From assembly GCA_963682175.1 (NCBI GenBank), contig OY821770.1, positions 19,436,501 to 19,500,500 of the forward strand: 64,000 bases of DNA, given 5' to 3'. The DNA comes from Triglochin maritima (lineage: Eukaryota; Streptophyta; Magnoliopsida; Alismatales; Juncaginaceae). The translations under genes and the position numbers were made by a program. Under the pieces are notes generated by a model. That model saw only the letters and a list, made by a program, of their open reading frames with translations, did no database searches and was not told where the DNA came from. Below, piece by piece: positions 1 through 64,000 of the stretch (position 1 is its first letter; the number at the start of each line of letters is the position of its first letter).

Positions 1-163
1 AGGTATGATCTTCTTTACAATTGTTTGTTCTAATGCATGTTAAATAATTAGGACAAACAAATGCATGTCTATATGAAAATCGAAGAAAATATGAATGTTT
101 TGTTCCTATATGTTTATAAAATTTCGAAAAATATATACATGTAATAGGGCACGAAATCCAACA
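1..163 (+). repeat. 3' end of the A1 5' LTR (R/U5)
   Basis: The stretch matches 3309-3473 almost base for base and ends in ...GAAATCCAACA, directly before a primer-binding site. It belongs to the LTR subtype whose tail reads GGGCACGAAATCC, as opposed to the AAACATGAAATCC subtype at 8121-8135. The rest of the LTR lies left of the window. Confidence 0.85.
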
Positions 164-164
164 G

Positions 165-176
165 TAGTATCAGAGC
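165..176 (+). other. Primer-binding site of A1
   Basis: TAGTATCAGAGC is one base away from TGGTATCAGAGC, the common plant copia site complementary to the initiator tRNA-Met 3' end. It begins two bases after the LTR end. The one change (G to A) and the wrecked coding region agree with an old copy. Confidence 0.8.
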
Positions 177-807
177 TTTTGATTCATATTATCTTTGATT
201 TAGACTATAAAATCAATTTAGGCTACCATTTAGAATCAAAACAATTCGGTTTTATGTCTTTTCGAGTTTTTTGATATTTTGTTGATAAAATTCTAATAAA
301 TTCGTTTTGATGGTTTTATATGTTTTAAAGCATCACACATGATTGTTAGAATTGAAATTTAGACATTTGACTAATTTATAGAATTTTCGTTTTATTTTAA
401 ATGATTATTTTATAAAAGAATCAACAAAACCGAAATGGACTAATGTTCATCTTTCCTTTTAAAAATTGGATGAACGGCGGTTGAAAATAATTAATTTTGA
501 ACTATGGATACATGAAAATCATTTTAATGGATTTCAAATGATTTTTCTAGAATTATTTAATTTTAGATGCTTGATAATCTAGATTAAATAGTTTAGATTG
601 GACATGCGTGTATGCGTTGCTCGAGTGGTTTTTGTAGGAATTGTGAGTTTATATGTTCCAAATCAGCAACTATTAATGTATGTAATTATTATTATACAGA
701 GGCTTATTTGTATATAAAAACCAAATTCTCTCTTGCTATATTTTAGATAATTGCATTGCATTTGAGAGGTTTTACATAGGACTTGCATTAGTCGGTTTTT
801 ATCGAAT
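177..807 (+). other. Untranslated leader of A1
   Basis: AT-rich leader with no sustained reading frame. It matches the reverse complement of roughly 15150-15771, the leader of copy A3, but is shorter because the gag start and much of the leader are deleted. Nothing else recognisable was seen. Confidence 0.6.
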
Positions 808-2361
808 GTGAGGAGCATGTTTATTTTCTGTAAAATCTACATCTGCGGTGGAAAAGGACACATCCGGCCAAATTGCCCCAAGTACAAGGAAGACCTTGAC
901 AACAGAGTGATTGAACGTCGGCGCCCCAAAAAGGTCAAAGGTATATTTGTTATTGAAATAAATTTAGCCACTTCTGTCCAGGATTGGGTAATTGATACCG
1001 GATCTTGTGCTCACATAGTTTCTAATGTGCAACTACACAAGGATAGGAAGGAACTCGTACGGAACGAGATAGAATTGAAGGTCGGAAATGGTACGAACGT
1101 TTCTGCGGTTGCACAAGGTTCTGTGGTGCTTCAATTATGTAGTGGTTTAAATTTATGTCTAAAGAATGTTTATTATGTGCATTCGATTAGCAAGAATATT
1201 ATTTCTGTATCATGTTTGGATATGGATAATTTTAATATAAATATTTCAAATTCTTGTTTGTCTATATCGAGGAATGGTGTTTTCTATGCAAATGCATTCA
1301 TAAGGAATGGTCTCTATTTGCTTGAATTGAATAATAAACAAATCTTTAATATCAATAACAAAAGACTTAAGACCACTCACGAGAATGATACTCTCTTGTG
1401 GCACTATCGTCTTGGTCACATAAATGAAAAGCGCATCAAGAAATTGCAAGAAGCTAACCTTCTTGGTCTACTTGATTTTAAATCATTAGAGACGTGTTAA
1501 CTATGTTTAAAAGGAAAAATGACCAAAAAACCTTTCAAGAAAAAAGTCCCAAGGGCAAGTGGCTTGTTGGATTTGATATATTCCGATGTATGTGGTCCAA
1601 TGAGTACTAGTGCACGAGATGGTTTCAGGTACTTCATTACGTTCACGGATGATTATAGTCGTTATGGTTATGTTTATCTAATGAGAAACAAAAGTGAATC
1701 ATTTGACAAGTTCAAAGAATTCAAGAATTAAGTAGAGAACCAACTCGACAAGAAAATCAAGTCTCTACGAACGGATCGTGGAGGTGAGTACTTAAGTGCC
1801 GAATTTGACTCATACCTAAAGGAGTTTGGTATTGTACCTCAACTCACCCCTCCCGGTACACCTCAGTGGAATGGGGTATCCGAAAGGAGGAATAGGACAT
1901 TGCTCGACATGGTTCGGTCAATGATGAGTCATGCGGAATTACCTCTTTACTTTTGGAGTTATGCACTACAAACTGCGGCTTACACACTAAATAATGTTCC
2001 ATCCAAATCCGTGGAGAAAACTCCTTATGAGCTATGGAGTGGTAAAACACCTAAGCTCAATTTTCTCAAGATTTGGGGTTGTGAGGCTTACGTCAAGAAA
2101 TTGATGTCGACCAAACTTCAACCAAAAGCGGATAAGTGCTTCTTTATTGGTTATCCTCGTGAAACAAGAGGATACTACTTTTGGCATATCACCCCCAATC
2201 GAGTGATTGTAGAGAGGGATGCCACATTTCTGGAAAAGAAAATTCTGGAAAGAGTAAAAAGTAGGGTTGTGCTTGAGGAAACTCAAGATACTCTACAAGA
2301 TCATGACATGAATGATGACATTCAAGGTCATGAAGGCCCAACCGAGATTTTGAGTTCATAA
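808..2361 (+). pseudogene. Broken copia gag-pol: zinc-knuckle end, protease, integrase (A1)
   Basis: One reading frame interrupted by in-frame stops at 1498-1500 and 1729-1731. It opens with leader sequence fused to the last part of the gag zinc knuckle (GGKGHIRPNC; the first Cys-X2-Cys pair is lost). The aspartic protease motif WVIDTGSCAH follows, then the GAG-pre-integrase segment (LWHYRLGHINEKRI) and an integrase core with YSDVCGP, LRTDRGGEY and NGVSERRNR, which carry the D, D and E catalytic residues. The frame ends at a deletion junction just after the integrase C-terminal region, so no reverse transcriptase remains. The first stop sits where copy A3 has CAG, consistent with C-to-T change. 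The ATG at 817 is in frame but not a real gag start. Confidence 0.85.
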
Positions 2362-3473
2362 GATATGTCGGGTTTTATGTAGAAAATATGACACATGGGG
2401 TGAACAAGCAAAATCAAAATTATGTTGTGATTAATAACATAATTAGAATCTAAATTAAATTCATATGTGATGTAAATATTATGGGGTGTAATGATTTATC
2501 ATTACATAGGATAATATGTTACATAAGTTGTGAATTTACTACTAATCCCGAAATTTCAAATTTTGTAGGTGTTAAATCGAAATTCGACAAGTCTGCAGTA
2601 CTGTGCAACAACGGTCGACCGATTAACAGTAAACAGTCGACCGATCGGTGCACGGTCGACCGGACACGTCTCGACCGATAACATGGAATTTTCGTCTGTT
2701 CGGCACGGTCAACCAAATCTATCGGTAGGTCGACCGAACATTGCGATGAATTATTTTATTGTTGCGAACGGTCGACCGAAACTTGGTTCGAACGGTCCAC
2801 CGAACCTCCAAACGGTCGACCGGTCCAGACGGTTTCTGCATAATTAATTTAAGAATTAATTACATTATGCATAAAATTGGTCCATAATTGATTTGATTCT
2901 TGGCTGAGATTATTTGTTAGCAAATATTGGATGGTTAGATAAAAGTTTGCATGAAATCATGGGCAAGATGTTGTACTTGAATAAGTAATTTGGAGAGAAC
3001 TTATAAATACAATTTATCTCATTACCTCATTAATTAATTCATTATTTTCTCATGCAAAAATCTCTCTCCTTAATTCTCCACGAAATTTTCCTTAATTCTT
3101 AAGATTAGTTTTAGTTTTCAGAGATATTTTTCTTAAGGGAACTAAAGAGGGGTTAATAATTGGATTCTAAACCCTATTGGAGATTGAGAGACTAGCTCTT
3201 CTCTCTCCAATCTTGTTTAGAGTTTGGTGAATACTCGGAGATAATCCACCGGGCGATTCGACCTGCAACGCAACTCCGAATCTTCAAGAGGTTTTAGAGA
3301 ACCTTTAGGTAAGATCCTCTTTGCAATTGTTTGTTTGTTCTAATGCATGTTAAATAATTAGGGCAAACAAATGCATGTCCATATGAAAATCGAAGAAAAT
3401 ATGAATGCTTCGATCCTATATGTTTATAAAATTTCGAAAATTATATACATTTAATAGGGCACGAAATACAATA
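2350..3473 (+). repeat. Partial 3' LTR of A1
   Basis: Matches the solo LTR at 6046-8135 from its position ~913 to its end. It contains a box array (2612-2822), a TATA box TATAAATA at 3002-3009 and the U5 tail. The end reads ...GAAATACAATA instead of the canonical ...CCAACA. The first ~900 bp of U3 is missing at the junction with pol. Confidence 0.8.
2612..2822. promoter_or_regulatory. CGGTCGACCG palindrome array in the A1 LTR
   Basis: Exact boxes start at 2612, 2653, 2769 and 2813, with one-base variants at 2634 and 2793. Spacings between close neighbours are 22, 19, 24 and 20 bp. The array lies about 180-390 bp upstream of the LTR TATA box, so it occupies the U3 enhancer position. Function is not known. 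Confidence 0.7.
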
Positions 3474-4510
3474 GATTTACATCACATATGAATTTAATTT
3501 AGATTCTAATTATGTTATTAATCACAACATAATTTTGATTTTGCTTGTTCACCCCATGTGTCATATTTTCTACATGAAACCTGACACATCTTATGAACTC
3601 AAAATCCTCAATTCTTGTTTCCTAGTTTTGTGGTGTGACTTATGAGAGGATCTAAACGAAGTTGACAGTGATATTAAGAGCTTAATACCACAAACTATAA
3701 GCGGTATCTAGCTACACATTATAGCTCCCAATTAGTTAGATGTCTTAATTCCACTCGAACCAAAACCCGATCCATTTAGTGTTGGAGTATACTACTTGTG
3801 TTTGTCCCTTGCCTCATGATATTAAGAATACACAAAAAGTAGTTTTGTGTCATCTTTGTATTAGTATTCATTTCTTAATCTCTTTAAGCTAGTTACAAAT
3901 ATGTGACTTAACTCAAATCACATTGTGCACATTATTACTTTGCTTTATCAAGGAACCACTAATATCATCACTCAATTAAGAGGGGCAATGATAATCTTTT
4001 GACTAACTATTTTCTCCAACGAAAGTCATACTTAACCAACTAATGCCTTTACACTACACTTATCGATAGTTTAAGACACTAGTCTAATCAAGCATTTCTT
4101 AAGTGATCAGATATAAGTCTCATATCAATGGACCAAAGACACAATAAAATATTAATGACACAGAAACACATTTCTATAATATTTTACTTATTAGGTCCAT
4201 ACAGTATACAAAAGTAATATTTTTCTTTTTTGTGTACCCGTGTTGTCACTCACTTGTAGAGCTAGAATGATCTATGACCAACACGACAATCTTAACTCGG
4301 TAATTAATGTCCCATGTTAATTACCATGATTGCGAATATCTTTTGTTTTATGTAAACCAATATATTTTAGAGCTCTACGGTTAAGGACCAAGGGACTCTT
4401 CCTTAACACTTCTAAAAGATGAATAACACAAACAAGGAACAAAATGATTTCTCATTCAATTCATAATAATTGACATTTAAAAGTAAAACTTTTAGAACAC
4501 ATTCCCTTCA
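3474..4510 (-). repeat. Truncated 3' LTR of A2 (5' half of U3)
   Basis: On the minus strand it begins TGAAGGGAATGTG at 4510 and runs about 1,037 bp, half the full 2,090-bp LTR. It stops just before the region that holds the boxes in full copies. Its far end (3474-3600) is an inverted copy of 2350-2476 in A1's LTR, so two half LTRs meet tail to tail at 3473/3474. Confidence 0.8.
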
Positions 4511-4521
4511 ATCTCCCACTT
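4511..4521 (-). other. Polypurine tract of A2
   Basis: On the minus strand AAGTGGGAGAT lies directly before the LTR start TGAAGGG. The same string occurs at the equivalent place in A3 (10097-10107). Confidence 0.75.
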
Positions 4522-4559
4522 GTTATCAAAGTTTTCTTTCACATACATTCTCAATGTAT

Positions 4560-6045
4560 AAAACATTAATAACTAGGGTAACCTTCTCAAATCACCTATC
4601 AAGCCAATCCACATGGATCCTTGGATCCATGGACTCGAAATATATTTCGTCTCTTAGCTTGGTATGAAGGTTTGTTGAATGGATTAGTTGTGTCACTGTT
4701 GTGCCCACCTATTTATTTTGTCTTTCGTTGGTGGTTGAGTTAGCCGTAGTGATATTACTCCTAACTACACTAGCTCATACGTCCACCTCAGATAATGATA
4801 ACGCATCATTATTCCAACCTCCCATTGTCAAGAATTCCTATGAGAATTGCATCAAAATAGCCCTCGACTATTTTCTCATTTGTCTTCCATAAATAAGAAC
4901 CTTATCTTTAGTCCGGTTAAGGTACTTTAGAATATTCTTGACCACAATCCTATGCTTAGACTTCCGTCGGATTGGTGACTACCTGTCATGCGTAGAGAAT
5001 ACGAGATATCGAGTCTTGTGCAAGTCATCGTATACATGATCCTTCCTTTTGCCGAAGCATAAGGGATATCTTCATGTACTCCAAGTCTTTGCGTGATTGA
5101 GCACGTTGAGACTCCTTGAGTTGCACATTTATACTCGTATTTATTGGCACATTGTTTATATTGGAATTGTTTACCCTGAACCTTTCCAAGACCTTGTCAA
5201 TGTATGCACGTTGACTTAGGCCAATGAGTCTATGAGATGTATCTCAATGTATCTTGATTCTCAAGATGTGTTGAGCCTCATCCACTTCTTTTCATTGAAA
5301 ATGCCGATTTCAATGAAATTTCTCGTTTGTTAATGCAAAGGTACATGATTGCTCATGTGCAATATGTCATCGACATACAAGATCAAAAGTACGACATGAC
5401 TCCCACTAATCTCTTTGTATCAACAAGGTTTTCCTTTACTTTGAATGAAGTGAATCTTCTTCACCTCTTTGTCAAAGCGTTTGTTCCAACTCCTTGATGC
5501 TTGCTTCAATCCATAAATGGATTCTCGAAACTTGCATTTCTTCTCGCTATTATTTGGATCATCAAAACCTTGAGGTTGTACCATGTACATATCCTCATCC
5601 AAGTTCCCGTTTAAGGAACGCCATTTTGATATCCATCTTCCATATCTCACAATTGTGAAATGCGGTAATAGTGAGCATAATCCGAATAGATTTTTAATAT
5701 GACAACCTCTCAAAAATCTCACCAAAGTCAATTTCTTGAATTTTTGTATAACTTTTGCTACAAGCCTTGCTTCGTAGGTTGTCAAGTTACTATCCATGTC
5801 TATCTTCCTCCTAAAAGCTCATTTATACCAAATGATATTTTCCCTTGAGGAAGGCAAATCAAGTTCCATACTTGATTATCATACATGGATTTTACTTCGG
5901 ATTCCATGGCCTTTAACCCCAGTTTGCAGTCTTTTCTTTCCATTGCTTCTTGGAAGGTCGAGGAATCTTTGGTATCTAGTACCATGATCTCATGAAGTCC
6001 CACATACTTATTGGGTTTCTTCCTTTCCCTCATTGACCTTCTTAG
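4560..6045 (-). pseudogene. Degraded copia reverse transcriptase/RNase H (A2)
   Basis: The minus strand is alignable with A3 from about 10140 to 11838, but with many stops and indels. The longest open pieces are 5420-5797 (reverse transcriptase start, with MYMVQPQGFDDP and YGLKQASRSWNKRFD) and 5800-6033 (the stretch before reverse transcriptase, with EAMERKDCKLGLKAMESE). RNase H, nearer the LTR, is unreadable as protein. It is clearly more decayed than A3 and so probably the older copy. The frame continues at 8136 beyond the nested LTR. Confidence 0.8.
6041..6045. repeat. Target-site duplication CTTAG (left copy)
   Basis: CTTAG at 6041-6045 is repeated at 8136-8140, flanking the solo LTR. 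A3's uninterrupted pol has a single CTTAG at the matching place (near 11838), which confirms the insertion. Confidence 0.9.
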
Positions 6046-7217
6046 TGAAGGGAATGTGTTCTAAAAGTTTTACTTTTAAATGTCAATTATTATGAATTGA
6101 ATGAGAAATCATTTTGTTCATTGTTTATGTTATTCGTCTTTTGGAAGTGTTGAGGAAGAGGCTCTTGGTCCTTAACCGTAGAGCTCTAAAAGATATTTGT
6201 TTACATAAAACAAAAGAGATTCACAATCATGGTAATTAACATGGGACATTAATTACCGAGTTAAGATTGTCGTGTTGGTCATAGATCATTGTAGCTCTAC
6301 AAGAGAGTGACAACACGGGTACACAAAAGAGAAAGATATTACTTTTGTATACTGAATTGACCTAATAAGTAAAATGTTATAGGAATGTGTTTCTGTGTCA
6401 TTAATATTTTACTGTGTCCTTGGTCCTTTGATATGAGACTTATATCCGATCGCCTAAGGAGTTCTTAATTAGACTAGTGTCTTGAGCTATCGATGAGTGT
6501 AGTGTAAAGACATTAGTTGGTTAAGTATAACTTTCGTTGGAAAAGATAGTTAATCAAAAGATTATCATTGCCCCTCTTAATTGAGTGATGATATTAGTGG
6601 GCCCCTTGATAAAGCAAAGTTATAATGTGCACAATGTGATTTGAGTTAAGTCACATATTTATAACTAGCTTAAAGAGATCAAGAAATGAATACTAATACA
6701 AAGATGACACAATACTACTTTGTGTGTATTCTTAATATCATGAGGCAAGGGACGGACACAAGTGGTGCACTCCATCACTAATTGGATCGGGTTTTGGTTC
6801 GAGTGGAATTAAGACATCTAACTAATTGGGAGCTATAATGTGTAGTTAGATACCGCTTATAGCTTGTGATATTAAGCTCTTAATATCACTGTCAACTTAG
6901 TTTAGATCCTCCCATAGGCCACACCACAAAACTGGGAAACGAGTAATGGGGATTTTTGAGTTCATAGGATGTGTCGGGTTTCATGTAGAAAATATGACAC
7001 ATGGGGTGAACAAGCAAAATCAAAATTATGTTGTGATTAATAACATAATTAGAATCTAAATCAAATTCATATGTGATGTAAATATTATGGGGTGTAATGA
7101 TTTATCATTACATAGGATAATATTTTACATAAGTTATGAATTTACTACTAATCCCGAAATGTCAAATTTTGTAAGGGTTAAACCGAAATTTGACAAGTCT
7201 GCAGAACAGTGCTCCAA

Positions 7218-7486
7218 CGGTCGACCGGTTAGCAGTAAACGGTCGACCGATCGGGCACGGTCAACCAGATGTGTCTCGACCGATAACAGGGAATTTTCAT
7301 ATGTTCGAATGGTCGACCGAATGTAATCGGTCGGTCGACCGAACATAGCGATGGAATAATTCTTTTTACGAACGGTCGACCGAGTTATTGAACGGTCGAC
7401 CGAGTTATTGAACGGTCGACCGAGTTATTGAACGGTCGACCGAAACCTGGTTCGAGCGGTCGACCGAACCTCCAAACGGTCGACCG
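7218..7486. promoter_or_regulatory. Box array: nine exact CGGTCGACCG palindromes
   Basis: Exact 10-bp palindromes start at 7218, 7240, 7332, 7373, 7393, 7413, 7433, 7457 and 7477. Close spacings are 22, 20, 20, 20, 24 and 20 bp, near two turns of the helix. The four from 7373 form a perfect 20-bp tandem repeat (box plus AGTTATTGAA). Each box holds three CpG sites. The array ends 180 bp before the TATA box. Confidence 0.8.
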
Positions 7487-7665
7487 ACCCAGACGGTTAA
7501 TGCAGGATTAATTTAAGAATTAATTAAATCATGCATGGAATTAGTCCATAATTGATTTAATTCATGGCTAAGATTGTTTGTCAACAAACAATGGATGGTT
7601 AGATGGAATTTTGCATGAAATCATGGGCAAGAGGTTGCACATGAATAGGTAATTTGGAGAGAACT

Positions 7666-7673
7666 TATAAATA
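7666..7673 (+). promoter_or_regulatory. LTR TATA box
   Basis: TATAAATA is conserved in all family A LTRs seen here (3002, and the minus-strand equivalents at 16247 and 16933). It lies downstream of the box array, as expected for the U3 promoter of a copia LTR. Confidence 0.7.
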
Positions 7674-8135
7674 CAAGTTATCTCATTACCTCCTTAGTTG
7701 AATTAATTCATTGTTTTTCATGCAAAATCTCTCTCCTTAATTCTCCACGAAATTTCCACAAATTCTTAAGTTTAGATTTAGTTTCAAGAGGTCATCTTCT
7801 CAAGGAAACTAAAGGGGTTAGTAATTGGATTCTAAACTCTATTGAAGATCGATAAGCTAGCACTTCTCTCTCCAATCTCGTTTAGAGTTTGGTGAAATCT
7901 CGGAGGCATCCGGCGCAGCAACAAGCATCCACAGCGTCTCCGAATCTTCAAGAAGTTTTAGAGAACTTCTAGGTATGAATTTCGTAGACTCATGTTTGTT
8001 TTAATAAGTTTTTAAAACTAGTTATTGAAACAAACCAATACATGCATGAAATAAATCGTAGAAAATTGTAGATGATCCTTATTATACATAAAAATTTCGA
8101 AAATATATATGTATAATTAAACATGAAATCCAACA

Positions 8136-8600
8136 CTTAGTTCTTTTGGTTCTTCTCGTGTCTCTCGAACTTCTTCCACAATTTCTTGAGGAATAGGTTC
8201 ATGTTTGACTCTCGAACGCACACTAGGTGGGGATGATTGAGATTCTCTCACAATTTCTTGTAAGGATCTCTCGCTCCCACTAACCAAATAAATCTCGGCT
8301 GGGCCTTCATGATTTTGAATGCAACAGTCATATAATGATCTTGTAGAGTATCTTGAGTTTCCCCAAGCTTAACTCTACTCCCACTACTTTTCTCTCTTTT
8401 CCAGAAATTTCAGAAAAACCATATCTCTCTCTACAATCTTTCGATTGGAGGTGATACACTAAAAGTAGTATCCTCTTATCATACGAGGACAACCTACAAA
8501 GAAATACTTATCCGCTTTTGGTTGAAGCTTGGTCGACATCAATTTCTTGATTTATACCTCACAACCCCAAATCTTGAGACAACTGAGCTTAAGTGTCTTT
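8136..8600 (-). pseudogene. Pol fragment of A2, right of the solo LTR
   Basis: Minus-strand continuation of the sequence ending at 6045. It aligns with about 11838-12300 of A3, the linker between integrase and reverse transcriptase and the integrase C-terminal end. It carries several frame breaks and stops, and is cut off near 8600. Confidence 0.75.
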
Positions 8601-8680
8601 CAACTCCATATCTCATAAGACATTCCGTCCAATTCCGTCCAACTCCATATCTCATAAGACATTTCGTCCAACTCCATATC
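8601..8680. repeat. Short tandem repeat at the A2/A3 junction
   Basis: CAACTCCATATCTCATAAG recurs with starts at 8601, 8640 and (partly) 8669, at periods of 39 and 29 bp. It lies exactly where A2's integrase sequence stops and A3's LTR begins, so it may be repair scar sequence from the deletion joining the two elements. Confidence 0.65.
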
Positions 8681-10096
8681 TGCATTAACCGTCTGGGTCG
8701 GTTGACCGTTTGGAGGTTCGGTCGACCGCTCGAACCAGGTTTCGGTCGACCGTTCAATAACTCGGTCGACCGTTCGTAACAAGAATTATTCCATCGTTAT
8801 GTTCGGTCGACCGACAAATTACATTCGGTCGACCGTTCGAACATATGAAAATTCCCTGTTATCGGTCGAGACACATCCGGTTGACCGTGCCCGATCGGTC
8901 GACCGTTTACTGCTAACCGGTCGACCGTTGGAGCACTGTTCTGCAGACTTGTCAAATTTCAGTTTAACCCTTACAAAATTTGACATTTCGGGATTAGTAG
9001 TAAATTCATAACTTATGTAAAATATTATCCTATGTAATGATAAATCATTACACCCCATAATATTTACATCACATATGAATTTGATTTAGATTCTAATTAT
9101 GTTATTAATCACAACATAGTTTTGATTTTGCTTGTTCACCCCATGTGTCATATTTTCTACATGAAACCCGACACATCCTATGAACTCAAAAATCCCCATT
9201 ACTCGTTTCCCAGTTTTGTGGTGTGACCTATGGGAGGATTTAAACTAAGTTGACAGTGATATTAAGAGCTTAATATCACAAGCTATAAGCGGTATCTAGC
9301 TACACATTATAGCTCCCAATTAGTTAGATGTCTTAATTCCACTCGAACCAAAACCCGATCCAATTAGTGATGGAGTGCACCACTTGTGTCCGTCCCTTGC
9401 CTCATGATATTAAGAATACACACAAAGTAGTATTGTGTCATCTTTGTATTAGTATTCATTTCTTGATCTCTTTAAGCTAGTTATAAATATGTGACTTAAC
9501 TCAAATCACATTGTGCACATTATAACTTTGCTTTATCAAGGGGCCCACTAATATCATCACTCAATTAAGAGGGGCAATGATAATCTTTTGATTAACTATC
9601 TTCTCCAACGAAAGTTATACTTAACCAACTAATGTCTTTACACTCATCGATAGCTCAAGACACTAGTCTAATTAAGAACTCCTTAGGTGATCGGATATAA
9701 GTCTCATATCAAAGGACCAAGGACACAGTAAAATATTAATGACACAGAAACACATTCCTATAACATTTTACTTATTAGGTCAATTCAGTATACAAAAGTA
9801 ATATCTTCCTCTTTTGTGTACCCGTGTTGTCACTCACTTGTAGAGCTACAATGATCTATGACCAACACGACAATCTTAACTCGGTAATTAATGTCCCATG
9901 TTAATTACCATGATTGCGAATCTCTTTTGTTTTTATGTAAACCAATATCTTTTTAGAGCTCTACGGTTAAGGACCAAGAGCATCTTCCTCAACACTTCCA
10001 AAAGACGAATAACATAAACAAGGAACAAAATGATTTCTCATTCAATTCATAATAATTGACATTTAAAAGTAAAACTTTTAGAACACATTCCCTTCA
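8680..10096 (-). repeat. 3' LTR of A3, truncated
   Basis: Begins on the minus strand at 10096 with TGAAGGGAATGTG next to the polypurine tract and runs 1,417 bp to 8680. There it stops just past the box array (about 8690-8940), so the TATA box and R/U5 are missing. Its boxes match those of the solo LTR, including the units with GTTATTGAA spacers. Confidence 0.85.
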
Positions 10097-10107
10097 ATCT
10101 CCCACTT
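10097..10107 (-). other. Polypurine tract of A3
   Basis: AAGTGGGAGAT on the minus strand directly precedes the LTR start. This type of tract primes plus-strand DNA synthesis in copia elements. Confidence 0.8.
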
Positions 10108-10180
10108 GTTATTAAAGTTTTCTTTCTCATACATACTCAATGTATAAAACAATAATAACTAGGGTAAACCCCATTACATA

Positions 10181-13100
10181 TCAATCATCAAGCCAATCTA
10201 CATGGTTCCTCAAACCCATGGACTCGAAATGCATTTCGCCCTTGGCTTGGGATAAGGGTTTTGTGAATGGATCAGCTGTGTTGCTGTTGGTGTCCACCCA
10301 TAACAGATTTATTTTGCCTTCGTCGATGAGGTCACGCGTCACGAAGTACTTACGATCCATGTACTTCACTTTGTGGTGTGATTTGGGATCCTTGATTTGG
10401 GAGATAGACGCACTATTGTCGCAAAATAGCTCTATTGGTCCATCGCTCGAGGGAACTACTCCAAGCTCTTCAAGGAACTTCTTAATCCACACTCCTTCCT
10501 TGCTCGCTTCAGCGACAGCCATTACTTCGGAAGTAGTGGTTGAGTCGGCCGTAGTGCTTTGCTTTCAACTACGCCAACTCACAGCTCCACCATTCAGAAG
10601 GAAGACGTATCCTGATTGCGACTTTCTATAGTCTGGATCACTCATGAAACTCGCATCCGAGTAACCCTCAGAAATCAATTCCCTTTGTCCTCCATAAACA
10701 AGAATCTTATCCTTAGTCTGGTTAAGGTACTTCAGGATATTCTTGACCGTAGTCCAATGCTCAGGACCTGCGTTGGATTGGTGACGACTTGTCACGCTTA
10801 GAGCATACGAGACATCGGGTCTTGTGCAAGTCATCGCGTACATGATCGACCCAATTGCCGAAGCATATGGGACATCGTTCATGTACTCTAAGTCCTTACG
10901 TGATTGCGCACGTTGAGACTTCTTGAGCTGCACACCCATACTCATTGGCACACTGCCTTTTTTGGAGTTGTTCATCTTGAACCTTTCCAAGACCTTGTCA
11001 ATGTATGCACGTTGACTGAGGCCAATGAGTCTACGGGATCTATCTCGATATATCTTGATTCCCAAGATGTATTGAGCCTCACCCATGTCTTTCATTGAAA
11101 ATGCAGATTTCAATGAACTTCTCGTTTGATCAAGCAAAGGAATATGATTACCCATGAGCAATATGTCATCGACATATAAGATTAGGAATACTACATGGCT
11201 CCCACTAACCTTCTTGTATATACAAGGTTCTTCCTTACTTTGAATGAAGTGAAGCTTCTTCACTTCCTCGTCAAAGCGTTTGTTCTAACTCTTTGATGCT
11301 TGCTTCAATCCATAAATGGATCTTTGAAGCTTGTATACCTTCTCGCTATTCTTTGGATCTTCAAAACCTTGAGGTTGTACCATGTACACATCCTCCTCCA
11401 AGTTCCCATTAAGGAATGCCGTTTTGACATCCATTTGCCATATTTCATAATCATGAAATGCGGCAATAGCGAGCATGATCCGAATAGACTTGAACATGGC
11501 AACCGGTGAAAAAGTTTCATCATAGTCAATTCCTTGAACTTGAGTGAAACCCTTCGCTACAAGCCTCCTTTGTAGGTTGTCAAGTTCCCATCCATGTCCA
11601 TCTTCCTCTTGAAAACTCATTTATTTGAATGACCTTTTTCCCTTGAGGAATGTCAACCAAGTTCCACACTTGATTATCATACATGGATTCTATTTCGGAT
11701 TCCATGACCTTAAGCCATAGTTTGGAGTCTTCCCTTTCCATTGCTTCTTGGAAGGTCAAGGGATCATTGGTATCTAGTACCATGATCTCATGAAGTCCCA
11801 AATACATATCGGGTTTCTTCTTTTCCCTTGTTGACCTTCTTAGTTCTTTTGGTTCTTCTCGTGTCTCTCGAACTTCTTCCACAATTTCTTGAGGAATCGA
11901 TTCATGCTCAACTCTTGAACGTACACTTGGTGGGGACGATTGAGATTCTCTCACAATTTCTTGTGATGGTCTCTCGCTCACGCTCCCACTAACCAAAGGA
12001 ATCTCGGTTGGGCCTTCATGATCTTGAATGTCATCATTCATGTCATGATCTTGTAGAGTATCTTAAGTTTCCTCAAGCACAACCCTACTACCACTACTTT
12101 TTACTCTTTCTAGAAATTCCTTTTCCAGAAATGTGGCATCCCTCTCTACAATCACTCGATTGGAGGTGATATGCCAAAAGTAGTATCCTCTTGTCTCACG
12201 AGGATAACCAATAAAGAAGCACTTATCCGCTTTTGGTTGAAGTTTGGTCGACATCAATTTCTTGACGTAAGCCTCACAACCCCAAATCTTGAGAAAATTG
12301 AGCTTAGGTGTTTTACCACTCCATAGTTCATAAGGAGTTTTCTCCACGGATTTGGATGAAACATTATTTAGTGTGTAAGCCGCAGTTTGTAGTGCATAAC
12401 TCCAAAAGTAAAGAGGTAGTTCCGCATGACTCATCATTAACCGAACCATGTCGAGCAATGTCCTATTCCTCCTTTCGGATACCCCATTCCACTGAGGTGT
12501 ACCGGGAGGGGTGAGTTGAGGTACAATACCAAACTCCTTTAGGTATGAGTCAAATTCGGCACTTAAGTACTCACCTCTACGATCCGTTCGTAGAGACTTG
12601 ATTTTCTTGTCGAGTTGGTTCTCTACTTCATTCTTGAATTCTTTGAACTTGTCAAAGGATTCACTTTTGTTTCTCATTAGATAAACATAGCCATAACGGC
12701 TATAATCATTCGTGAACGTAATGAAGTACCTGAAACCATCTCGTGCACTAGTACTCATTGGACCACATACATCGGAATGTATTAAATTCAACAAGCCATT
12801 CGCCCTTGGACATTCCTTCTTGAAAGGCTTTTTGGTCATTTTTCCCATTAGACATGGTTGGCACGTCTCCAATGATTTAAAATCAAGTAGACCAAGAAGG
12901 TTAGCTTCTTGCAATTTCTTGATGCGCTTTTCATTTATGTGACCAAGACGATAGTGCCACAAGAGAGTATCATTCTCGTGAGTGGTCTTAAGTCTTTTGT
13001 TATTGATATTAAAGATTTGCTTATTATTCAATTCAAGCAAATAGAGACCATTCCTTATGAACGCATTTGCATAGAAAACACCATTCTTCGATTTAGACAG

Positions 13101-14291
13101 ACAAGAATTTGAAATATTTATATTAAAATTATCCATATCCATACATGATACAGAAATAATATTCTTGCTAATCGAAGGTACATATTAAACATTCTTTAGA
13201 CATAAATTTAAACCACTACATAATTGAAGCACCACAGAATCTTGTGCAACCGCAGACACGTTCGCACCATTTCCGACCTTCAATTCTACCTCGTTCCTTA
13301 TGAGTTCCTTCCTATCCATGAGTAGCTGCACATTAGAAACTATGTGAGCACAAGATCCAGTATCTATTACCCAATCCTGGACAGAGGTGGCTAAATTTAT
13401 TTCAATAACAAATATACCTTTGGCCTTTTTGGGGCGCCGTCGTTCAATCACTCCGTTGTCAAGGTCTTCCTTGTACTTGGGGCAATTTGGCCGAATGTGT
13501 CCTTTTTCACCGCAGTGAAAGCACTCCGTATTGGGAGTTGGAGATTTCTTAGACTTCCCCCTCGAGGCACTCTTTTGAGCACCTCCTACTCCCTTGCTCT
13601 TGATTGAACCACTTTTGGTAGATTTGCCCTTTCCTTTACCAATCTTGTGGCTCCTCCCATGGATGGCAAAGACTTGCTTGTCCCTACCCTTACCCATGTC
13701 AACTTCAGCAGTTTTGAGAGCGTTGTGCAGCTCCTCAAGACTCACCCCTTTTTCACGCACGTGGTAGTGCATCACAAAGTCCTTAAAGGACGGGGCTAGA
13801 GAGCCAAGAATCAGATCTTCAGCAATGTCCTCAGGCATTGGCGAAGAGAGCTTTGCCAACTTCTCAAGGTACCCTTGCATCGTGAGAAAATGCATAGATA
13901 CCGATGTTCCCTCCGCCATGTGGCACCTTGTGAGTGCTATGGTGGTCTTATAACGCTCCTTTCGGGCACTATCCATGAACATCTTGGATAAAGCCTCCAT
14001 GGTCTTCTTGGGTTTTGAATCCAAGTATTTCGCTTGAAGCGAGTCACCCATGGATGCAAACATTAGACCGTGAACTTGGTTCTCTTGGTCTTCCCACTTG
14101 GCTTTTGCCTTTTTCTCTTCATCTGTTAATCTCTCATTCCATTTTGGGATTGGACCTTCCAAAATGTGAGATAGTTTCTCAAACTTTAACACAATGTTGA
14201 GCTTGAGTTGCCAACTAATGAAGTTTGAACCATCGTTTGCTAAAGAGTGTTTTTCTATCATGGATCGTACGATAGGTTGGATGTTCGACAT
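10181..14291 (-). pseudogene. Copia gag-pol polyprotein gene with stops and frameshifts (A3)
   Basis: One long frame starts with ATG at 14291 (MSNIQPIV...). It encodes gag with an intact zinc knuckle (CFHCGEKGHIRPNC, near 13500), protease (WVIDTGSCAH), GAG-pre-integrase (HYRLGHINEKR), integrase core (SDVCGP, TDRRGEY, NGVSERRNR: catalytic D, D, E kept, with Arg in place of the usual Gly after TDR), reverse transcriptase (WQMDVKTAFLNG, LYVDDILLMG) and RNase H (CDNSASISQIKDP, DRKYFVTRDLI). In-frame stops lie at 13185-13187, 12063-12065, 11285-11287 and 10565-10567. Two frameshifts lie near 11625 and 11575. At the places compared with A1, the stops look like single-base changes. Protein similarity is continuous across all breaks, so the gene is old but well preserved. 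No product of full length is expected. Confidence 0.9.
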
Positions 14292-15771
14292 TTTTCTACA
14301 AAATAAATCATATGGGTTTTAATGTCAATTTTATGTTTTCAACACATACACATATATCGAATATAAATGTAAATATTGTAAATAAAAATTTTGCCCATAA
14401 ATACAGTAATCCAAGATCCTATCAATTGTAATATAGACTAGCTAAGGGCTATCGAATATATCACAATGTCAAGGTAAGAAAAACTCTTTCTATTCACAAC
14501 CTTTTTGAATTTTAGCAATATTAGCATCTTCAAACTCTTGTGATTCTTGTCGTTTTAATTATGAGGGAATGTGACCTAACCTCGTAAGAAAAGCTCTTTC
14601 CCAAAACCGAGCGAGGGCTCTAGGTAATGTTAAGAAAACTTATTTTCATTTGATACGAGATACGTTTATCCATTGTATTCACAACTAAACATACTTGGGG
14701 TTCACTAGGGTGAAACACACCTCATACATTTAATTGTGGCACAACAACAGACAACCTTTATATCTCCCACTATTCTCAAAGATGGAGGGAGCTATCTCCC
14801 GCTAAGGGCGAGCAGAGTATCCCTCAATCAATGGCTGCTAGTGGATGAAATAAGAAGGAAATTATTCTTAATTTTTGTTGGACATTTTCATATATTTACA
14901 TGTGATTTGTAATTTTAGGTTATCATGCATATTAATATTCATACACATCCTAACATTCACCACATTCATAGCAGAAATTAAAAATAGAAATTAAACATTC
15001 ACACAATCCACATCGTGTGAGTTTATATGTTCTCTTCGATCCACGATCCTCGATCCTTGATCCTTGATCCTCGATCGATGCGCTACAGCGGCGACTTCCT
15101 CTTGCACCGGAGATGTAGATTTTACAGAAAATAAACATGCTCCTCACATTTGATAAAAACCGACTAGTGCAAGTCCTATGTAAAAACCTCTCATATGCAA
15201 ATGCAATTATCTAAAGGAAGAAAATTTCGGCTTTTACATACAAATAAGCCCCTGTATAATAATAATTACATACATTTGTAGTGTCTGATTTGGAACATAT
15301 AAACTCACAATCCTGCAAAGCAACTCAAGCATCCATGCACGCAATTGCTATAAACTACAGAATCTAATTTATCAACCATCTAGAATCCTAAACAATTCTT
15401 TGAAAAATATTTTGAAATCCATTAAAAACATTTTTCATTCATCCATAGTTCAAAAATTAATTTTGAACCGCTGTCCATCCAATTTCCAATGGAAAGATGA
15501 ACTGCAGTTTTTCGGTTTTGTTGATTCTCTTACAAAATAATCGTTTTTAAATAAAACGAAATTATTGTAAGTTAGACTAATGTCTTAATCTTAATTCTAA
15601 TAATTACATGACATGTTTTAAAACTCTTAAAACATTCAGACGAATTATTACAGAGAATTATATCAACAAAACATCCATACACCGAAAAACCGGTAAACCG
15701 AATTGTTTAAATCCTAGATGGCAAACTAAATTCGTTTACAGCCTTAAATCATAAGAAAATTGAACCCTAAT
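14292..15771 (-). other. Untranslated leader of A3
   Basis: About 1.5 kb between primer-binding site and gag ATG, without a long frame. The part next to the LTR matches A1's leader. Around 15040-15080 there is a short run of imperfect GATCCTTGA/GATCCTCGA repeats. Long leaders of this size are usual for large copia elements. Confidence 0.7.
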
Positions 15772-15783
15772 GCTCTGATACCA
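15772..15783 (-). other. Primer-binding site of A3
   Basis: TGGTATCAGAGC on the minus strand, one base after the LTR end. It is a perfect match to the standard site for initiator tRNA-Met. Confidence 0.9.
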
Positions 15784-16246
15784 CTGTTGGATTTCATGTT
15801 TAATTATACATATATATTTTCAAAATTTTTATGTATAATAAGGATCATCTACAATTTTCTACGATTTATTTCATGCATGTATTGGTTTGTTTCAATAACT
15901 AGTTTTAAAAACTTATTAAAACAAACATGAGTCTACGAAATTCATACCTAGAAGTTCTCTAAAACTTCTTGAAGATTTGGAGACGCTGTGGATGCTTGTT
16001 GCTGCGCAGGATGCCTCCGAGATTTCACCAAACTCTAAACGAGATTGGAGAGAGAAGAGCTAGCCTATCGATCTTCAATAGAGTTTAGAATCCAATTACT
16101 AACCCCTTTAGTTTCCTTGAGAAGATGACCTCTTGAAACTAAATCTAAACTTAAGAATTTGTAGAAATTTCGTGGAGAATTAAGGAGAGAGATTTTGCAT
16201 GAAAAACAATGAATTAATTCAACTAAGGAGGTAATGAGATAACTTG

Positions 16247-16254
16247 TATTTATA
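16247..16254 (-). promoter_or_regulatory. Inner TATA box of the A3 5' LTR
   Basis: TATAAATA on the minus strand, in the promoter half next to the primer-binding site. It is one of two equal TATA boxes in this LTR. Confidence 0.6.
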
Positions 16255-16932
16255 AGTTCTCTCCAAATTATCTATTCATGTGCAACCTCTTGCCCATGAT
16301 TTCATGCAAAATTTCATCTAACCATCCATTGTTTGATGACAAATAATCTTAGCCACGAATTAAATTAATTATGGACCAATTCCATGCATGATTTAATTAA
16401 TTCTTAAATTAATCCTGCAGAAAACCGTCTGGACTGGTCGACCGTTTGGATGAAGCGGTCGACCGTTCGTAACAGGAACTGTTTCATCTCAATGTTCGGT
16501 CGACCAACCGATTACACTCGGTCGACCGTTCGAACAGATGAAAATTCCCTGTTATCGGTCGAGACACATCCGGTCGACCGTGCCACATCCGGTTGACCGA
16601 TCAACAGTAAACGGTTGACCGTTTGTGCACAGTTTTGCAGTTTGTCAAATTTCGGTTAAACCCCTACAAAATTCGACATTTCGGGATTAGTAGTAAATTC
16701 ATGGCTCAAATTTCGGTTAAACCCCTACAAAATTTGACATTTCATGACGTTTGACCAATCTCCAATAGGGTTTAGAATCCAATTACTAACCCCTCTTTAG
16801 TTTCATTGAGAAAAAGATCTCTGAAAACTAAAACTAAACTTAAGAATTAAGGAAATTTCGTGGATAATTATGGAGAGAGAAGTTTGCACAAGAAGATAAT
16901 GAATTTATTAATGAGGTAACGAGATAAACTTG

Positions 16933-16940
16933 TATTTATA
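16933..16940 (-). promoter_or_regulatory. Outer TATA box of the A3 5' LTR
   Basis: The second TATAAATA on the minus strand, 686 bp from the inner one, produced by the internal duplication. Transcripts from here would contain the inner box array. Confidence 0.6.
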
Positions 16941-18500
16941 AGTTCTCTCCAAATTACCTATTCATGTGCAACCTCTTGCCCATGATTTCATGCAAACTCC
17001 CATCTAACCATCCATAATTTGCTCACAAATAATGTCAGCCACGAATTAAATCAATTACGGATCAATTCCATGCATGATCTAATTAATTCTTAAATTAATT
17101 CTACAGAAAACCGTCTGGACCGGTCGACCGTTTGGAGGTTCGGTTGACCGTTCGAACCAAGTTTCGGTCGACCGTTCGCAACAATAAAATATTTCATCGC
17201 AATGTTCGGTCGACCGACCGATAGATTCGGCCGACAGTTTCACACAGATGAAAAATCCATGTTATCGGTCGAGACGTGTCCAGTCGACCGTGCACCGATC
17301 GGTTGACCGTTTACTGTTGTTCGGTCGACCGTTGAGCACTGTTCTGCTGATTTGTCAAATTTTGGTTTTACCCCTACAAAATTTGACATTTCGGGATTAG
17401 TAGTAAATTCACAACTTATGTAACATATTATCCTATGTAACGATAAATCATTACACCCCATAATACTTACATCACATATGAATTTCATTTAGATTCTAAT
17501 TATGTTATTAATCACAACATAATTTTGATTTTGCTTGTTCACCCCATGTGTCATATTTTCTACATGAAACCCGACACATCTTATGAACTCAAAATCCTAA
17601 TTTCTTGTTTCCTAGTTTTGTGGTGTGACCTATGAGAGGATCTAAACTAAGTTGGCAGTGATATTAAGACCTTAATCTCACAAGCTATAAGCGGTATCTA
17701 GCTAGACATTATAACTCCCAATTAGTTAGATGTCTTAATTCCACTCGAACCAAAACCCGATCCATTTAGTGATGGAGTGCACCACTTGTGTCCGTCCCTT
17801 GCCTCATGATATTAAGAATACACACAAAGTAGTATTGTGTCATCTTTGTATTAGTATTCATTTCTTGATCTATTTAAGCTAGTTACAAATATGTGACTTA
17901 ACTCAAATCACATTGTGCACATTATAAATTTGCTTTATCAAGGGGCCCACTAATATCATCACTCAATTAAAAGGGGCAATGATAATCTTTTGACTAACTA
18001 TTTTCTCCAACGAAAGTCATACTTAACCAACTAATGCCTTTACACTACATTTATCGATAGCTTAAGACACTAGTCTAATCAAGCATTTCTTAAGTGATCG
18101 GATATAAGTCTCATATCAAAGGACCAAGGACACAGTAAAATATTAATGACACAGAAACACATTTCTATAATATTTTACTTATTAGGTCTATTCAGTATAC
18201 AAAAGTAAAATTTTCTCTTTTGTGTACCCGTGTTGTCACTCACTTGTAGAGCTACAATGATCTATGACCAACACGACAATCTTAACTCGGTAATTAATGT
18301 CCCATGTTAATTACCATGATTGCGAATATCTTTTGTTTTATGTAAACCAATATATTTTAAAGTTCTACGGTTAAGGACCAAGAGTCTCTTCCTTAACACT
18401 TCTAAAAGACGAATAACACAAACAAGGAACAAAATGATTTCTCATCCAATTCATAATAATTGACATTTGAAAGTAAAACTTTTAGAACACATTCCCTTCA

Positions 18501-18888
18501 CACTTTTCCTCACTTGAAGATCTTATCCTCTATCTCTGTAATTTCAAGATCAATATCTCATGTCTATATCCAAATCCCTACAAAATCGCTCTCCACAAGA
18601 CTTCCTTCGAGCAGATGAATTTGGTCGAAAAATGTTAAAGAAGAATAAGAACCTAGAAGTGATGACTTTGATTAGTCCGAAATTAATGATAAAGAAATGC
18701 ACACCAATCACCAACAAAACAATAACCGCCCCCTCAAGTGGAGGAAGACGACTCTAATTATAGTGAAATCCGAATAGGTTATCCATTCCACTCTTAACAC
18801 AGACCGAGATTTTATGCCATAGTCTTATTTAGTTTTGATGAATATTGTTATCCCAACCTTAATCGATGTCTAATTGACACATACTTCA

Positions 18889-18892
<4 letters not shown>
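18501..18892. other. Flank of A3, no gene recognised
   Basis: Mixed sequence right of A3's 5' LTR. The open frame at 18560-18757 (65 codons) has no recognisable similarity and is treated as chance. Confidence 0.4.
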
Positions 18893-18957
<65 letters not shown>

Positions 18958-19042
18958 ATATATATGTATATGTATATGTATATATATATGTATATGTATA
19001 TATATATATGTATATGTATATATATGTATATGTATATATATG

Positions 19043-19073
<31 letters not shown>
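18893..19073. repeat. Compound microsatellite (TC)n-(TA)n-(TATG)n
   Basis: A run of about 16 TC pairs is followed by TA repeats and by TATATG/TGTATA variants to 19073. It is a simple-sequence locus with likely length variation. The apparent Ile/Tyr-rich frames on both strands are by-products. Confidence 0.95.
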
Positions 19074-19075
19074 CA

Positions 19076-20000
19076 AATAGGGAATTAAATTAGTCAAACA
19101 TGCTTCATACATTGCATATATACTTTAAAGTGCAAATCGCCTTATAGGTTGACCAAGTTAAGGAAGAGAATGGGCAGCCGGACAAATACTCAAGACATGT
19201 AATTTATATTTATTGAGTCCATAGGATATCATGTACACTTGAGCATTTGGATATAAATCATATCCCAATTTCGACGATTGATTTCTAATCGAACGACCAA
19301 ACTTCACCCTTAGTAAAACTTCAAGTCCTAACTATTTTTCGTCCGTTGGAAATCTGAAATTTGTCCGGACAATCAAATGTTCTCTTGATTTGGATTTCGT
19401 TTGAACGACATTTCAAGCAACCACCTCTTTATCCTGCAACCAATGTTCTCAAATATGTATAAAATACCTTTAAGCGTGAAAAATCACTTTGATCAAATCC
19501 GAACGATTGATTGTTCATTGGACGACTATTTGTCCTTTAGAAGTCTCAACACAAATCTAGCTGGATATTTCAAATTGGCTACCGATCTCGTATCAGATGA
19601 CTAGTTCTATACCTTGATCGAGACTTTCAGACTAATTTTATACTTTGATTGAGACTCAATCTTTATGGAAATTTGTTAACTAGATATTCGATCTTCGGTC
19701 AGATAACCAAAGCATAATTTTGACTAAGTCAACACTTAAAATTCAGACAAGTGATCCCCGATTGGAAAACCGATTCTGGTAGTTTCTCTACTCGATATTT
19801 GAATTGTATGACCCTCGAATTCCTCACCAACTCTCACCTACCCCCAAACGGATAGTCAAGTTGGAGAGCTTATAAATATGGCCTCATACCATTGTTTTAA
19901 GTCTCTCTTGCACTCCCTACTCTCATAAATTTTAGAGAAAAACTCTAAAACTCTCAAGTCATATCATATCCAAGTCCTCAAGTATAAAACTCTTAAATCG
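19076..20000 (+). other. Possible degraded LTR or promoter region
   Basis: No coding frame is recognised. Around 19870 the sequence GCTTATAAATATGG, followed by TCTCTTGCACTC-type sequence, looks like a TATA box and transcription start of a retrotransposon LTR on the plus strand. No matching second copy, primer site or target duplication was found, so this is only a suggestion. Confidence 0.3.
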
Positions 20001-20302
20001 TAAACCATACTTAAGGGACTAAGCTTGATTAGTGGGGAGAATTGTGTTGGTTGGGAGTGAGGGGTATGTGTGGTGTAAGAGAGGTATGGTTGGGGTTGGT
20101 TGGTTGGGTTTTACTTAAGAAAGAAAACACCCCCCTCTCCATTTCTCTCTCAACTCATCCTCTATCACCCAAACTCATCTCATTCTTTTCACCTCTCCAA
20201 GGTTGCTGACCGGAGTTGCTGCAGGAGGACCTCCAATTAGCGAAAGTGACAACACAAGGAGGAGACGCGCAACAAAGAGGTGGAGGTGGAGGTGAAACAT
20301 GG
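20001..20302 (+). repeat. Possible 5' fragment of an X-family LTR
   Basis: GGTTGG/GTATGG-rich sequence followed by a CT-rich stretch and GGAGTT-type sequence resembles the first 300 bp of X LTRs (compare 56931-57230 and the reverse complement of 46780-47037). Similarity is weak and by eye. It ends where a Z-like LTR fragment begins. Confidence 0.3.
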
Positions 20303-20525
20303 TGTAATTAGCCCTAGAATTTGTCTAAAGGAGGGTGAATAGACTATTTACGATTTTTAAAAATTAAGCAATAAAAACATGAATAATATAATTAAATAGG
20401 GAAAGAGGGATGCAAACCCACAACATTGATGTACAGATGTTTGAATTCAACTACCGGATCCTAATCTTCTCTTACTAATTGTTTTTGCTCGAGAAACTTT
20501 GCTTACTTCACAGTGCCAATCACTT
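20303..20525 (-). repeat. Fragment of a Z-like (SIRE-type) LTR end
   Basis: Over about 200 bp it follows the first part of 28997-29220, for example GAATAGACTA, TTTTTAAAAATTAAGCAATA and GAGGGATGCAAACC at matching spacing. It is therefore the U5 end of a minus-strand Z-type LTR. The similarity fades after 20525 and no internal region is attached. Confidence 0.65.
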
Positions 20526-23103
20526 CCTTACGGACGTCCCTTAAAACATCATCTAACCGTACACATTCTCAGGGCAACCTCCACCCTCCACGTACCCAAC
20601 ACTAACAGTTCCGGTACGCACCTCTTCTCATTGCAACAAAACTCACCCCTTCAAAAACTGTCGACGCGTCCCTCCCTGTCGCCAACACATCCCTTCCGAC
20701 CACCGACGCACCAGTACATATTTTATATCTTTGCTTTATTTCCTTTTATCTACCCCTCTAAGTTCCATAACTAATTGCCCTCTTGGCCTGTTCACTTTAC
20801 TTGTGTCGTCAGTTCGCGATTGACATGGTTGTGTTATTTTCTTCTTCGGATTGGATGGAGATAATGTTGGGGGTCTCAAACAAGTATGCTTCCTCCTTCT
20901 ATTTATTATTTTCATTTTATGATTCAACCTTTTTGTTGTCTTTTCCACGATTTTTTCCTGTTCTGTTGTGTTTTCGTTGCATCATTTCTGTCATGTTGTT
21001 TAAAAGATTTTTCTTTGTATTGGTTTTTATTTCTTTGCGTGCTTGGTGTTTCTTTCCACCACAGGCCAAGTGCTCGATGAATTGCTCGACAGACTTGTGT
21101 CTGTTTTTCAATATTACATAACTTTCCGAGAAGAGTCGATGCACCACATTGGTCTTCGGGCTATGCTTTGAAACTTTCTCCAACACCTTGGATACTTATT
21201 CTTTATCAACATCTACTTTTTGTTCAATAATTTATCAATTTTCAATTTTCAGGGGAAATTTTAAATTGCATGTTTATCTTCTGCTCAATGACAAAGACGC
21301 ACATTTGGGATCGTATTCTTCAAAGATTTAAGTACAAATTTCCTTTGACCTTCTACTTCGATGCATGCTATCAGTAACTAAAATGTATTCATTTTGATCA
21401 AAATGCTTATCCTCTAACTCAAAATTACAGCAAATGTGTGGCATGCATTCATCCGCTTCGCCTTCTCCTGTGAGTTGATTGTGTTGTTTGAATTAACGTA
21501 TGATACTACCAGTCTATTATCTACGCTTGATTTTTACAAGTTTTCAACTTTATGAAGTTGCCCTCTTGCAACCAAACTAGCACACACAATATTATTTCAT
21601 TTCACATTCATAAACTTCGGAGCCATTTTGAACATGGAAGAGAGGTCTCCTTTCATTATTCTTTTGTTACTTTGAAACATAATTCACTCAAAGAAACCAA
21701 TTGCTTTCGAAAAGTGCAACCTCACACTAATGTTGCAGTAGTGATGTGCTGCTCAAGAGAGATTATAGAGAAAATTTTGTCCAATTACTAGGTGGTTATG
21801 TTTATTTTATTGTTGAATTTGTTTTTCTTTAAATGAACTTAATATTTGTTGTTGAATTTGTTATCTTATGACCTTATCACTTAAGTAGTATTTTCTTTAA
21901 TAGTGTCCAACTTTATTTGATTTGCTTTATTTACATATGGCCGCATACATTCTGCTAATGGTTTAGTTGAAGGGATGAAACACAAGCCACATACTCTTCA
22001 AAGAAATTTTCAGATGATTAACTTATTGTACTGTTCAATCATGAGACATAGACGCTCATGTATGTTTTTTTACCATTGTTCCTATATTTAGATTTAGTAA
22101 CTTCTACGACACTCTATATAAGTTATTTCTGGCTTATTTTATCAAGTCATGGTATTTTTCCTTAATTCCTTTGTTGATTTCTTGCTTGTTGATGGTAGTG
22201 ACACACTTGGGGGTTATATTTTATTTTATTTAGGTTAGTATTCTCATTACCATTGTCTAATTAGTTTTTCGGTATATACCCATGTTTCGTACACAGATTG
22301 AAAAAGGGTAATTGATGCTTTACATGGTCAAATGAAGATTGATCATTATTGTTGTGCCAGGAAAGACCTCAAAAATACAAAAACCAAACAACCTTCTTGA
22401 ATCCTGATCTTAATTTTTTCTACAGCTTTACATGTTTCTAATAGCATCACCACCACTTTTTACGGATGCACACAACCATCCTTTATTTGCACCAAAAAAA
22501 GGATGGCACACAACCATCCATCATTGATTTTGCTTTGGGATATCCATCTTACCTTCCGTACTACCACTAACTATTTGCGTAAGATATATACTTGTGTTAT
22601 GACATACATGTGTTGCATTATAAACATCTGTTACAATATTTACCAAGTGAGCTTCCTTAAGTAAATTTTTCCACTTGCATCAATGTTTGGACAATTTGGC
22701 ATCGGGATTAATTAATTTTTTTCCTTTAATTTTAAGCTTTAATGCTTAGCTTTTACCATTTGATTTGTAGTGCTATGATATCTGCGGGTTATGTTTATTC
22801 TAATTTTAACGACTTGATTATTTCATATTGGTTTTCCTTAAATATCAAATGTGTAACTCCAACCAAATTTAGAAAACACCATCCAAAGCCTACGATGTAA
22901 TACAAAACTTACATAGCTTCGTACATAAGCATTGAGCATGTTTCATAATATCATTCGTTTTTCATCAACAAATGCATACTTGACTCTAGTTCTTGCATCT
23001 CTTATAATCTCATCATTTGTTCGGTTTTTTAAAAAATAATATAAGTTCACAATCTCATAATATATCCATGTTAATTGGTAATTTTAAGCATAAAGCTAAC
23101 ATT
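20526..23103. other. Unassigned region, no gene recognised
   Basis: AT-rich sequence with many short frames (for example 20783-21121 and 21552-21791) that show no motif I recognise and no plausible gene structure. It may be decayed transposon or captured sequence linked to the Helitron end at 26999. No boxes, LTR ends or RNA genes were seen. Confidence 0.4.
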
Positions 23104-23108
23104 GAAAG

Positions 23109-24710
23109 TGTAACGTCCTCGAAACAACGGAAAATTTAAAATTTAAAACATACAATCAAGAAGAGGACATTACGGCAAGACACACGAACATAGGTGTACC
23201 AACGTATAATATATATGTAACCGAGTTTACAAAAGAATGTGATTACATCAAAAGCTCGTTAACAAGAAATATACACATCTAATCACAACCACCTCAAAAG
23301 AAATGAAAGCAGGATCCGGTCCCGAGTGCTCTTCTCCGCGGTCAACACCCTCCTATTTTCGTTCTCGACCTGATGTGCAAACATGAGCTATGCCTGAGTT
23401 TCCATAAGGAAACCCCGTATGCCAAACCCGAACACATGAATGAAACAATGAATACGAAAACTGTAAAAGGGCATAAGCCCAACAACTGCAAAACACCAAC
23501 AATTGTCTCAATGTTACCGGAGCCACGGTTTTGCATCAATTACAGGAGCCACGACGACGACGTATACATGTCTCATTCGCAGGACCCACGACTTTGCCTC
23601 ATTCGCTGGAGCCACGACTTAACAACCACAAACCGCTCCGTAAAGCCACCATTGATCGCTATCAGGCCGGCATGTCCATCCGTACCCCAAAAGGGCTGGT
23701 GAACCCGTTGCCTTCTAGCCGATCAACAACAACAAAGAAAACACTAAACTATGCAAAAACGGTCGAACAAAAACATCACACCGGTCGATCGAATCCCCTT
23801 CTAGAGGACTGACCCAACCGAAAAACCCGTCAATCAGTCGAACGGCAAAGGGGACCCGTTCGACCGAAAAACACCAGTAAAAAGTCATTTTTTGCTCAAA
23901 AAGATCAAATGGTCGAACAAACCAAAACATCCGGTCGACCGAAAACCACCAGTAAAACCCAACATCAAACCACGCCACACCAGTCGACCAAAACAGCACT
24001 TCCGGTCGAACGGCCTTTAAGTTAACTTAAGTCGTCGGTCAGATGAGTTAAACAGGCAGTTAACTGTTTAGATGGTCAACGCCCCAGTGCTTTCGGTCAA
24101 CCGGTAAAGGGGTCTCGTTCGACCGAAAACATCCAGAGTTTCCATTACTTGCTCAAAATGCACAACCGGTCGACCACCCAAGGGTATCGTTCGACCGGTG
24201 CGAGTGATATCGTCTGAAATACACTACAACCGGACGACCGAACCAAACCACCGGTCGACTGTTACAGTGCAGATAAACTGCTGCACATGTCCGACGAGCC
24301 CTTCGGGCTACCGTCGACCGCTCCAACACCCACACAAACTTAGGTGAGCGTAAAAACAAGCTTGACATACCTTTAAGGCTTAAAGAAACCTTTGAAGATT
24401 CACAGCGAGCTTCTCCACGCAAACTCATTTCCTTCTCCAGTGAACCCAACCGAGCAACCGACTAACATGATCCCTCGCGCACTCCACTGAGTCTTTCCTC
24501 CTCGCTGAACCCACACCACCACGCACCAGGTAGCTGAAAGAGAGAGAGAGAGAGCGTTGAGCGGGAGAGAGAGAACGAGTGAGAAGAGAGGGAGTGAGAA
24601 ACTCAAAGCTTAAATACTCTTCCCAAACACATCTCAGCCGTCCTTCTCACTCTTTCTTTAAACCACCCCTAAACACAATTAAAACATTAAGCAAGGATTA
24701 GGACATAACA
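23109..24710 (-). mobile_element. X-family solo LTR 1 (X1), with target duplication GAAAG
   Basis: On the minus strand it starts TGTTATGTCCTAATCC at 24710 and ends ...GGACGTTACA at 23109: 1,602 bp bounded by TG...CA. GAAAG lies on both sides (23104-23108 and 24711-24715). A TATA-like TATTTAAG lies about 95 bp inside the start, followed by a CT-rich stretch (GAGAGA on the plus strand, 24541-24600), then a box array (23760-24310), then the conserved GTTTCC-N4-GGAAAC repeat (23398-23413). No coding region. The TG...CA ends and 5-bp duplication fit a solo LTR; the parent retrotransposon family is unknown. Confidence 0.85.
23760..24315. promoter_or_regulatory. Box array in X1, mostly degenerate
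   Basis: Boxes of the types CGGTCGACCG, CGGTCGAACA, CGGTCGATCG and GTTCGACCG occur throughout, for example 23760 and 23782 (22 bp apart). In this family the array lies downstream of the likely TATA box, so it would be transcribed. Confidence 0.65.
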
Positions 24711-24715
24711 GAAAG

Positions 24716-26962
24716 CATGTATGTTTTTCGAAGTACATCAAGTTTAGCGATTCAGATGAGTGCAACTTTGTATAGATATTGTGGTTTTATTGGATGAACT
24801 ACTTAATGAGTTTCACATTTTGGAAGGTTGGTTCTTTGAATCTGAAGTCTTATGCGTTACAGTAAGGCCGACACTTATCATTGTTGTCTAACGGTTGAAA
24901 TTATAGATACTTTGTCAGCCACCTAGATTTGAATGCGGTGTGCATATCACCATGTTATTTGTAATGTAAACCTTTATTTTGTATACCAACAAGTTATTAT
25001 TCTGTCTCAGGGTTGGATTTGTGAAGCATGTCACGTGTTTTTTGAAATAAGATTTGTGTTGATTCTAATATGGGACCTTTCTTGGTGTTTGGATATTGAT
25101 TTAGAACTCTAATATGTTTTAAATTTAATCTTGGACCACTAATTTAGAAAATAATAAGTTAAAAAATATCATATTGTTGGAAGGAATCTGAATTGTGTTC
25201 GTGATAGAGTGGTAGAATTTTAGGATATGATTATGTCAATGGTTCAATCTCAAAAAAAATTAGTGACTATGGTTAAAGTAACTTCTTGCAGATTGGGTCT
25301 CTTGCTTAAACTATACTTCATACTGCACGATTTGTTAGGAGAATACAAGTTCATTGGTGTGTTTATGTTGTTTTTAGTGAGACTTAGGACTATTGTTTCT
25401 ATTTGCATAGAGATTCATAGGGAAATTTTCTGGGTCTCTAAACTTCATATTTATATTTTCATTTGATAGCTTTGGTTCACAACTTAACACACTGTTTAAA
25501 AAAGAATCTCATAGTAGATTTGGTTTACAAACTTCTAATCTTAAGGTGATCCAAATTTAACATAGTTCTTTTGTTACAAGTAAATCCACTAATTAATTGT
25601 TTTTGTTGGGTAAGTTTCTTGAGTTGAATGTTTTAATGATCTGTATTGTTTTAATATTCTATTTCTTATCTTAATGGACTATGAGATTTTAGGCATTTTG
25701 TGATTTTTTGTCCTTTTAAGCTAAAATAGATTTTAACTTTTTTTAACCTACATATAGATAAAATAGCTTTCAGGAGTTGTGTGCCTTAAATTCATGGATA
25801 TGTGGCCCACTACAATGTGTTTCCATGATATTAAATGTTTTATAAACTTTAATGCTCACTACCTATCTCAACAACTAATTATTGATTATTTACTCTCATT
25901 GGTTAATGAACCTGGGATTTTGGTCACAGTATTATTGACAAGAATTTCCTTTTTTTCCATTAATACAATGTTTGAGGTCAAGTTTTTAAGTTCAAGGCTT
26001 CCTATCATTTACATCTCAACTTTGGTAAATTTTGAATTTGCAAGTCATTTTTGCAACATTTGTTCTAAAAGTCGGGTTTCTCATTATAATCTCCAAAAAA
26101 TCATACTAGATATTAGTTTGACCAGAACAAAAAAATCCCACCATATTAGTCGGTTTAGCATGAATGCTTTGCATGTTAAATGAGGCATATGAATGGTACC
26201 GGTATAATAGAAACTTATTCTGTATAGGAGTTGAGAAGCTTATGGCTTCTGGGTATTTTGCATTCATATATCAAAAGTTTACTTTTGGAATTGATGTAGG
26301 AAATACTGAGAAGCCTGCTTTTGAGAAACTTAAAAGTTATAGACCAAAACAAAATATTAGAAGTATCAACATAAAAGGGTCAAATGTCAAAGGGATTCCT
26401 GAAAGGTTATGATCCTTTACCAAACAATCAAAATGAGATTCCATAACTAAAACTACAATCAACAAAACTATTAATTTTGTCGAGTTATGCAAATGAAGTT
26501 GCACGAGACACAATTTGTTTCTTACATTGTCTACGTCAAATGTTATGAATTTTTTTTCTTACATTGTCTACAATCAATAACATATTATGAAAATTTTCAT
26601 CAAATGTTCAATTTATTACACAATTGGTTGCTCATCACAAATCATTATAGAAATAAATCGTGATAAAAGGTTATGTATCAATGAAGTTAAATTTGTATTC
26701 AAAAGTGACAATGACAATCTTTTCGATGGTACTTATGGATACACAATTGAGAAATTATTTGTTACCTGGGTACAAAACAACTCATTTTTTCTTCGTTAAC
26801 TTATTAAAATACCATGTATTATTTATTTGTTGCTCAATTTGGTTATAGATGTACGGGTCAAATGCTATTTACAATATCCTAGGATTTTATATATTGTCAT
26901 CTACTTTTACATTATCTTAGGATAGTAATTTTTTATATATTGGTATGCATTCTACATGTTTC
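24716..26962. other. Unassigned region left of the Helitron end
   Basis: Very AT-rich. Open frames at 25779-26183 (134 codons) and 26164-26412 (82 codons) overlap in different frames and show no domain I recognise. They could be decayed Helitron cargo or helicase remnants, but nothing in the sequence proves it. Confidence 0.35.
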
Positions 26963-26999
26963 CAAAAGTAACCTGTGCAAAGCTCGGGGCCCACGCTAG
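26963..26999 (+). mobile_element. Helitron 3' terminus
   Basis: The sequence ends GGGCCCACGCTAG followed by T at 27000, the CTAG|T end typical of plant Helitrons. Just before it, CCTGTGC-AAA-GCTCGGG is a mutated version of the usual GC-rich terminal hairpin. The 5' TC end was not found; the element extends left for an unknown distance, perhaps across X1. The break coincides with the point where the Z protease frame stops. Confidence 0.65.
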
Positions 27000-28960
27000 T
27001 TGGATCTATAGCCTTTGAACACGATTTTCATGTTGAGTTTGGAAATGATATTGCAAGTAGTCTTATCAAAATCAACTAAGTAGTTTTTATCGGTTAATTG
27101 ACTAACATTAAACAAACTATGTTTCAAGCCTTCTACGAGCAATACTTTCTCCATACATGGAGTAGAGTGATTGTCAACATTACATATGCCGACAATATGA
27201 CATTTTGCGTTATCTCCAAACGTGATGGTTCCTCCATTTTTAGGCTTTATGCTTGATAGTACATGGGAGTCTCCCGTCATGTGTCTTGAACATCCGTTAT
27301 CGAGTATCCACTTGCCATTTCTCCTTGCTTTGATCTACATGCAAAGAAACAAGTGAAGACTTAAGTACCCAAATTTGTTTGGATCTTTGAGAGTTAGTTT
27401 TTGGTACCCAAACTTGACTAGTCTTAGGTGCCCAAACATTTGAATAATTTACTTTCTTAACAAAAGAGTTGTTCAATTTAACAAAGTAAGGTGTAGATGT
27501 CTTTTGTTTCCCTCCCTTGTATCCTAAGTCATGCTTTGTTAGAGATTGAGTTTGAGTGCCAAGAAGCAAGTCAAGTATTTTCTTTTCCAATATAAATTTC
27601 TCTAGATCTTTTATCAGTTGTTTATTCTTGGCAACAAGATCTTCAGTAGAGTTACAAACATTGGTGGATTTCAAAGTTTTTATCTCATCAGTGAGCAACT
27701 TATTTTCTTTGACTAAAACTTCATATTTGATGGATAAATGTAGATGTTTCATGAGAGGATACTTCATCGTCGTCAATTTCCACCACTTGAGGTTTATCAC
27801 TCTTCTCTTGCAATGAGGAATAGCTTGACTCTGAATCATTAGTAGCCATGAAACACATGTGTACTTCTTCATCTTGAGAGTACTCGGAACCGGAAGCCGA
27901 TGATGAGCTTGAATCATTCCAAGTAGCTTTGAGAACCTTCTTCCCATCTTTCTCGCGATGCTCTCTTGTTTTGTGATCATTACGTTCTCGTCTTCTAGGT
28001 CTCTCCTCTTTGTCTTTTCTTGATGACCTTTCTTATCTATATCTTCTTGGTCTCCTCCTTTTCTTTTCTAGGAGGGAATATCTTTTCCTCTCTTCTTTCA
28101 GGGTCTCTCGGCCTTAGCGAGGGGCAATCCTTCTTCATGTAGCCGATTTTGTTGCACTCATAACACGTGAAACCTCGAGACGATTCACCTTTTCCTCTTG
28201 TGAATTTCCCCTTAGAGAGAAATTTCTTCAATTTTGTTGTTATAAAAGCAACATCTTCATCAGTGTCCTCAACTTCGAGCTATTCTGAATCTGAGGTAGA
28301 TTTTAGAGCAATCGTCTTTTCTTTTCGTCTTGAGCTTTCTCGCTCCTTTTCACTCCTTTCTTCCATTTGTATCCCATAGGCCATGAGGCTTCCAATGAGA
28401 TCCTCCATTTTCAACTTGGAAAGGTTTTTGGCTTTTTCAATCGTAATAGTCTTTTTCTCCCATTTGATGGATAACGACCTAAGAAACTTCCGCACCCTGT
28501 CACTTTCATTCAAAACCTTACCAAGGTTCTTCCAGAAGTTAGTAATATGGGTAAAGAGAGTATGCATCTCGATTACAGTTTCATTAGGTGTCATGGCAAA
28601 CATCTCATACTTTTGCATAAAAGAATCTATCCTACTTTCCTTAACGGATGATTGTCCCTCAAAGTGACTTTCAATAATATGCCATGCCTCAAATACGGAA
28701 TCAAAAGAATTAATCCTACCATATTATTCCTCAGTTAATCCACACATGAGGATGTTCACAAGTTTGGCGTTCATTTGAACCATTATGAGTTCATCATCCA
28801 TCATAAGTTCAAGTTCTTTATTTTGAATGTAAGGAATTTGAAGAAACACCAACAACTTTACATCATTTGATTGAATGAAAGTAGTCATGCCTTTAATTCA
28901 AATATGCATAGTTTGTTCCATCAAACGAAGGTGGTCTACCAATGTGGAATCTCTCGCGTT
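27000..28960 (-). pseudogene. SIRE-like gag-protease remnant (Z)
   Basis: In transcript order: a gag start near 28950 (RPPSFDGTNYAY); a gag core piece at 28618-28280 (RKFLRSLSIKWEKK, LIGSLMAYGIQMEE); a zinc-knuckle piece at 28231-28037 (CYECNKIGYMKKDC, where Tyr replaces the usual His, so zinc binding is doubtful); a coiled-coil and WVPK-rich piece at 27980-27297; and a protease piece at 27280-26996 (GCSRHMTGDSHV, LLVEGLKHSLFNVSQL). The catalytic Asp-Ser-Gly of copia proteases reads Asp-Asn-Gly just before 27297. Stops and frameshifts separate all pieces. Confidence 0.82.
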
Positions 28961-28982
28961 GTTGGGAGAGGCAATCTACGAG

Positions 28983-28994
28983 GCTCTGATACCA
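28983..28994 (-). other. Primer-binding site of Z
   Basis: TGGTATCAGAGC on the minus strand, two bases inside the LTR edge at 28997. Confidence 0.88.
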
Positions 28995-28996
28995 AA

Positions 28997-30562
28997 TGTA
29001 AGATCTAATTAGTCCTACAATAAGTCTAAAGTGGGTGTGAATAGACTAATTATGATTTTTAAAAATTAAGCAATAAAAATAAGAACAATATAATGAAATT
29101 GGGAGAGAGGGATGCAAACCACAACACCGATGAATAGAGGTTTGGATCCAACTAGCGGATCCTAGTCCGCTCTAACGAATTGCTCCTCCTTGAGCAATTT
29201 CGTGTACTTCACTATTCCAATCTCCGTTCCGGGCATAGATCAAGTCTTTACACATCAAGCTTGCGAACACACTCGCCAAGCTTGGACCACCTTCTCACAA
29301 TACGAGAAGAGCTTCACTCTAGAAGCTAATATAATGCTTTGCAGTAGAATTTCAGTAACCACTTCTAATCTTGAGCACTTGAAAGATTGATGAATGCAAT
29401 GAATGACTCAAGTGGAAAGATTTGAGCACAATCGAGAAGTTTAAAGCAATTGAGAGTAATATGAGAGTATGAGCTTTAGAGAAAGGATTGGTATCCTTGG
29501 AAGGTTGTTCTAAGCTCTATATATAAGCTCTAAACTTAATCTAACCGTTGATATTAAAGTGGTAATGGTTTGAGTAAGATGCATAAAACCAGGAAAGTTC
29601 AGAACTCAAATCAAGACACAAACGGTCGTCCAATTTCTTGTAAATAAGAACACGGTCGAGATGAAGAGCATACCGATCAAACCACCAAAACAAGAAATTA
29701 AGTGAACGACCGAACAAAAATAATGGGACAGTCGACTATTCAGGGAGATTTGGCTAGGGTAAATCGTAACCAGTCGAACGAAAGGCTGGATAAATGCTTC
29801 GACCGAAAATAAGAAGTTTGGAACTTGAACCGGTCGACCACCGTCATGGCATTATTCGACTGGTGGCCAAATACAAAAGAGGGTTAGGTGAAGTATGTGA
29901 ATATGATCGTTGTAAAATACAACAAGTATAACAGTCATGTTTATGTCAATTACGGGAGGTCAAACGGTCGAACAAAACTCACGTTTCGGTTGACCGATTG
30001 TCACACTAACATGAACATGTGTCAAGATATAACCTATCATCAAGAAATAATTGGTCGAACTAGGATAAAGAAACAGTCAACCGTTTTGGACACGGAAAGG
30101 GCATGTTGAAAACAGTCAAATGACAATAGCTTCCAGTCGACCATTCTGGGAAAGAACTTAGACTCTGTTAAATTTGGTCAAACCAGATGGTCTACCGGTC
30201 GACCGAATGAAGCAGAAATTTTGTTCTAAGAGGAATTTCTAAGTGTAATCGGTCACCTAACAAAGTCGGTTTGATATGGAATTAAGTATGAGACTTCTAT
30301 AGGTTTCTATGAACCATGCAATGTAGTTTAATCAACATTTCAAGTGCCCAAGTTACGTTTCAATCCTAAGAACAAGAAATGAAAATCCTATCTATTCTTC
30401 AACTTGATTTCTTGTCTTGTGAACACTTGTCTCCTGAAATGTTAGTAACACTAAATATATGTGTACATATGCATGTGATGTAGTGATAGATATATATGTG
30501 TTTATCGATATGTTAATTAATCATTAAAATAGATTAATGATTATTAGCCAAGAAGCTAACAT
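28997..30562 (-). repeat. 5' LTR of Z (1,566 bp)
   Basis: On the minus strand runs from TGTTAGCTTCTTGG at 30562 to ...GATCTTACA at 28997. A TATA box (minus strand; TATATATA at 29519-29526) and a degenerate box array at about 29633-30240 upstream of it are present. The first pair (29633 and 29653) is 20 bp apart. Its U5 part resembles the Y LTR only in general layout. Confidence 0.8.
29633..30240. promoter_or_regulatory. Degenerate box array in the Z LTR
   Basis: Contains CGGTCGTCC, CGGTCGAG, CCGGTCGACC, TCGGTTGACCG and CCGGTCGACCG variants upstream of the TATA box. Most have lost one half of the palindrome, in line with an older LTR. Confidence 0.6.
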
Positions 30563-31859
30563 AAGAATGTATGCCAAGTTCAAGTTAGTTACTCACACAA
30601 AGTGTGTGAGGGGTTTAGTTGTCGTTGGAGGTTGGAGACCTCGTTGGTGGCAAGTGCAGCAAGGTTTCTCCTGGGGAACGGTCGACTAACGTTATTGTGG
30701 GTCGACAAGTCGCAGTGTAAATACCAGATTTTGCCCTGCACTGGTCGAACGATGCCTATCGGCGGTCGATCGGTTGTGTATAATTGGCTGAAGGTAGAAG
30801 GCCCTATTATTTTCAGTTGAATGAGTCTTTCGTGTGTTCAACCATTGCCTTCTAGTTTTGAGCTGACCCGGGCATTGATCTTCTAATCGGTCGACCGTCA
30901 AAAACTCTTGTCCAACCGGTAACTTAAGTGTACCATGTTTAGTGTTCAACCGATTCATTTTCGATTTAACCGGTTGTAGTCTTATGGAACGTAGAAGATC
31001 CTTGTTATTTTTGGTCGAACTAGACTCTTTTGCCGTTTGAACGTTTCCAAATTGATTTCCCTTTATTTCTGGCCACGACCTTCTAAACGGTTGACCACCT
31101 TTGACATTTTGTTCAACCGTTGTGACTTAAGTTTTGTGCCCAGGGTTCGATCGGTTTGGGCGATGGTTTGAACGTCTCCCTATAAAATTGGAGCGGTCGA
31201 CCGGTTTGCTCTTTTCGGTCGACCGATTGTGCCAGATCTGAGTCATTGCCCTTGTGTAGTATCAACTTTATCAACGGAAAGCCAAGTCCTTGCTTCATGC
31301 GTGAGTCGGGAGGTGACGATGGTGCGATGAGCGTGCCTACCTAGGGATCGCTGAGTGGAAGAGTGTGGATATTTGAGGTACGAGCCACCTCTATATCATG
31401 GACTGCGGTGTAGCCTAGATCTTTCCTTTTGCTTTTACTAGGATAGTATACCTGAGGGATTATGGATCCCAATGCATGATATTGCACAACACCATGGAGC
31501 AAGATGACCCCGCGGACTTCAATCTGAATGGGTCGATCAACGTGCCTTATAGGCGACAAATACGATCAACCGGCCGTGATGGCGATGATGTGATAGAGCA
31601 AACTTGATGGCGGCGGGAAGAGCCCTGTGCGACCAAGAGGCGATAGGAAGGACCACGCGACCGAGTGGTAGTGGTGATGACTATCTGACGATGTATTCCA
31701 GCAGATAGCGTGACTATAGCACATCTATGTGAGTGATATCCCTGAGCGACGGCTCCGGCGGGTGTGGCATTGTCCATGAGATCAGATCTGATTATACGAC
31801 GGGGATGTACGTGCGTCCCTTACCGAACCCTAGGTTTAGTCTAGCTACGTGTGGGGGAG

Positions 31860-31864
31860 TAGCG
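31860..31864. repeat. Target-site duplication TAGCG of Y (left)
   Basis: TAGCG at 31860-31864 is repeated at 36944-36948. X5 reads through if Y and one copy are removed. Confidence 0.9.
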
Positions 31865-33378
31865 TGTTAGGATCTATGGCCCTCTAATCGATAGAAAAAT
31901 ACGGAATTAAAAATAATTATCGAATGAGTAAGGAAGAGACAATTGAAAACCACAAAAATGACGCCGCCGGAGTTTAGAGAGGTTCGGCACCCACACCCGG
32001 GTCCTAGTCCTCCTCACAAGCCTCGCTCGATCCCCCGAGCCTCGCTTACGGTTCCACTAACCGATCTCCGTTCCGGGCCGAGACCAATACCGTTTACAAC
32101 TCCGAGCCTCGCGAACAACCTCGCCTCGCTCGTGTCTCCTCACACAACCCGAGAGGGAGCTTCATTGAAGCTTTACAACTTGGTGATTCTTGAATAAGGA
32201 ATTGGAATCACAATCTAACTAACACTCGATACTTGAGCACACTTGGATATTGATATGGAATTGGATATGCAAGTGGTGAAGTTTAGGCTTGAGTGTTGTG
32301 GATTGAGAGCTTGAAGATGGAGAGGATTTTGCTTTGAGTATTGGATAGATATGAAGTGTTCAAGATGTCCAAAACAACCAAATGATGTCCTATTTATAAG
32401 CCTTCAAGCTCAACTAGCCGTATGGGAGTTGATGGGGGGAAATGGACCAATAGGAATGCAAGATGTGACTTAAGCTCAGACAGAAATCGTGGCATATTCG
32501 GTCGATCGTTATCCAAACGGTAGTCCGAAGAATTGGTCTGAACTAAGAACTCGGTTGAACGATTATGTATCGGATCACCGTTCACCAACCTCCAGTAGCT
32601 TTTATCTATTTATCCGTAATTAAGTTCGGTTCACCGAAGTACATTCGGTTCACCGTTCAAAGGTGGACAGTAGAATTGATTGGGCTCTGATTATGTCAAG
32701 TTCGGTTGACCGTGTACACTTCGGTAGACCGAAGTTAGCGCGGGTTTTGTGCTGACATTGAGTGGGAAGTTGGTTTATCGTTAACGGTCAAGTGCCACGT
32801 GTAAAATAGCCGTTGGGATCCTAAAGCCAATAAGGAATCAGTTGACCGATAGTCATTCGGTCGTCCGAACTGGGATGAGTTAATTGGGCTTTAGGGACTT
32901 AATTCAAAAGCAACCGTTGGAGCAAAGTCCAAAACCGGTCCATGGCTATTCGGTCTTCGGTTGGAGCAATTCCAGAGAACACCTATGTTTTACTGGTGGG
33001 AAGTATTCGGGTATCCGACAGGTGTTCGGTGGACCGAACTAGGCAGGATTCGGTTGACCGAAATAGGTTTGGTTCACCGATAAATGACGGGACAGAATCC
33101 TAGTGCTCAAGTTTACATAAAACCTTACGGACTCAATAAATATAAAGTTACATGTCTTGATCCAAAGCTTTGATTACAAGTCTTGAGTCTTGATATCTTT
33201 GTCCCAATGCTCATTTCCTTGATTGTCTTGATCAACCTATAAATATGATTACAAGTATACAAATATATATGCAATGCATGTAATCGTGTTTGCTCACTTT
33301 GATTGATTAGATTGATTGATTAAGATTAGTTTAATTAATCATCAAAATTAATATAGATTTAAAGCCAAAAAGCCAACA
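31865..33378 (-). repeat. 3' LTR of Y
   Basis: Runs on the minus strand from TGTTGGCTTTTTGG at 33378 to ...GATCCTAACA at 31865. The TATA box is TATAAATA at 32391-32398 on the minus strand. Upstream is a box array at 32499-33090. The right LTR (35451-36943) is its partner. Confidence 0.88.
32499..33090. promoter_or_regulatory. Paired boxes in the Y LTR at 19-bp spacing
   Basis: Pairs start at 32499/32518, 32552/32571, 32627/32646, 32703/32722 and 32839/32858, every pair exactly 19 bp apart. The outer bases CGGT and ACCG are mostly kept while the two central bases vary (CG, TC, TG, AG, GG). The right LTR repeats the arrangement with a few losses. Confidence 0.75.
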
Positions 33379-33392
33379 ATCTCCCCCTTTTT
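33379..33392 (-). other. Polypurine tract of Y
   Basis: AAAAAGGGGGAGAT on the minus strand directly precedes the 3' LTR, as usual in SIRE-type copia elements. Confidence 0.88.
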
Positions 33393-33721
33393 GATGATGG
33401 CAAATCTATATCTTAATGCTTGAGTTTTAATTTAAGTTCTCTCATTTTCTATATGATTGCCCCCCTTCATATATGTAAACTATGCATGTATAAGATGCCC
33501 CCCTAACTGTGCATAGTATGAGTAAATTGAAGCTCAATCCTTATCATTCTCCCCCTTTGACATCAATCAAATGCAAACAATACAAGCATATGATGTAAAG
33601 GTATAGGATTTCATAATTCTCCCCATTAATTAGATGATATAGCATTCATTATATGCTCCCCTTATCACTAGGCCTGAAAGCAATGATGTATGATATCAAT
33701 TAAGCATGCAGTAACCCTAGA

Positions 33722-35397
33722 TTAGAACCAAATGTTAAAATAGTCAAAATTGAGAGGATTGAAAATATTACCCAACTTTTGATCCTCGATTTTGTATTGG
33801 TTCCAATCTCCTTTCGATAGCGACGACGGCTTTATGAATTCGATCCAAATGATTTCCTTGAAGCTTGGAATCGATCTTTTGTTGCTTGAGCCGATCACTA
33901 TCCATTCTCCTTCTAAGTACCTACAAGTGAAGATTTTGGTACCCAAACAACCTTGGGTCCTTTGACATTAATCTTTGGTACCCAAACCATTATGGTCTTA
34001 GGTGCCCAAACACTTGAGGAACTTTTATTCACAAAGAAATGCTTTCCATTCATAGTAGTGTGAATAACATGGTTTTTGTAGTTGTTAACAAAATAGCCTA
34101 CACCATGCTTATCTAAAGATTGTTTTTGACTCCCTATGAGCATATTAAGTATTTTCTTTCCACTTGTGAATTTTTCAAGATCCTTTTGTAATTGAACATT
34201 CTTAGCAATTAGATCTTGAATATCATCACTACATGAAGTTTTTGCATTTAGAGTTGCAATTTCATCAATCAATTGAGTATTCTCTAATGCAATTTTATCA
34301 TGACTAGCAAGCAATTCATTCTTCTCATTCATGATAGATTCAATTTGAGATTGTAGCTCATTAATTTTCTTTCTTGCTAATTTATTCTTTTGACAAATTT
34401 TCTCAAAATTTTCAAGCAATTCATTGAATTCACATTGAAGTTCATTATATGCATTTGAATTATTTGAATCAATTGAATCGCGACTAGAGCAAGAAGATAC
34501 CTCACTATCGTCATCTTATATTGCCATGAAGCACATCGAGGTGAATTCACCTTCAATTGATGAAGATGATGAAGTGTCCCAAGTAGCTTTGAGAGTTTTC
34601 TTCTTCTCTTTTCTCTTGCTCTTCTTCTTCCCTTTTCTCCTTTCTTTCTCTTCTTTGAGAAACTCCTTAAATTGATGTGTCGTCAATTGTTCCTCGATGT
34701 CACTATCTCCTTTGATCGAATTGGCGATGACATGTAGCCCCAAGGATTTCTTGACTACTTTCTCCTTGCGGTCTTTCATTTGTATCTCATATGTCATGAG
34801 ACTACCCATTAGCTCCTCGACCGATAATTTGGTGAGATCTTGTGCTTCTTCGATGGCGGTCGTCTTCTCCTCCCAATCGTCGGTGAGTGACCGGAGAATC
34901 TTTCGAGTCATTTCTCCCTTGCTAAAATCCTTGCCAAGTGCTTTAAGAGAGTTAATGATCTCGGTGAAGCGAGTGTGTATCTAGCTTATGTTTTCCCCGG
35001 ATTGCATACGAAATAATTCATATTTATGCATGAGCAAATTAATCCTAGTTTCTTTCAATCTAGTTGAACCCTCATGATGCATTGCTAATGTATGTAAAAT
35101 ATCATAAGCACTTTCACAACCTCTTACCCTATTGTATTCCCCTTAATTTAACCCACAATACAAGATATTCATAATACGGGAATTCATCTCCGCTTCCTTA
35201 ATTTTGGTTTTTATTAAGGATACAATTTCATCATCATTAGGAGGTGTGTACGAGTTTAATATGAATGTCCAATATTTCAAATCATTTGATTGCAAATATA
35301 TTCTCATTCTTTTCTTCCAATAGTCATAGTTTAACCCATTAAACAAAGGTGGCTTAGATGTAGATAATCCTTCACAATGATTAGAACTAGATGCCAT
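33722..35397 (-). pseudogene. SIRE-like gag gene of Y, with stops and no zinc knuckle
   Basis: Starts with ATG at 35397 (MASSSNHCEG, then KPPLFNGLNYDYWKKRM, the gag N-terminal motif). In-frame stops follow at 35143-35145, near 34982 and at 34516-34518. The gag core is at 34911-34516 (RKILRSLTDDWEEK, LMGSLMTYEIQMKD), with a Lys/Arg-rich segment and FMA acidic cluster. At 34419-33913 are a coiled coil and WVPK motifs. The CX2CX4HX4C knuckle expected before the Lys-rich segment is missing, and pol is absent after WVPKSSLVGT. The frame is shared from 35397 to 33913, so stops are point changes. No gag of full length can be made from this copy. Confidence 0.82.
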
Positions 35398-35436
35398 GCT
35401 AAATTACGATTAAGTAAATGAAATTAGCAACATAAT

Positions 35437-35448
35437 GCTCTGATACCA
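35437..35448 (-). other. Primer-binding site of Y
   Basis: TGGTATCAGAGC on the minus strand, two bases inside the LTR edge at 35451. Confidence 0.9.
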
Positions 35449-35450
35449 AT

Positions 35451-36943
35451 TGTTAGGATCTATGACCCTCTAATCGATAGAAAAATGCGGAATTAAAAAT
35501 TATCGAAGGAGTAAGGAAGAGACAATTGCAAACCACAAAAATGACGACGTCGGAGTTTAGAGAGGTTCGGCACCCACACCCGGGTCCTAGTCCTCCTCGC
35601 AAGCCTCGCTCGATCCCTCGAGCCTCACTTACAGTTCCACTAACCGATCTCCGTTCCGGGCCGAGACCAACACCGTTTACACAACTCCGAGCCTCGCGAA
35701 CAACCTCGTCTCGCTCGTGTCTCCTCTCACAACCCGAGAGGGAGCTTCCTCGAAGCTTTACAACTTGGTGATTCTTGAATAAGGAATTGGAATCACAATC
35801 TAACTAACACTCTATACTTGAGCACACTTGGATATTGATATGGAATTGGATATGCAAGTGGTGAAGTTTAGGCTTGAGTGTTGTTGATTGAGAGCTTGAA
35901 GATGGAGAGGATTTGGCTTCGAGTATTGGATAGATAGGAAGTGTTCAAGATGTACAAAACAACCAAATGAGGTCCTATTTATAAGCCTTCAAGCTCAACT
36001 AGCCGTTTGGGAGTTGATGGGGAAATGAACCAATAGGATTGCAAGATGTGACTTAAGCTCAGACAGAAATCGTGGCATATTCGGTCGACCGTTATCCAAA
36101 CGGTAGTCCGAGTTTGAACTAAGAACTCAGTTGACCGATTATGTATCAGATCACTGTTCACCAACCTCCAGTAGCTTTTATCTATTTAGCCTTAATTAAG
36201 TTCTGTTCAATGAAGTACATTCGGTTCACCGTTCCATGGTAGACAGTAAAATTGATTGGGGTCTGATTTTGTCAAGTTCGGTTGACCGTGTACACTTCGG
36301 TAGACCGAAGTTAGCGCGGGTTTTGCATTGACATTGAATGGGAAGTTGGTTTATCGTTAACGGTCAAGTGCCACGTGTAAAATAGCCGTTGGGATCCTAA
36401 AGACAATAAGGAATCAGTTGACCGATAGTCATTCGGTCGTCCGAACTGGGATGAGTTAATTGGGCTTTAGGGACTTAATTCAAAAGCAACTGTTGGAGCA
36501 AAGTTCGAAACCGGTCCATGGCTATTCGGTCTTCGATTGAAGCCATTCCAGAGAACACCTAAGTTTTACTGGTGGGAAGTATTCGGGTATCCGACAGGTG
36601 TTCGGTGGACCGAACTAGGCAGGATTCGGTTGACCGAAATAGGTTTGGTTCACCGATAAATGACGGGATAGAATCCTAGTGCTCAAGTTTACATAAAACC
36701 TTACGACTCAATAAATATAAAGTTACATGTCTTGATCCAAAGCTTTGATTACAAGTCTTGAGTCTTGATGTCTTTGTCCCAATGCTCATTTCCTTGATTG
36801 TCTTGATCAACCTATAAAGATTATTGCAAGTATACAAATATATATGCAATGCATGTAATCGTGTTTGCTCACTTTGATTGATTAGGTTGATTGATTAAGA
36901 TTAGTTTAATTAATCATCAAAATTAATCATCAAAAAGCCAACA
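35451..36943 (-). repeat. 5' LTR of Y
   Basis: Partner of 31865-33378 with the same TATA box (35976-35983, minus strand) and paired boxes at about 36080-36655. Small losses relative to the other LTR include a shortened tail before ...AAGCCAACA. Confidence 0.88.
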
Positions 36944-37520
36944 TAGCGTACTCTCCATAAGAGTGCTTGTGCCTATGGTAGGTCTCCTTGGGGACCTAGT
37001 AATGTTTGTGGGATCGTTGTCCCTTATTACCGTGGATGGGGAAGATTTTACCTGTTGTATTCTATTATGTCGTGCTACACTAGTATGATATGTTCATTGT
37101 ACTGTAGTTTCATATGCATGTAGGTGGACTTGGTATATAGGATTTCCCTATGGAAACTCAGACATTGTTGTTTAATTTACATTTCTGGAGCACAGTAGGT
37201 ACAAGGTGGGTGGCGACTGAGGACTAGCTCACTCTGGGATCGGATCCTCCAATTTTATTTTCCTAGGTTGTATGATTACTTGTATTTATACTTTCACATA
37301 CTGTGATGTAATCATACCTTTTGAAAACTCCTATGAAATTGTTTACCTTTTGGGTATTTTGTGAGTAATGTTCCCGCTCTTCTGGTATTATGTCTTGTGA
37401 TATTTTGTTTAAATTTTTCGTTATTTGGAGACATTACAAAAACTATTTTATGATTCAAAGTTTCACAATTTACAATTATTTACAATAAATCATAGATAGG
37501 TTGAAATAAATATATATATT

Positions 37521-37548
37521 AAAATAAATAAATAAATAAATAAATAAT
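37521..37548. repeat. (AAAT)n microsatellite
   Basis: Seven or so AAAT/AATA units lie between X5's end and the W LTR. Confidence 0.85.
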
Positions 37549-37922
37549 TGTTGTAAAACTAGGGTTTCACCAATGCAAGAGATGGAGAATTTGGGGAGAA
37601 AAAGCGCTCTCTCCTTTTAAGAGGATATCCACACATCTTTATATTCATTTATTAATGAGATTTACGCAAACATATTGTGGGAGTTACATGGAGATAATGT
37701 AGATCATGAGAGTTATAATACTACACAATGAGTATGTTACAATACAAAAGTCTAATATAACATCCAATGAGAGGTGGCTAATCCACTTCTTTGCAAAATT
37801 CATAACAGTCATCTTTGGATGATCACCTTTGGTTGTATGTCCTTCTGCCTACCTCATGAATAACCTTGCCAAGAAAATCATGTAGGACAAAAACTTGGTG
37901 TAGGAAAAAAGAATACATGACA
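37549..37922 (-). repeat. 3' LTR of W (about 375 bp)
   Basis: Ends near TGTCATGTATTC (minus-strand start at 37922), with a polypurine tract GAAAAGAGGAGGAGAGT on the minus strand just inside (about 37927-37943). The other edge is about TGTAAAACTAGGG at 37551. It shares most of its length with 50558-50800. Confidence 0.7.
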
Positions 37923-38679
37923 TATAACTCTCCTCCTCTTTTCAATATATATTTATATCATTCTCTTGGAGAATAGTATTATGTTCATGTCTCGTTAAAA
38001 ACTTGTTACAAAACCCAGTGAGAAAAATTAACTGAGGGAAAAAGAGTACATGCCATATGCTAATAATATTTCACAAGTTACCTCGTTAAAAACACTTAAT
38101 CAATAAAAACCATGTGGAACAAAAATTGGAAAAAGGAAAAAAGTACACAAGTCTTCTGGGTTTTATCCTTTAGTGATATTCATCGTTAGGGATGATAATT
38201 ACAAATCGATCCGCTCACCCCAGTTCGTAGTTCACAAAACCTACAGTTATGTTTTACAAAGATTTTAATCATAGAGGGACGTAGGGGTAAGATGGTGAAA
38301 TATGTTTGTGCAATTGTAGTCAGATTATAGTGGGAGTGTTATTAATAGAGGGTAAATTATGCAAATAAATATATGTCACCTCAAAAATATTATCCGTACA
38401 CAATCTAAAGTTGTCTCATATTTGTATTGTTATAATCATATGAGAATTTAAGGACCAAGAATTCCTTCACCAATCCTGCATAAAAAAATGTAATGCCTCC
38501 ACAAAACAACATAAAATAGTATGTGACTTCGGTTGATATGTACAAAGATACAGTAAGCAACACCAATGTAAATCTTTAGCTCATGACTATAACAAACAAA
38601 GACTGATAGATCCATAAAGAGGTAATGAATGTCCGTCGAATGTCATTTAAGTGTTTTTAAGAAACATTATATATAGATA

Positions 38680-40070
38680 AATCATTCAGTGTAAGTGCTA
38701 CTAAGTTTAATTTGATTTAGGAGAAGTTTTATGCCATTGTAGTAAAGGAACTTTTGGTCCTTAATCCAACCTCTTGGATCTTTGTCTAAATAGAATATGT
38801 GAATTCTCATTCGTATGCTTACAAGGTGAGACTTTTTCATAGAATATTTCTTCTTTAATATTCTAATTATATAATGACTAGTTGTAACAATTCTCTTCAG
38901 GAGAATGTTCAAACTGCTGGTTAAAAAATAATTGACTTTTCTCTAGTCATTTATTTCAAAATTCATCCTTTAAATATTTCACAGGTTTCAATCTATTTGG
39001 GGGTTATTATGACATTCAGGTCATCAACATACAACAAAATAATTGTAAATTTTGATGTTGGGTAAAACGTATGGATTATAAGATCACTTTTTATATCATA
39101 TTTCAAGATGACTTTGTCAAGGAAGATTATAGACGCATTCTCCTTTGCTTCTTCTTTACTATTCTTTTCAAAAATTGTACAGTGCGTCTCTTCATTTTTG
39201 TCATTATAATATGCTTTGTCATCTTTGTCAAATAACTTATAAAATTTGTAGTTTGAACATATATTATATGCATATCTAAATTCATGTCATATTGATAACG
39301 TAACAAAATGTAATAATATACATTTCGAGAGAAAGACTAATATCACGATGGATGATAGGTCTTGTGAATACCCTTATGTCAGTGTTCACTTTATAATGTA
39401 TCATCATATTATTGTAATGTGATTTCTATTTATATCTTTCAAGGAACAATTTCAGAAATCAGGACTACAAGTCCACACAATATGTTTATTAAGCGAGCTT
39501 AGTTCTATTTTTTGTGTTTAGTAGCTGTATTTATTTTACCGGGTTTGCATTCTTCAGGAATAACATCTTCGGGAGACGTAATGAGTAACTAACTTTTATT
39601 TTCATTTCCATAGATAACACAATTTTCGGTCCACGCTTCTGGCGTGTGTTGAGTTCAAATATATCTTATCATGTGGAAGTCTCCACTTTCTGTTATGCAC
39701 TTTATGTCTAGTAATATAAGACTTAATCACTCATTTGTGATTAATAAACATATGACAATTACTTGCTAGATATTGCAAGTTAATTATTTTATGAATTTCA
39801 GGTTTAATCATACTTGTAAACATATTATGTAAGCACTTCAGGTTCAATTTAGTACATTTTCTTGGCATTCTCTAAGTTCTAGTTTTCTCCTCCTGATGAA
39901 AGAAAATGTTCCTCAATGTATATATAATTATTTGATTGGACAATAAAACCTACCGTTAGGAGCTTCCAATATTTTAATATTATCAGGAATATGAATCCTA
40001 TTAAATTGTCCAATTTCATTTGAGGTTGAGGCCATTTAGTTAAAAACTTTGTAGAGGTGGTAATCAAAAA
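38680..40070 (-). pseudogene. Decayed copia reverse transcriptase region (W)
   Basis: The minus strand reads LYVDD at 39020-39034, the copia reverse-transcriptase catalytic motif. A stretch with similarity to the following segment (KSHLVS...DKDP) lies at 38682-38912, and an upstream piece with VGFIVQSNNYIYIEEHFLSS at 39879-40067. Frames are broken throughout, so only the order of motifs can be read. Confidence 0.65.
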
Positions 40071-40303
40071 ATTTAATGTAAAAGAAATATCATATGAGAA
40101 ATATTCTATTCAATATCATACAAGTAAGATAGGGGAATACTTGTAATAGGATATAGATCATCTAACATGAAAAATGATTATTTTATGAATAATATGAGCA
40201 AAAGTGCACATTCATATATCATATCTAAATTTTGTAAGTCATAAATATAAGTAGCGAAATAAAATGCTGGCAATATTGATCATTTTAAGATATGAGAATT
40301 ATC

Positions 40304-40306
40304 AAT
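40304..40306. repeat. Target-site duplication AAT of the CACTA element (left)
   Basis: AAT at 40304-40306 is repeated at 44558-44560. CACTA elements make 3-bp duplications. Confidence 0.85.
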
Positions 40307-40410
40307 CACTAGTGCAGAACAGTGCATACTTGTCGTCCTATAGATGTCGGATATTTGTACGTCTGACATCTATTGCTCATCCTGTATAGACATCGTGGTA
40401 TAGACATCGG

Positions 40411-40833
40411 ATGAGAGTTAAGTCCGACGTCTATAGGTCTAATATGGCCAAGTATCCATTCAGTTTTTATCTTTCATCTTTTCCGTTAGCCGACGAAAAC
40501 CCTAGTCGTCTTTCTCCTCCGCGACCACTCCAGCCAAAACTCGACCAAAACCCGACCAAAACCCTAGCCTCCACAACATCGACCGTCTTCCTCCACTTCC
40601 CCAACCACCGTGGCCTCCTTCAACCACCGTCACCCTCCTCCGCGACCTCCTCCTCCACGACCACCATTACAGCCTCCGCGACGACCACCGACCCTCCACA
40701 TGTAAGAGTTTTGGTTGGTTTAGTTTCGGATTTTCGGTGGATTTTGGTTGTGTTCACATGTAAGAGTCCGTCCCCATTAACCGCTCGAGCATTGACCCAA
40801 GAAGAATCCATTCTAGGATTATTGATAATTTGA
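40411..40833 (+). other. Pro/Ser/Thr-rich open frame near the CACTA 5' end
   Basis: A 140-codon frame rich in Pro, Ser and Thr, starting inside the subterminal repeats. I recognise no domain. It may be untranslated leader or captured sequence of the transposon rather than a gene. Confidence 0.25.
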
Positions 40834-41929
40834 TGGTTCTTTCATGCAGCTTGGTTTGACGACGAAGGAGGACGCGCATCGTGCTTGCTATTAAGAAGAA
40901 GATTTTGCTGGTTCGTGCTTGATTTTTTTGTTTTCCTACGTGTATAAACATGTATGAATGTATAGTGTGATTTTTTATCTGCTAGTTTCAGTTCAATGTT
41001 TGTTAAGAAAGTGTGGATTAAGTGTAAGCAAGTGTGGATTAAGTAATATCTGATGATTAACCATGTGTTGTTTGTCAATAAGTATTTTGAAATGCAGCAA
41101 TACTTCTTTCTGTAATTCGGTCCACGAGTTTCTTCAACTTTGAACTCATTAGTACAACTGAAGTGAATTTGTTGGTAAAATAAACCAAGAAAGTTTTTTT
41201 GTTTTGTTTTGTTTTTTCTACAAAGAAATCTGAGTTTAAACCAAGAGAATAGAGCTTCTTGATTAAATTCTAGGCGTAAAATTATTTAACAGAAATTAAT
41301 GTAGATCTAAAGTAATACTGAAGACCAAAGCCCATGTTGTTGATTGGATCCCTCGCAAATTTATTGTATGTCATGTTGCTTTTTCGATATATAAGTATAT
41401 TAGTTTTAACTTTAATTATAACATGATTCTAGAGTTTAATAGCACATTTTCGATTTAGTTTATTTAGTTAAATGTTTATTTATGCTTTAGAGAATTTTTT
41501 ATTTAGAAATGTTATAATGTCTAACTCATTCCCCCTTTAAGCAACTTGCCCTTTAATAACCTAAAGCAAAAGATTAGACAATATTGCTAAGTCATTCATC
41601 GTATAGAATTTCCATTCATCGTATTTATTATTTATTTTATGATTTTTGTCGTAGATTACTGGCGTAAATCTCTTTTACTCATCATTCATTAGAAATCACG
41701 TATTAGTTAGTAGGACTTGCATTGGAACAAGAGTGAGGTGAGTGTTTGTTTGGTGTGTTGTTTGTTAGATTAAGGTATGAAAAGTACTTAGGGGCAGTCA
41801 CCTATGGGAGATGAGGTGGGGGATCTCATCACCCTTTCCTTGGCCCAAAAACCACTTAATAAAAAAACCTTAATAAAATCAATTAGACGTTGGCCCTAGG
41901 ATTTCCGGACGCATTAACGAGAGGAAACC

Positions 41930-42131
41930 GTTTAAGACCGTTAGGGCCTAAACGTCGTTGCCTATTTAGTCTCCCTGAGATTTTGGGAACCTCTGGGTTC
42001 TTGATTTCCTACAGACTAGCGGTCCTCGATGTTTAAGACCGTTTCAGCCTGAATGTCGTTGCCCATCTAGTCTCCCTGAGATTTTAGGGACCTCCGGGTT
42101 CTTGATTTCCTACAGATTAGTGGTCCTTGGT
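41930..42131. repeat. Tandem duplication, two 101-bp units
   Basis: GTTTAAGACCGTT starts at 41930 and 42031, and about 100 bp following are alike, including CTCCCTGAGATTTT and GGGTTCTTGATTTCCTACAGA. It lies upstream of the transposase frame. Confidence 0.9.
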
Positions 42132-42391
42132 GGGACCTCGAAGTTAGGCGTCATCTATTACTAAGGACCTATAGTGGACTTTAGGCTTGCTTTGGCCTTG
42201 ATTGCTTAGTTAGGTTTCTATCCTTCCTTATTCCCATGCTAGATTAAGGACTTCATCTCCTCTCCTCTGAGTCATTCTTTTCTCATCTTAATGTCTCAGA
42301 ATCTTCTCATCTATGAACACATTCTTTTAAATTGAAATTTTATTTATTTCCTTCAATAATAACTATCATTTTTGTTAATGTTTAGATTGAA

Positions 42392-43900
42392 ATGAATCGA
42401 GAGTGGATTCTTTCAAACCGATTGAGTGATGAGTATGAGAACGGAGTGAATATGTTCTTAGAGGTTGCCAAAAAACATTTTAAAAAATGAATGACAGCGA
42501 CATGGCGTATTGTCCGTGGAATAAGTGTCATAATATGTCAGTGCTGACTTTTCAGAAAATAAAAGATCATTTGTTTGAGAAAGGTTTCAACCCAAGTTGC
42601 AGACGATGGATATGGCAAGACGAAAATGAATCATTTAGTTGTTCCAAGAATGACGGAGACAATGTTAGTGTGGAAGATCACTTAGAGGAAATGGTTCAGG
42701 ATATGGATGAATTTTTTTTTGTCCAACCCCGATTTACTTGGTAGTTTGTTGAGTGACAATGAGAAGCCGTTGTATAAGAGTTGTACCAAATTCACTAGAC
42801 TGTCAGTGGTGTTGAAGTTGTACAATTTAAAAGTAGGAAATTGTTGGATTGAAGTCAGTTTCACATCATTGTTGAAGTTAGTGAAAGAGATGCTTCCAGA
42901 TAATAATGAGTTGCCAGATAGAACTTATGATGCTAAGAAAGTCTTGTGTCCTATAGGAATGGAATATAGGAATATACATGCATGCCCGAACGATTGTATA
43001 TTGTATAGGGGTGAGTTTGAAAACTTACATTCCTGTCGCAGGTGTAATGTTTCACGATACAAAATGAAACACAGTGGACGGAACCACAATGAAGAGGCTG
43101 ATGAGATGAAAATCAAAGGACCTCATGCTAAGATTTTGTGGTATCTTCTGATAATACCAAGGCTTAAACGTTTGTTTGTGGGTAAGAAGGATTACAAGAA
43201 CATGACGTGGCATGATGATCCTGAGAAACCAAATGATCAATTGCTACGTCATCCTGTAGATTCACCTAGTGGAAAAAAGTAGATTTCGACTTTCCTGTGT
43301 TTGGTGATCCAGGAATGTACGACTTGGACTCTGTACGGATGGAATGAATCATTTCGGTAGTTTGAGTAGCATTCACAGTTCTTGGCCTGTTTTCTTGTAA
43401 TTTACGATCGGTCCCCGTGGTTATGCATGAAACGCAAGTATATTATGTTGTCCTTAATGATTTCTGGTCCGAAACAACCTGGAAACGACATCGATGTGTA
43501 CTTGAGACCTTTAATTGTTGACCTAAAGAGATTGTGGGATGACGGAGAGCTAGCTTTTGATTCTTATCATCAGGAGTCCTTTGTAATACGGGTAATGATA
43601 TTTTGCACGATTAATGATTTTCCAGCTTATGGTAATCTGTCTGGATATTCAGTCAAAGGTCATAAAGCTTGTCCAATTTGCGAAGAGAATACATGCTCTT
43701 TGCAACTAGTTAATGGTTCTAAGACAGTCTATCTTGGTCATCAGAGATTTTTGCCAAACTCTCACCCGTATCGTATGTTGAAGAAGGCATTTAACGGAAA
43801 ACAAGAGTTTCAGAATCCGCCAGTTGAAATCCCTTCTCACAACAGGAGCTCGATGATACTCGCGACCGATGAGCTCGCTATTTTATCAGGAACATGTTGA
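42392..43900 (+). pseudogene. Broken TNP2-type CACTA transposase
   Basis: Starts at ATG 42392 (MNREWILSNRLSDEYENGV, the usual N-terminus), frameshifts at a poly-A run near 42487, continues as the Cys-rich transposase-associated domain (YCPWNKCHN, HLFEKGF), and frameshifts again in a poly-T run near 42715. It then reads the transposase core (LVKEMLPDNNELPD, HACPNDCILYRGE) to a stop at 43280-43282. After a gap it resumes at about 43380 (WLCMKRKYIMLSLMISGP, FCTINDFPAYGNLSGYSVKGHKACPIC) and ends at 43900. The C-terminal part of the family protein is missing. Confidence 0.85.
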
Positions 43901-44217
43901 TGAACTAAGAGGTTCTCATGTCACTAACATTTTTTTGTAATTTAGTTAACAAGTTCACTTGTATTACAAACATACAATTTTATGCCTTAATATAATCACC
44001 TCACTTTTAGATTGAATGCCAAGTGTTTATGTATGAATTAATGCCAAGTGTGTTGAATGATTGTGTATGCTTGTATGTATGTGTTTGTGTATGTATGCTT
44101 GTATGTATATGTGGATGAAAGTGTGTATGTATTTGTGAACGAATTTGGTGCAGGATGAATGTGTTGTCATACAGTGTTTTTGGTGCAGGCCTGATTGCTA
44201 TTTTTTGTCCAGGTTTA

Positions 44218-44535
44218 GGAATATACGTCGGATATTTGTACTAGCCGACATTTATTCCTCTGAAAAAAAGGTATAGACGTCAGTTGTTATATAAATCCGA
44301 CGTCTAGTATTTAGGTATAAACGTCGGTCATATATGATAGCCGATGTCCATTCGTTAGGTATATACGTCAGTCTTATATAACAACCGATGTCTATTCTTT
44401 AGGTATAGACGTCGGTCTTATATAACAACCGACGTCTATTCGTTAGGTATAGACGTCAGATTTTACGCGAGCGACGTCTATGTATAGACGACGTACACAT
44501 AGACGTCGTTTCTGGGAATGCTTTTATCCGACGTA
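44218..44535. repeat. Subterminal repeats of the CACTA 3' end
   Basis: At least eight copies of TATAGACGTCGG-like units in both directions, several as inverted pairs (GTATAGACGTC ... GACGTCTATT). They are candidate transposase-binding sites by analogy with En/Spm. Confidence 0.8.
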
Positions 44536-44560
44536 TATTTCATTTTCTGCAGTAGTGAAT

Positions 44561-46078
44561 ATTGATAGATGTATAATCAATAAAGGGACTCTCATTTGAT
44601 TGTGCAAATCAAGAAGCAAACCCAATGCATCACAAAATAAGTACCAATGTTCACATCCACAACAAATATAAGTGATAGTGTTATTTACCCATTAATGAGT
44701 CTTCTTAGTCTAGTTAACTTTTTCGAGAGTCATTTCTGTTCTTTTTATTTGCACAATTTCTTGTCCACAACTCATAGTCTTGTTTTCACGATGCTATGTA
44801 GTATTTGCTTCGGACACACAATCAAATATACGAGGAAAAAATATTGTGACTTTGCAATAACTCATGTTCATGACTTTCAATCACAGGTAATGCATAACAC
44901 AAAAACTTGTGGTTTTTGACTCCATACTACTACTCGAGTATCAAGTTTTAACTAGCAAGGTGGACAAAATATTTTTCCTTTAAATTTCAACTCTCTATGG
45001 TCTTCGGGCCGAAAGGTTAGATTTGATAATCATTGCAGTAAGCTACGCAATTTTACTTGACCGGACATTACCACATTATTATGATGGTCTTAAGAATACT
45101 TCAAGGATTGAATGAAATTTCAGAACCCTCTTTAAATAAATGCCCAATCATGAAATCCTTATATAACAAAAACACATGAAGATTAAAGTCTTCGCTCTAT
45201 GGGCTGAAGTACTTCTTTTTCAATAATAGCATGGTTGAGGTAAAGTCTTACTTCCATAACATGATAACTCAAAATCATGTTATACAATTATATATTTGCA
45301 ATAAATCACATGTGCTCCATAGATGATTGTACGCATGTAGTGATTGATAATCGTAATACTTGCAAATGTGATGCATCAAAATATAATTGAAATTTCATGT
45401 GGCATGATATGATAGCAATGAGATGCATCAAATATTATTGAAACTAGTATTTCGTCGCAAAAATAACATGGCATAACATCGAAGCATCTTTTTTCAATCC
45501 ACAAGTTAAAAGCAATAATGAATAATCACATGCTTATAGTATTTCACGAGTACACTTTTATAGGAAATATGCATTTTTGCATGAATCTAAAAGATATCTA
45601 ACCTTTGCAAGAATTACTAATTACTTCGTTTTCATTACATGCCAGCTGAATACCAAGAAATATTAATCAATAAATTAGAACTAAAATTATAAACTCACAA
45701 GTTGTACAACCGAAGAATTATAATATGAAAAACAAAATCTACAAACTAATGCAGACATAGTTGCACCTACAAACAAATTATAACTTCAATTAGAATCACA
45801 ATTGCTAGCCCATGAGTCTAGCATTTATCGAGAGCCATAAACAAGTATAAGGTGCAAATTTAAAACCAAAAACTATAATCATAATCAAAACCATGCCGTA
45901 CATGCATGTATCAAAAGAGCTTCACTATATGCACATGATGAAAATCAGCTAGTATTTACATATGAACCATCTTCATAAATCAATAAATCTCATTATTATT
46001 GATACATTAATTAGTTATTCCAAAAATGAGGCATATATACTAGTAAATCACGAAATAATCATCAGTCTAATGAAATAG
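44561..46078 (-). other. Internal W sequence, no readable frame
   Basis: AT-rich, non-coding sequence between the CACTA and X3 insertions. It belongs to W by position. No protein motif was identified. Confidence 0.5.
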
Positions 46079-47032
46079 TGTAATGTAACGTCCCAAAACA
46101 ATAGAAAATTTAAACAAAACAACACAAGGAATAAGACCAAAAAGAGCGGGTATGTTAAGATACTCAAAAAGGTGCACTATTACATTGAAGGTTCAAAAGG
46201 TATGGTTACATCAGAGTACGTGAAAGTAGAAATATAGGTAATCTACAACCTCAGAAAATAAGACTGGAGGATCTAATTCCAGAGTGCACTCGACTTCGGT
46301 CATCACTCGCCCAGCACCTACTGCGGTCCAGAAATGCAAACATGAAACAATGCCTGAGTTTCCTTAAGGAAACTCTGTATACCAAGTTAACTTACATGCA
46401 TGAATATACAGTGCAATGAACCTATCATACTAGTAATCATGACATACAAGAGTGTAAGGTAAAACCTTCCCCTATCTAGGGTACTAAAGGACACTAGTCC
46501 AACCAACAACAACATCGAGTTTCCCGAGGAAATCTACCGCAGACACATGCAGTCTTACAGAGAGTGCACGACACACCCCCACTCGCAACTATACTAATCA
46601 TGAGGGTTCAGTGAGGATCACACTTACTTTTGCGTCATAGATATAGATCTGATATCTAGCACCTTGTTTGAGTTAAAATGTAAACTTGCCATGCCTTGCG
46701 ATTCACCTATACGTCGTCACGCCTCGAAGTCGTGTACGATCACTCCTCCACGCCATGCTTTCTTGCTCGTTAGCCACCACCACTCGTCGGAGCTTCCACC
46801 GCCTAAGTTGTCGGACGAAGAGGGGGTGAGAAGAAGATGTGGTGCAAGTGGAGTTGGAGAAAAAGAAAGGAGATGAGGTTTTGCCTTCCTTATAAATCCA
46901 ACACCCTCACCATACTCCCCTCACCTCACCCATACCTCCACCATACTCCATCACACCAACCCTCCTTTACCACAAAAGTCAAAGCAACCCTTAGCCCAAG
47001 CACCCCCTAATCAAGGTTAGCACTAAGTGAAG

Positions 47033-47037
47033 GTTAG
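47033..47037. repeat. Target-site duplication GTTAG of X4 (left)
   Basis: GTTAG at 47033-47037 is repeated at 49517-49521. Confidence 0.85.
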
Positions 47038-47623
47038 TGTGAGGACCCTAACCTTTTTATTGGACTAATGGTGATTAGGTGGGCTTAATGGAGGGGTTTG
47101 CACGGGAAAGGAGGAAACGTGATGGTGGGATGGTGTAGGTGCATAGTTGTGGTGTTTGAAGAGATGGTTGGACTGTTGGAGGTATGGTGGAAAGCATGGG
47201 CTGGGTTGCTTGGTTGGAGAATGTGAGAGTTGTGCTTGTGAAGCCAACGTCTCCTTTCCTCCTCTTCTTTCTTCTTTCTTCTTCTTCAACTCCTATCTCT
47301 CTTCAAGCCTCCATCCATTTCCCTCCTTCAAATCGTCAGACCGGTGGTGAGGGTTGCAGAGCAAGGCGCATGAGGCAAGGAAGTGTTGGGCGTGGCGCGT
47401 GGAGGAGGACGTGTGTGAGGTTGCGGTCCGGAGGTGTTGTAGTCGGAGCTCCGGTGTTCTTCGTCGTTCTTCAAGAGAGGTATGCCAAGTTCTTGCATTA
47501 TAGGCCTTTAGTGATCACCCACGTTGGGGTGATGTTGTGGTCGGTCGCGGGAGGTCGGACACCTCGCCGGCGACGAGGATTTGGCGTAAAAACATTGGCT
47601 GGCGCGAGGTTGAAGACGACTGA

Positions 47624-48117
47624 CGGTCGACCGGGTCCCTCGGACGGTCGACTGAACGTAGTGTTTTTTTGACTGTCTGTTATGTTTCGGTCCACCGGGT
47701 TCTTGTCTTCGGTCGACCGGAACTTAAGTGTACTGGACCTTTTATTGTTGTGTGCGATCGACTGTTTTATGACTTAGAAATATTAGGATGCCCTGGTAGG
47801 TTTCGGTCGACCGAGACCCCTGAGTCGGTCGACCGATAGATTTGATTTTGATGTTGACCAGACTCCGGATTTTGACCTCGTTCGGTCGACCGGTTTTAGA
47901 CTTTCGGTAGACCGTTGGGACTTAAGTTTTACGCAAAGAGTTTCACCGTTGTAGACGTTTCGGTCGACCGATTCCCTTGTGGAAGCGGTAGACCGAGTTG
48001 TCACTTTCGGTCGACCGTTTCCCTTGTGGAAGCGGTCGACCGATTGTCACTTTCGGTCGACTGATTCCCTTGTGGAAGCGGTCGACCGAGTTGTCTCTTT
48101 CGGTCGATCGTTTTGAT
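47624..48117. promoter_or_regulatory. Box array in X4 with a 47-bp higher-order repeat
   Basis: Boxes at 47624/47645 (21 bp), 47804/47826 (22 bp) and others. From about 47960, a two-box unit with a CCCTTGTGGAAG linker is repeated three times at about 47-bp steps. Several boxes have CG changed to TG or CA. Confidence 0.78.
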
Positions 48118-48919
48118 AGGACAAAATTCCTGGTCCCTTTTTGAATGCCAACTCTGTCCACGGAAACCCGTGTCCTCGCCTTGTGCGTGAGCCGAGAGGT
48201 GACGGTGGGCGCGTTACGCGTGCTTGCCCAGGGACCGCCGTGTGGAAGAGTGTGGGTGTTCGGGACGCGTCACCTCCATGTATGGATCGTGACTAATATG
48301 ATGGATTGGTTTGACTCGTGTTTGAGTAGAAGCCTGAGGGATTGCGGATCCCATTGCTTCAGCGGGCACGCAACTGTCATTAGGTGAAGTGACTACCAGC
48401 CTGGATGACTACGGAAGCCGCTACCCTGCTTTTATAGCGGCGGAGTTGGTGTCTGCACGTAGAGCTCGATGACCCTGCGGAATTTGGTTCGGATCTGTCG
48501 ATTGTCTGGCCCTTGGTGTGGCGGATATGTTCGACTGGCCTTGATTGGCAGTGATTGCACGAGCCCGTGCGGCCTGTGGCGGCGGGAGGGCCCCTGTGTG
48601 GCAGCAGGGAGGATCGCACGTAGCCTGTGTGGTTGCGACGATGGACTGCCGATGATGTGTTCCGGCAAGTAGCTCAATTGGGCACCTATCGAGTGAGATA
48701 CCATGCGGTCTGTGTGGCGTCGGTGATGGACCGACCTGAGCGACGGCTCCGTTGGTGTGGTGGTGGACCACGATGTTTTCAGATCTGATTCTACCTGCGC
48801 GGAATTACGAACGCCTCCTCACCGATCCCTTGGCTTGTGTAGTCACGTGTGGGGATGTGTTGCGTATTGTCCGCTAGACCGTATGTGCCTACGGTAGGTC
48901 TCTACGGAGACCCGATGTT

Positions 48920-49098
48920 TGGACCGTGCGACCCGTGTGGCGGCGGCGATGCTGTGGACCGTGTGTCCTTTGTGGTACCGGTGGTTGTGGACCGTGCGGC
49001 CTGTGTGGCGACGGCGATGTTGCGGACCGTTGGGCCTGTGTGGCAGCGGTGACGATTGTAGACCGCGGGGCATGTGTGGTAGCGGGAACGATTGCAGG
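48920..49098. repeat. Minisatellite in X4, about five 34-bp units
   Basis: Units begin GGACCGTG and contain CTGTGTGGC-GCGG-like sequence ending GATGTTG. The Cys/Trp-rich frames here come only from this repeat. Confidence 0.8.
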
Positions 49099-49536
49099 AC
49101 GGATGTCCAGTTTTGCCCTTGTGGGAATGTTGTTTACTGCTTTGTATTTCATGCCATGCTATACTAGTATGATATGGCATATAGGTGAGCTTGTCATACG
49201 GGGTTTCCTTATGGAAACTCATACATTGTTGTTATGTTTATTTTCAGGATTGCGTTAGGTTCCGGCGGGTGGTGACTGAGGGAGATTGCACTTTGGGACT
49301 GGATCATGTTGTCTGTCTATTTTAGGTTGTCGTGATTACGTGTTTTATGTATTACGTATTCTTATGTAATCACTCTTTTGACAAACTCTTATGTAATATG
49401 GTGCAACAGATGTATTTGGGTATTTCTTTCAGTAATGTCCCCACTCTTGATGGTTTTATCCCCGTGTTTCTCTTGATTTTAAAAGTTTAAATTTTCCGTT
49501 GTTCGGGGATGTTACAGTTAGGATCCTAACATGAAA

Positions 49537-50540
49537 TCTTATGTTGGTTTTATGAAAACATAATAGTTAATGATGAGGTTAAAATTAACAGAGATCAAAT
49601 CAAACATACGAAACAAAATTACAAAGAATATGTATATCATAGACGAGAAAGAAAAAAACTTGTGAGTTATGAAAGTGTTATCCACAACAAGATTAAAACT
49701 ATCATGAATACATAAAGAGTCAAAATAAATAATAATAAAATTGTAACGTTTAGTAACCATCCCGTCCATATATCCCATAAAATTCTCTGTTATTGAATTA
49801 AAACCAAACTGAACAGAACTGTTCCAAGTCTATTAACAACAATTAGAACACGACTAGCCACCAAATGTGGGGGCAATTAACTCTCACGTAAACAAACCTT
49901 TTGAAAAAAAAATTGAAAGTCCTATAGGAAAAAAATAGCCATTCCAGATTTCCAAAATGAATTCTTAAACTTTTAAAGTAACAATAAAACACAAAGTGGC
50001 GGTTCCACGCACGTTCTGACTCCACTCTTGCACCTTTTCTCTATCTTAATCAAATTAGTCAAAAATAGAATATCAAGGGAACCGATCTGATTTATTCGAA
50101 TACACAGAATAAGTAAAGGCCCAAGTTAAGTAAATGATGACGAAAACCTTCCAACACCATACCAAGATTTGATCATATGAAAGATTCATGAGAAAACGAA
50201 AATGCATGAATCTATGACAAAAAAACAATTTGAAAAAGAATTGTAATGTAAAAGATTCCGTGTCATAATGTTGGTCTCAAAACCTTCAATAACTCTAATC
50301 TGAATCATGACCCAAATATAAAAGTAAAACATGTCTACAATATATATCCAAAACATACCACACGAGAAAGCATTTTAAAGAAGGTTGTACATTGAAGACC
50401 GAAAGGTAGAGTGCTTACCTTGGTTTATGCTTTACCAAGTGAACGGTTTATCTCAAGGATAAGGAAAAATTACTGCCGTGTTGAGAACTTACCAAGGTTC
50501 TAATCGATCCACACCCACGTCGATTGCAGAAGAAACCAAT
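49537..50540 (-). other. Internal W sequence between X3 and the right LTR
   Basis: AT-rich, no readable frame. It leads up to the primer-binding site of W at 50541 and so represents its leader and gag region in decayed form. Confidence 0.45.
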
Positions 50541-50554
50541 CGTGCTAATAACGT
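50541..50554 (-). other. Primer-binding site of W
   Basis: ACGTTATTAGCACG on the minus strand, close to the GTTATCAGCACG site seen in many plant copia elements, next to the right LTR. Confidence 0.6.
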
Positions 50555-50555
50555 A

Positions 50556-50815
50556 CCGTAAAACTTGGATTTCACCAATGCAAATGGAGAATTTGGGGTG
50601 AAAAAGTGATCTCTCCTTCTAAGGGATATCCAGACATCTTTATATTGACTTGTTAACGAGAGTTACACAAAACTAACGGTTGCTACATGGAGATAACGAA
50701 GATAATGGAGATCATGAGAGTTACAACACTACATAATGAATATGTTATATTACAAAAGTCTAATATAACATCCAATGGGAGGTGACTTATCCATCTTTTT
50801 GCGATTTCATAAAAA
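50556..50815 (-). repeat. 5' LTR of W, incomplete
   Basis: Follows 37551-37800 with small changes, then diverges after about 50815. The U3 part is missing or unrecognisable. Confidence 0.7.
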
Positions 50816-51430
50816 AAATTAAATGGAATTGAGAGAGGAATGAGAGAGAAAAAGGAGAGAGAGAAAGGATGAGAGAGATTAGAGAGGTGGAAATAGGTGA
50901 AAGGGAAAGGAAGCGAGAATAGAAAGTAGAAAAAGTGAGAGAAAAAAAACTGGAAATATGTTTTCTTAAATAGGTTAGGAAGGTTCTGTAAAATTTTGGT
51001 TTTCTCAGAGTGTTCAGGGGTTGTTCCACAAATTTCATAATTTTAATTAATTTCAATTAATTACAGGAGTATAACAGAAAATATAAGGAGTGCTATGATT
51101 TAAAAGCAAACTAGTATCAACCTAACCGATCAAACTTTTGAATGTCACCACAATAAATAGTCGAAAATTAGTGGAATAAACTAAGGTACATTCTAGGGGA
51201 ATATAGCAAAAAAAAACATTTATTTTTTTAGTGCAGTTCTCCATGACATTGATGTTCAATTCAAGGTATCAATGAATAAGAAATATTAGAATGAGACGTG
51301 GTCTCATTTTATAAAAGTGAGACTTCTCATTCATTTCTTACTATCCGACTATCAAATTGAAAATCCGATTGTTGGATTCAATTTGTCATATAAATTAAAC
51401 CTATGTTTCATAATTGAAGTGCATAAAAGG
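50816..51430. other. GA-rich and AT-rich flank
   Basis: 50820-50945 is a purine-rich GAGAGA run. 51270-51350 contains an imperfect inverted repeat (AATAAGAAAT...GAATGAG with CTCATTCATTTCTTA) around GAGACGTGGTCTCATTTTATAAAAGTGAGAC, which could be a small hairpin or miniature element. No gene was seen. Confidence 0.45.
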
Positions 51431-51441
51431 AGATCTGGGAT

Positions 51442-51981
51442 TCACCGACGGACATTACCCGTCGGTGTATATATCAATCCGTCGGTGGTATGATACACCA
51501 ACAGATATATATCCGTCAGAGTTACAGGGGTCCGTGTACAAGTACACCGACAGATGCACCGACGGACAAATGTCGTCGGAATAGTTTGTGGTGTCAATTT
51601 TCCAGCAATTTTTTTGTGGGTGATTTTCATTGGGGAGGATAACTACACTAGTCCGACGAAACTATCCGTCGGTGGAGGGACACCGATCAATAGATTCGTA
51701 GGTTGTTATCCGACGAATGAGAATATACACTGACGGATTTATACCGCCCCCCGCATGACTTTTAAGCAAAAACATACACTAACGGTTTACATCCGTCGGT
51801 GTAGGTCTCTCAGATTGGAAATTTTTATTCAACCAAAGTTATCCGTCAATGTTATTATTGGTTTCCGTCGGTGGTAGAAAACACCGACGGAAAGGTATAT
51901 TCGTCGGTCTTACGTTCCCTTGCACCGACGGATGCACCGACAAATATATATCCGTCGGTGTTGCCCATATTTCTAGTAGTG
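51442..51981. mobile_element. End of a second CACTA element
   Basis: Dense inverted CCGTCGGTG / CACCGACGG repeats from 51446 to 51960 and a terminal ATTTCTAGTAGTG at 51969-51981 match the CACTACTAGAAAT end of a common plant CACTA group. No matching opposite end was found, so this is a lone end or a deletion derivative. It belongs to a different CACTA family from 40307-44557. Confidence 0.75.
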
Positions 51982-51984
51982 GTG

Positions 51985-52496
51985 GTTCTGAAACATATAC
52001 TTCATTATATCATGATTTGAATCAAAATTGTACTTATGATGCAAATTTATATGAAATTTTTGTTGGGAAAAAGTTTCACGAGTCTTTGAACAACATGCCT
52101 ACTTTGTTGAACCACTTTACTAGTTTGTTGAATAAAAATGTGATGTAGTTGAATAAGAGTGTGATTTAGTTTCAAAACAAATGAAGTTCACTTTAATAAA
52201 ATGACATGATGTCTCAATCTATCACTTTCCCAAATGAGTAGAAGGATTTGGTTCTAGATATGTACAACTTCAGTGTCACCACAGGAAATACCGAATCTAC
52301 GTGTGGAAATGATGATCTTGATGGAATATGAGAGGTCCTTATCATTACTGCAATATTAATAGCGTAGCTGTGGGTCGTAGCTGTTTGTATGCAATCATTA
52401 GTGGTCCTTGGAGGACTTGACTACGGTGGATGACAAGAGCTAAATCTTCCCTGACGGGTTGATTTTTGGGATATTGACATTCCATGTTCTTTAGAT
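51985..52496. other. No gene recognised
   Basis: AT-rich sequence between the CACTA end and the Mutator-like element. An open frame crossing the CACTA end (51849-52148) has no recognisable domain. Confidence 0.4.
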
Positions 52497-52505
52497 ATAC
52501 CAAAT
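52497..52505. repeat. 9-bp target duplication ATACCAAAT (left)
   Basis: ATACCAAAT at 52497-52505 is repeated at 54446-54454. Nine bases is the typical Mutator-type duplication length. Confidence 0.85.
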
Positions 52506-52792
52506 GGAAAACGATTAGCGGACGCTAGCGTTCGGGACGCGCGCTTATGTGGTCAGCCCAGTCAGCAAACGCGTTTGAGTTGGCAGTCTCCACAGAAAAA
52601 ATTTATTTTTTATTTTATTCCTCGTTTCGTACAAATATCTACATCCCTCCATCCCTCATTAATGCGTCTCAAATCACTCATTTTCCATGAACATTTTGGC
52701 TCTCCTACACAGCACAGTAGACTTGTTATAAATCTCAACATGCGTCTTCCTTTTTCTTCCCTTCTCTTCTGTGGTCCTACCTCTGTGCTTTG

Positions 52793-53026
52793 ATGGAAAT
52801 CGTTCATGTGTCTTTCCAAGTGGAGCAGCCGACAAACGTTCCTAAGGAGGGGATGTATTTCCCCTCTTTCGAAGAAGCCCAAACATTTTACGTTGCTTAT
52901 GCCGATTCTTGTGGTTTTTGTGTTAAGAAAAGACATCACACCCGTTTGTTTGCTACCTCTGGGTCAGGTGTTAATGTGCTGGAACGAGATGCAATGGTGT
53001 CAAAGCTTCCGAGGATTTTGGCGTGA
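52793..53026 (+). pseudogene. FAR1-type DNA-binding domain fragment inside the MULE
   Basis: From ATG 52793 the frame reads MEIVHVSFQV, then VPKEGMYFPSFEEAQTFY and YADSCGFCVKKRHHTR. This pattern (P-x-GM-F-SFEEA-FY-YA-x-GF) is that of the FAR1/FHY3 DNA-binding region, which derives from Mutator-like transposases. The frame ends at 53026 after 77 codons, within the domain and long before any transposase core. It could be a remnant of the element's own transposase or a captured FAR1-related piece. Confidence 0.75.
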
Positions 53027-53055
53027 TGTTCTACTGTTAAAAGTTCAATCAGAAA

Positions 53056-53565
53056 GTTCTATGCTTTTGCGTATAATTCCACATATACAACAAACAAGAC
53101 CAAAGTCATCCTTAAGAATGTAGGAATGATCACATTCTTCTTCATTTTCTTCATGTACAGCAGTTGTATGTCTGTTCGGAATAAGAAGTCAGTCTATTCG
53201 GAATATGTTGTGTGTCTGTTCGGAATAAGAAGTCTGTCTGTTCGGATTAAGTGGTGTGTATGTTCGGAATACTTTCTGTTCCATTTCTGCACAAATTTTC
53301 AACATAATCTGGACAAACATTTTACATAAACTCGACAAACTTTTTACATAAACAAGACAAGTTTTCTACATAAACAAGACAATCTTTCTACATAAATAAT
53401 ACAAACTTTCTGTTCCGTTTCTGGACACACTTTCTATGCTTTTGCGTGTAATTCCACATATACAACAAACAAGACCAAAGTCATCCTTAAAAATGTAGGA
53501 ATGATCACATTCTTCTTCATTTTCTTCATGTATAACAGTTGTATGTCAGTTCGGAATAAGAAGTC
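53056..53565. repeat. Direct duplication of the minisatellite's leading edge
   Basis: About 135 bp from CTATGCTTTTGCGT to CAGTTGTATGTC occurs at roughly 53057-53190 and again at 53432-53565, nearly unchanged. Each copy leads into TCTGTTCGGAATAAG repeats. Confidence 0.85.
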
Positions 53566-54201
53566 TATCTGTTCGGAATATGTTGTGTGTCTGTTCGGAT
53601 TAAGTTGTGCGTCTGTTCGGAATAAGAAGTCTGTCTGTTCGGAATATGTTGTGTGTCTGTTCGGAATAAGAAGTCTGTATGTTCGGAATAAGAAGTCTTT
53701 CTGTTCGGAATAAGAAGTCTGTCTGTTTGGATTAAGTTGTACGTCTGTTCGGAATAAGAAGTCTGTCTGTTCGGAATATGTTGTGTGTCTGTTCGGATTA
53801 AGTTGTGCGTCTGTTCGGAATAAGAAGTCTGTCTGTTCGAAATATGTTGTTTGTCTGTTCGGAATATGTTGTTTGTCTGTTCGGAATATGTTGTGTGTCT
53901 GTTCGGAATAAGAAGTCTGTCTGTTCGGAATAAGAAGTCTTTTTGTTCGGAATAAGAAGTATGTCTGTTCGGAATAAGTAGTCTGTCTGTTCGGAATATG
54001 TTGTGTGTCTGTTCGGATTAAGTTATGTGTCTGTTCGGATTAAGTTGTGTGTCTGTTCGGAATATGTTGTGTGTCTGTTCGGATTAAGTTGTGTGTTTGT
54101 TCGGAATAAGAAGTCTGTCTGTTCGGATTAAGTTGTGCGTCTGTTCGGAATAAGAAGACTGTCTGTTCGGAATATGTTGTGTGTCTGTTTGGATTAAGTT
54201 G
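53171..54201. repeat. 22-bp minisatellite (TCTGTTCGGAATAAGAAGTC)n inside the MULE
   Basis: Units of TCTGTTCGG plus AATAAGAAGTCTG, AATATGTTGTGTG or ATTAAGTTGTGTG follow each other at 22 bp: a short block at 53171-53270 and a long one at 53545-54201. Three unit types alternate in runs, which shows local expansion. The open frames that cross it are by-products of the repeat. Confidence 0.93.
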
Positions 54202-54454
54202 ATCCAACCTAAAAGTTAAAAACAATATTTTATTATGATAAGTCTGGACTCTGCACGAATAAAGGGTCTGCACGCTGTCCTAGGGTCTGCACTATCTGTG
54301 TATTGGGAAAAGAATCGTTCAACCTAAAGAACCGGCGTTTTTAAGAAGACCAAAGCACGTGAAGAGAAATTTTGCTGACTGGACGCTGACTCAACACGTC
54401 CACGTAAGGCGCGTCCGTGACGCCCGCGTCCGTGTATAAGGACTCATACCAAAT

Positions 54455-56119
54455 CATCTGTAATTAATTTCTACCAATTATGTATGTCATATTACACTTC
54501 ATTTGATGTACATCTCCCTAAGACCGTGACTCGTATACTTAACCTAGAATTCCAACAAAGAAAATAGGAAACTTTTTTATAATTGATTTCAACTCCAGAA
54601 TCTATCATCTTCAATGGCATCTACCTCGAAGCTCAGAATTGCAGGAAATTTGGGATCACGTGAATAAGTATTATATTTTCAACTAAAGAGATTTAAGTCT
54701 AATATTTTGTTTAAGAGTTTCTGCGTAACCGCATAATATAATTTGGTGTTCTTGAATTTGAATTGGAAAAAACAATAACAAATTGATTACGACATTTTTC
54801 ACTGGCTAAAGTAGAAATTTCACTGAGGGGACTTAGTTATGATTCAAGATATATAATTTAAGGTAGTTAGTCTCGTTAAAAGATTTTCCCTGAATCATTA
54901 AAAAGTTTCACTAAATCTCATGCTAGCTAGTTATTTTGTAGACCCATTTATGAGAAGAAAAATAGTATTAATTCAATATTAAACTTAACATCGTCTGACA
55001 CGTGCTAATGACGTTAAACAATATGTATAGCAACATAAATATGCAAGCAATTTAAATTCTGAGCATATATGGATCGCACCAATTTAAAAAATATATATCT
55101 GAGGATAGATTAATAGAAAACCAGTTTTGTTATTTTACATTAGTATGCAAGAATAGAAACACCTTGAACAACGATAGAATGTAGTGTAAAACTAGAAATA
55201 ATCATTAAAATACCTAAAATAATTATATGTGTTTTTTGGAGGTTATAATTTTCAAAATACTTGAACCACAAAGGTTGTTTGGACAAGCACCTTTTAAGCG
55301 ATCATAATTGATGACCTTCTGACGTCCTTCATTTAACTACGAATATGTCACCTACATAATTGTGAACTAAATTTCTTCTGTAGCTATATGATTGGTTTGA
55401 TGAAGTGCACATCCACGTGCAACTATGAGAGTCAGCAAGGATCCCGATGTTGATAAAAGACCGTACCTTAATTAATTAGGTTACACACATGGCTAGATTA
55501 TAATCTATACCAGCTTTACAAATTATTGCAAATCTGTTTAAAACTGAACATTGTATATTTTAAGAAAAATTACGTATCTCGTGGATCCCAAATCTGTATT
55601 ATCTATTCAAAACTGAACGTATCATATTTTTCAGAATTCACCAAGATGTACGGTGGCATGCAACTTGGTATAGATTGTAACCGGACGAATTTACAGTGGC
55701 CTTTGAGAAATATAGATTGTAACCGGTCCCGGCGACATGCTTTGGTATTTGTGAACATACTACCCTTTCAAATCGAATTTGTTTTGAAGAATTTTTAACT
55801 CGCGCTAAATTTAAAAATGCAACTCCCTATTGCTGAGTTCGATCATTAGTCGTGGATATTCCATAATAAAAGTTATAACACTTAGACTTGCCCTTATCAG
55901 ATCTCTTGTAGAGTGTACTGACGTATTCTTTTGTTCAACAGGAGATTACCTTCAAAACAAAAGGTTAAATATCTTCCAAACCTTAAGTGAAAATGATACA
56001 ACTCAAGTTTCCAGGAATCGATAAAGCTCAAGATCAGTAGGCAATAGGCAGCAGAGAGATTAATTATATCAATGTTAGAAAAAAATATCCTACAGGCGCA
56101 TTACAAGAGACAATTAGAC
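54455..56119. other. AT-rich intergenic region
   Basis: No coding frame, transposon end or RNA gene recognised. A short ATG frame at 54614 (MASTSKLRIAG) ends quickly. This stretch includes the 3' side of the SAUR gene. Confidence 0.5.
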
Positions 56120-56506
56120 TCATATGCTAAGAATTAATAAATCATCAGCAACATGCTTCTCCAGAAGTAAGATAACATATTCGAGAAAAGTTGCACCACA
56201 AGTAAACTTTATCGGACCATCCCGAGCCCACCCAAACTCATCTTGTGAACGTTGAAGAAGCTCTTTGAATATGTTGCTCTTCAAGTAATCTAGTGGGACC
56301 TCGAACCTAAAACCATCAGAGGTATACACAGCAAAGTATCCTTTCTTAGCCACCTTTGTTGGTGCCTTCAAAGCTCCCTTGGACGAAGAAGAAGAAGAAG
56401 TATGGGACGACGTGGACGACGAAGATGATAGCACTGGAACTATCCCCTTTATCGTATTTGGAACGATAAGACTCTTGCATTTCCTTACCATCACAATGAG
56501 GCACAT
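56120..56506 (-). CDS. SAUR-family auxin-responsive protein
   Basis: A 128-residue intronless frame from ATG 56506. The C-terminal half matches the SAUR core: KKGYFAVYTSDGFRFEVPLDYL (residues about 54-75), FKELLQRSQDEFGW, then IKFTCGATFLEYVILLLEKH. An N-terminal MVRKCKSL-like segment and a Ser-rich stretch (about residues 27-42, from AGA/TCT-type codons) precede it. The length fits larger SAURs. A second in-frame Met at residue 6 could be the true start. Family members are small, unstable regulators of cell expansion; those studied inhibit PP2C-D phosphatases and so activate plasma-membrane proton pumps. The family role is known; the role of this copy is inferred. It is the only well-supported host gene in the window, with no break in the frame. 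An X solo LTR lies 425 bp upstream. Confidence 0.85.
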   Translation of the reverse strand: MCLIVMVRKCKSLIVPNTIKGIVPVLSSSSSTSSHTSSSSSSKGALKAPTKVAKKGYFAVYTSDGFRFEVPLDYLKSNIFKELLQRSQDEFGWARDGPIKFTCGATFLEYVILLLEKHVADDLLILSI

Positions 56507-56556
56507 CGGTATGGAGATCTTGTGGAGAAATTATGTAAAGATCTTAGAGTTGTACT

Positions 56557-56567
56557 TCATTTATATA
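56557..56567 (-). promoter_or_regulatory. Probable TATA box of the SAUR gene
   Basis: TATATATAAAT on the minus strand, about 51-61 bp upstream of the ATG, a suitable distance for a short 5' leader. Confidence 0.6.
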
Positions 56568-56569
56568 TA

Positions 56570-56925
56570 GTTCTTCCAAGATAGAAATTGTAAGAGAAAG
56601 AGTAAGTAGGAGATGTGGTGCAACCATAAATCATAGGTTTGTTGGTTGGGTGTTTCAAAGAAGATCTTTCGATGGAAGGTGGGGGACAACAGGGTGTACA
56701 TAAATGGGAGATCAAGAGGAGGTGATGAACAACACAACAGCTTGGGTGATGTTGACCAAGGCATGCAATCGTGTTCATGCAGCTGTAGCCTAGTATTGAT
56801 GTCCCAAGAGCAAGATGGTGATAGAGCTCCTGCGACCGTGTGAGGATCCTTCAATTAGTGTCGAGTTAAATAATGTAACATTGGTATCAGGATTTGCGAA
56901 GCTATTCTACATTTTTTTCGTGACG
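56570..56925. other. SAUR upstream region up to X2
   Basis: No gene recognised. This is the remaining ~360 bp of native upstream sequence between the SAUR TATA box and the X2 LTR. No TGTCTC auxin element was seen. Confidence 0.45.
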
Positions 56926-56930
56926 TTAAC
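56926..56930. repeat. Target-site duplication TTAAC of X2 (left)
   Basis: TTAAC at 56926-56930 is repeated at 59154-59158. Confidence 0.88.
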
Positions 56931-57594
56931 TGTGGGATCCTAATCCTAATTGGGTTTTGTTGGTGATTAGGTGGTGATTAGGGGGAATGGTGATGGATGG
57001 CTTGGATTGAAGATGGATGGATGGAGGGTTGAGATGGAGAGGAGATGAGATGTGTGGTGGAGATGGAAGGAAGGAAATGGATGGTGAGGATGTGTTTTGG
57101 GGAGATATTTAGGAGTTTTCCCTCTCTCTCTCCCTCTCGTTGCTCTCTCTCTCTCTCACTCGCGATTCTCTCTCTCTCATGCAGTGGTGCTCCGGTGAAG
57201 AAGAGGTGATCTCCGGCGAAGTCGAGTTCGGAGCCGTTGTGGTGGAGGTGAGTTGGTCGGTTGATAGCTCATCTCGTAGTTTCCGTTTTGGTTCTCTCTC
57301 TCTCTACCTAACTCGTGTTCTGTGGTCATGGTTGGGTGTTGGAGGTTGCCGGAGGTGGTGTTGTGGCTGTGGATCGTCGAGGAGGCGATTGATCGTCGTT
57401 TGGGCGCGAGGTTCGTCGACGGATCGTGATTTGGGGAGACGTGCTCGTGGAGGCGTCGTCGCGGTTCTTCAAAGGCTTCTTCAAGCCTTCCGGTATGTCA
57501 AGCTCGCTCACTTAATTATCGTGAGTATTTGGAAGTCGACGGTAGGCCTTTCGGCTCGTCGCGAGTAAATGTGCAGCAGTTTTCACTGCCTGAT

Positions 57595-58290
57595 CGGTCG
57601 ACCGGTTGGTGCAAACGGTCGACCGTTCGTGAAGAGAATTCGGGTTCTGCCTCAAATCGCCGAACGATGCCCTTGGGGCGGTCGACCGATCGTGCGTAGG
57701 AGGCAAGCCTGGTGAGATTCGGTCGACCGGGTCCCCTTTGCCGGTCGACCGTGTGCACCGTCATGGGTCGGATAGGGCGTTGACCATCTAAACGGTCGAC
57801 CGCCTCTATGACTTCGTCCGACCGTGACTTAAGTGGATGGAGTGGTCGGTTCGACCGAATGTGGTTTCGGTCGACCAGACCTGTGTGCTGAGCGTGGGGA
57901 ATGCTCTGCTGGAATTCGGTCGACCGAGGCGAGCTCGGCGTTCGATCGGATTCGTGGTGCGAGTAAGGGATTATTTTCTGGTGGGATTCGGTCGACCAAG
58001 AGTGCTCTGGTGTTCGACCGAATCCGTTGTAGAGTTGTGGGTTTTGTCCCTGGTGACTTTCGGTCGAACGGCCCCCCTTTGTCGTTCGACCGATTGGTCA
58101 TTTTGTTCGGTGAACCTGGGAGTTGACCATCTAAACGGTCGACCGATCCCTTGACTTTAGTTCGACCAAACGAGTGCGGTGGGTGGGAATCGGTCGACCG
58201 ATGGAGTGCCGGTCGATGCGATTGCCCTGTATTTGCTTGATTCGGTCGACCGGGACTTTTGGTTCGGTCGACCGTTTGTGTCCAGTTTTG
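57595..58290. promoter_or_regulatory. Box array in X2
   Basis: Among the densest arrays of exact CGGTCGACCG in the window. Close pairs include 57595/57616 (21 bp) and others with 12-base linkers (22 bp). It lies ~490 bp downstream of the likely TATA box and so in the predicted transcript. Confidence 0.78.
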
Positions 58291-58386
58291 CACTATGGAG
58301 GTGCTGTCGTTGTGGTCGTCCGTGTGGGGCGAGTGTGGTGCCGATGTTCTTCCGGCAAGTGTGCTAGGGTGCACGAGTGTTGCGGC

Positions 58387-58772
58387 GGTTGGTTGAAAAA
58401 GACCTGGAGCCCCGTAACTGTGTGAGAGGTGCGGTTGGTTGAAAAAGACATGGAGCCCAGCTAGTCTGTGCGGGGTTGGTTGAAAAAGACCTGGAGCTCC
58501 GTAGTGCGTTCAGGTTGGCTGAAAAAGGCCTGGAGCCTGAGCAGGGACCGCGTGTAGGGGTTGGTTGAAAAAGACCTGGAGCCCTTAGACGTTTAGGTTG
58601 GTTGAAAAAGACCTGGAGCCCTTGGTCATGTCGTGGTAGCTGCGGTTGGTTGAAAAGGACCTGGAGCCCAGCTTGGCGACGAGTGTGTGTTGTAGTGGTT
58701 GGTTGAGATTAGACCTGGAGCCCCGTGACTGTGGTGTGTGCTGTGGTTGGGTGAAAGAGCCCTGGAGCCTAG
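58387..58772. repeat. Minisatellite in X2, nine units of GGTTGGTTGAAAAAGACC
   Basis: The core GGTTGGTTGAAAAAGACC-TGGAGCCC is repeated nine times with variable linkers of about 10-25 bp (period about 37-52 bp). It occupies the place where X4 has an unrelated 34-bp repeat. Confidence 0.9.
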
Positions 58773-58854
58773 CCCGTTGAGATGCTTTTCTTGTTTAGTA
58801 GAATTGCTTGCTAGGGTGTCTTTCAGTTCATGTATTTAGAGTTTGGCATACGGG

Positions 58855-58870
58855 GTTTCCTTCTGGAAAC
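58855..58870. promoter_or_regulatory. Conserved inverted repeat of X LTRs (X2 copy)
   Basis: GTTTCC-TTCT-GGAAAC. The same 6-4-6 inverted repeat with similar flanks occurs at 23398-23413, 46358-46373, 49203-49218 and, with one arm base changed, 37142-37157, always 274-298 bp from the LTR end. It could form a small RNA hairpin. Confidence 0.7.
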
Positions 58871-59158
58871 TCAGGCATGTTGCATGTTTACTTTCAGGCC
58901 GTGATCGGCGATAGGGGGTGGTGACCGAGGAGAGGAGCACCGCTACCGGATCCAGCTTTCTCTCAGTTGAGGTCGAGTGATTACTGCTTCCATTTGTATA
59001 GTCTTTTGATGTAATCACAACTTTTGAAATACTCTGATGTTTATATATATATATTATATGTTGGTGCACCTGTGTTTAGTATTTGCGTGTTATCCTCTGT
59101 TGATTGTGTGTTATTAAAATTTTAAATTTTCCGCTGTGTTGAGGATGTTACATTAACT

Positions 59159-60607
59159 GTACACCTAAAATTTTCAACGACTCATGACCAGGGTTCAGAA
59201 ATGTGCAGATGCTTACCATTGCATAGTGCATATGCGGGAATGATGCAAATAAATACGTGGGTTATGATTTAAATAATTAAAATAATATTAACATTATGGA
59301 GTAGGGTTGACACAAATTTTAAACTTATTGATAAATTAAAATTAAAATTTTATAATAGAAAATCTAAATAGTTGATTTTTTTTTGTAACACAATAACAGT
59401 ATGCACGTCAATTATATTCAACTTCCCATAGACGAACAAAAATAGAAGCATAAAAATAAAAGCCTATGTAGTAAGTATTAGATATACTTCTTTTCTTCTT
59501 TACTACATACAACTCGCTTCTATTGCTAATATGGTATTGCCATTTCTCTCAAGAGTCATTAATATCCATGAAGACTAACTTTATTTGATATTTCATATCC
59601 AAATGAAGTATCTAAATCTAACTAATAGATATTTATTGTTCTAGGAATGATTAAAATCAACGCTATTCTTGCAAAAGAACAAAACAAGAAAGTATTTTTG
59701 GCATCATGACAATTGGCAAGTAATTTCAGGTACATATACTTGATTATATGGATCAAATTGAGTAGTGGATGGTATTGTTGCGAAATAACAAATTAATTAG
59801 AAGGTTCTTAATCATACTCAATTTATTATATCCGTATTTATTTTGCATCGTGGCAAGAAATTGGAGCCTATAGTATGTATACTCGATTGTATGCCATATA
59901 TAAATTCAACGGTTTTAATGATTATCTCAAATTAACCGGTTGGAGGCAACTACAAAAATAGATGATAATTAGTAGCATATCATATACAACGAATTCTCTA
60001 CTCGGGTCGGTGTTACATGTATTTCTGATTTTAGGTAATAAAAAGAGAAATGAACAAAAAATGACTCAAATACCAGAAGAAACGATTGATTCTGGACTTA
60101 TCTGTAACGCCTAATGACATGATTGCAACACATGAAGGACTTAATTGAAAACCTGGAGTGACCCAAGTGTAAACAAGAATTCTTATATGCAAAAGCTTCT
60201 CAAACTTAGGAACCTGAGAAGTTTTTCAACAATGAAGGTCAAATGGGAATGGACCAACATATCAGGGTGCATGCACCCCCACATGCTCAATTGGTGAACA
60301 AAAGCTGTTGTTGAAATTTACGGTGAATCCGACCAAATCCACCAATATCATATCCAAATCCGCATTAGGCGATACCGGTGGGAGATGGACATCCAGATTT
60401 CTGGAGTGAGACTCAGATATTTTGGTTGGAGAATTTTGGCCCATCCAAACTGATTTGTAGTCGTATGATTGCGCCGAGATTAATGCAGACCGTGTAAACT
60501 TCTATAAATAAACTTGTATCCCTACTAATTGCTTTCTTCCATCCCTTCCTCTCTTTCTCGTCCATTAGAGTATGCTTTATTTCTTGCTTAGTAGTGTAGT
60601 GGAGTGG
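59159..60607. other. AT-rich intergenic region
   Basis: No gene, transposon end or box recognised. The open frames (60262-60444, 60413-60631) lack known motifs. Confidence 0.5.
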
Positions 60608-60612
60608 AAGCG

Positions 60613-62699
60613 TATAGGATTTCGTGCCCATATATATGTATATATATATTTTTTATAATCACATGCATACAAGATCAATTCCCATATTTTCGACGATTTC
60701 ATGTACATTATTTTATATTTATTCTCATATCATCTAATCTACATATATATTAAAATAAATAATAGGCGATCATACCCAAAGGTTCTCTAAAACCTTTATG
60801 AAGAATCGGAGTTGCATTGCCCGTTGAATCGTCCGTCGATTTGCCTCCAAGTGTTCACGAAACTCTAAACAAGATTAGAGAGAAAGGAGTTAGTCAATCA
60901 ATCTCTAAATCAAGGTTAATTAGAATCTAGCTAATAACCCCTTTAAAGCGCATTGAGAATTTAATCTCCAAAACTTGAATAATTAAGAGAATTTTCGGAT
61001 GGATTAGTGGAGTGGTTAGGGAGAGAGGATGTTTTGCATCAATTAAAACAAGTAGGGAGAGGAGACCTATTTATATATTCTCCTAACACCCACATCATGG
61101 GAAATCCGCTTACCCATGATCTTTTTATTTTCTTTCATTTAAACCAATCACAAATTGACACATAATCATCCTTATTTATGTTTGACCATAAATATATTAA
61201 ATCTAACCCATGATCAACACTAATCTCTTAATAATTCTAGCAAAATTGTGTCCACCGGTCGACTGAAATTAACCAATCAATCGACCAATCTAGCACTATA
61301 AAAGTTACTGTGATTTTTCGGTTGAACAAAAACGCATAAACGGTCGACCGATTCAACATGAAAAAAGACTACTAGAAGTTTTCGGTCGGACTGAGCAACA
61401 AGTCGGTCGACCGATTAATACCAAGAAAAGTTCCTGGAAGTTTTTGGTAGACCCACGTGACTACCCAGTCGATCATTCACGAACGCGGAAGCTATTGTGA
61501 ATATTCGGTCCACCGGTATCTGAAAATGTTCCACCGTTTTGCCCGATGTTTGACTTTATCAAATTTTGGATTTATATCCAACAAACTTTGATCTTTGGGG
61601 TTTTTAGCAAATTCACATATCATGTAATACATTATCATATGTAATGTCAAAACATCACACCCCATAATACATACATCTCATATGAATTTAGTTATGATTC
61701 TAATTATGTCATTTTCACGACATATTAATTTTATCGATTCACCACTTGTATGATATTTCACTTGAAACCCGATGCATCATATGAACGTAAAATCAAACTT
61801 CTTGTTTCCTAATTTTACTGTGTGGCCTATAGGAGGATCTAAGCTATATTGACAATGATATCAAACACTTAATATCACAAACTATAAGCGGTTTCTAGCT
61901 ACACAATATAGTTACCTAATTAGCAAAGATGTTTTATTCACTCGAACTAAATACGATCCATTTAGTGATTTAAGGAACATCACTTGTGTCTATCCCTTAC
62001 CTCATGATATTAAGAATATTTAACAAAGTAGAAATGTGTCACCTTTGTATTCTATATTCATTTCATGATTTCTTAAGCTAATTATAAATATGTGACTATA
62101 CATAAGTCACATTGTGCACATTAAAATTTTGCTTTATCAAGGGGCCACTAATATTATCACTCAAGTCAAGAGAGACAATGATAATTTTTTGACGAACTAT
62201 CTTTTCCAGCACAAGTTATGTTTAACCAATTATTGCCTTTATCACTATGCTTAATGATAAGTTTTAACAATAATCAAATTAAATACTTCTTATGTGAAAA
62301 GACATAAGTCTCATATCTTAGGATTCAAGACACAGTGAAACATTAATGTCACATAACATAATTCCATAATGTTTCACTTGCTAGGTCTATTCAACATATA
62401 AAAGTAATGTTCTTCTTCTTTTATATACTCGTGTCATTAAATATTTGTAGAGCTACAATACTCTTTAACCAACACGACAATCTTATCTCGGTAATTAATG
62501 TTCCTTGTCAATTACCATGATTGTGAATAACTTTCGATTTATGTAACATTATCTTTTATTGCTCTACGATTAATGATCAAGAGCATCTTTCTTAACACTT
62601 TTAAAAAAACGAATACATTAATCAAGAAACAAAATGTTTGCACATTTAATTCATAATAATTGACATATAAAAAAATACTTTTAGAATACATTCCCTTCA
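60613..62699 (-). mobile_element. Diverged solo LTR of family A (A4), about 2,087 bp
   Basis: On the minus strand starts TGAAGGGAATGTATTC at 62699 and follows the family A LTR along its full length, ending near ...GGCACGAAATCCTATA (60613) instead of ...CCAACA. Length equals that of the 6046-8135 LTR. Flanks AAGCG (60608-60612) and AAGAG (62700-62704) may be a target duplication with one change. The box array (about 61255-61510) is present but worn, with exact boxes at 61341 and 61404. This is the oldest-looking family A copy here. Confidence 0.78.
61255..61515. promoter_or_regulatory. Worn box array in the A4 LTR
   Basis: Box starts at 61319/61341 (22 bp) and 61383/61404 (21 bp) keep the phasing although several boxes are mutated. 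Confidence 0.65.
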
Positions 62700-62704
62700 A
62701 AGAG

Positions 62705-63335
62705 AAACCACCATTTGTAATTATTCTTTGTTAATCAAGTGTGATTTTCTTTTTCTATGTGTTCTTGTCTTTTAGTTGATCCAATTTGTATTCCATTATT
62801 TTGGTTATATTTAGATTTCTTTACTTGTTCATATGTTATTTTTATTTTGTTGTTTTCTTTATTATGATAATGATTAATGAGTAGTCCGTCCTATTAGGGG
62901 TGGAGGATGACGTGAAGTGTGGATATAGTTAGATTAGTGTGTGTGTGTTTAATCTTAACCTTTGAGCTTCATATGATTTCCATAGCCATTTTGTTGGGTT
63001 CACACTCTTGTCTTTGATGTGTTAGTGATCTTAATGGATGCTTAGCACATACTTTGGTTAGTGAGACTACTTAATAGGCAATGATAAGATTAAAGTAGAT
63101 AAAGAAATAAGATTGACATGTAAGCATGTGATTATCTTTGGCCTTCTCTTGAGTATTATTTTGTATGTTTTGTTAGATGCAGGAGAAAGACGGGGAGCAC
63201 CAGACCGAGTCACCCTAGAAACCCACCTTCCACCAGGTGCACTTGGACCGTCACCAGCGGTCCCAAACCACCAATTGGTGTTTCAGAAGCTACGCTTGGT
63301 GCACAGTTTTGGCTCGCCTTGTTCTCCATGCTGAG
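62705..63335. other. No gene recognised
   Basis: AT-rich sequence then a GC-richer patch (63180-63335). The frame at 63113-63334 has a hydrophobic start but no recognisable domain and ends at the edge of a likely LTR. Confidence 0.4.
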
Positions 63336-63336
63336 G

Positions 63337-63821
63337 GTCTTCTATTGTCATCACTAGAACCATACTTTGATTTACACAATTGGTGGGCACGAATGAAAGA
63401 AGAAAAATAACTACTTAACACTCAAAAGCAAAATGGGATTTGCATCAAACACATATTTTCTTTCTTCTTTCTCACTTACATTTTTCTTTCTTTTTCTCTT
63501 TTTCACTCATGTCTCTTATGCTACAAATGGAGAGCTCTTGTGCTTATATAGGCACTTAAAATGACTCTTCAACTTAGCCTAAAACATAAACATAACATAA
63601 ACTACGTAAAGATGACCATTTAAGATCATTACAACCTCTACTGAAATTGCACCATAAAATAAGGACGAAAATCATGGATAAATGGAGAGACTCTTTGTCT
63701 CTTCTTTTCCTTCAACATTTTATCTTACAACTTGTTGAGTCATCAACTCCTAGATGACTCACCCTTCATAGATGATGTGGCTAGTGACTAGGATGCCACC
63801 TAGGATTAAGTTCAATTCTCA
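63337..63821 (-). repeat. Probable 3' LTR of another copia-type element
   Basis: On the minus strand it starts TGAGAATTGAACTTAATCC at 63821, directly after a purine-rich AGGAGGAGTAT tract, the usual arrangement at a copia 3' LTR. A TATA-like CTATATAAGCA (around 63543-63553) and an AAGAAAG-rich start region follow. The left edge is uncertain. The rest of the element lies right of the window. Confidence 0.6.
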
Positions 63822-63832
63822 ATACTCCTCCT
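63822..63832 (-). other. Polypurine tract beside the right-edge LTR
   Basis: AGGAGGAGTAT on the minus strand immediately before the presumed LTR start. Confidence 0.6.
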
Positions 63833-64000
63833 TGAACTTAATCCTCTTCCATCCACCATCCCAAGTAGGTTGCGCATCCTTTCCTGCAACCTTATTAGCA
63901 ACCCTTTTGTTTGATCTAAAAGACACACCATGTGAACCTCACTTGTTCATAAGCCACACAAAGAGGGATTGTCTCCATGCATGCCACCGGTGCGAACACT
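63833..64000. other. Internal end of the right-edge element
   Basis: No readable protein. By position this should be the 3' end of the internal region of the element whose LTR is at 63337-63821. Confidence 0.35.

Follow-up and report, generated by a model that had tools for sequence, protein, structure and literature searches.

The palindromic box CGGTCGACCG occurs in arrays in the LTRs of Sirevirus-like copia, other copia and gypsy retrotransposons of Triglochin maritima

LTR retrotransposons of the window

The window analyzed here is a 64,000-nt stretch of the Triglochin maritima genome (contig OY821770.1). Its retrotransposons that carry the 10-bp palindrome CGGTCGACCG (hereafter, the box) belong to three lineages: Sirevirus-like copia (families Y and Z), other copia (family A), and gypsy (family X). 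The relevant features are as follows:

2346-4512, no single strand: rearranged family A LTR-derived fragments, delimited by self-alignment; 4 exact boxes
6045-8135, forward strand: copy of the family A LTR, with 9 exact boxes
8681-10096, reverse strand: family A LTR part, on the 3' side of the same pol as the 5' LTR below; polypurine tract (PPT) AGTGGGAG-AT/TG; 7 exact boxes
10184-14318, reverse strand: remnants of the family A gag-pol region, with matches to Retrotran_gag_2, rve, and RVT_2, the basis for classing A
15785-18500, reverse strand: 5' LTR of family A, a Ty1/copia family outside the Sireviruses; contains an internal duplication; TG start at 18500, CA end at 15785
23109-24710, reverse strand: X23, a solo gypsy X LTR with TSD GAAAG
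28997-30561, reverse strand: family Z LTR, Sirevirus-like; upper end set from its resemblance to the start of the Y LTR
30562-31864, forward strand: X31, gypsy X LTR fragment, resuming at 36933-37443 beyond the Y insertion
31865-36927, reverse strand: the Sirevirus-like element of family Y, with LTRs at 31865-33352 and 35451-36927; TSD TAGCG
47038-49516, forward strand: X49, a solo gypsy X LTR with TSD GTTAG; 9 exact boxes at 47624-48088
56931-59152, forward strand: X57, a solo gypsy X LTR with TSD TTAAC; 11 exact boxes at 57595-58274
60770-62700, reverse strand: diverged family A LTR, ~78% identical to other A copies; 2 exact boxes

The box and its arrays

The window contains 55 copies of CGGTCGACCG, compared with none in shuffled sequence, and all 55 lie inside LTR-derived sequence. 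An earlier note on this DNA had described arrays of the palindrome as a feature of LTRs, and the phenomenon proves to be larger than it stated: there are 359,535 exact copies genome-wide (1.06 Gb), as against 90 of the reversed palindrome. In an evenly placed sample of the genome, the box ranks third among the 1024 palindromic 10-mers, and the arrays of that sample are carried by five families (T, Sirevirus-like, A, X57-type, and X49-type). As a motif, however, the box was already known; the same 10-mer is in print as the repeated motif (RM) of a Vitis Sirevirus (PMC2829016; see below), with which it shares dyad symmetry and a CGG-CCG core.

The geometry of the box is strict. Across 44 array regions, the two half-sites are found 242 times as CGG-N4-CCG, never with a 3-nt gap, and only twice with a 5-nt gap. 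Boxes are also clustered: counting matches with up to one mismatch, or to CGGTNNACCG, 12 of the 15 regions (LTRs or arrays) reach eight or more, the others being Y_5 (7), A_61 (4), and Z (3). In eight LTRs, the observed/expected CpG ratio is 1.13–1.65 within arrays and 0.56–0.96 in the remainder of the same LTRs, indicating that CpG-rich boxes persist. Degenerate boxes are nonetheless common, since about half of the single-mismatch variants in the 44 regions (60 of 123) are not explained by CpG decay. Some arrays have tandem periods, i.e., a 20-bp repeat with 100% matches at 7370-7443, in the family A LTR copy, and repeats ~73 bp apart in the array of element L009.

Lineages that carry the box

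Families Y and Z are Sirevirus-like, and their boxes are therefore ordinary. The junctions of Y read CA/ATTGG-TATCAGAGC and AGGGGGAG-AT/TG, and two more octamers resemble the PPT, one at 33548 and one, with a single mismatch, at 33618; these are the Sirevirus junction, the AGGGGGAG PPT with AT/TG, and the multiple PPTs by which PMC2829016 recognizes Sireviruses. The one junction seen in Z, CA/TTTGG, has one difference from the Sirevirus CA/ATTGG, and the Z gag is 74% identical to that of the Sirevirus-like element L011 (120 aa) and 53% to that of Y. Most boxes in the Z LTR are variants. L011 has an array positioned after pol.

Family A is a copia family of a different kind. In its 5' LTR, the primer-binding site TGGTATCAGAGC adjoins the CA end, and two sets of CGGTNNACCG boxes (16456-16621 and 17121-17331) are each followed, in the sense direction, by the TATA sequence AACTTATAAATACAAG; the rearranged fragments at 2346-3471 and 3475-4512 have opposite senses. 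The A junctions are CA/GTGG and AGTGGGAG rather than those of Sireviruses, and the substitution in AGTGGGAG is described as common in classic elements in the consulted text of PMC2829016. The A integrase is 52% identical to that of the copia element L019 and 36% to that of L011; for reverse transcriptase, the values are 47% and 26%. A further copia family, T (element L029), has the junction CA/ACTGG, as opposed to CA/ATTGG, and an integrase that is 40% identical to that of A and 34% to that of L011, each over 179 positions. Both A and T have a copia gag by profile match; their class assignments combine junctions with pairwise identity, and that of T draws on the junction, gag, and integrase.

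The third lineage is Ty3/gypsy. Element L030 of family X matches the RVT_1 (3.9e-36), RT_RNaseH, and Integrase_H2C2 profiles, with the integrase located after the reverse transcriptase, as in chromoviruses; its chromodomain is borderline, because the Chromo match (25.3 bits) barely exceeds the cut-off (25.1). The X LTRs of the window are solo, so their gypsy class is assigned through LTR similarity to L030, and their sense is fixed by the L030 ORF, since the LTR reads TG..CA from either end. A related family, K (element L031), matches RVT_1 (2e-36), with no Chromo match in the domain search. The "four unrelated families" of the earlier note thus amount to three lineages in the window. Because the very same box is found in elements other than Sireviruses, gypsy elements included, it is decoupled from Sirevirus biology.

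Spacing of boxes

Distances between boxes tend to follow the turns of the DNA helix. For 147 distances from 15 LTR regions, the best period is 10.4 bp (R=0.527), a value reached by none of 2000 jittered sets (null mean 0.14, maximum 0.32). With each distance used once, across seven LTR types (n=51), the best period is 10.4–10.5 bp (R=0.583), reached by none of 4000 jittered sets (null mean 0.29); three of these seven types (X57, X49, and K) are related gypsy LTRs. Both tests used LTRs selected for carrying boxes, and the jitter null ignores relatedness, with spacings arising partly from tandem duplication. Genome-wide, exact-box pairs number 87,929 at 17–23 bp and 7,746 at 24–30 bp, the two classes counted. 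Only 2 of 206 distances fall between 26 and 37 bp, such that the ~31-bp position (three turns) is nearly empty, which simple phasing does not predict. Together with the strict half-site gap, the 10.4–10.5 bp period suggests a binder that acts at the level of DNA; if so, it could be fished using one short probe.

Position of arrays relative to the promoter

In families A, Y, Z, and T, a predicted TATA box lies downstream of the array, i.e., the copia arrays are upstream of it. In X57, X23, and K, by contrast, a TATA-like sequence precedes the array. TATA-like matches are not unique, making promoter position a judgement: X57, X23, X30, and K have further matches beyond the array, Y and Z have some ahead of it, and the pattern used finds none in X49. 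With this in mind, gypsy arrays apparently sit downstream of the promoter, perhaps within a leader intron. In X57, a putative TATA at ~57106 is followed by the 5' splice-site-like GGTATGTC at ~57492 and the 3' splice-site-like TTTCAGG at ~58895, on either side of the exact boxes.

Possible origins of the arrays

There are several ways in which unrelated elements could have come to share a box. We accept common descent between Y and Z, as well as within the X types. Across lineages, we rejected it: with boxes masked, the longest alignment among 11 LTR or array regions (E<=1e-3) is 38 bp, the sole case being A_61 with the L011 array. The expectation in the earlier note that the LTRs of A, X, and Y/Z are without long homology at the boxes thus holds for the regions compared, and its other refuting condition, a box just as common away from LTRs, was not observed. 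Tandem periods such as those described above are what one would expect if most boxes came from a single abundant family by neutral repetition, the rest being due to drift or methylation bias; however, the evenly placed sample has five array-carrying families, neutral CpG-rich repeats would be expected to decay, yet hundreds of thousands of exact copies remain, and the gypsy carriers largely refute plain descent. We consider this account barely tenable. A second account is that arrays and their spacers passed between LTR families, via template switching, nested insertion, or gene conversion, and then diverged. Nesting is seen in the window (Y inside X31), T and X49 are identical over 24 of 24 bases when unmasked, and the box-masked spacers of gypsy and copia arrays (six and nine regions, respectively, with P taken as gypsy from its LTR alone) have 22 common 11-mers, compared with a mean of 3.4 and a maximum of 11 in 100 shuffles that preserved single-base composition only. 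Examples include GAACTTAAGTGT, found next to boxes of X49, X30, and T; matches extend to 14 bases between P and T and 13 between X23 and Y. Against transfer, 7 of the 22 11-mers resemble box remnants, ACTTAAGT, being palindromic too, could represent another binding site, and no masked alignment is longer than the one above. We regard this spread of arrays between families, which the earlier note suggested, as unlikely.

Other accounts concern what reads the box. Arabidopsis VANC proteins are TE-encoded anti-silencing factors, and a similar protein could bind the box, with other families exploiting it; array placement resembles that of VANC21 targets, being upstream in copia and intron-like in gypsy. 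However, among L030 frames of at least 100 aa there is one gag-pol frame of 1,473 residues and none other above 225 (this applies to L030 only), and the VANC21 motif is described as rare outside its own TE family in the consulted text of PMC5735166, whereas the box crosses superfamilies. A TE-encoded binder is therefore quite improbable. Slightly less probable still is a role in RNA, as proposed for maize Sireviruses, in which adjacent boxes form transcript hairpins that feed siRNA production. Boxes 22 bp apart would give a 10-bp stem with a 12-base loop, gypsy X arrays seemingly lie within the transcript, and palindrome-rich LTR regions of maize Sireviruses draw small RNAs (PMC10760457, in the part consulted). 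Nevertheless, copia arrays precede the predicted TATA, and spacing tracks the DNA helix. In addition, of 116 neighboring CGGTNNACCG pairs, none of the 35 with a non-CG center is mutually complementary, leading us to reject selection for RNA stems.

A proposed protein-binding element

We favor, with a probability of roughly 60%, the explanation that CGGTCGACCG is a DNA element that binds a protein and that unrelated LTR lineages have repeatedly recruited, with arrays acting as an enhancer or anti-silencing platform. The box would comprise two inverted half-sites (CGGT-N2-ACCG) for a dimeric or symmetric DNA-binding protein of the host plant, and its arrays would serve as transcriptional enhancers of the retrotransposons, protect them from silencing, or both. 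No fewer than three lineages (Sirevirus-like copia; the non-Sirevirus copia families A and T; and the gypsy families X and K) would have adopted the known Sirevirus motif, with arrays growing through local tandem duplication and selection for near-whole-helical-turn spacing placing bound proteins on one face of the DNA. The sequence directly shows what the box is, how often it occurs, that it lies in LTRs, the classes of its carriers, the absence of long homology between their LTRs, and the spacing; from these patterns we infer protein binding, activation or protection, the use of one protein across lineages, and convergence over exchange. Of the convergent recruitment of one DNA-binding protein put forward in the earlier note, recruitment of a protein is favored by helical phasing.

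A wider reading is possible but tentative: a single host protein may be a shared regulator of much of the plant's retrotransposon load, with copia and gypsy having independently built phased arrays on opposite sides of the promoter, and ~360,000 perfect sites forming a lineage-independent "LTR code" that also lies beside genes as solo LTRs. If one factor does serve many families, it would offer a single handle on the expression of much of the genome's retrotransposons, and its sites would have been scattered beside genes by solo LTRs.

Comparison with known systems

Repeated LTR enhancer boxes are familiar from Tnt1 and Tto1, where tandem cis elements are bound by host factors; those boxes have few copies and are confined to one family each. 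The closest precedent is the Sirevirus RM. In the consulted text of Bousios et al. 2010 (PMC2829016), CGGTCGACCG is the repeated motif of one Vitis Sirevirus, with 12 copies, 10 of them in the 3' LTR; repeated motifs are described as specific to Sireviruses and missing from classic elements, the authors found no site common to them that one factor would bind, and the role of the box was left open in 2010. By title, this is the only plant retrotransposon paper among the matches listed for the CGGTCGACCG string, and literature searched by title and start of abstract, with subscription papers mostly outside coverage, yielded no report of the motif outside Sireviruses. The systems agree in the 10-mer, its core and symmetry, CpG-rich arrays that here, in copia, lie upstream of the predicted TATA, and additional copies beyond pol, as in the L011 array. 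They differ in that the box described here also occurs in non-Sirevirus copia A, a further copia family T, and Ty3/gypsy X and K, departing from Sirevirus restriction; in that gypsy boxes follow the putative TATA; and in a spacing that fits 10.4–10.5 bp. In maize Sirevirus LTRs (Bousios et al. 2016, as relayed in the consulted parts of PMC10760457 and PMC5311732), palindromes likewise cluster in the cis-regulatory part. The maize palindromes are tied to RNA secondary structure, whereas neighboring boxes here are without covariation. Lastly, the consulted text of PMC5735166 (Nat Commun 2017) describes VANC21 as binding arrays of a 9-base motif, associated with tandem repeats, in upstream noncoding regions and introns of its own TE. 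VANDAL transposons resemble the elements described here in that a short motif is densely arrayed in their noncoding regions, is tandemly repeated, and has an upstream or intron(-like) placement; by contrast, their motif is non-palindromic, in the same orientation throughout, restricted to one family, and bound by a TE-encoded protein.

Abundance and location of the box

The window holds 55 exact copies of the palindromic box CGGTCGACCG (half-sites CGGT-N2-ACCG), with none in shuffled sequence, and 80 copies of CGGTNNACCG, against 0.27 expected. As the earlier note had claimed, the box is confined to LTRs here: all 55 exact copies and 79 of the 80 CGGTNNACCG map to sequence derived from the LTRs of families A, X, Y and Z. 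As delimited, this sequence covers 22,968 of 64,000 bases. Exact boxes number 359,535 in the whole genome (1,063,122,952 bases), against 90 occurrences of the letter-reversed form, likewise a palindrome. An evenly placed genome sample (20 stretches of 10 kb, 19,039 bases being N) has 34 boxes, and among the 1024 palindromic 10-mers only two TA repeats are commoner in it. Box arrays occur in three sample stretches (L009, L011 and L023), and the exact box is absent from 16 of the 20. A single exact box at L027:7350 lies within a copia gag ORF, where it encodes Ile-Gly-Arg-Pro.

Other repeats were also observed. At window 44269-44457, a tandemly repeated unit of 44 bp carries GACGTCGGT / ACCGAYGTC motifs in inverted orientation and resembles CACTA transposon subterminal repeats. 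A 22-bp minisatellite spans window 53162-54201, with ~30 copies at 53537-54201 (consensus AGTTGTCTGTCTGTTCGGAATA). The palindrome TGTGGCCACA recurs every ~493 bp in L012 and is also found at the start of L014, both stretches being rich in N, which suggests a satellite of ~493-bp unit.

Retrotransposon lineages carrying the box

The box had been described as filling LTRs of at least four unrelated families. In the window these amount to three lineages: A, a copia family; X, a Ty3/gypsy family; and Y with Z, which are both Sirevirus-like and share 118 bp at 70% (boxes masked). Y has two LTRs, a TSD of TAGCG, and junctions matching those given for Sireviruses by Bousios et al. (2010, PMC2829016). 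The Z junction has one difference from the Sirevirus form; its gag is 74% identical to that of L011 over 120 residues, and L011 and Y stand at 49%. On sequence features, A is classed as Ty1/copia and not Sirevirus, because of its polypurine octamer AGTGGGAG, its CA/GTGG junction, and an integrase and reverse transcriptase closer to those of the copia element in L019 (52% and 47%) than to those of L011 (36% and 26%). The 5′ LTR of A has an internal duplication (16071-16701 and 16758-17411) in which box array and TATA region are both doubled. An additional copia family with the box, T, was found in L029 and L009.

X is present in the window as a fragment copy (X31) and three solo LTRs:

23109-24710, X solo LTR with TSD (X23)
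47038-49516, X solo LTR with TSD (X49)
56931-59152, X solo LTR with TSD (X57)

The window copies have no internal region and are classed as Ty3/gypsy through LTR likeness to L030, a complete relative located by matching box spacing among genome box positions. The L030 LTR pair (X30) is identical across 2,192 bases, with a TSD of ATCTA within a TCTA repeat and a Met-tRNA-type primer site. Pieces of its long ORF match Retrotrans_gag, RVP_2, RVT_1 (3.9e-36), RT_RNaseH, Integrase_H2C2 and SH3_Tf2-1, with a Chromo match barely at cut-off; this domain content places X in Ty3/gypsy. X49 aligns with L030 at 73% over 753 bases, and X57 and X23 were grouped with them by common LTR ends and the segment GGCATACGGGGTTTCC. 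Another gypsy family, K (L031), matches RVT_1 (2e-36) and gave no Chromo match. P (L032), an array family without coding evidence, was assigned to gypsy by LTR segment alone.

X solo LTRs lie near a SAUR-type gene (Auxin_inducible, window 56123-56530), and an ORF near one in L023 resembles part of what is presumably an LBD protein. A tandem AAAGACCTGGAGCCC-type repeat directly follows the X57 boxes (window 58387-58770); a related repeat occurs in L023, and none was seen in X49.

Position of the array in the LTR

In A, Y, Z and T, a TATA box follows the array, in sense. Gypsy LTRs X57, X23 and K have a TATA-like sequence ahead of the array, at LTR position 95-174. This contrast is weakened by further TATA-like matches, after the array in X57, X23, X30 and K and before it in Y and Z. 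The pattern used found none in X49; inspection by eye of the early part of the LTR showed just a TTTTTAA-type sequence in X30 and X49. GGTATGYC stands 51-145 bp ahead of the first box in six of seven X-type LTRs (X57, X49, X30, X23, K and P), the seventh being X31, with a truncated start. The segment GGCATACGGGG follows the array in five of the seven by pattern, the exceptions being X31 and K, although K shows the segment in a gapped form; an acceptor-like TTTCAGG comes after it in X57, X49, X30 and P. We infer that the gypsy array sits in a putative leader intron.

Box geometry and spacing

Across 44 array regions (13,567 bases, window and other loci), CGG-N4-CCG occurs 242 times, the N3 form never and the N5 form twice. 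Among 206 start-to-start distances of ≤75 bp from one box to its neighbour, with identical spacers counted once, 107 fall at 18-25 bp, 2 at 26-37, 22 at 38-44, 40 at 49-57 and 22 at 70-75. Exact boxes genome-wide are 17-23 bp apart in 87,929 cases and 24-30 bp apart in 7,746. For 147 distances from 15 LTR/array regions, the best period among those tested (8-16 bp) is 10.4 bp (R 0.527, against a mean of 0.14 and a maximum of 0.32 across 2000 jittered sets). Distances >26 bp alone (n=78) give 10.6-10.7 bp (R 0.462, reached by 0/2000 jittered sets), and one LTR for each of seven types, each distance once (n=51), gives 10.4-10.5 bp (R 0.583; null mean 0.29, 0/4000); these chance values are optimistic, because the LTRs were chosen for carrying boxes and are partly related.

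Origin and possible function of the arrays

Long common descent across lineages is not indicated by the LTR sequences. Between lineages, the LTRs around the boxes proved unalike, as first described: with boxes masked, blastn of 11 regions (E≤1e-3) gave a sole between-lineage match of 38 bp, between A_61 (family A) and the L011 array. X types align with each other, as do the two T copies. Unmasked, short matches of box plus spacer appear (e.g., T and X49, 24/24 bases). Gypsy and copia spacers have 22 11-mers in common, whereas 100 single-base shuffles averaged 3.4 and never exceeded 11; 7 of the 22 resemble box remnants. GAACTTAAGTGT (X49, X30, T) and GACTTAAGTTTT (X49, L033) are centred on the palindrome ACTTAAGT. 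The shared 11-mers speak against a purely convergent origin, or for a second common site. Sirevirus-like LTRs, gypsy X and copia T all have ACTTAAGT itself within their box arrays (window ~24025, 47722, 47920 and 57827; L011, L029, L030 and L033); 8 of its 20 copies in 333,448 bases, where ~12 are expected by base composition, fall in 14 box-bearing regions.

An RNA stem between neighbouring boxes is counted against by the pairs with a non-CG centre, since 0/35 (of 116 pairs in all) are complementary. Single-mismatch variants fit methylation decay in part, with CpG transitions making up 63 of 123. The observed/expected CpG ratio runs from 1.13 to 1.65 within arrays, compared with 0.56-0.96 for the remainder of the same eight LTRs.

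A protein that binds DNA as a dimer would be the simplest account of the arrays, and we give a probability of about 0.6 to a putative DNA-level binder with repeated recruitment. Such a dimer would read CGGT-N2-ACCG, occupy neighbouring boxes on the same helix face, and raise or protect transcription. The array would then have enhancer activity, from an upstream position in copia and from within the leader in gypsy; each lineage may have gained its first box by mutation or through exchange.

Relation to known systems

The box and its copia LTR location were already known: Bousios et al. (2010, PMC2829016) list 13 Sireviruses with palindromic repeated motifs, 12 with a CGG-CCG core, and the Vitis motif is exactly CGGTCGACCG. 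The authors treat such motifs as Sirevirus-specific. A literature search of titles and abstract openings found no earlier report of the box in non-Sirevirus copia or Ty3/gypsy, nor of its genome-wide number, intron-like gypsy location or helical phasing. For arrays placed upstream as well as in introns, the nearest parallel found is the VANC system (PMC5735166); there, however, the TE itself encodes the binder, which acts for a single family.
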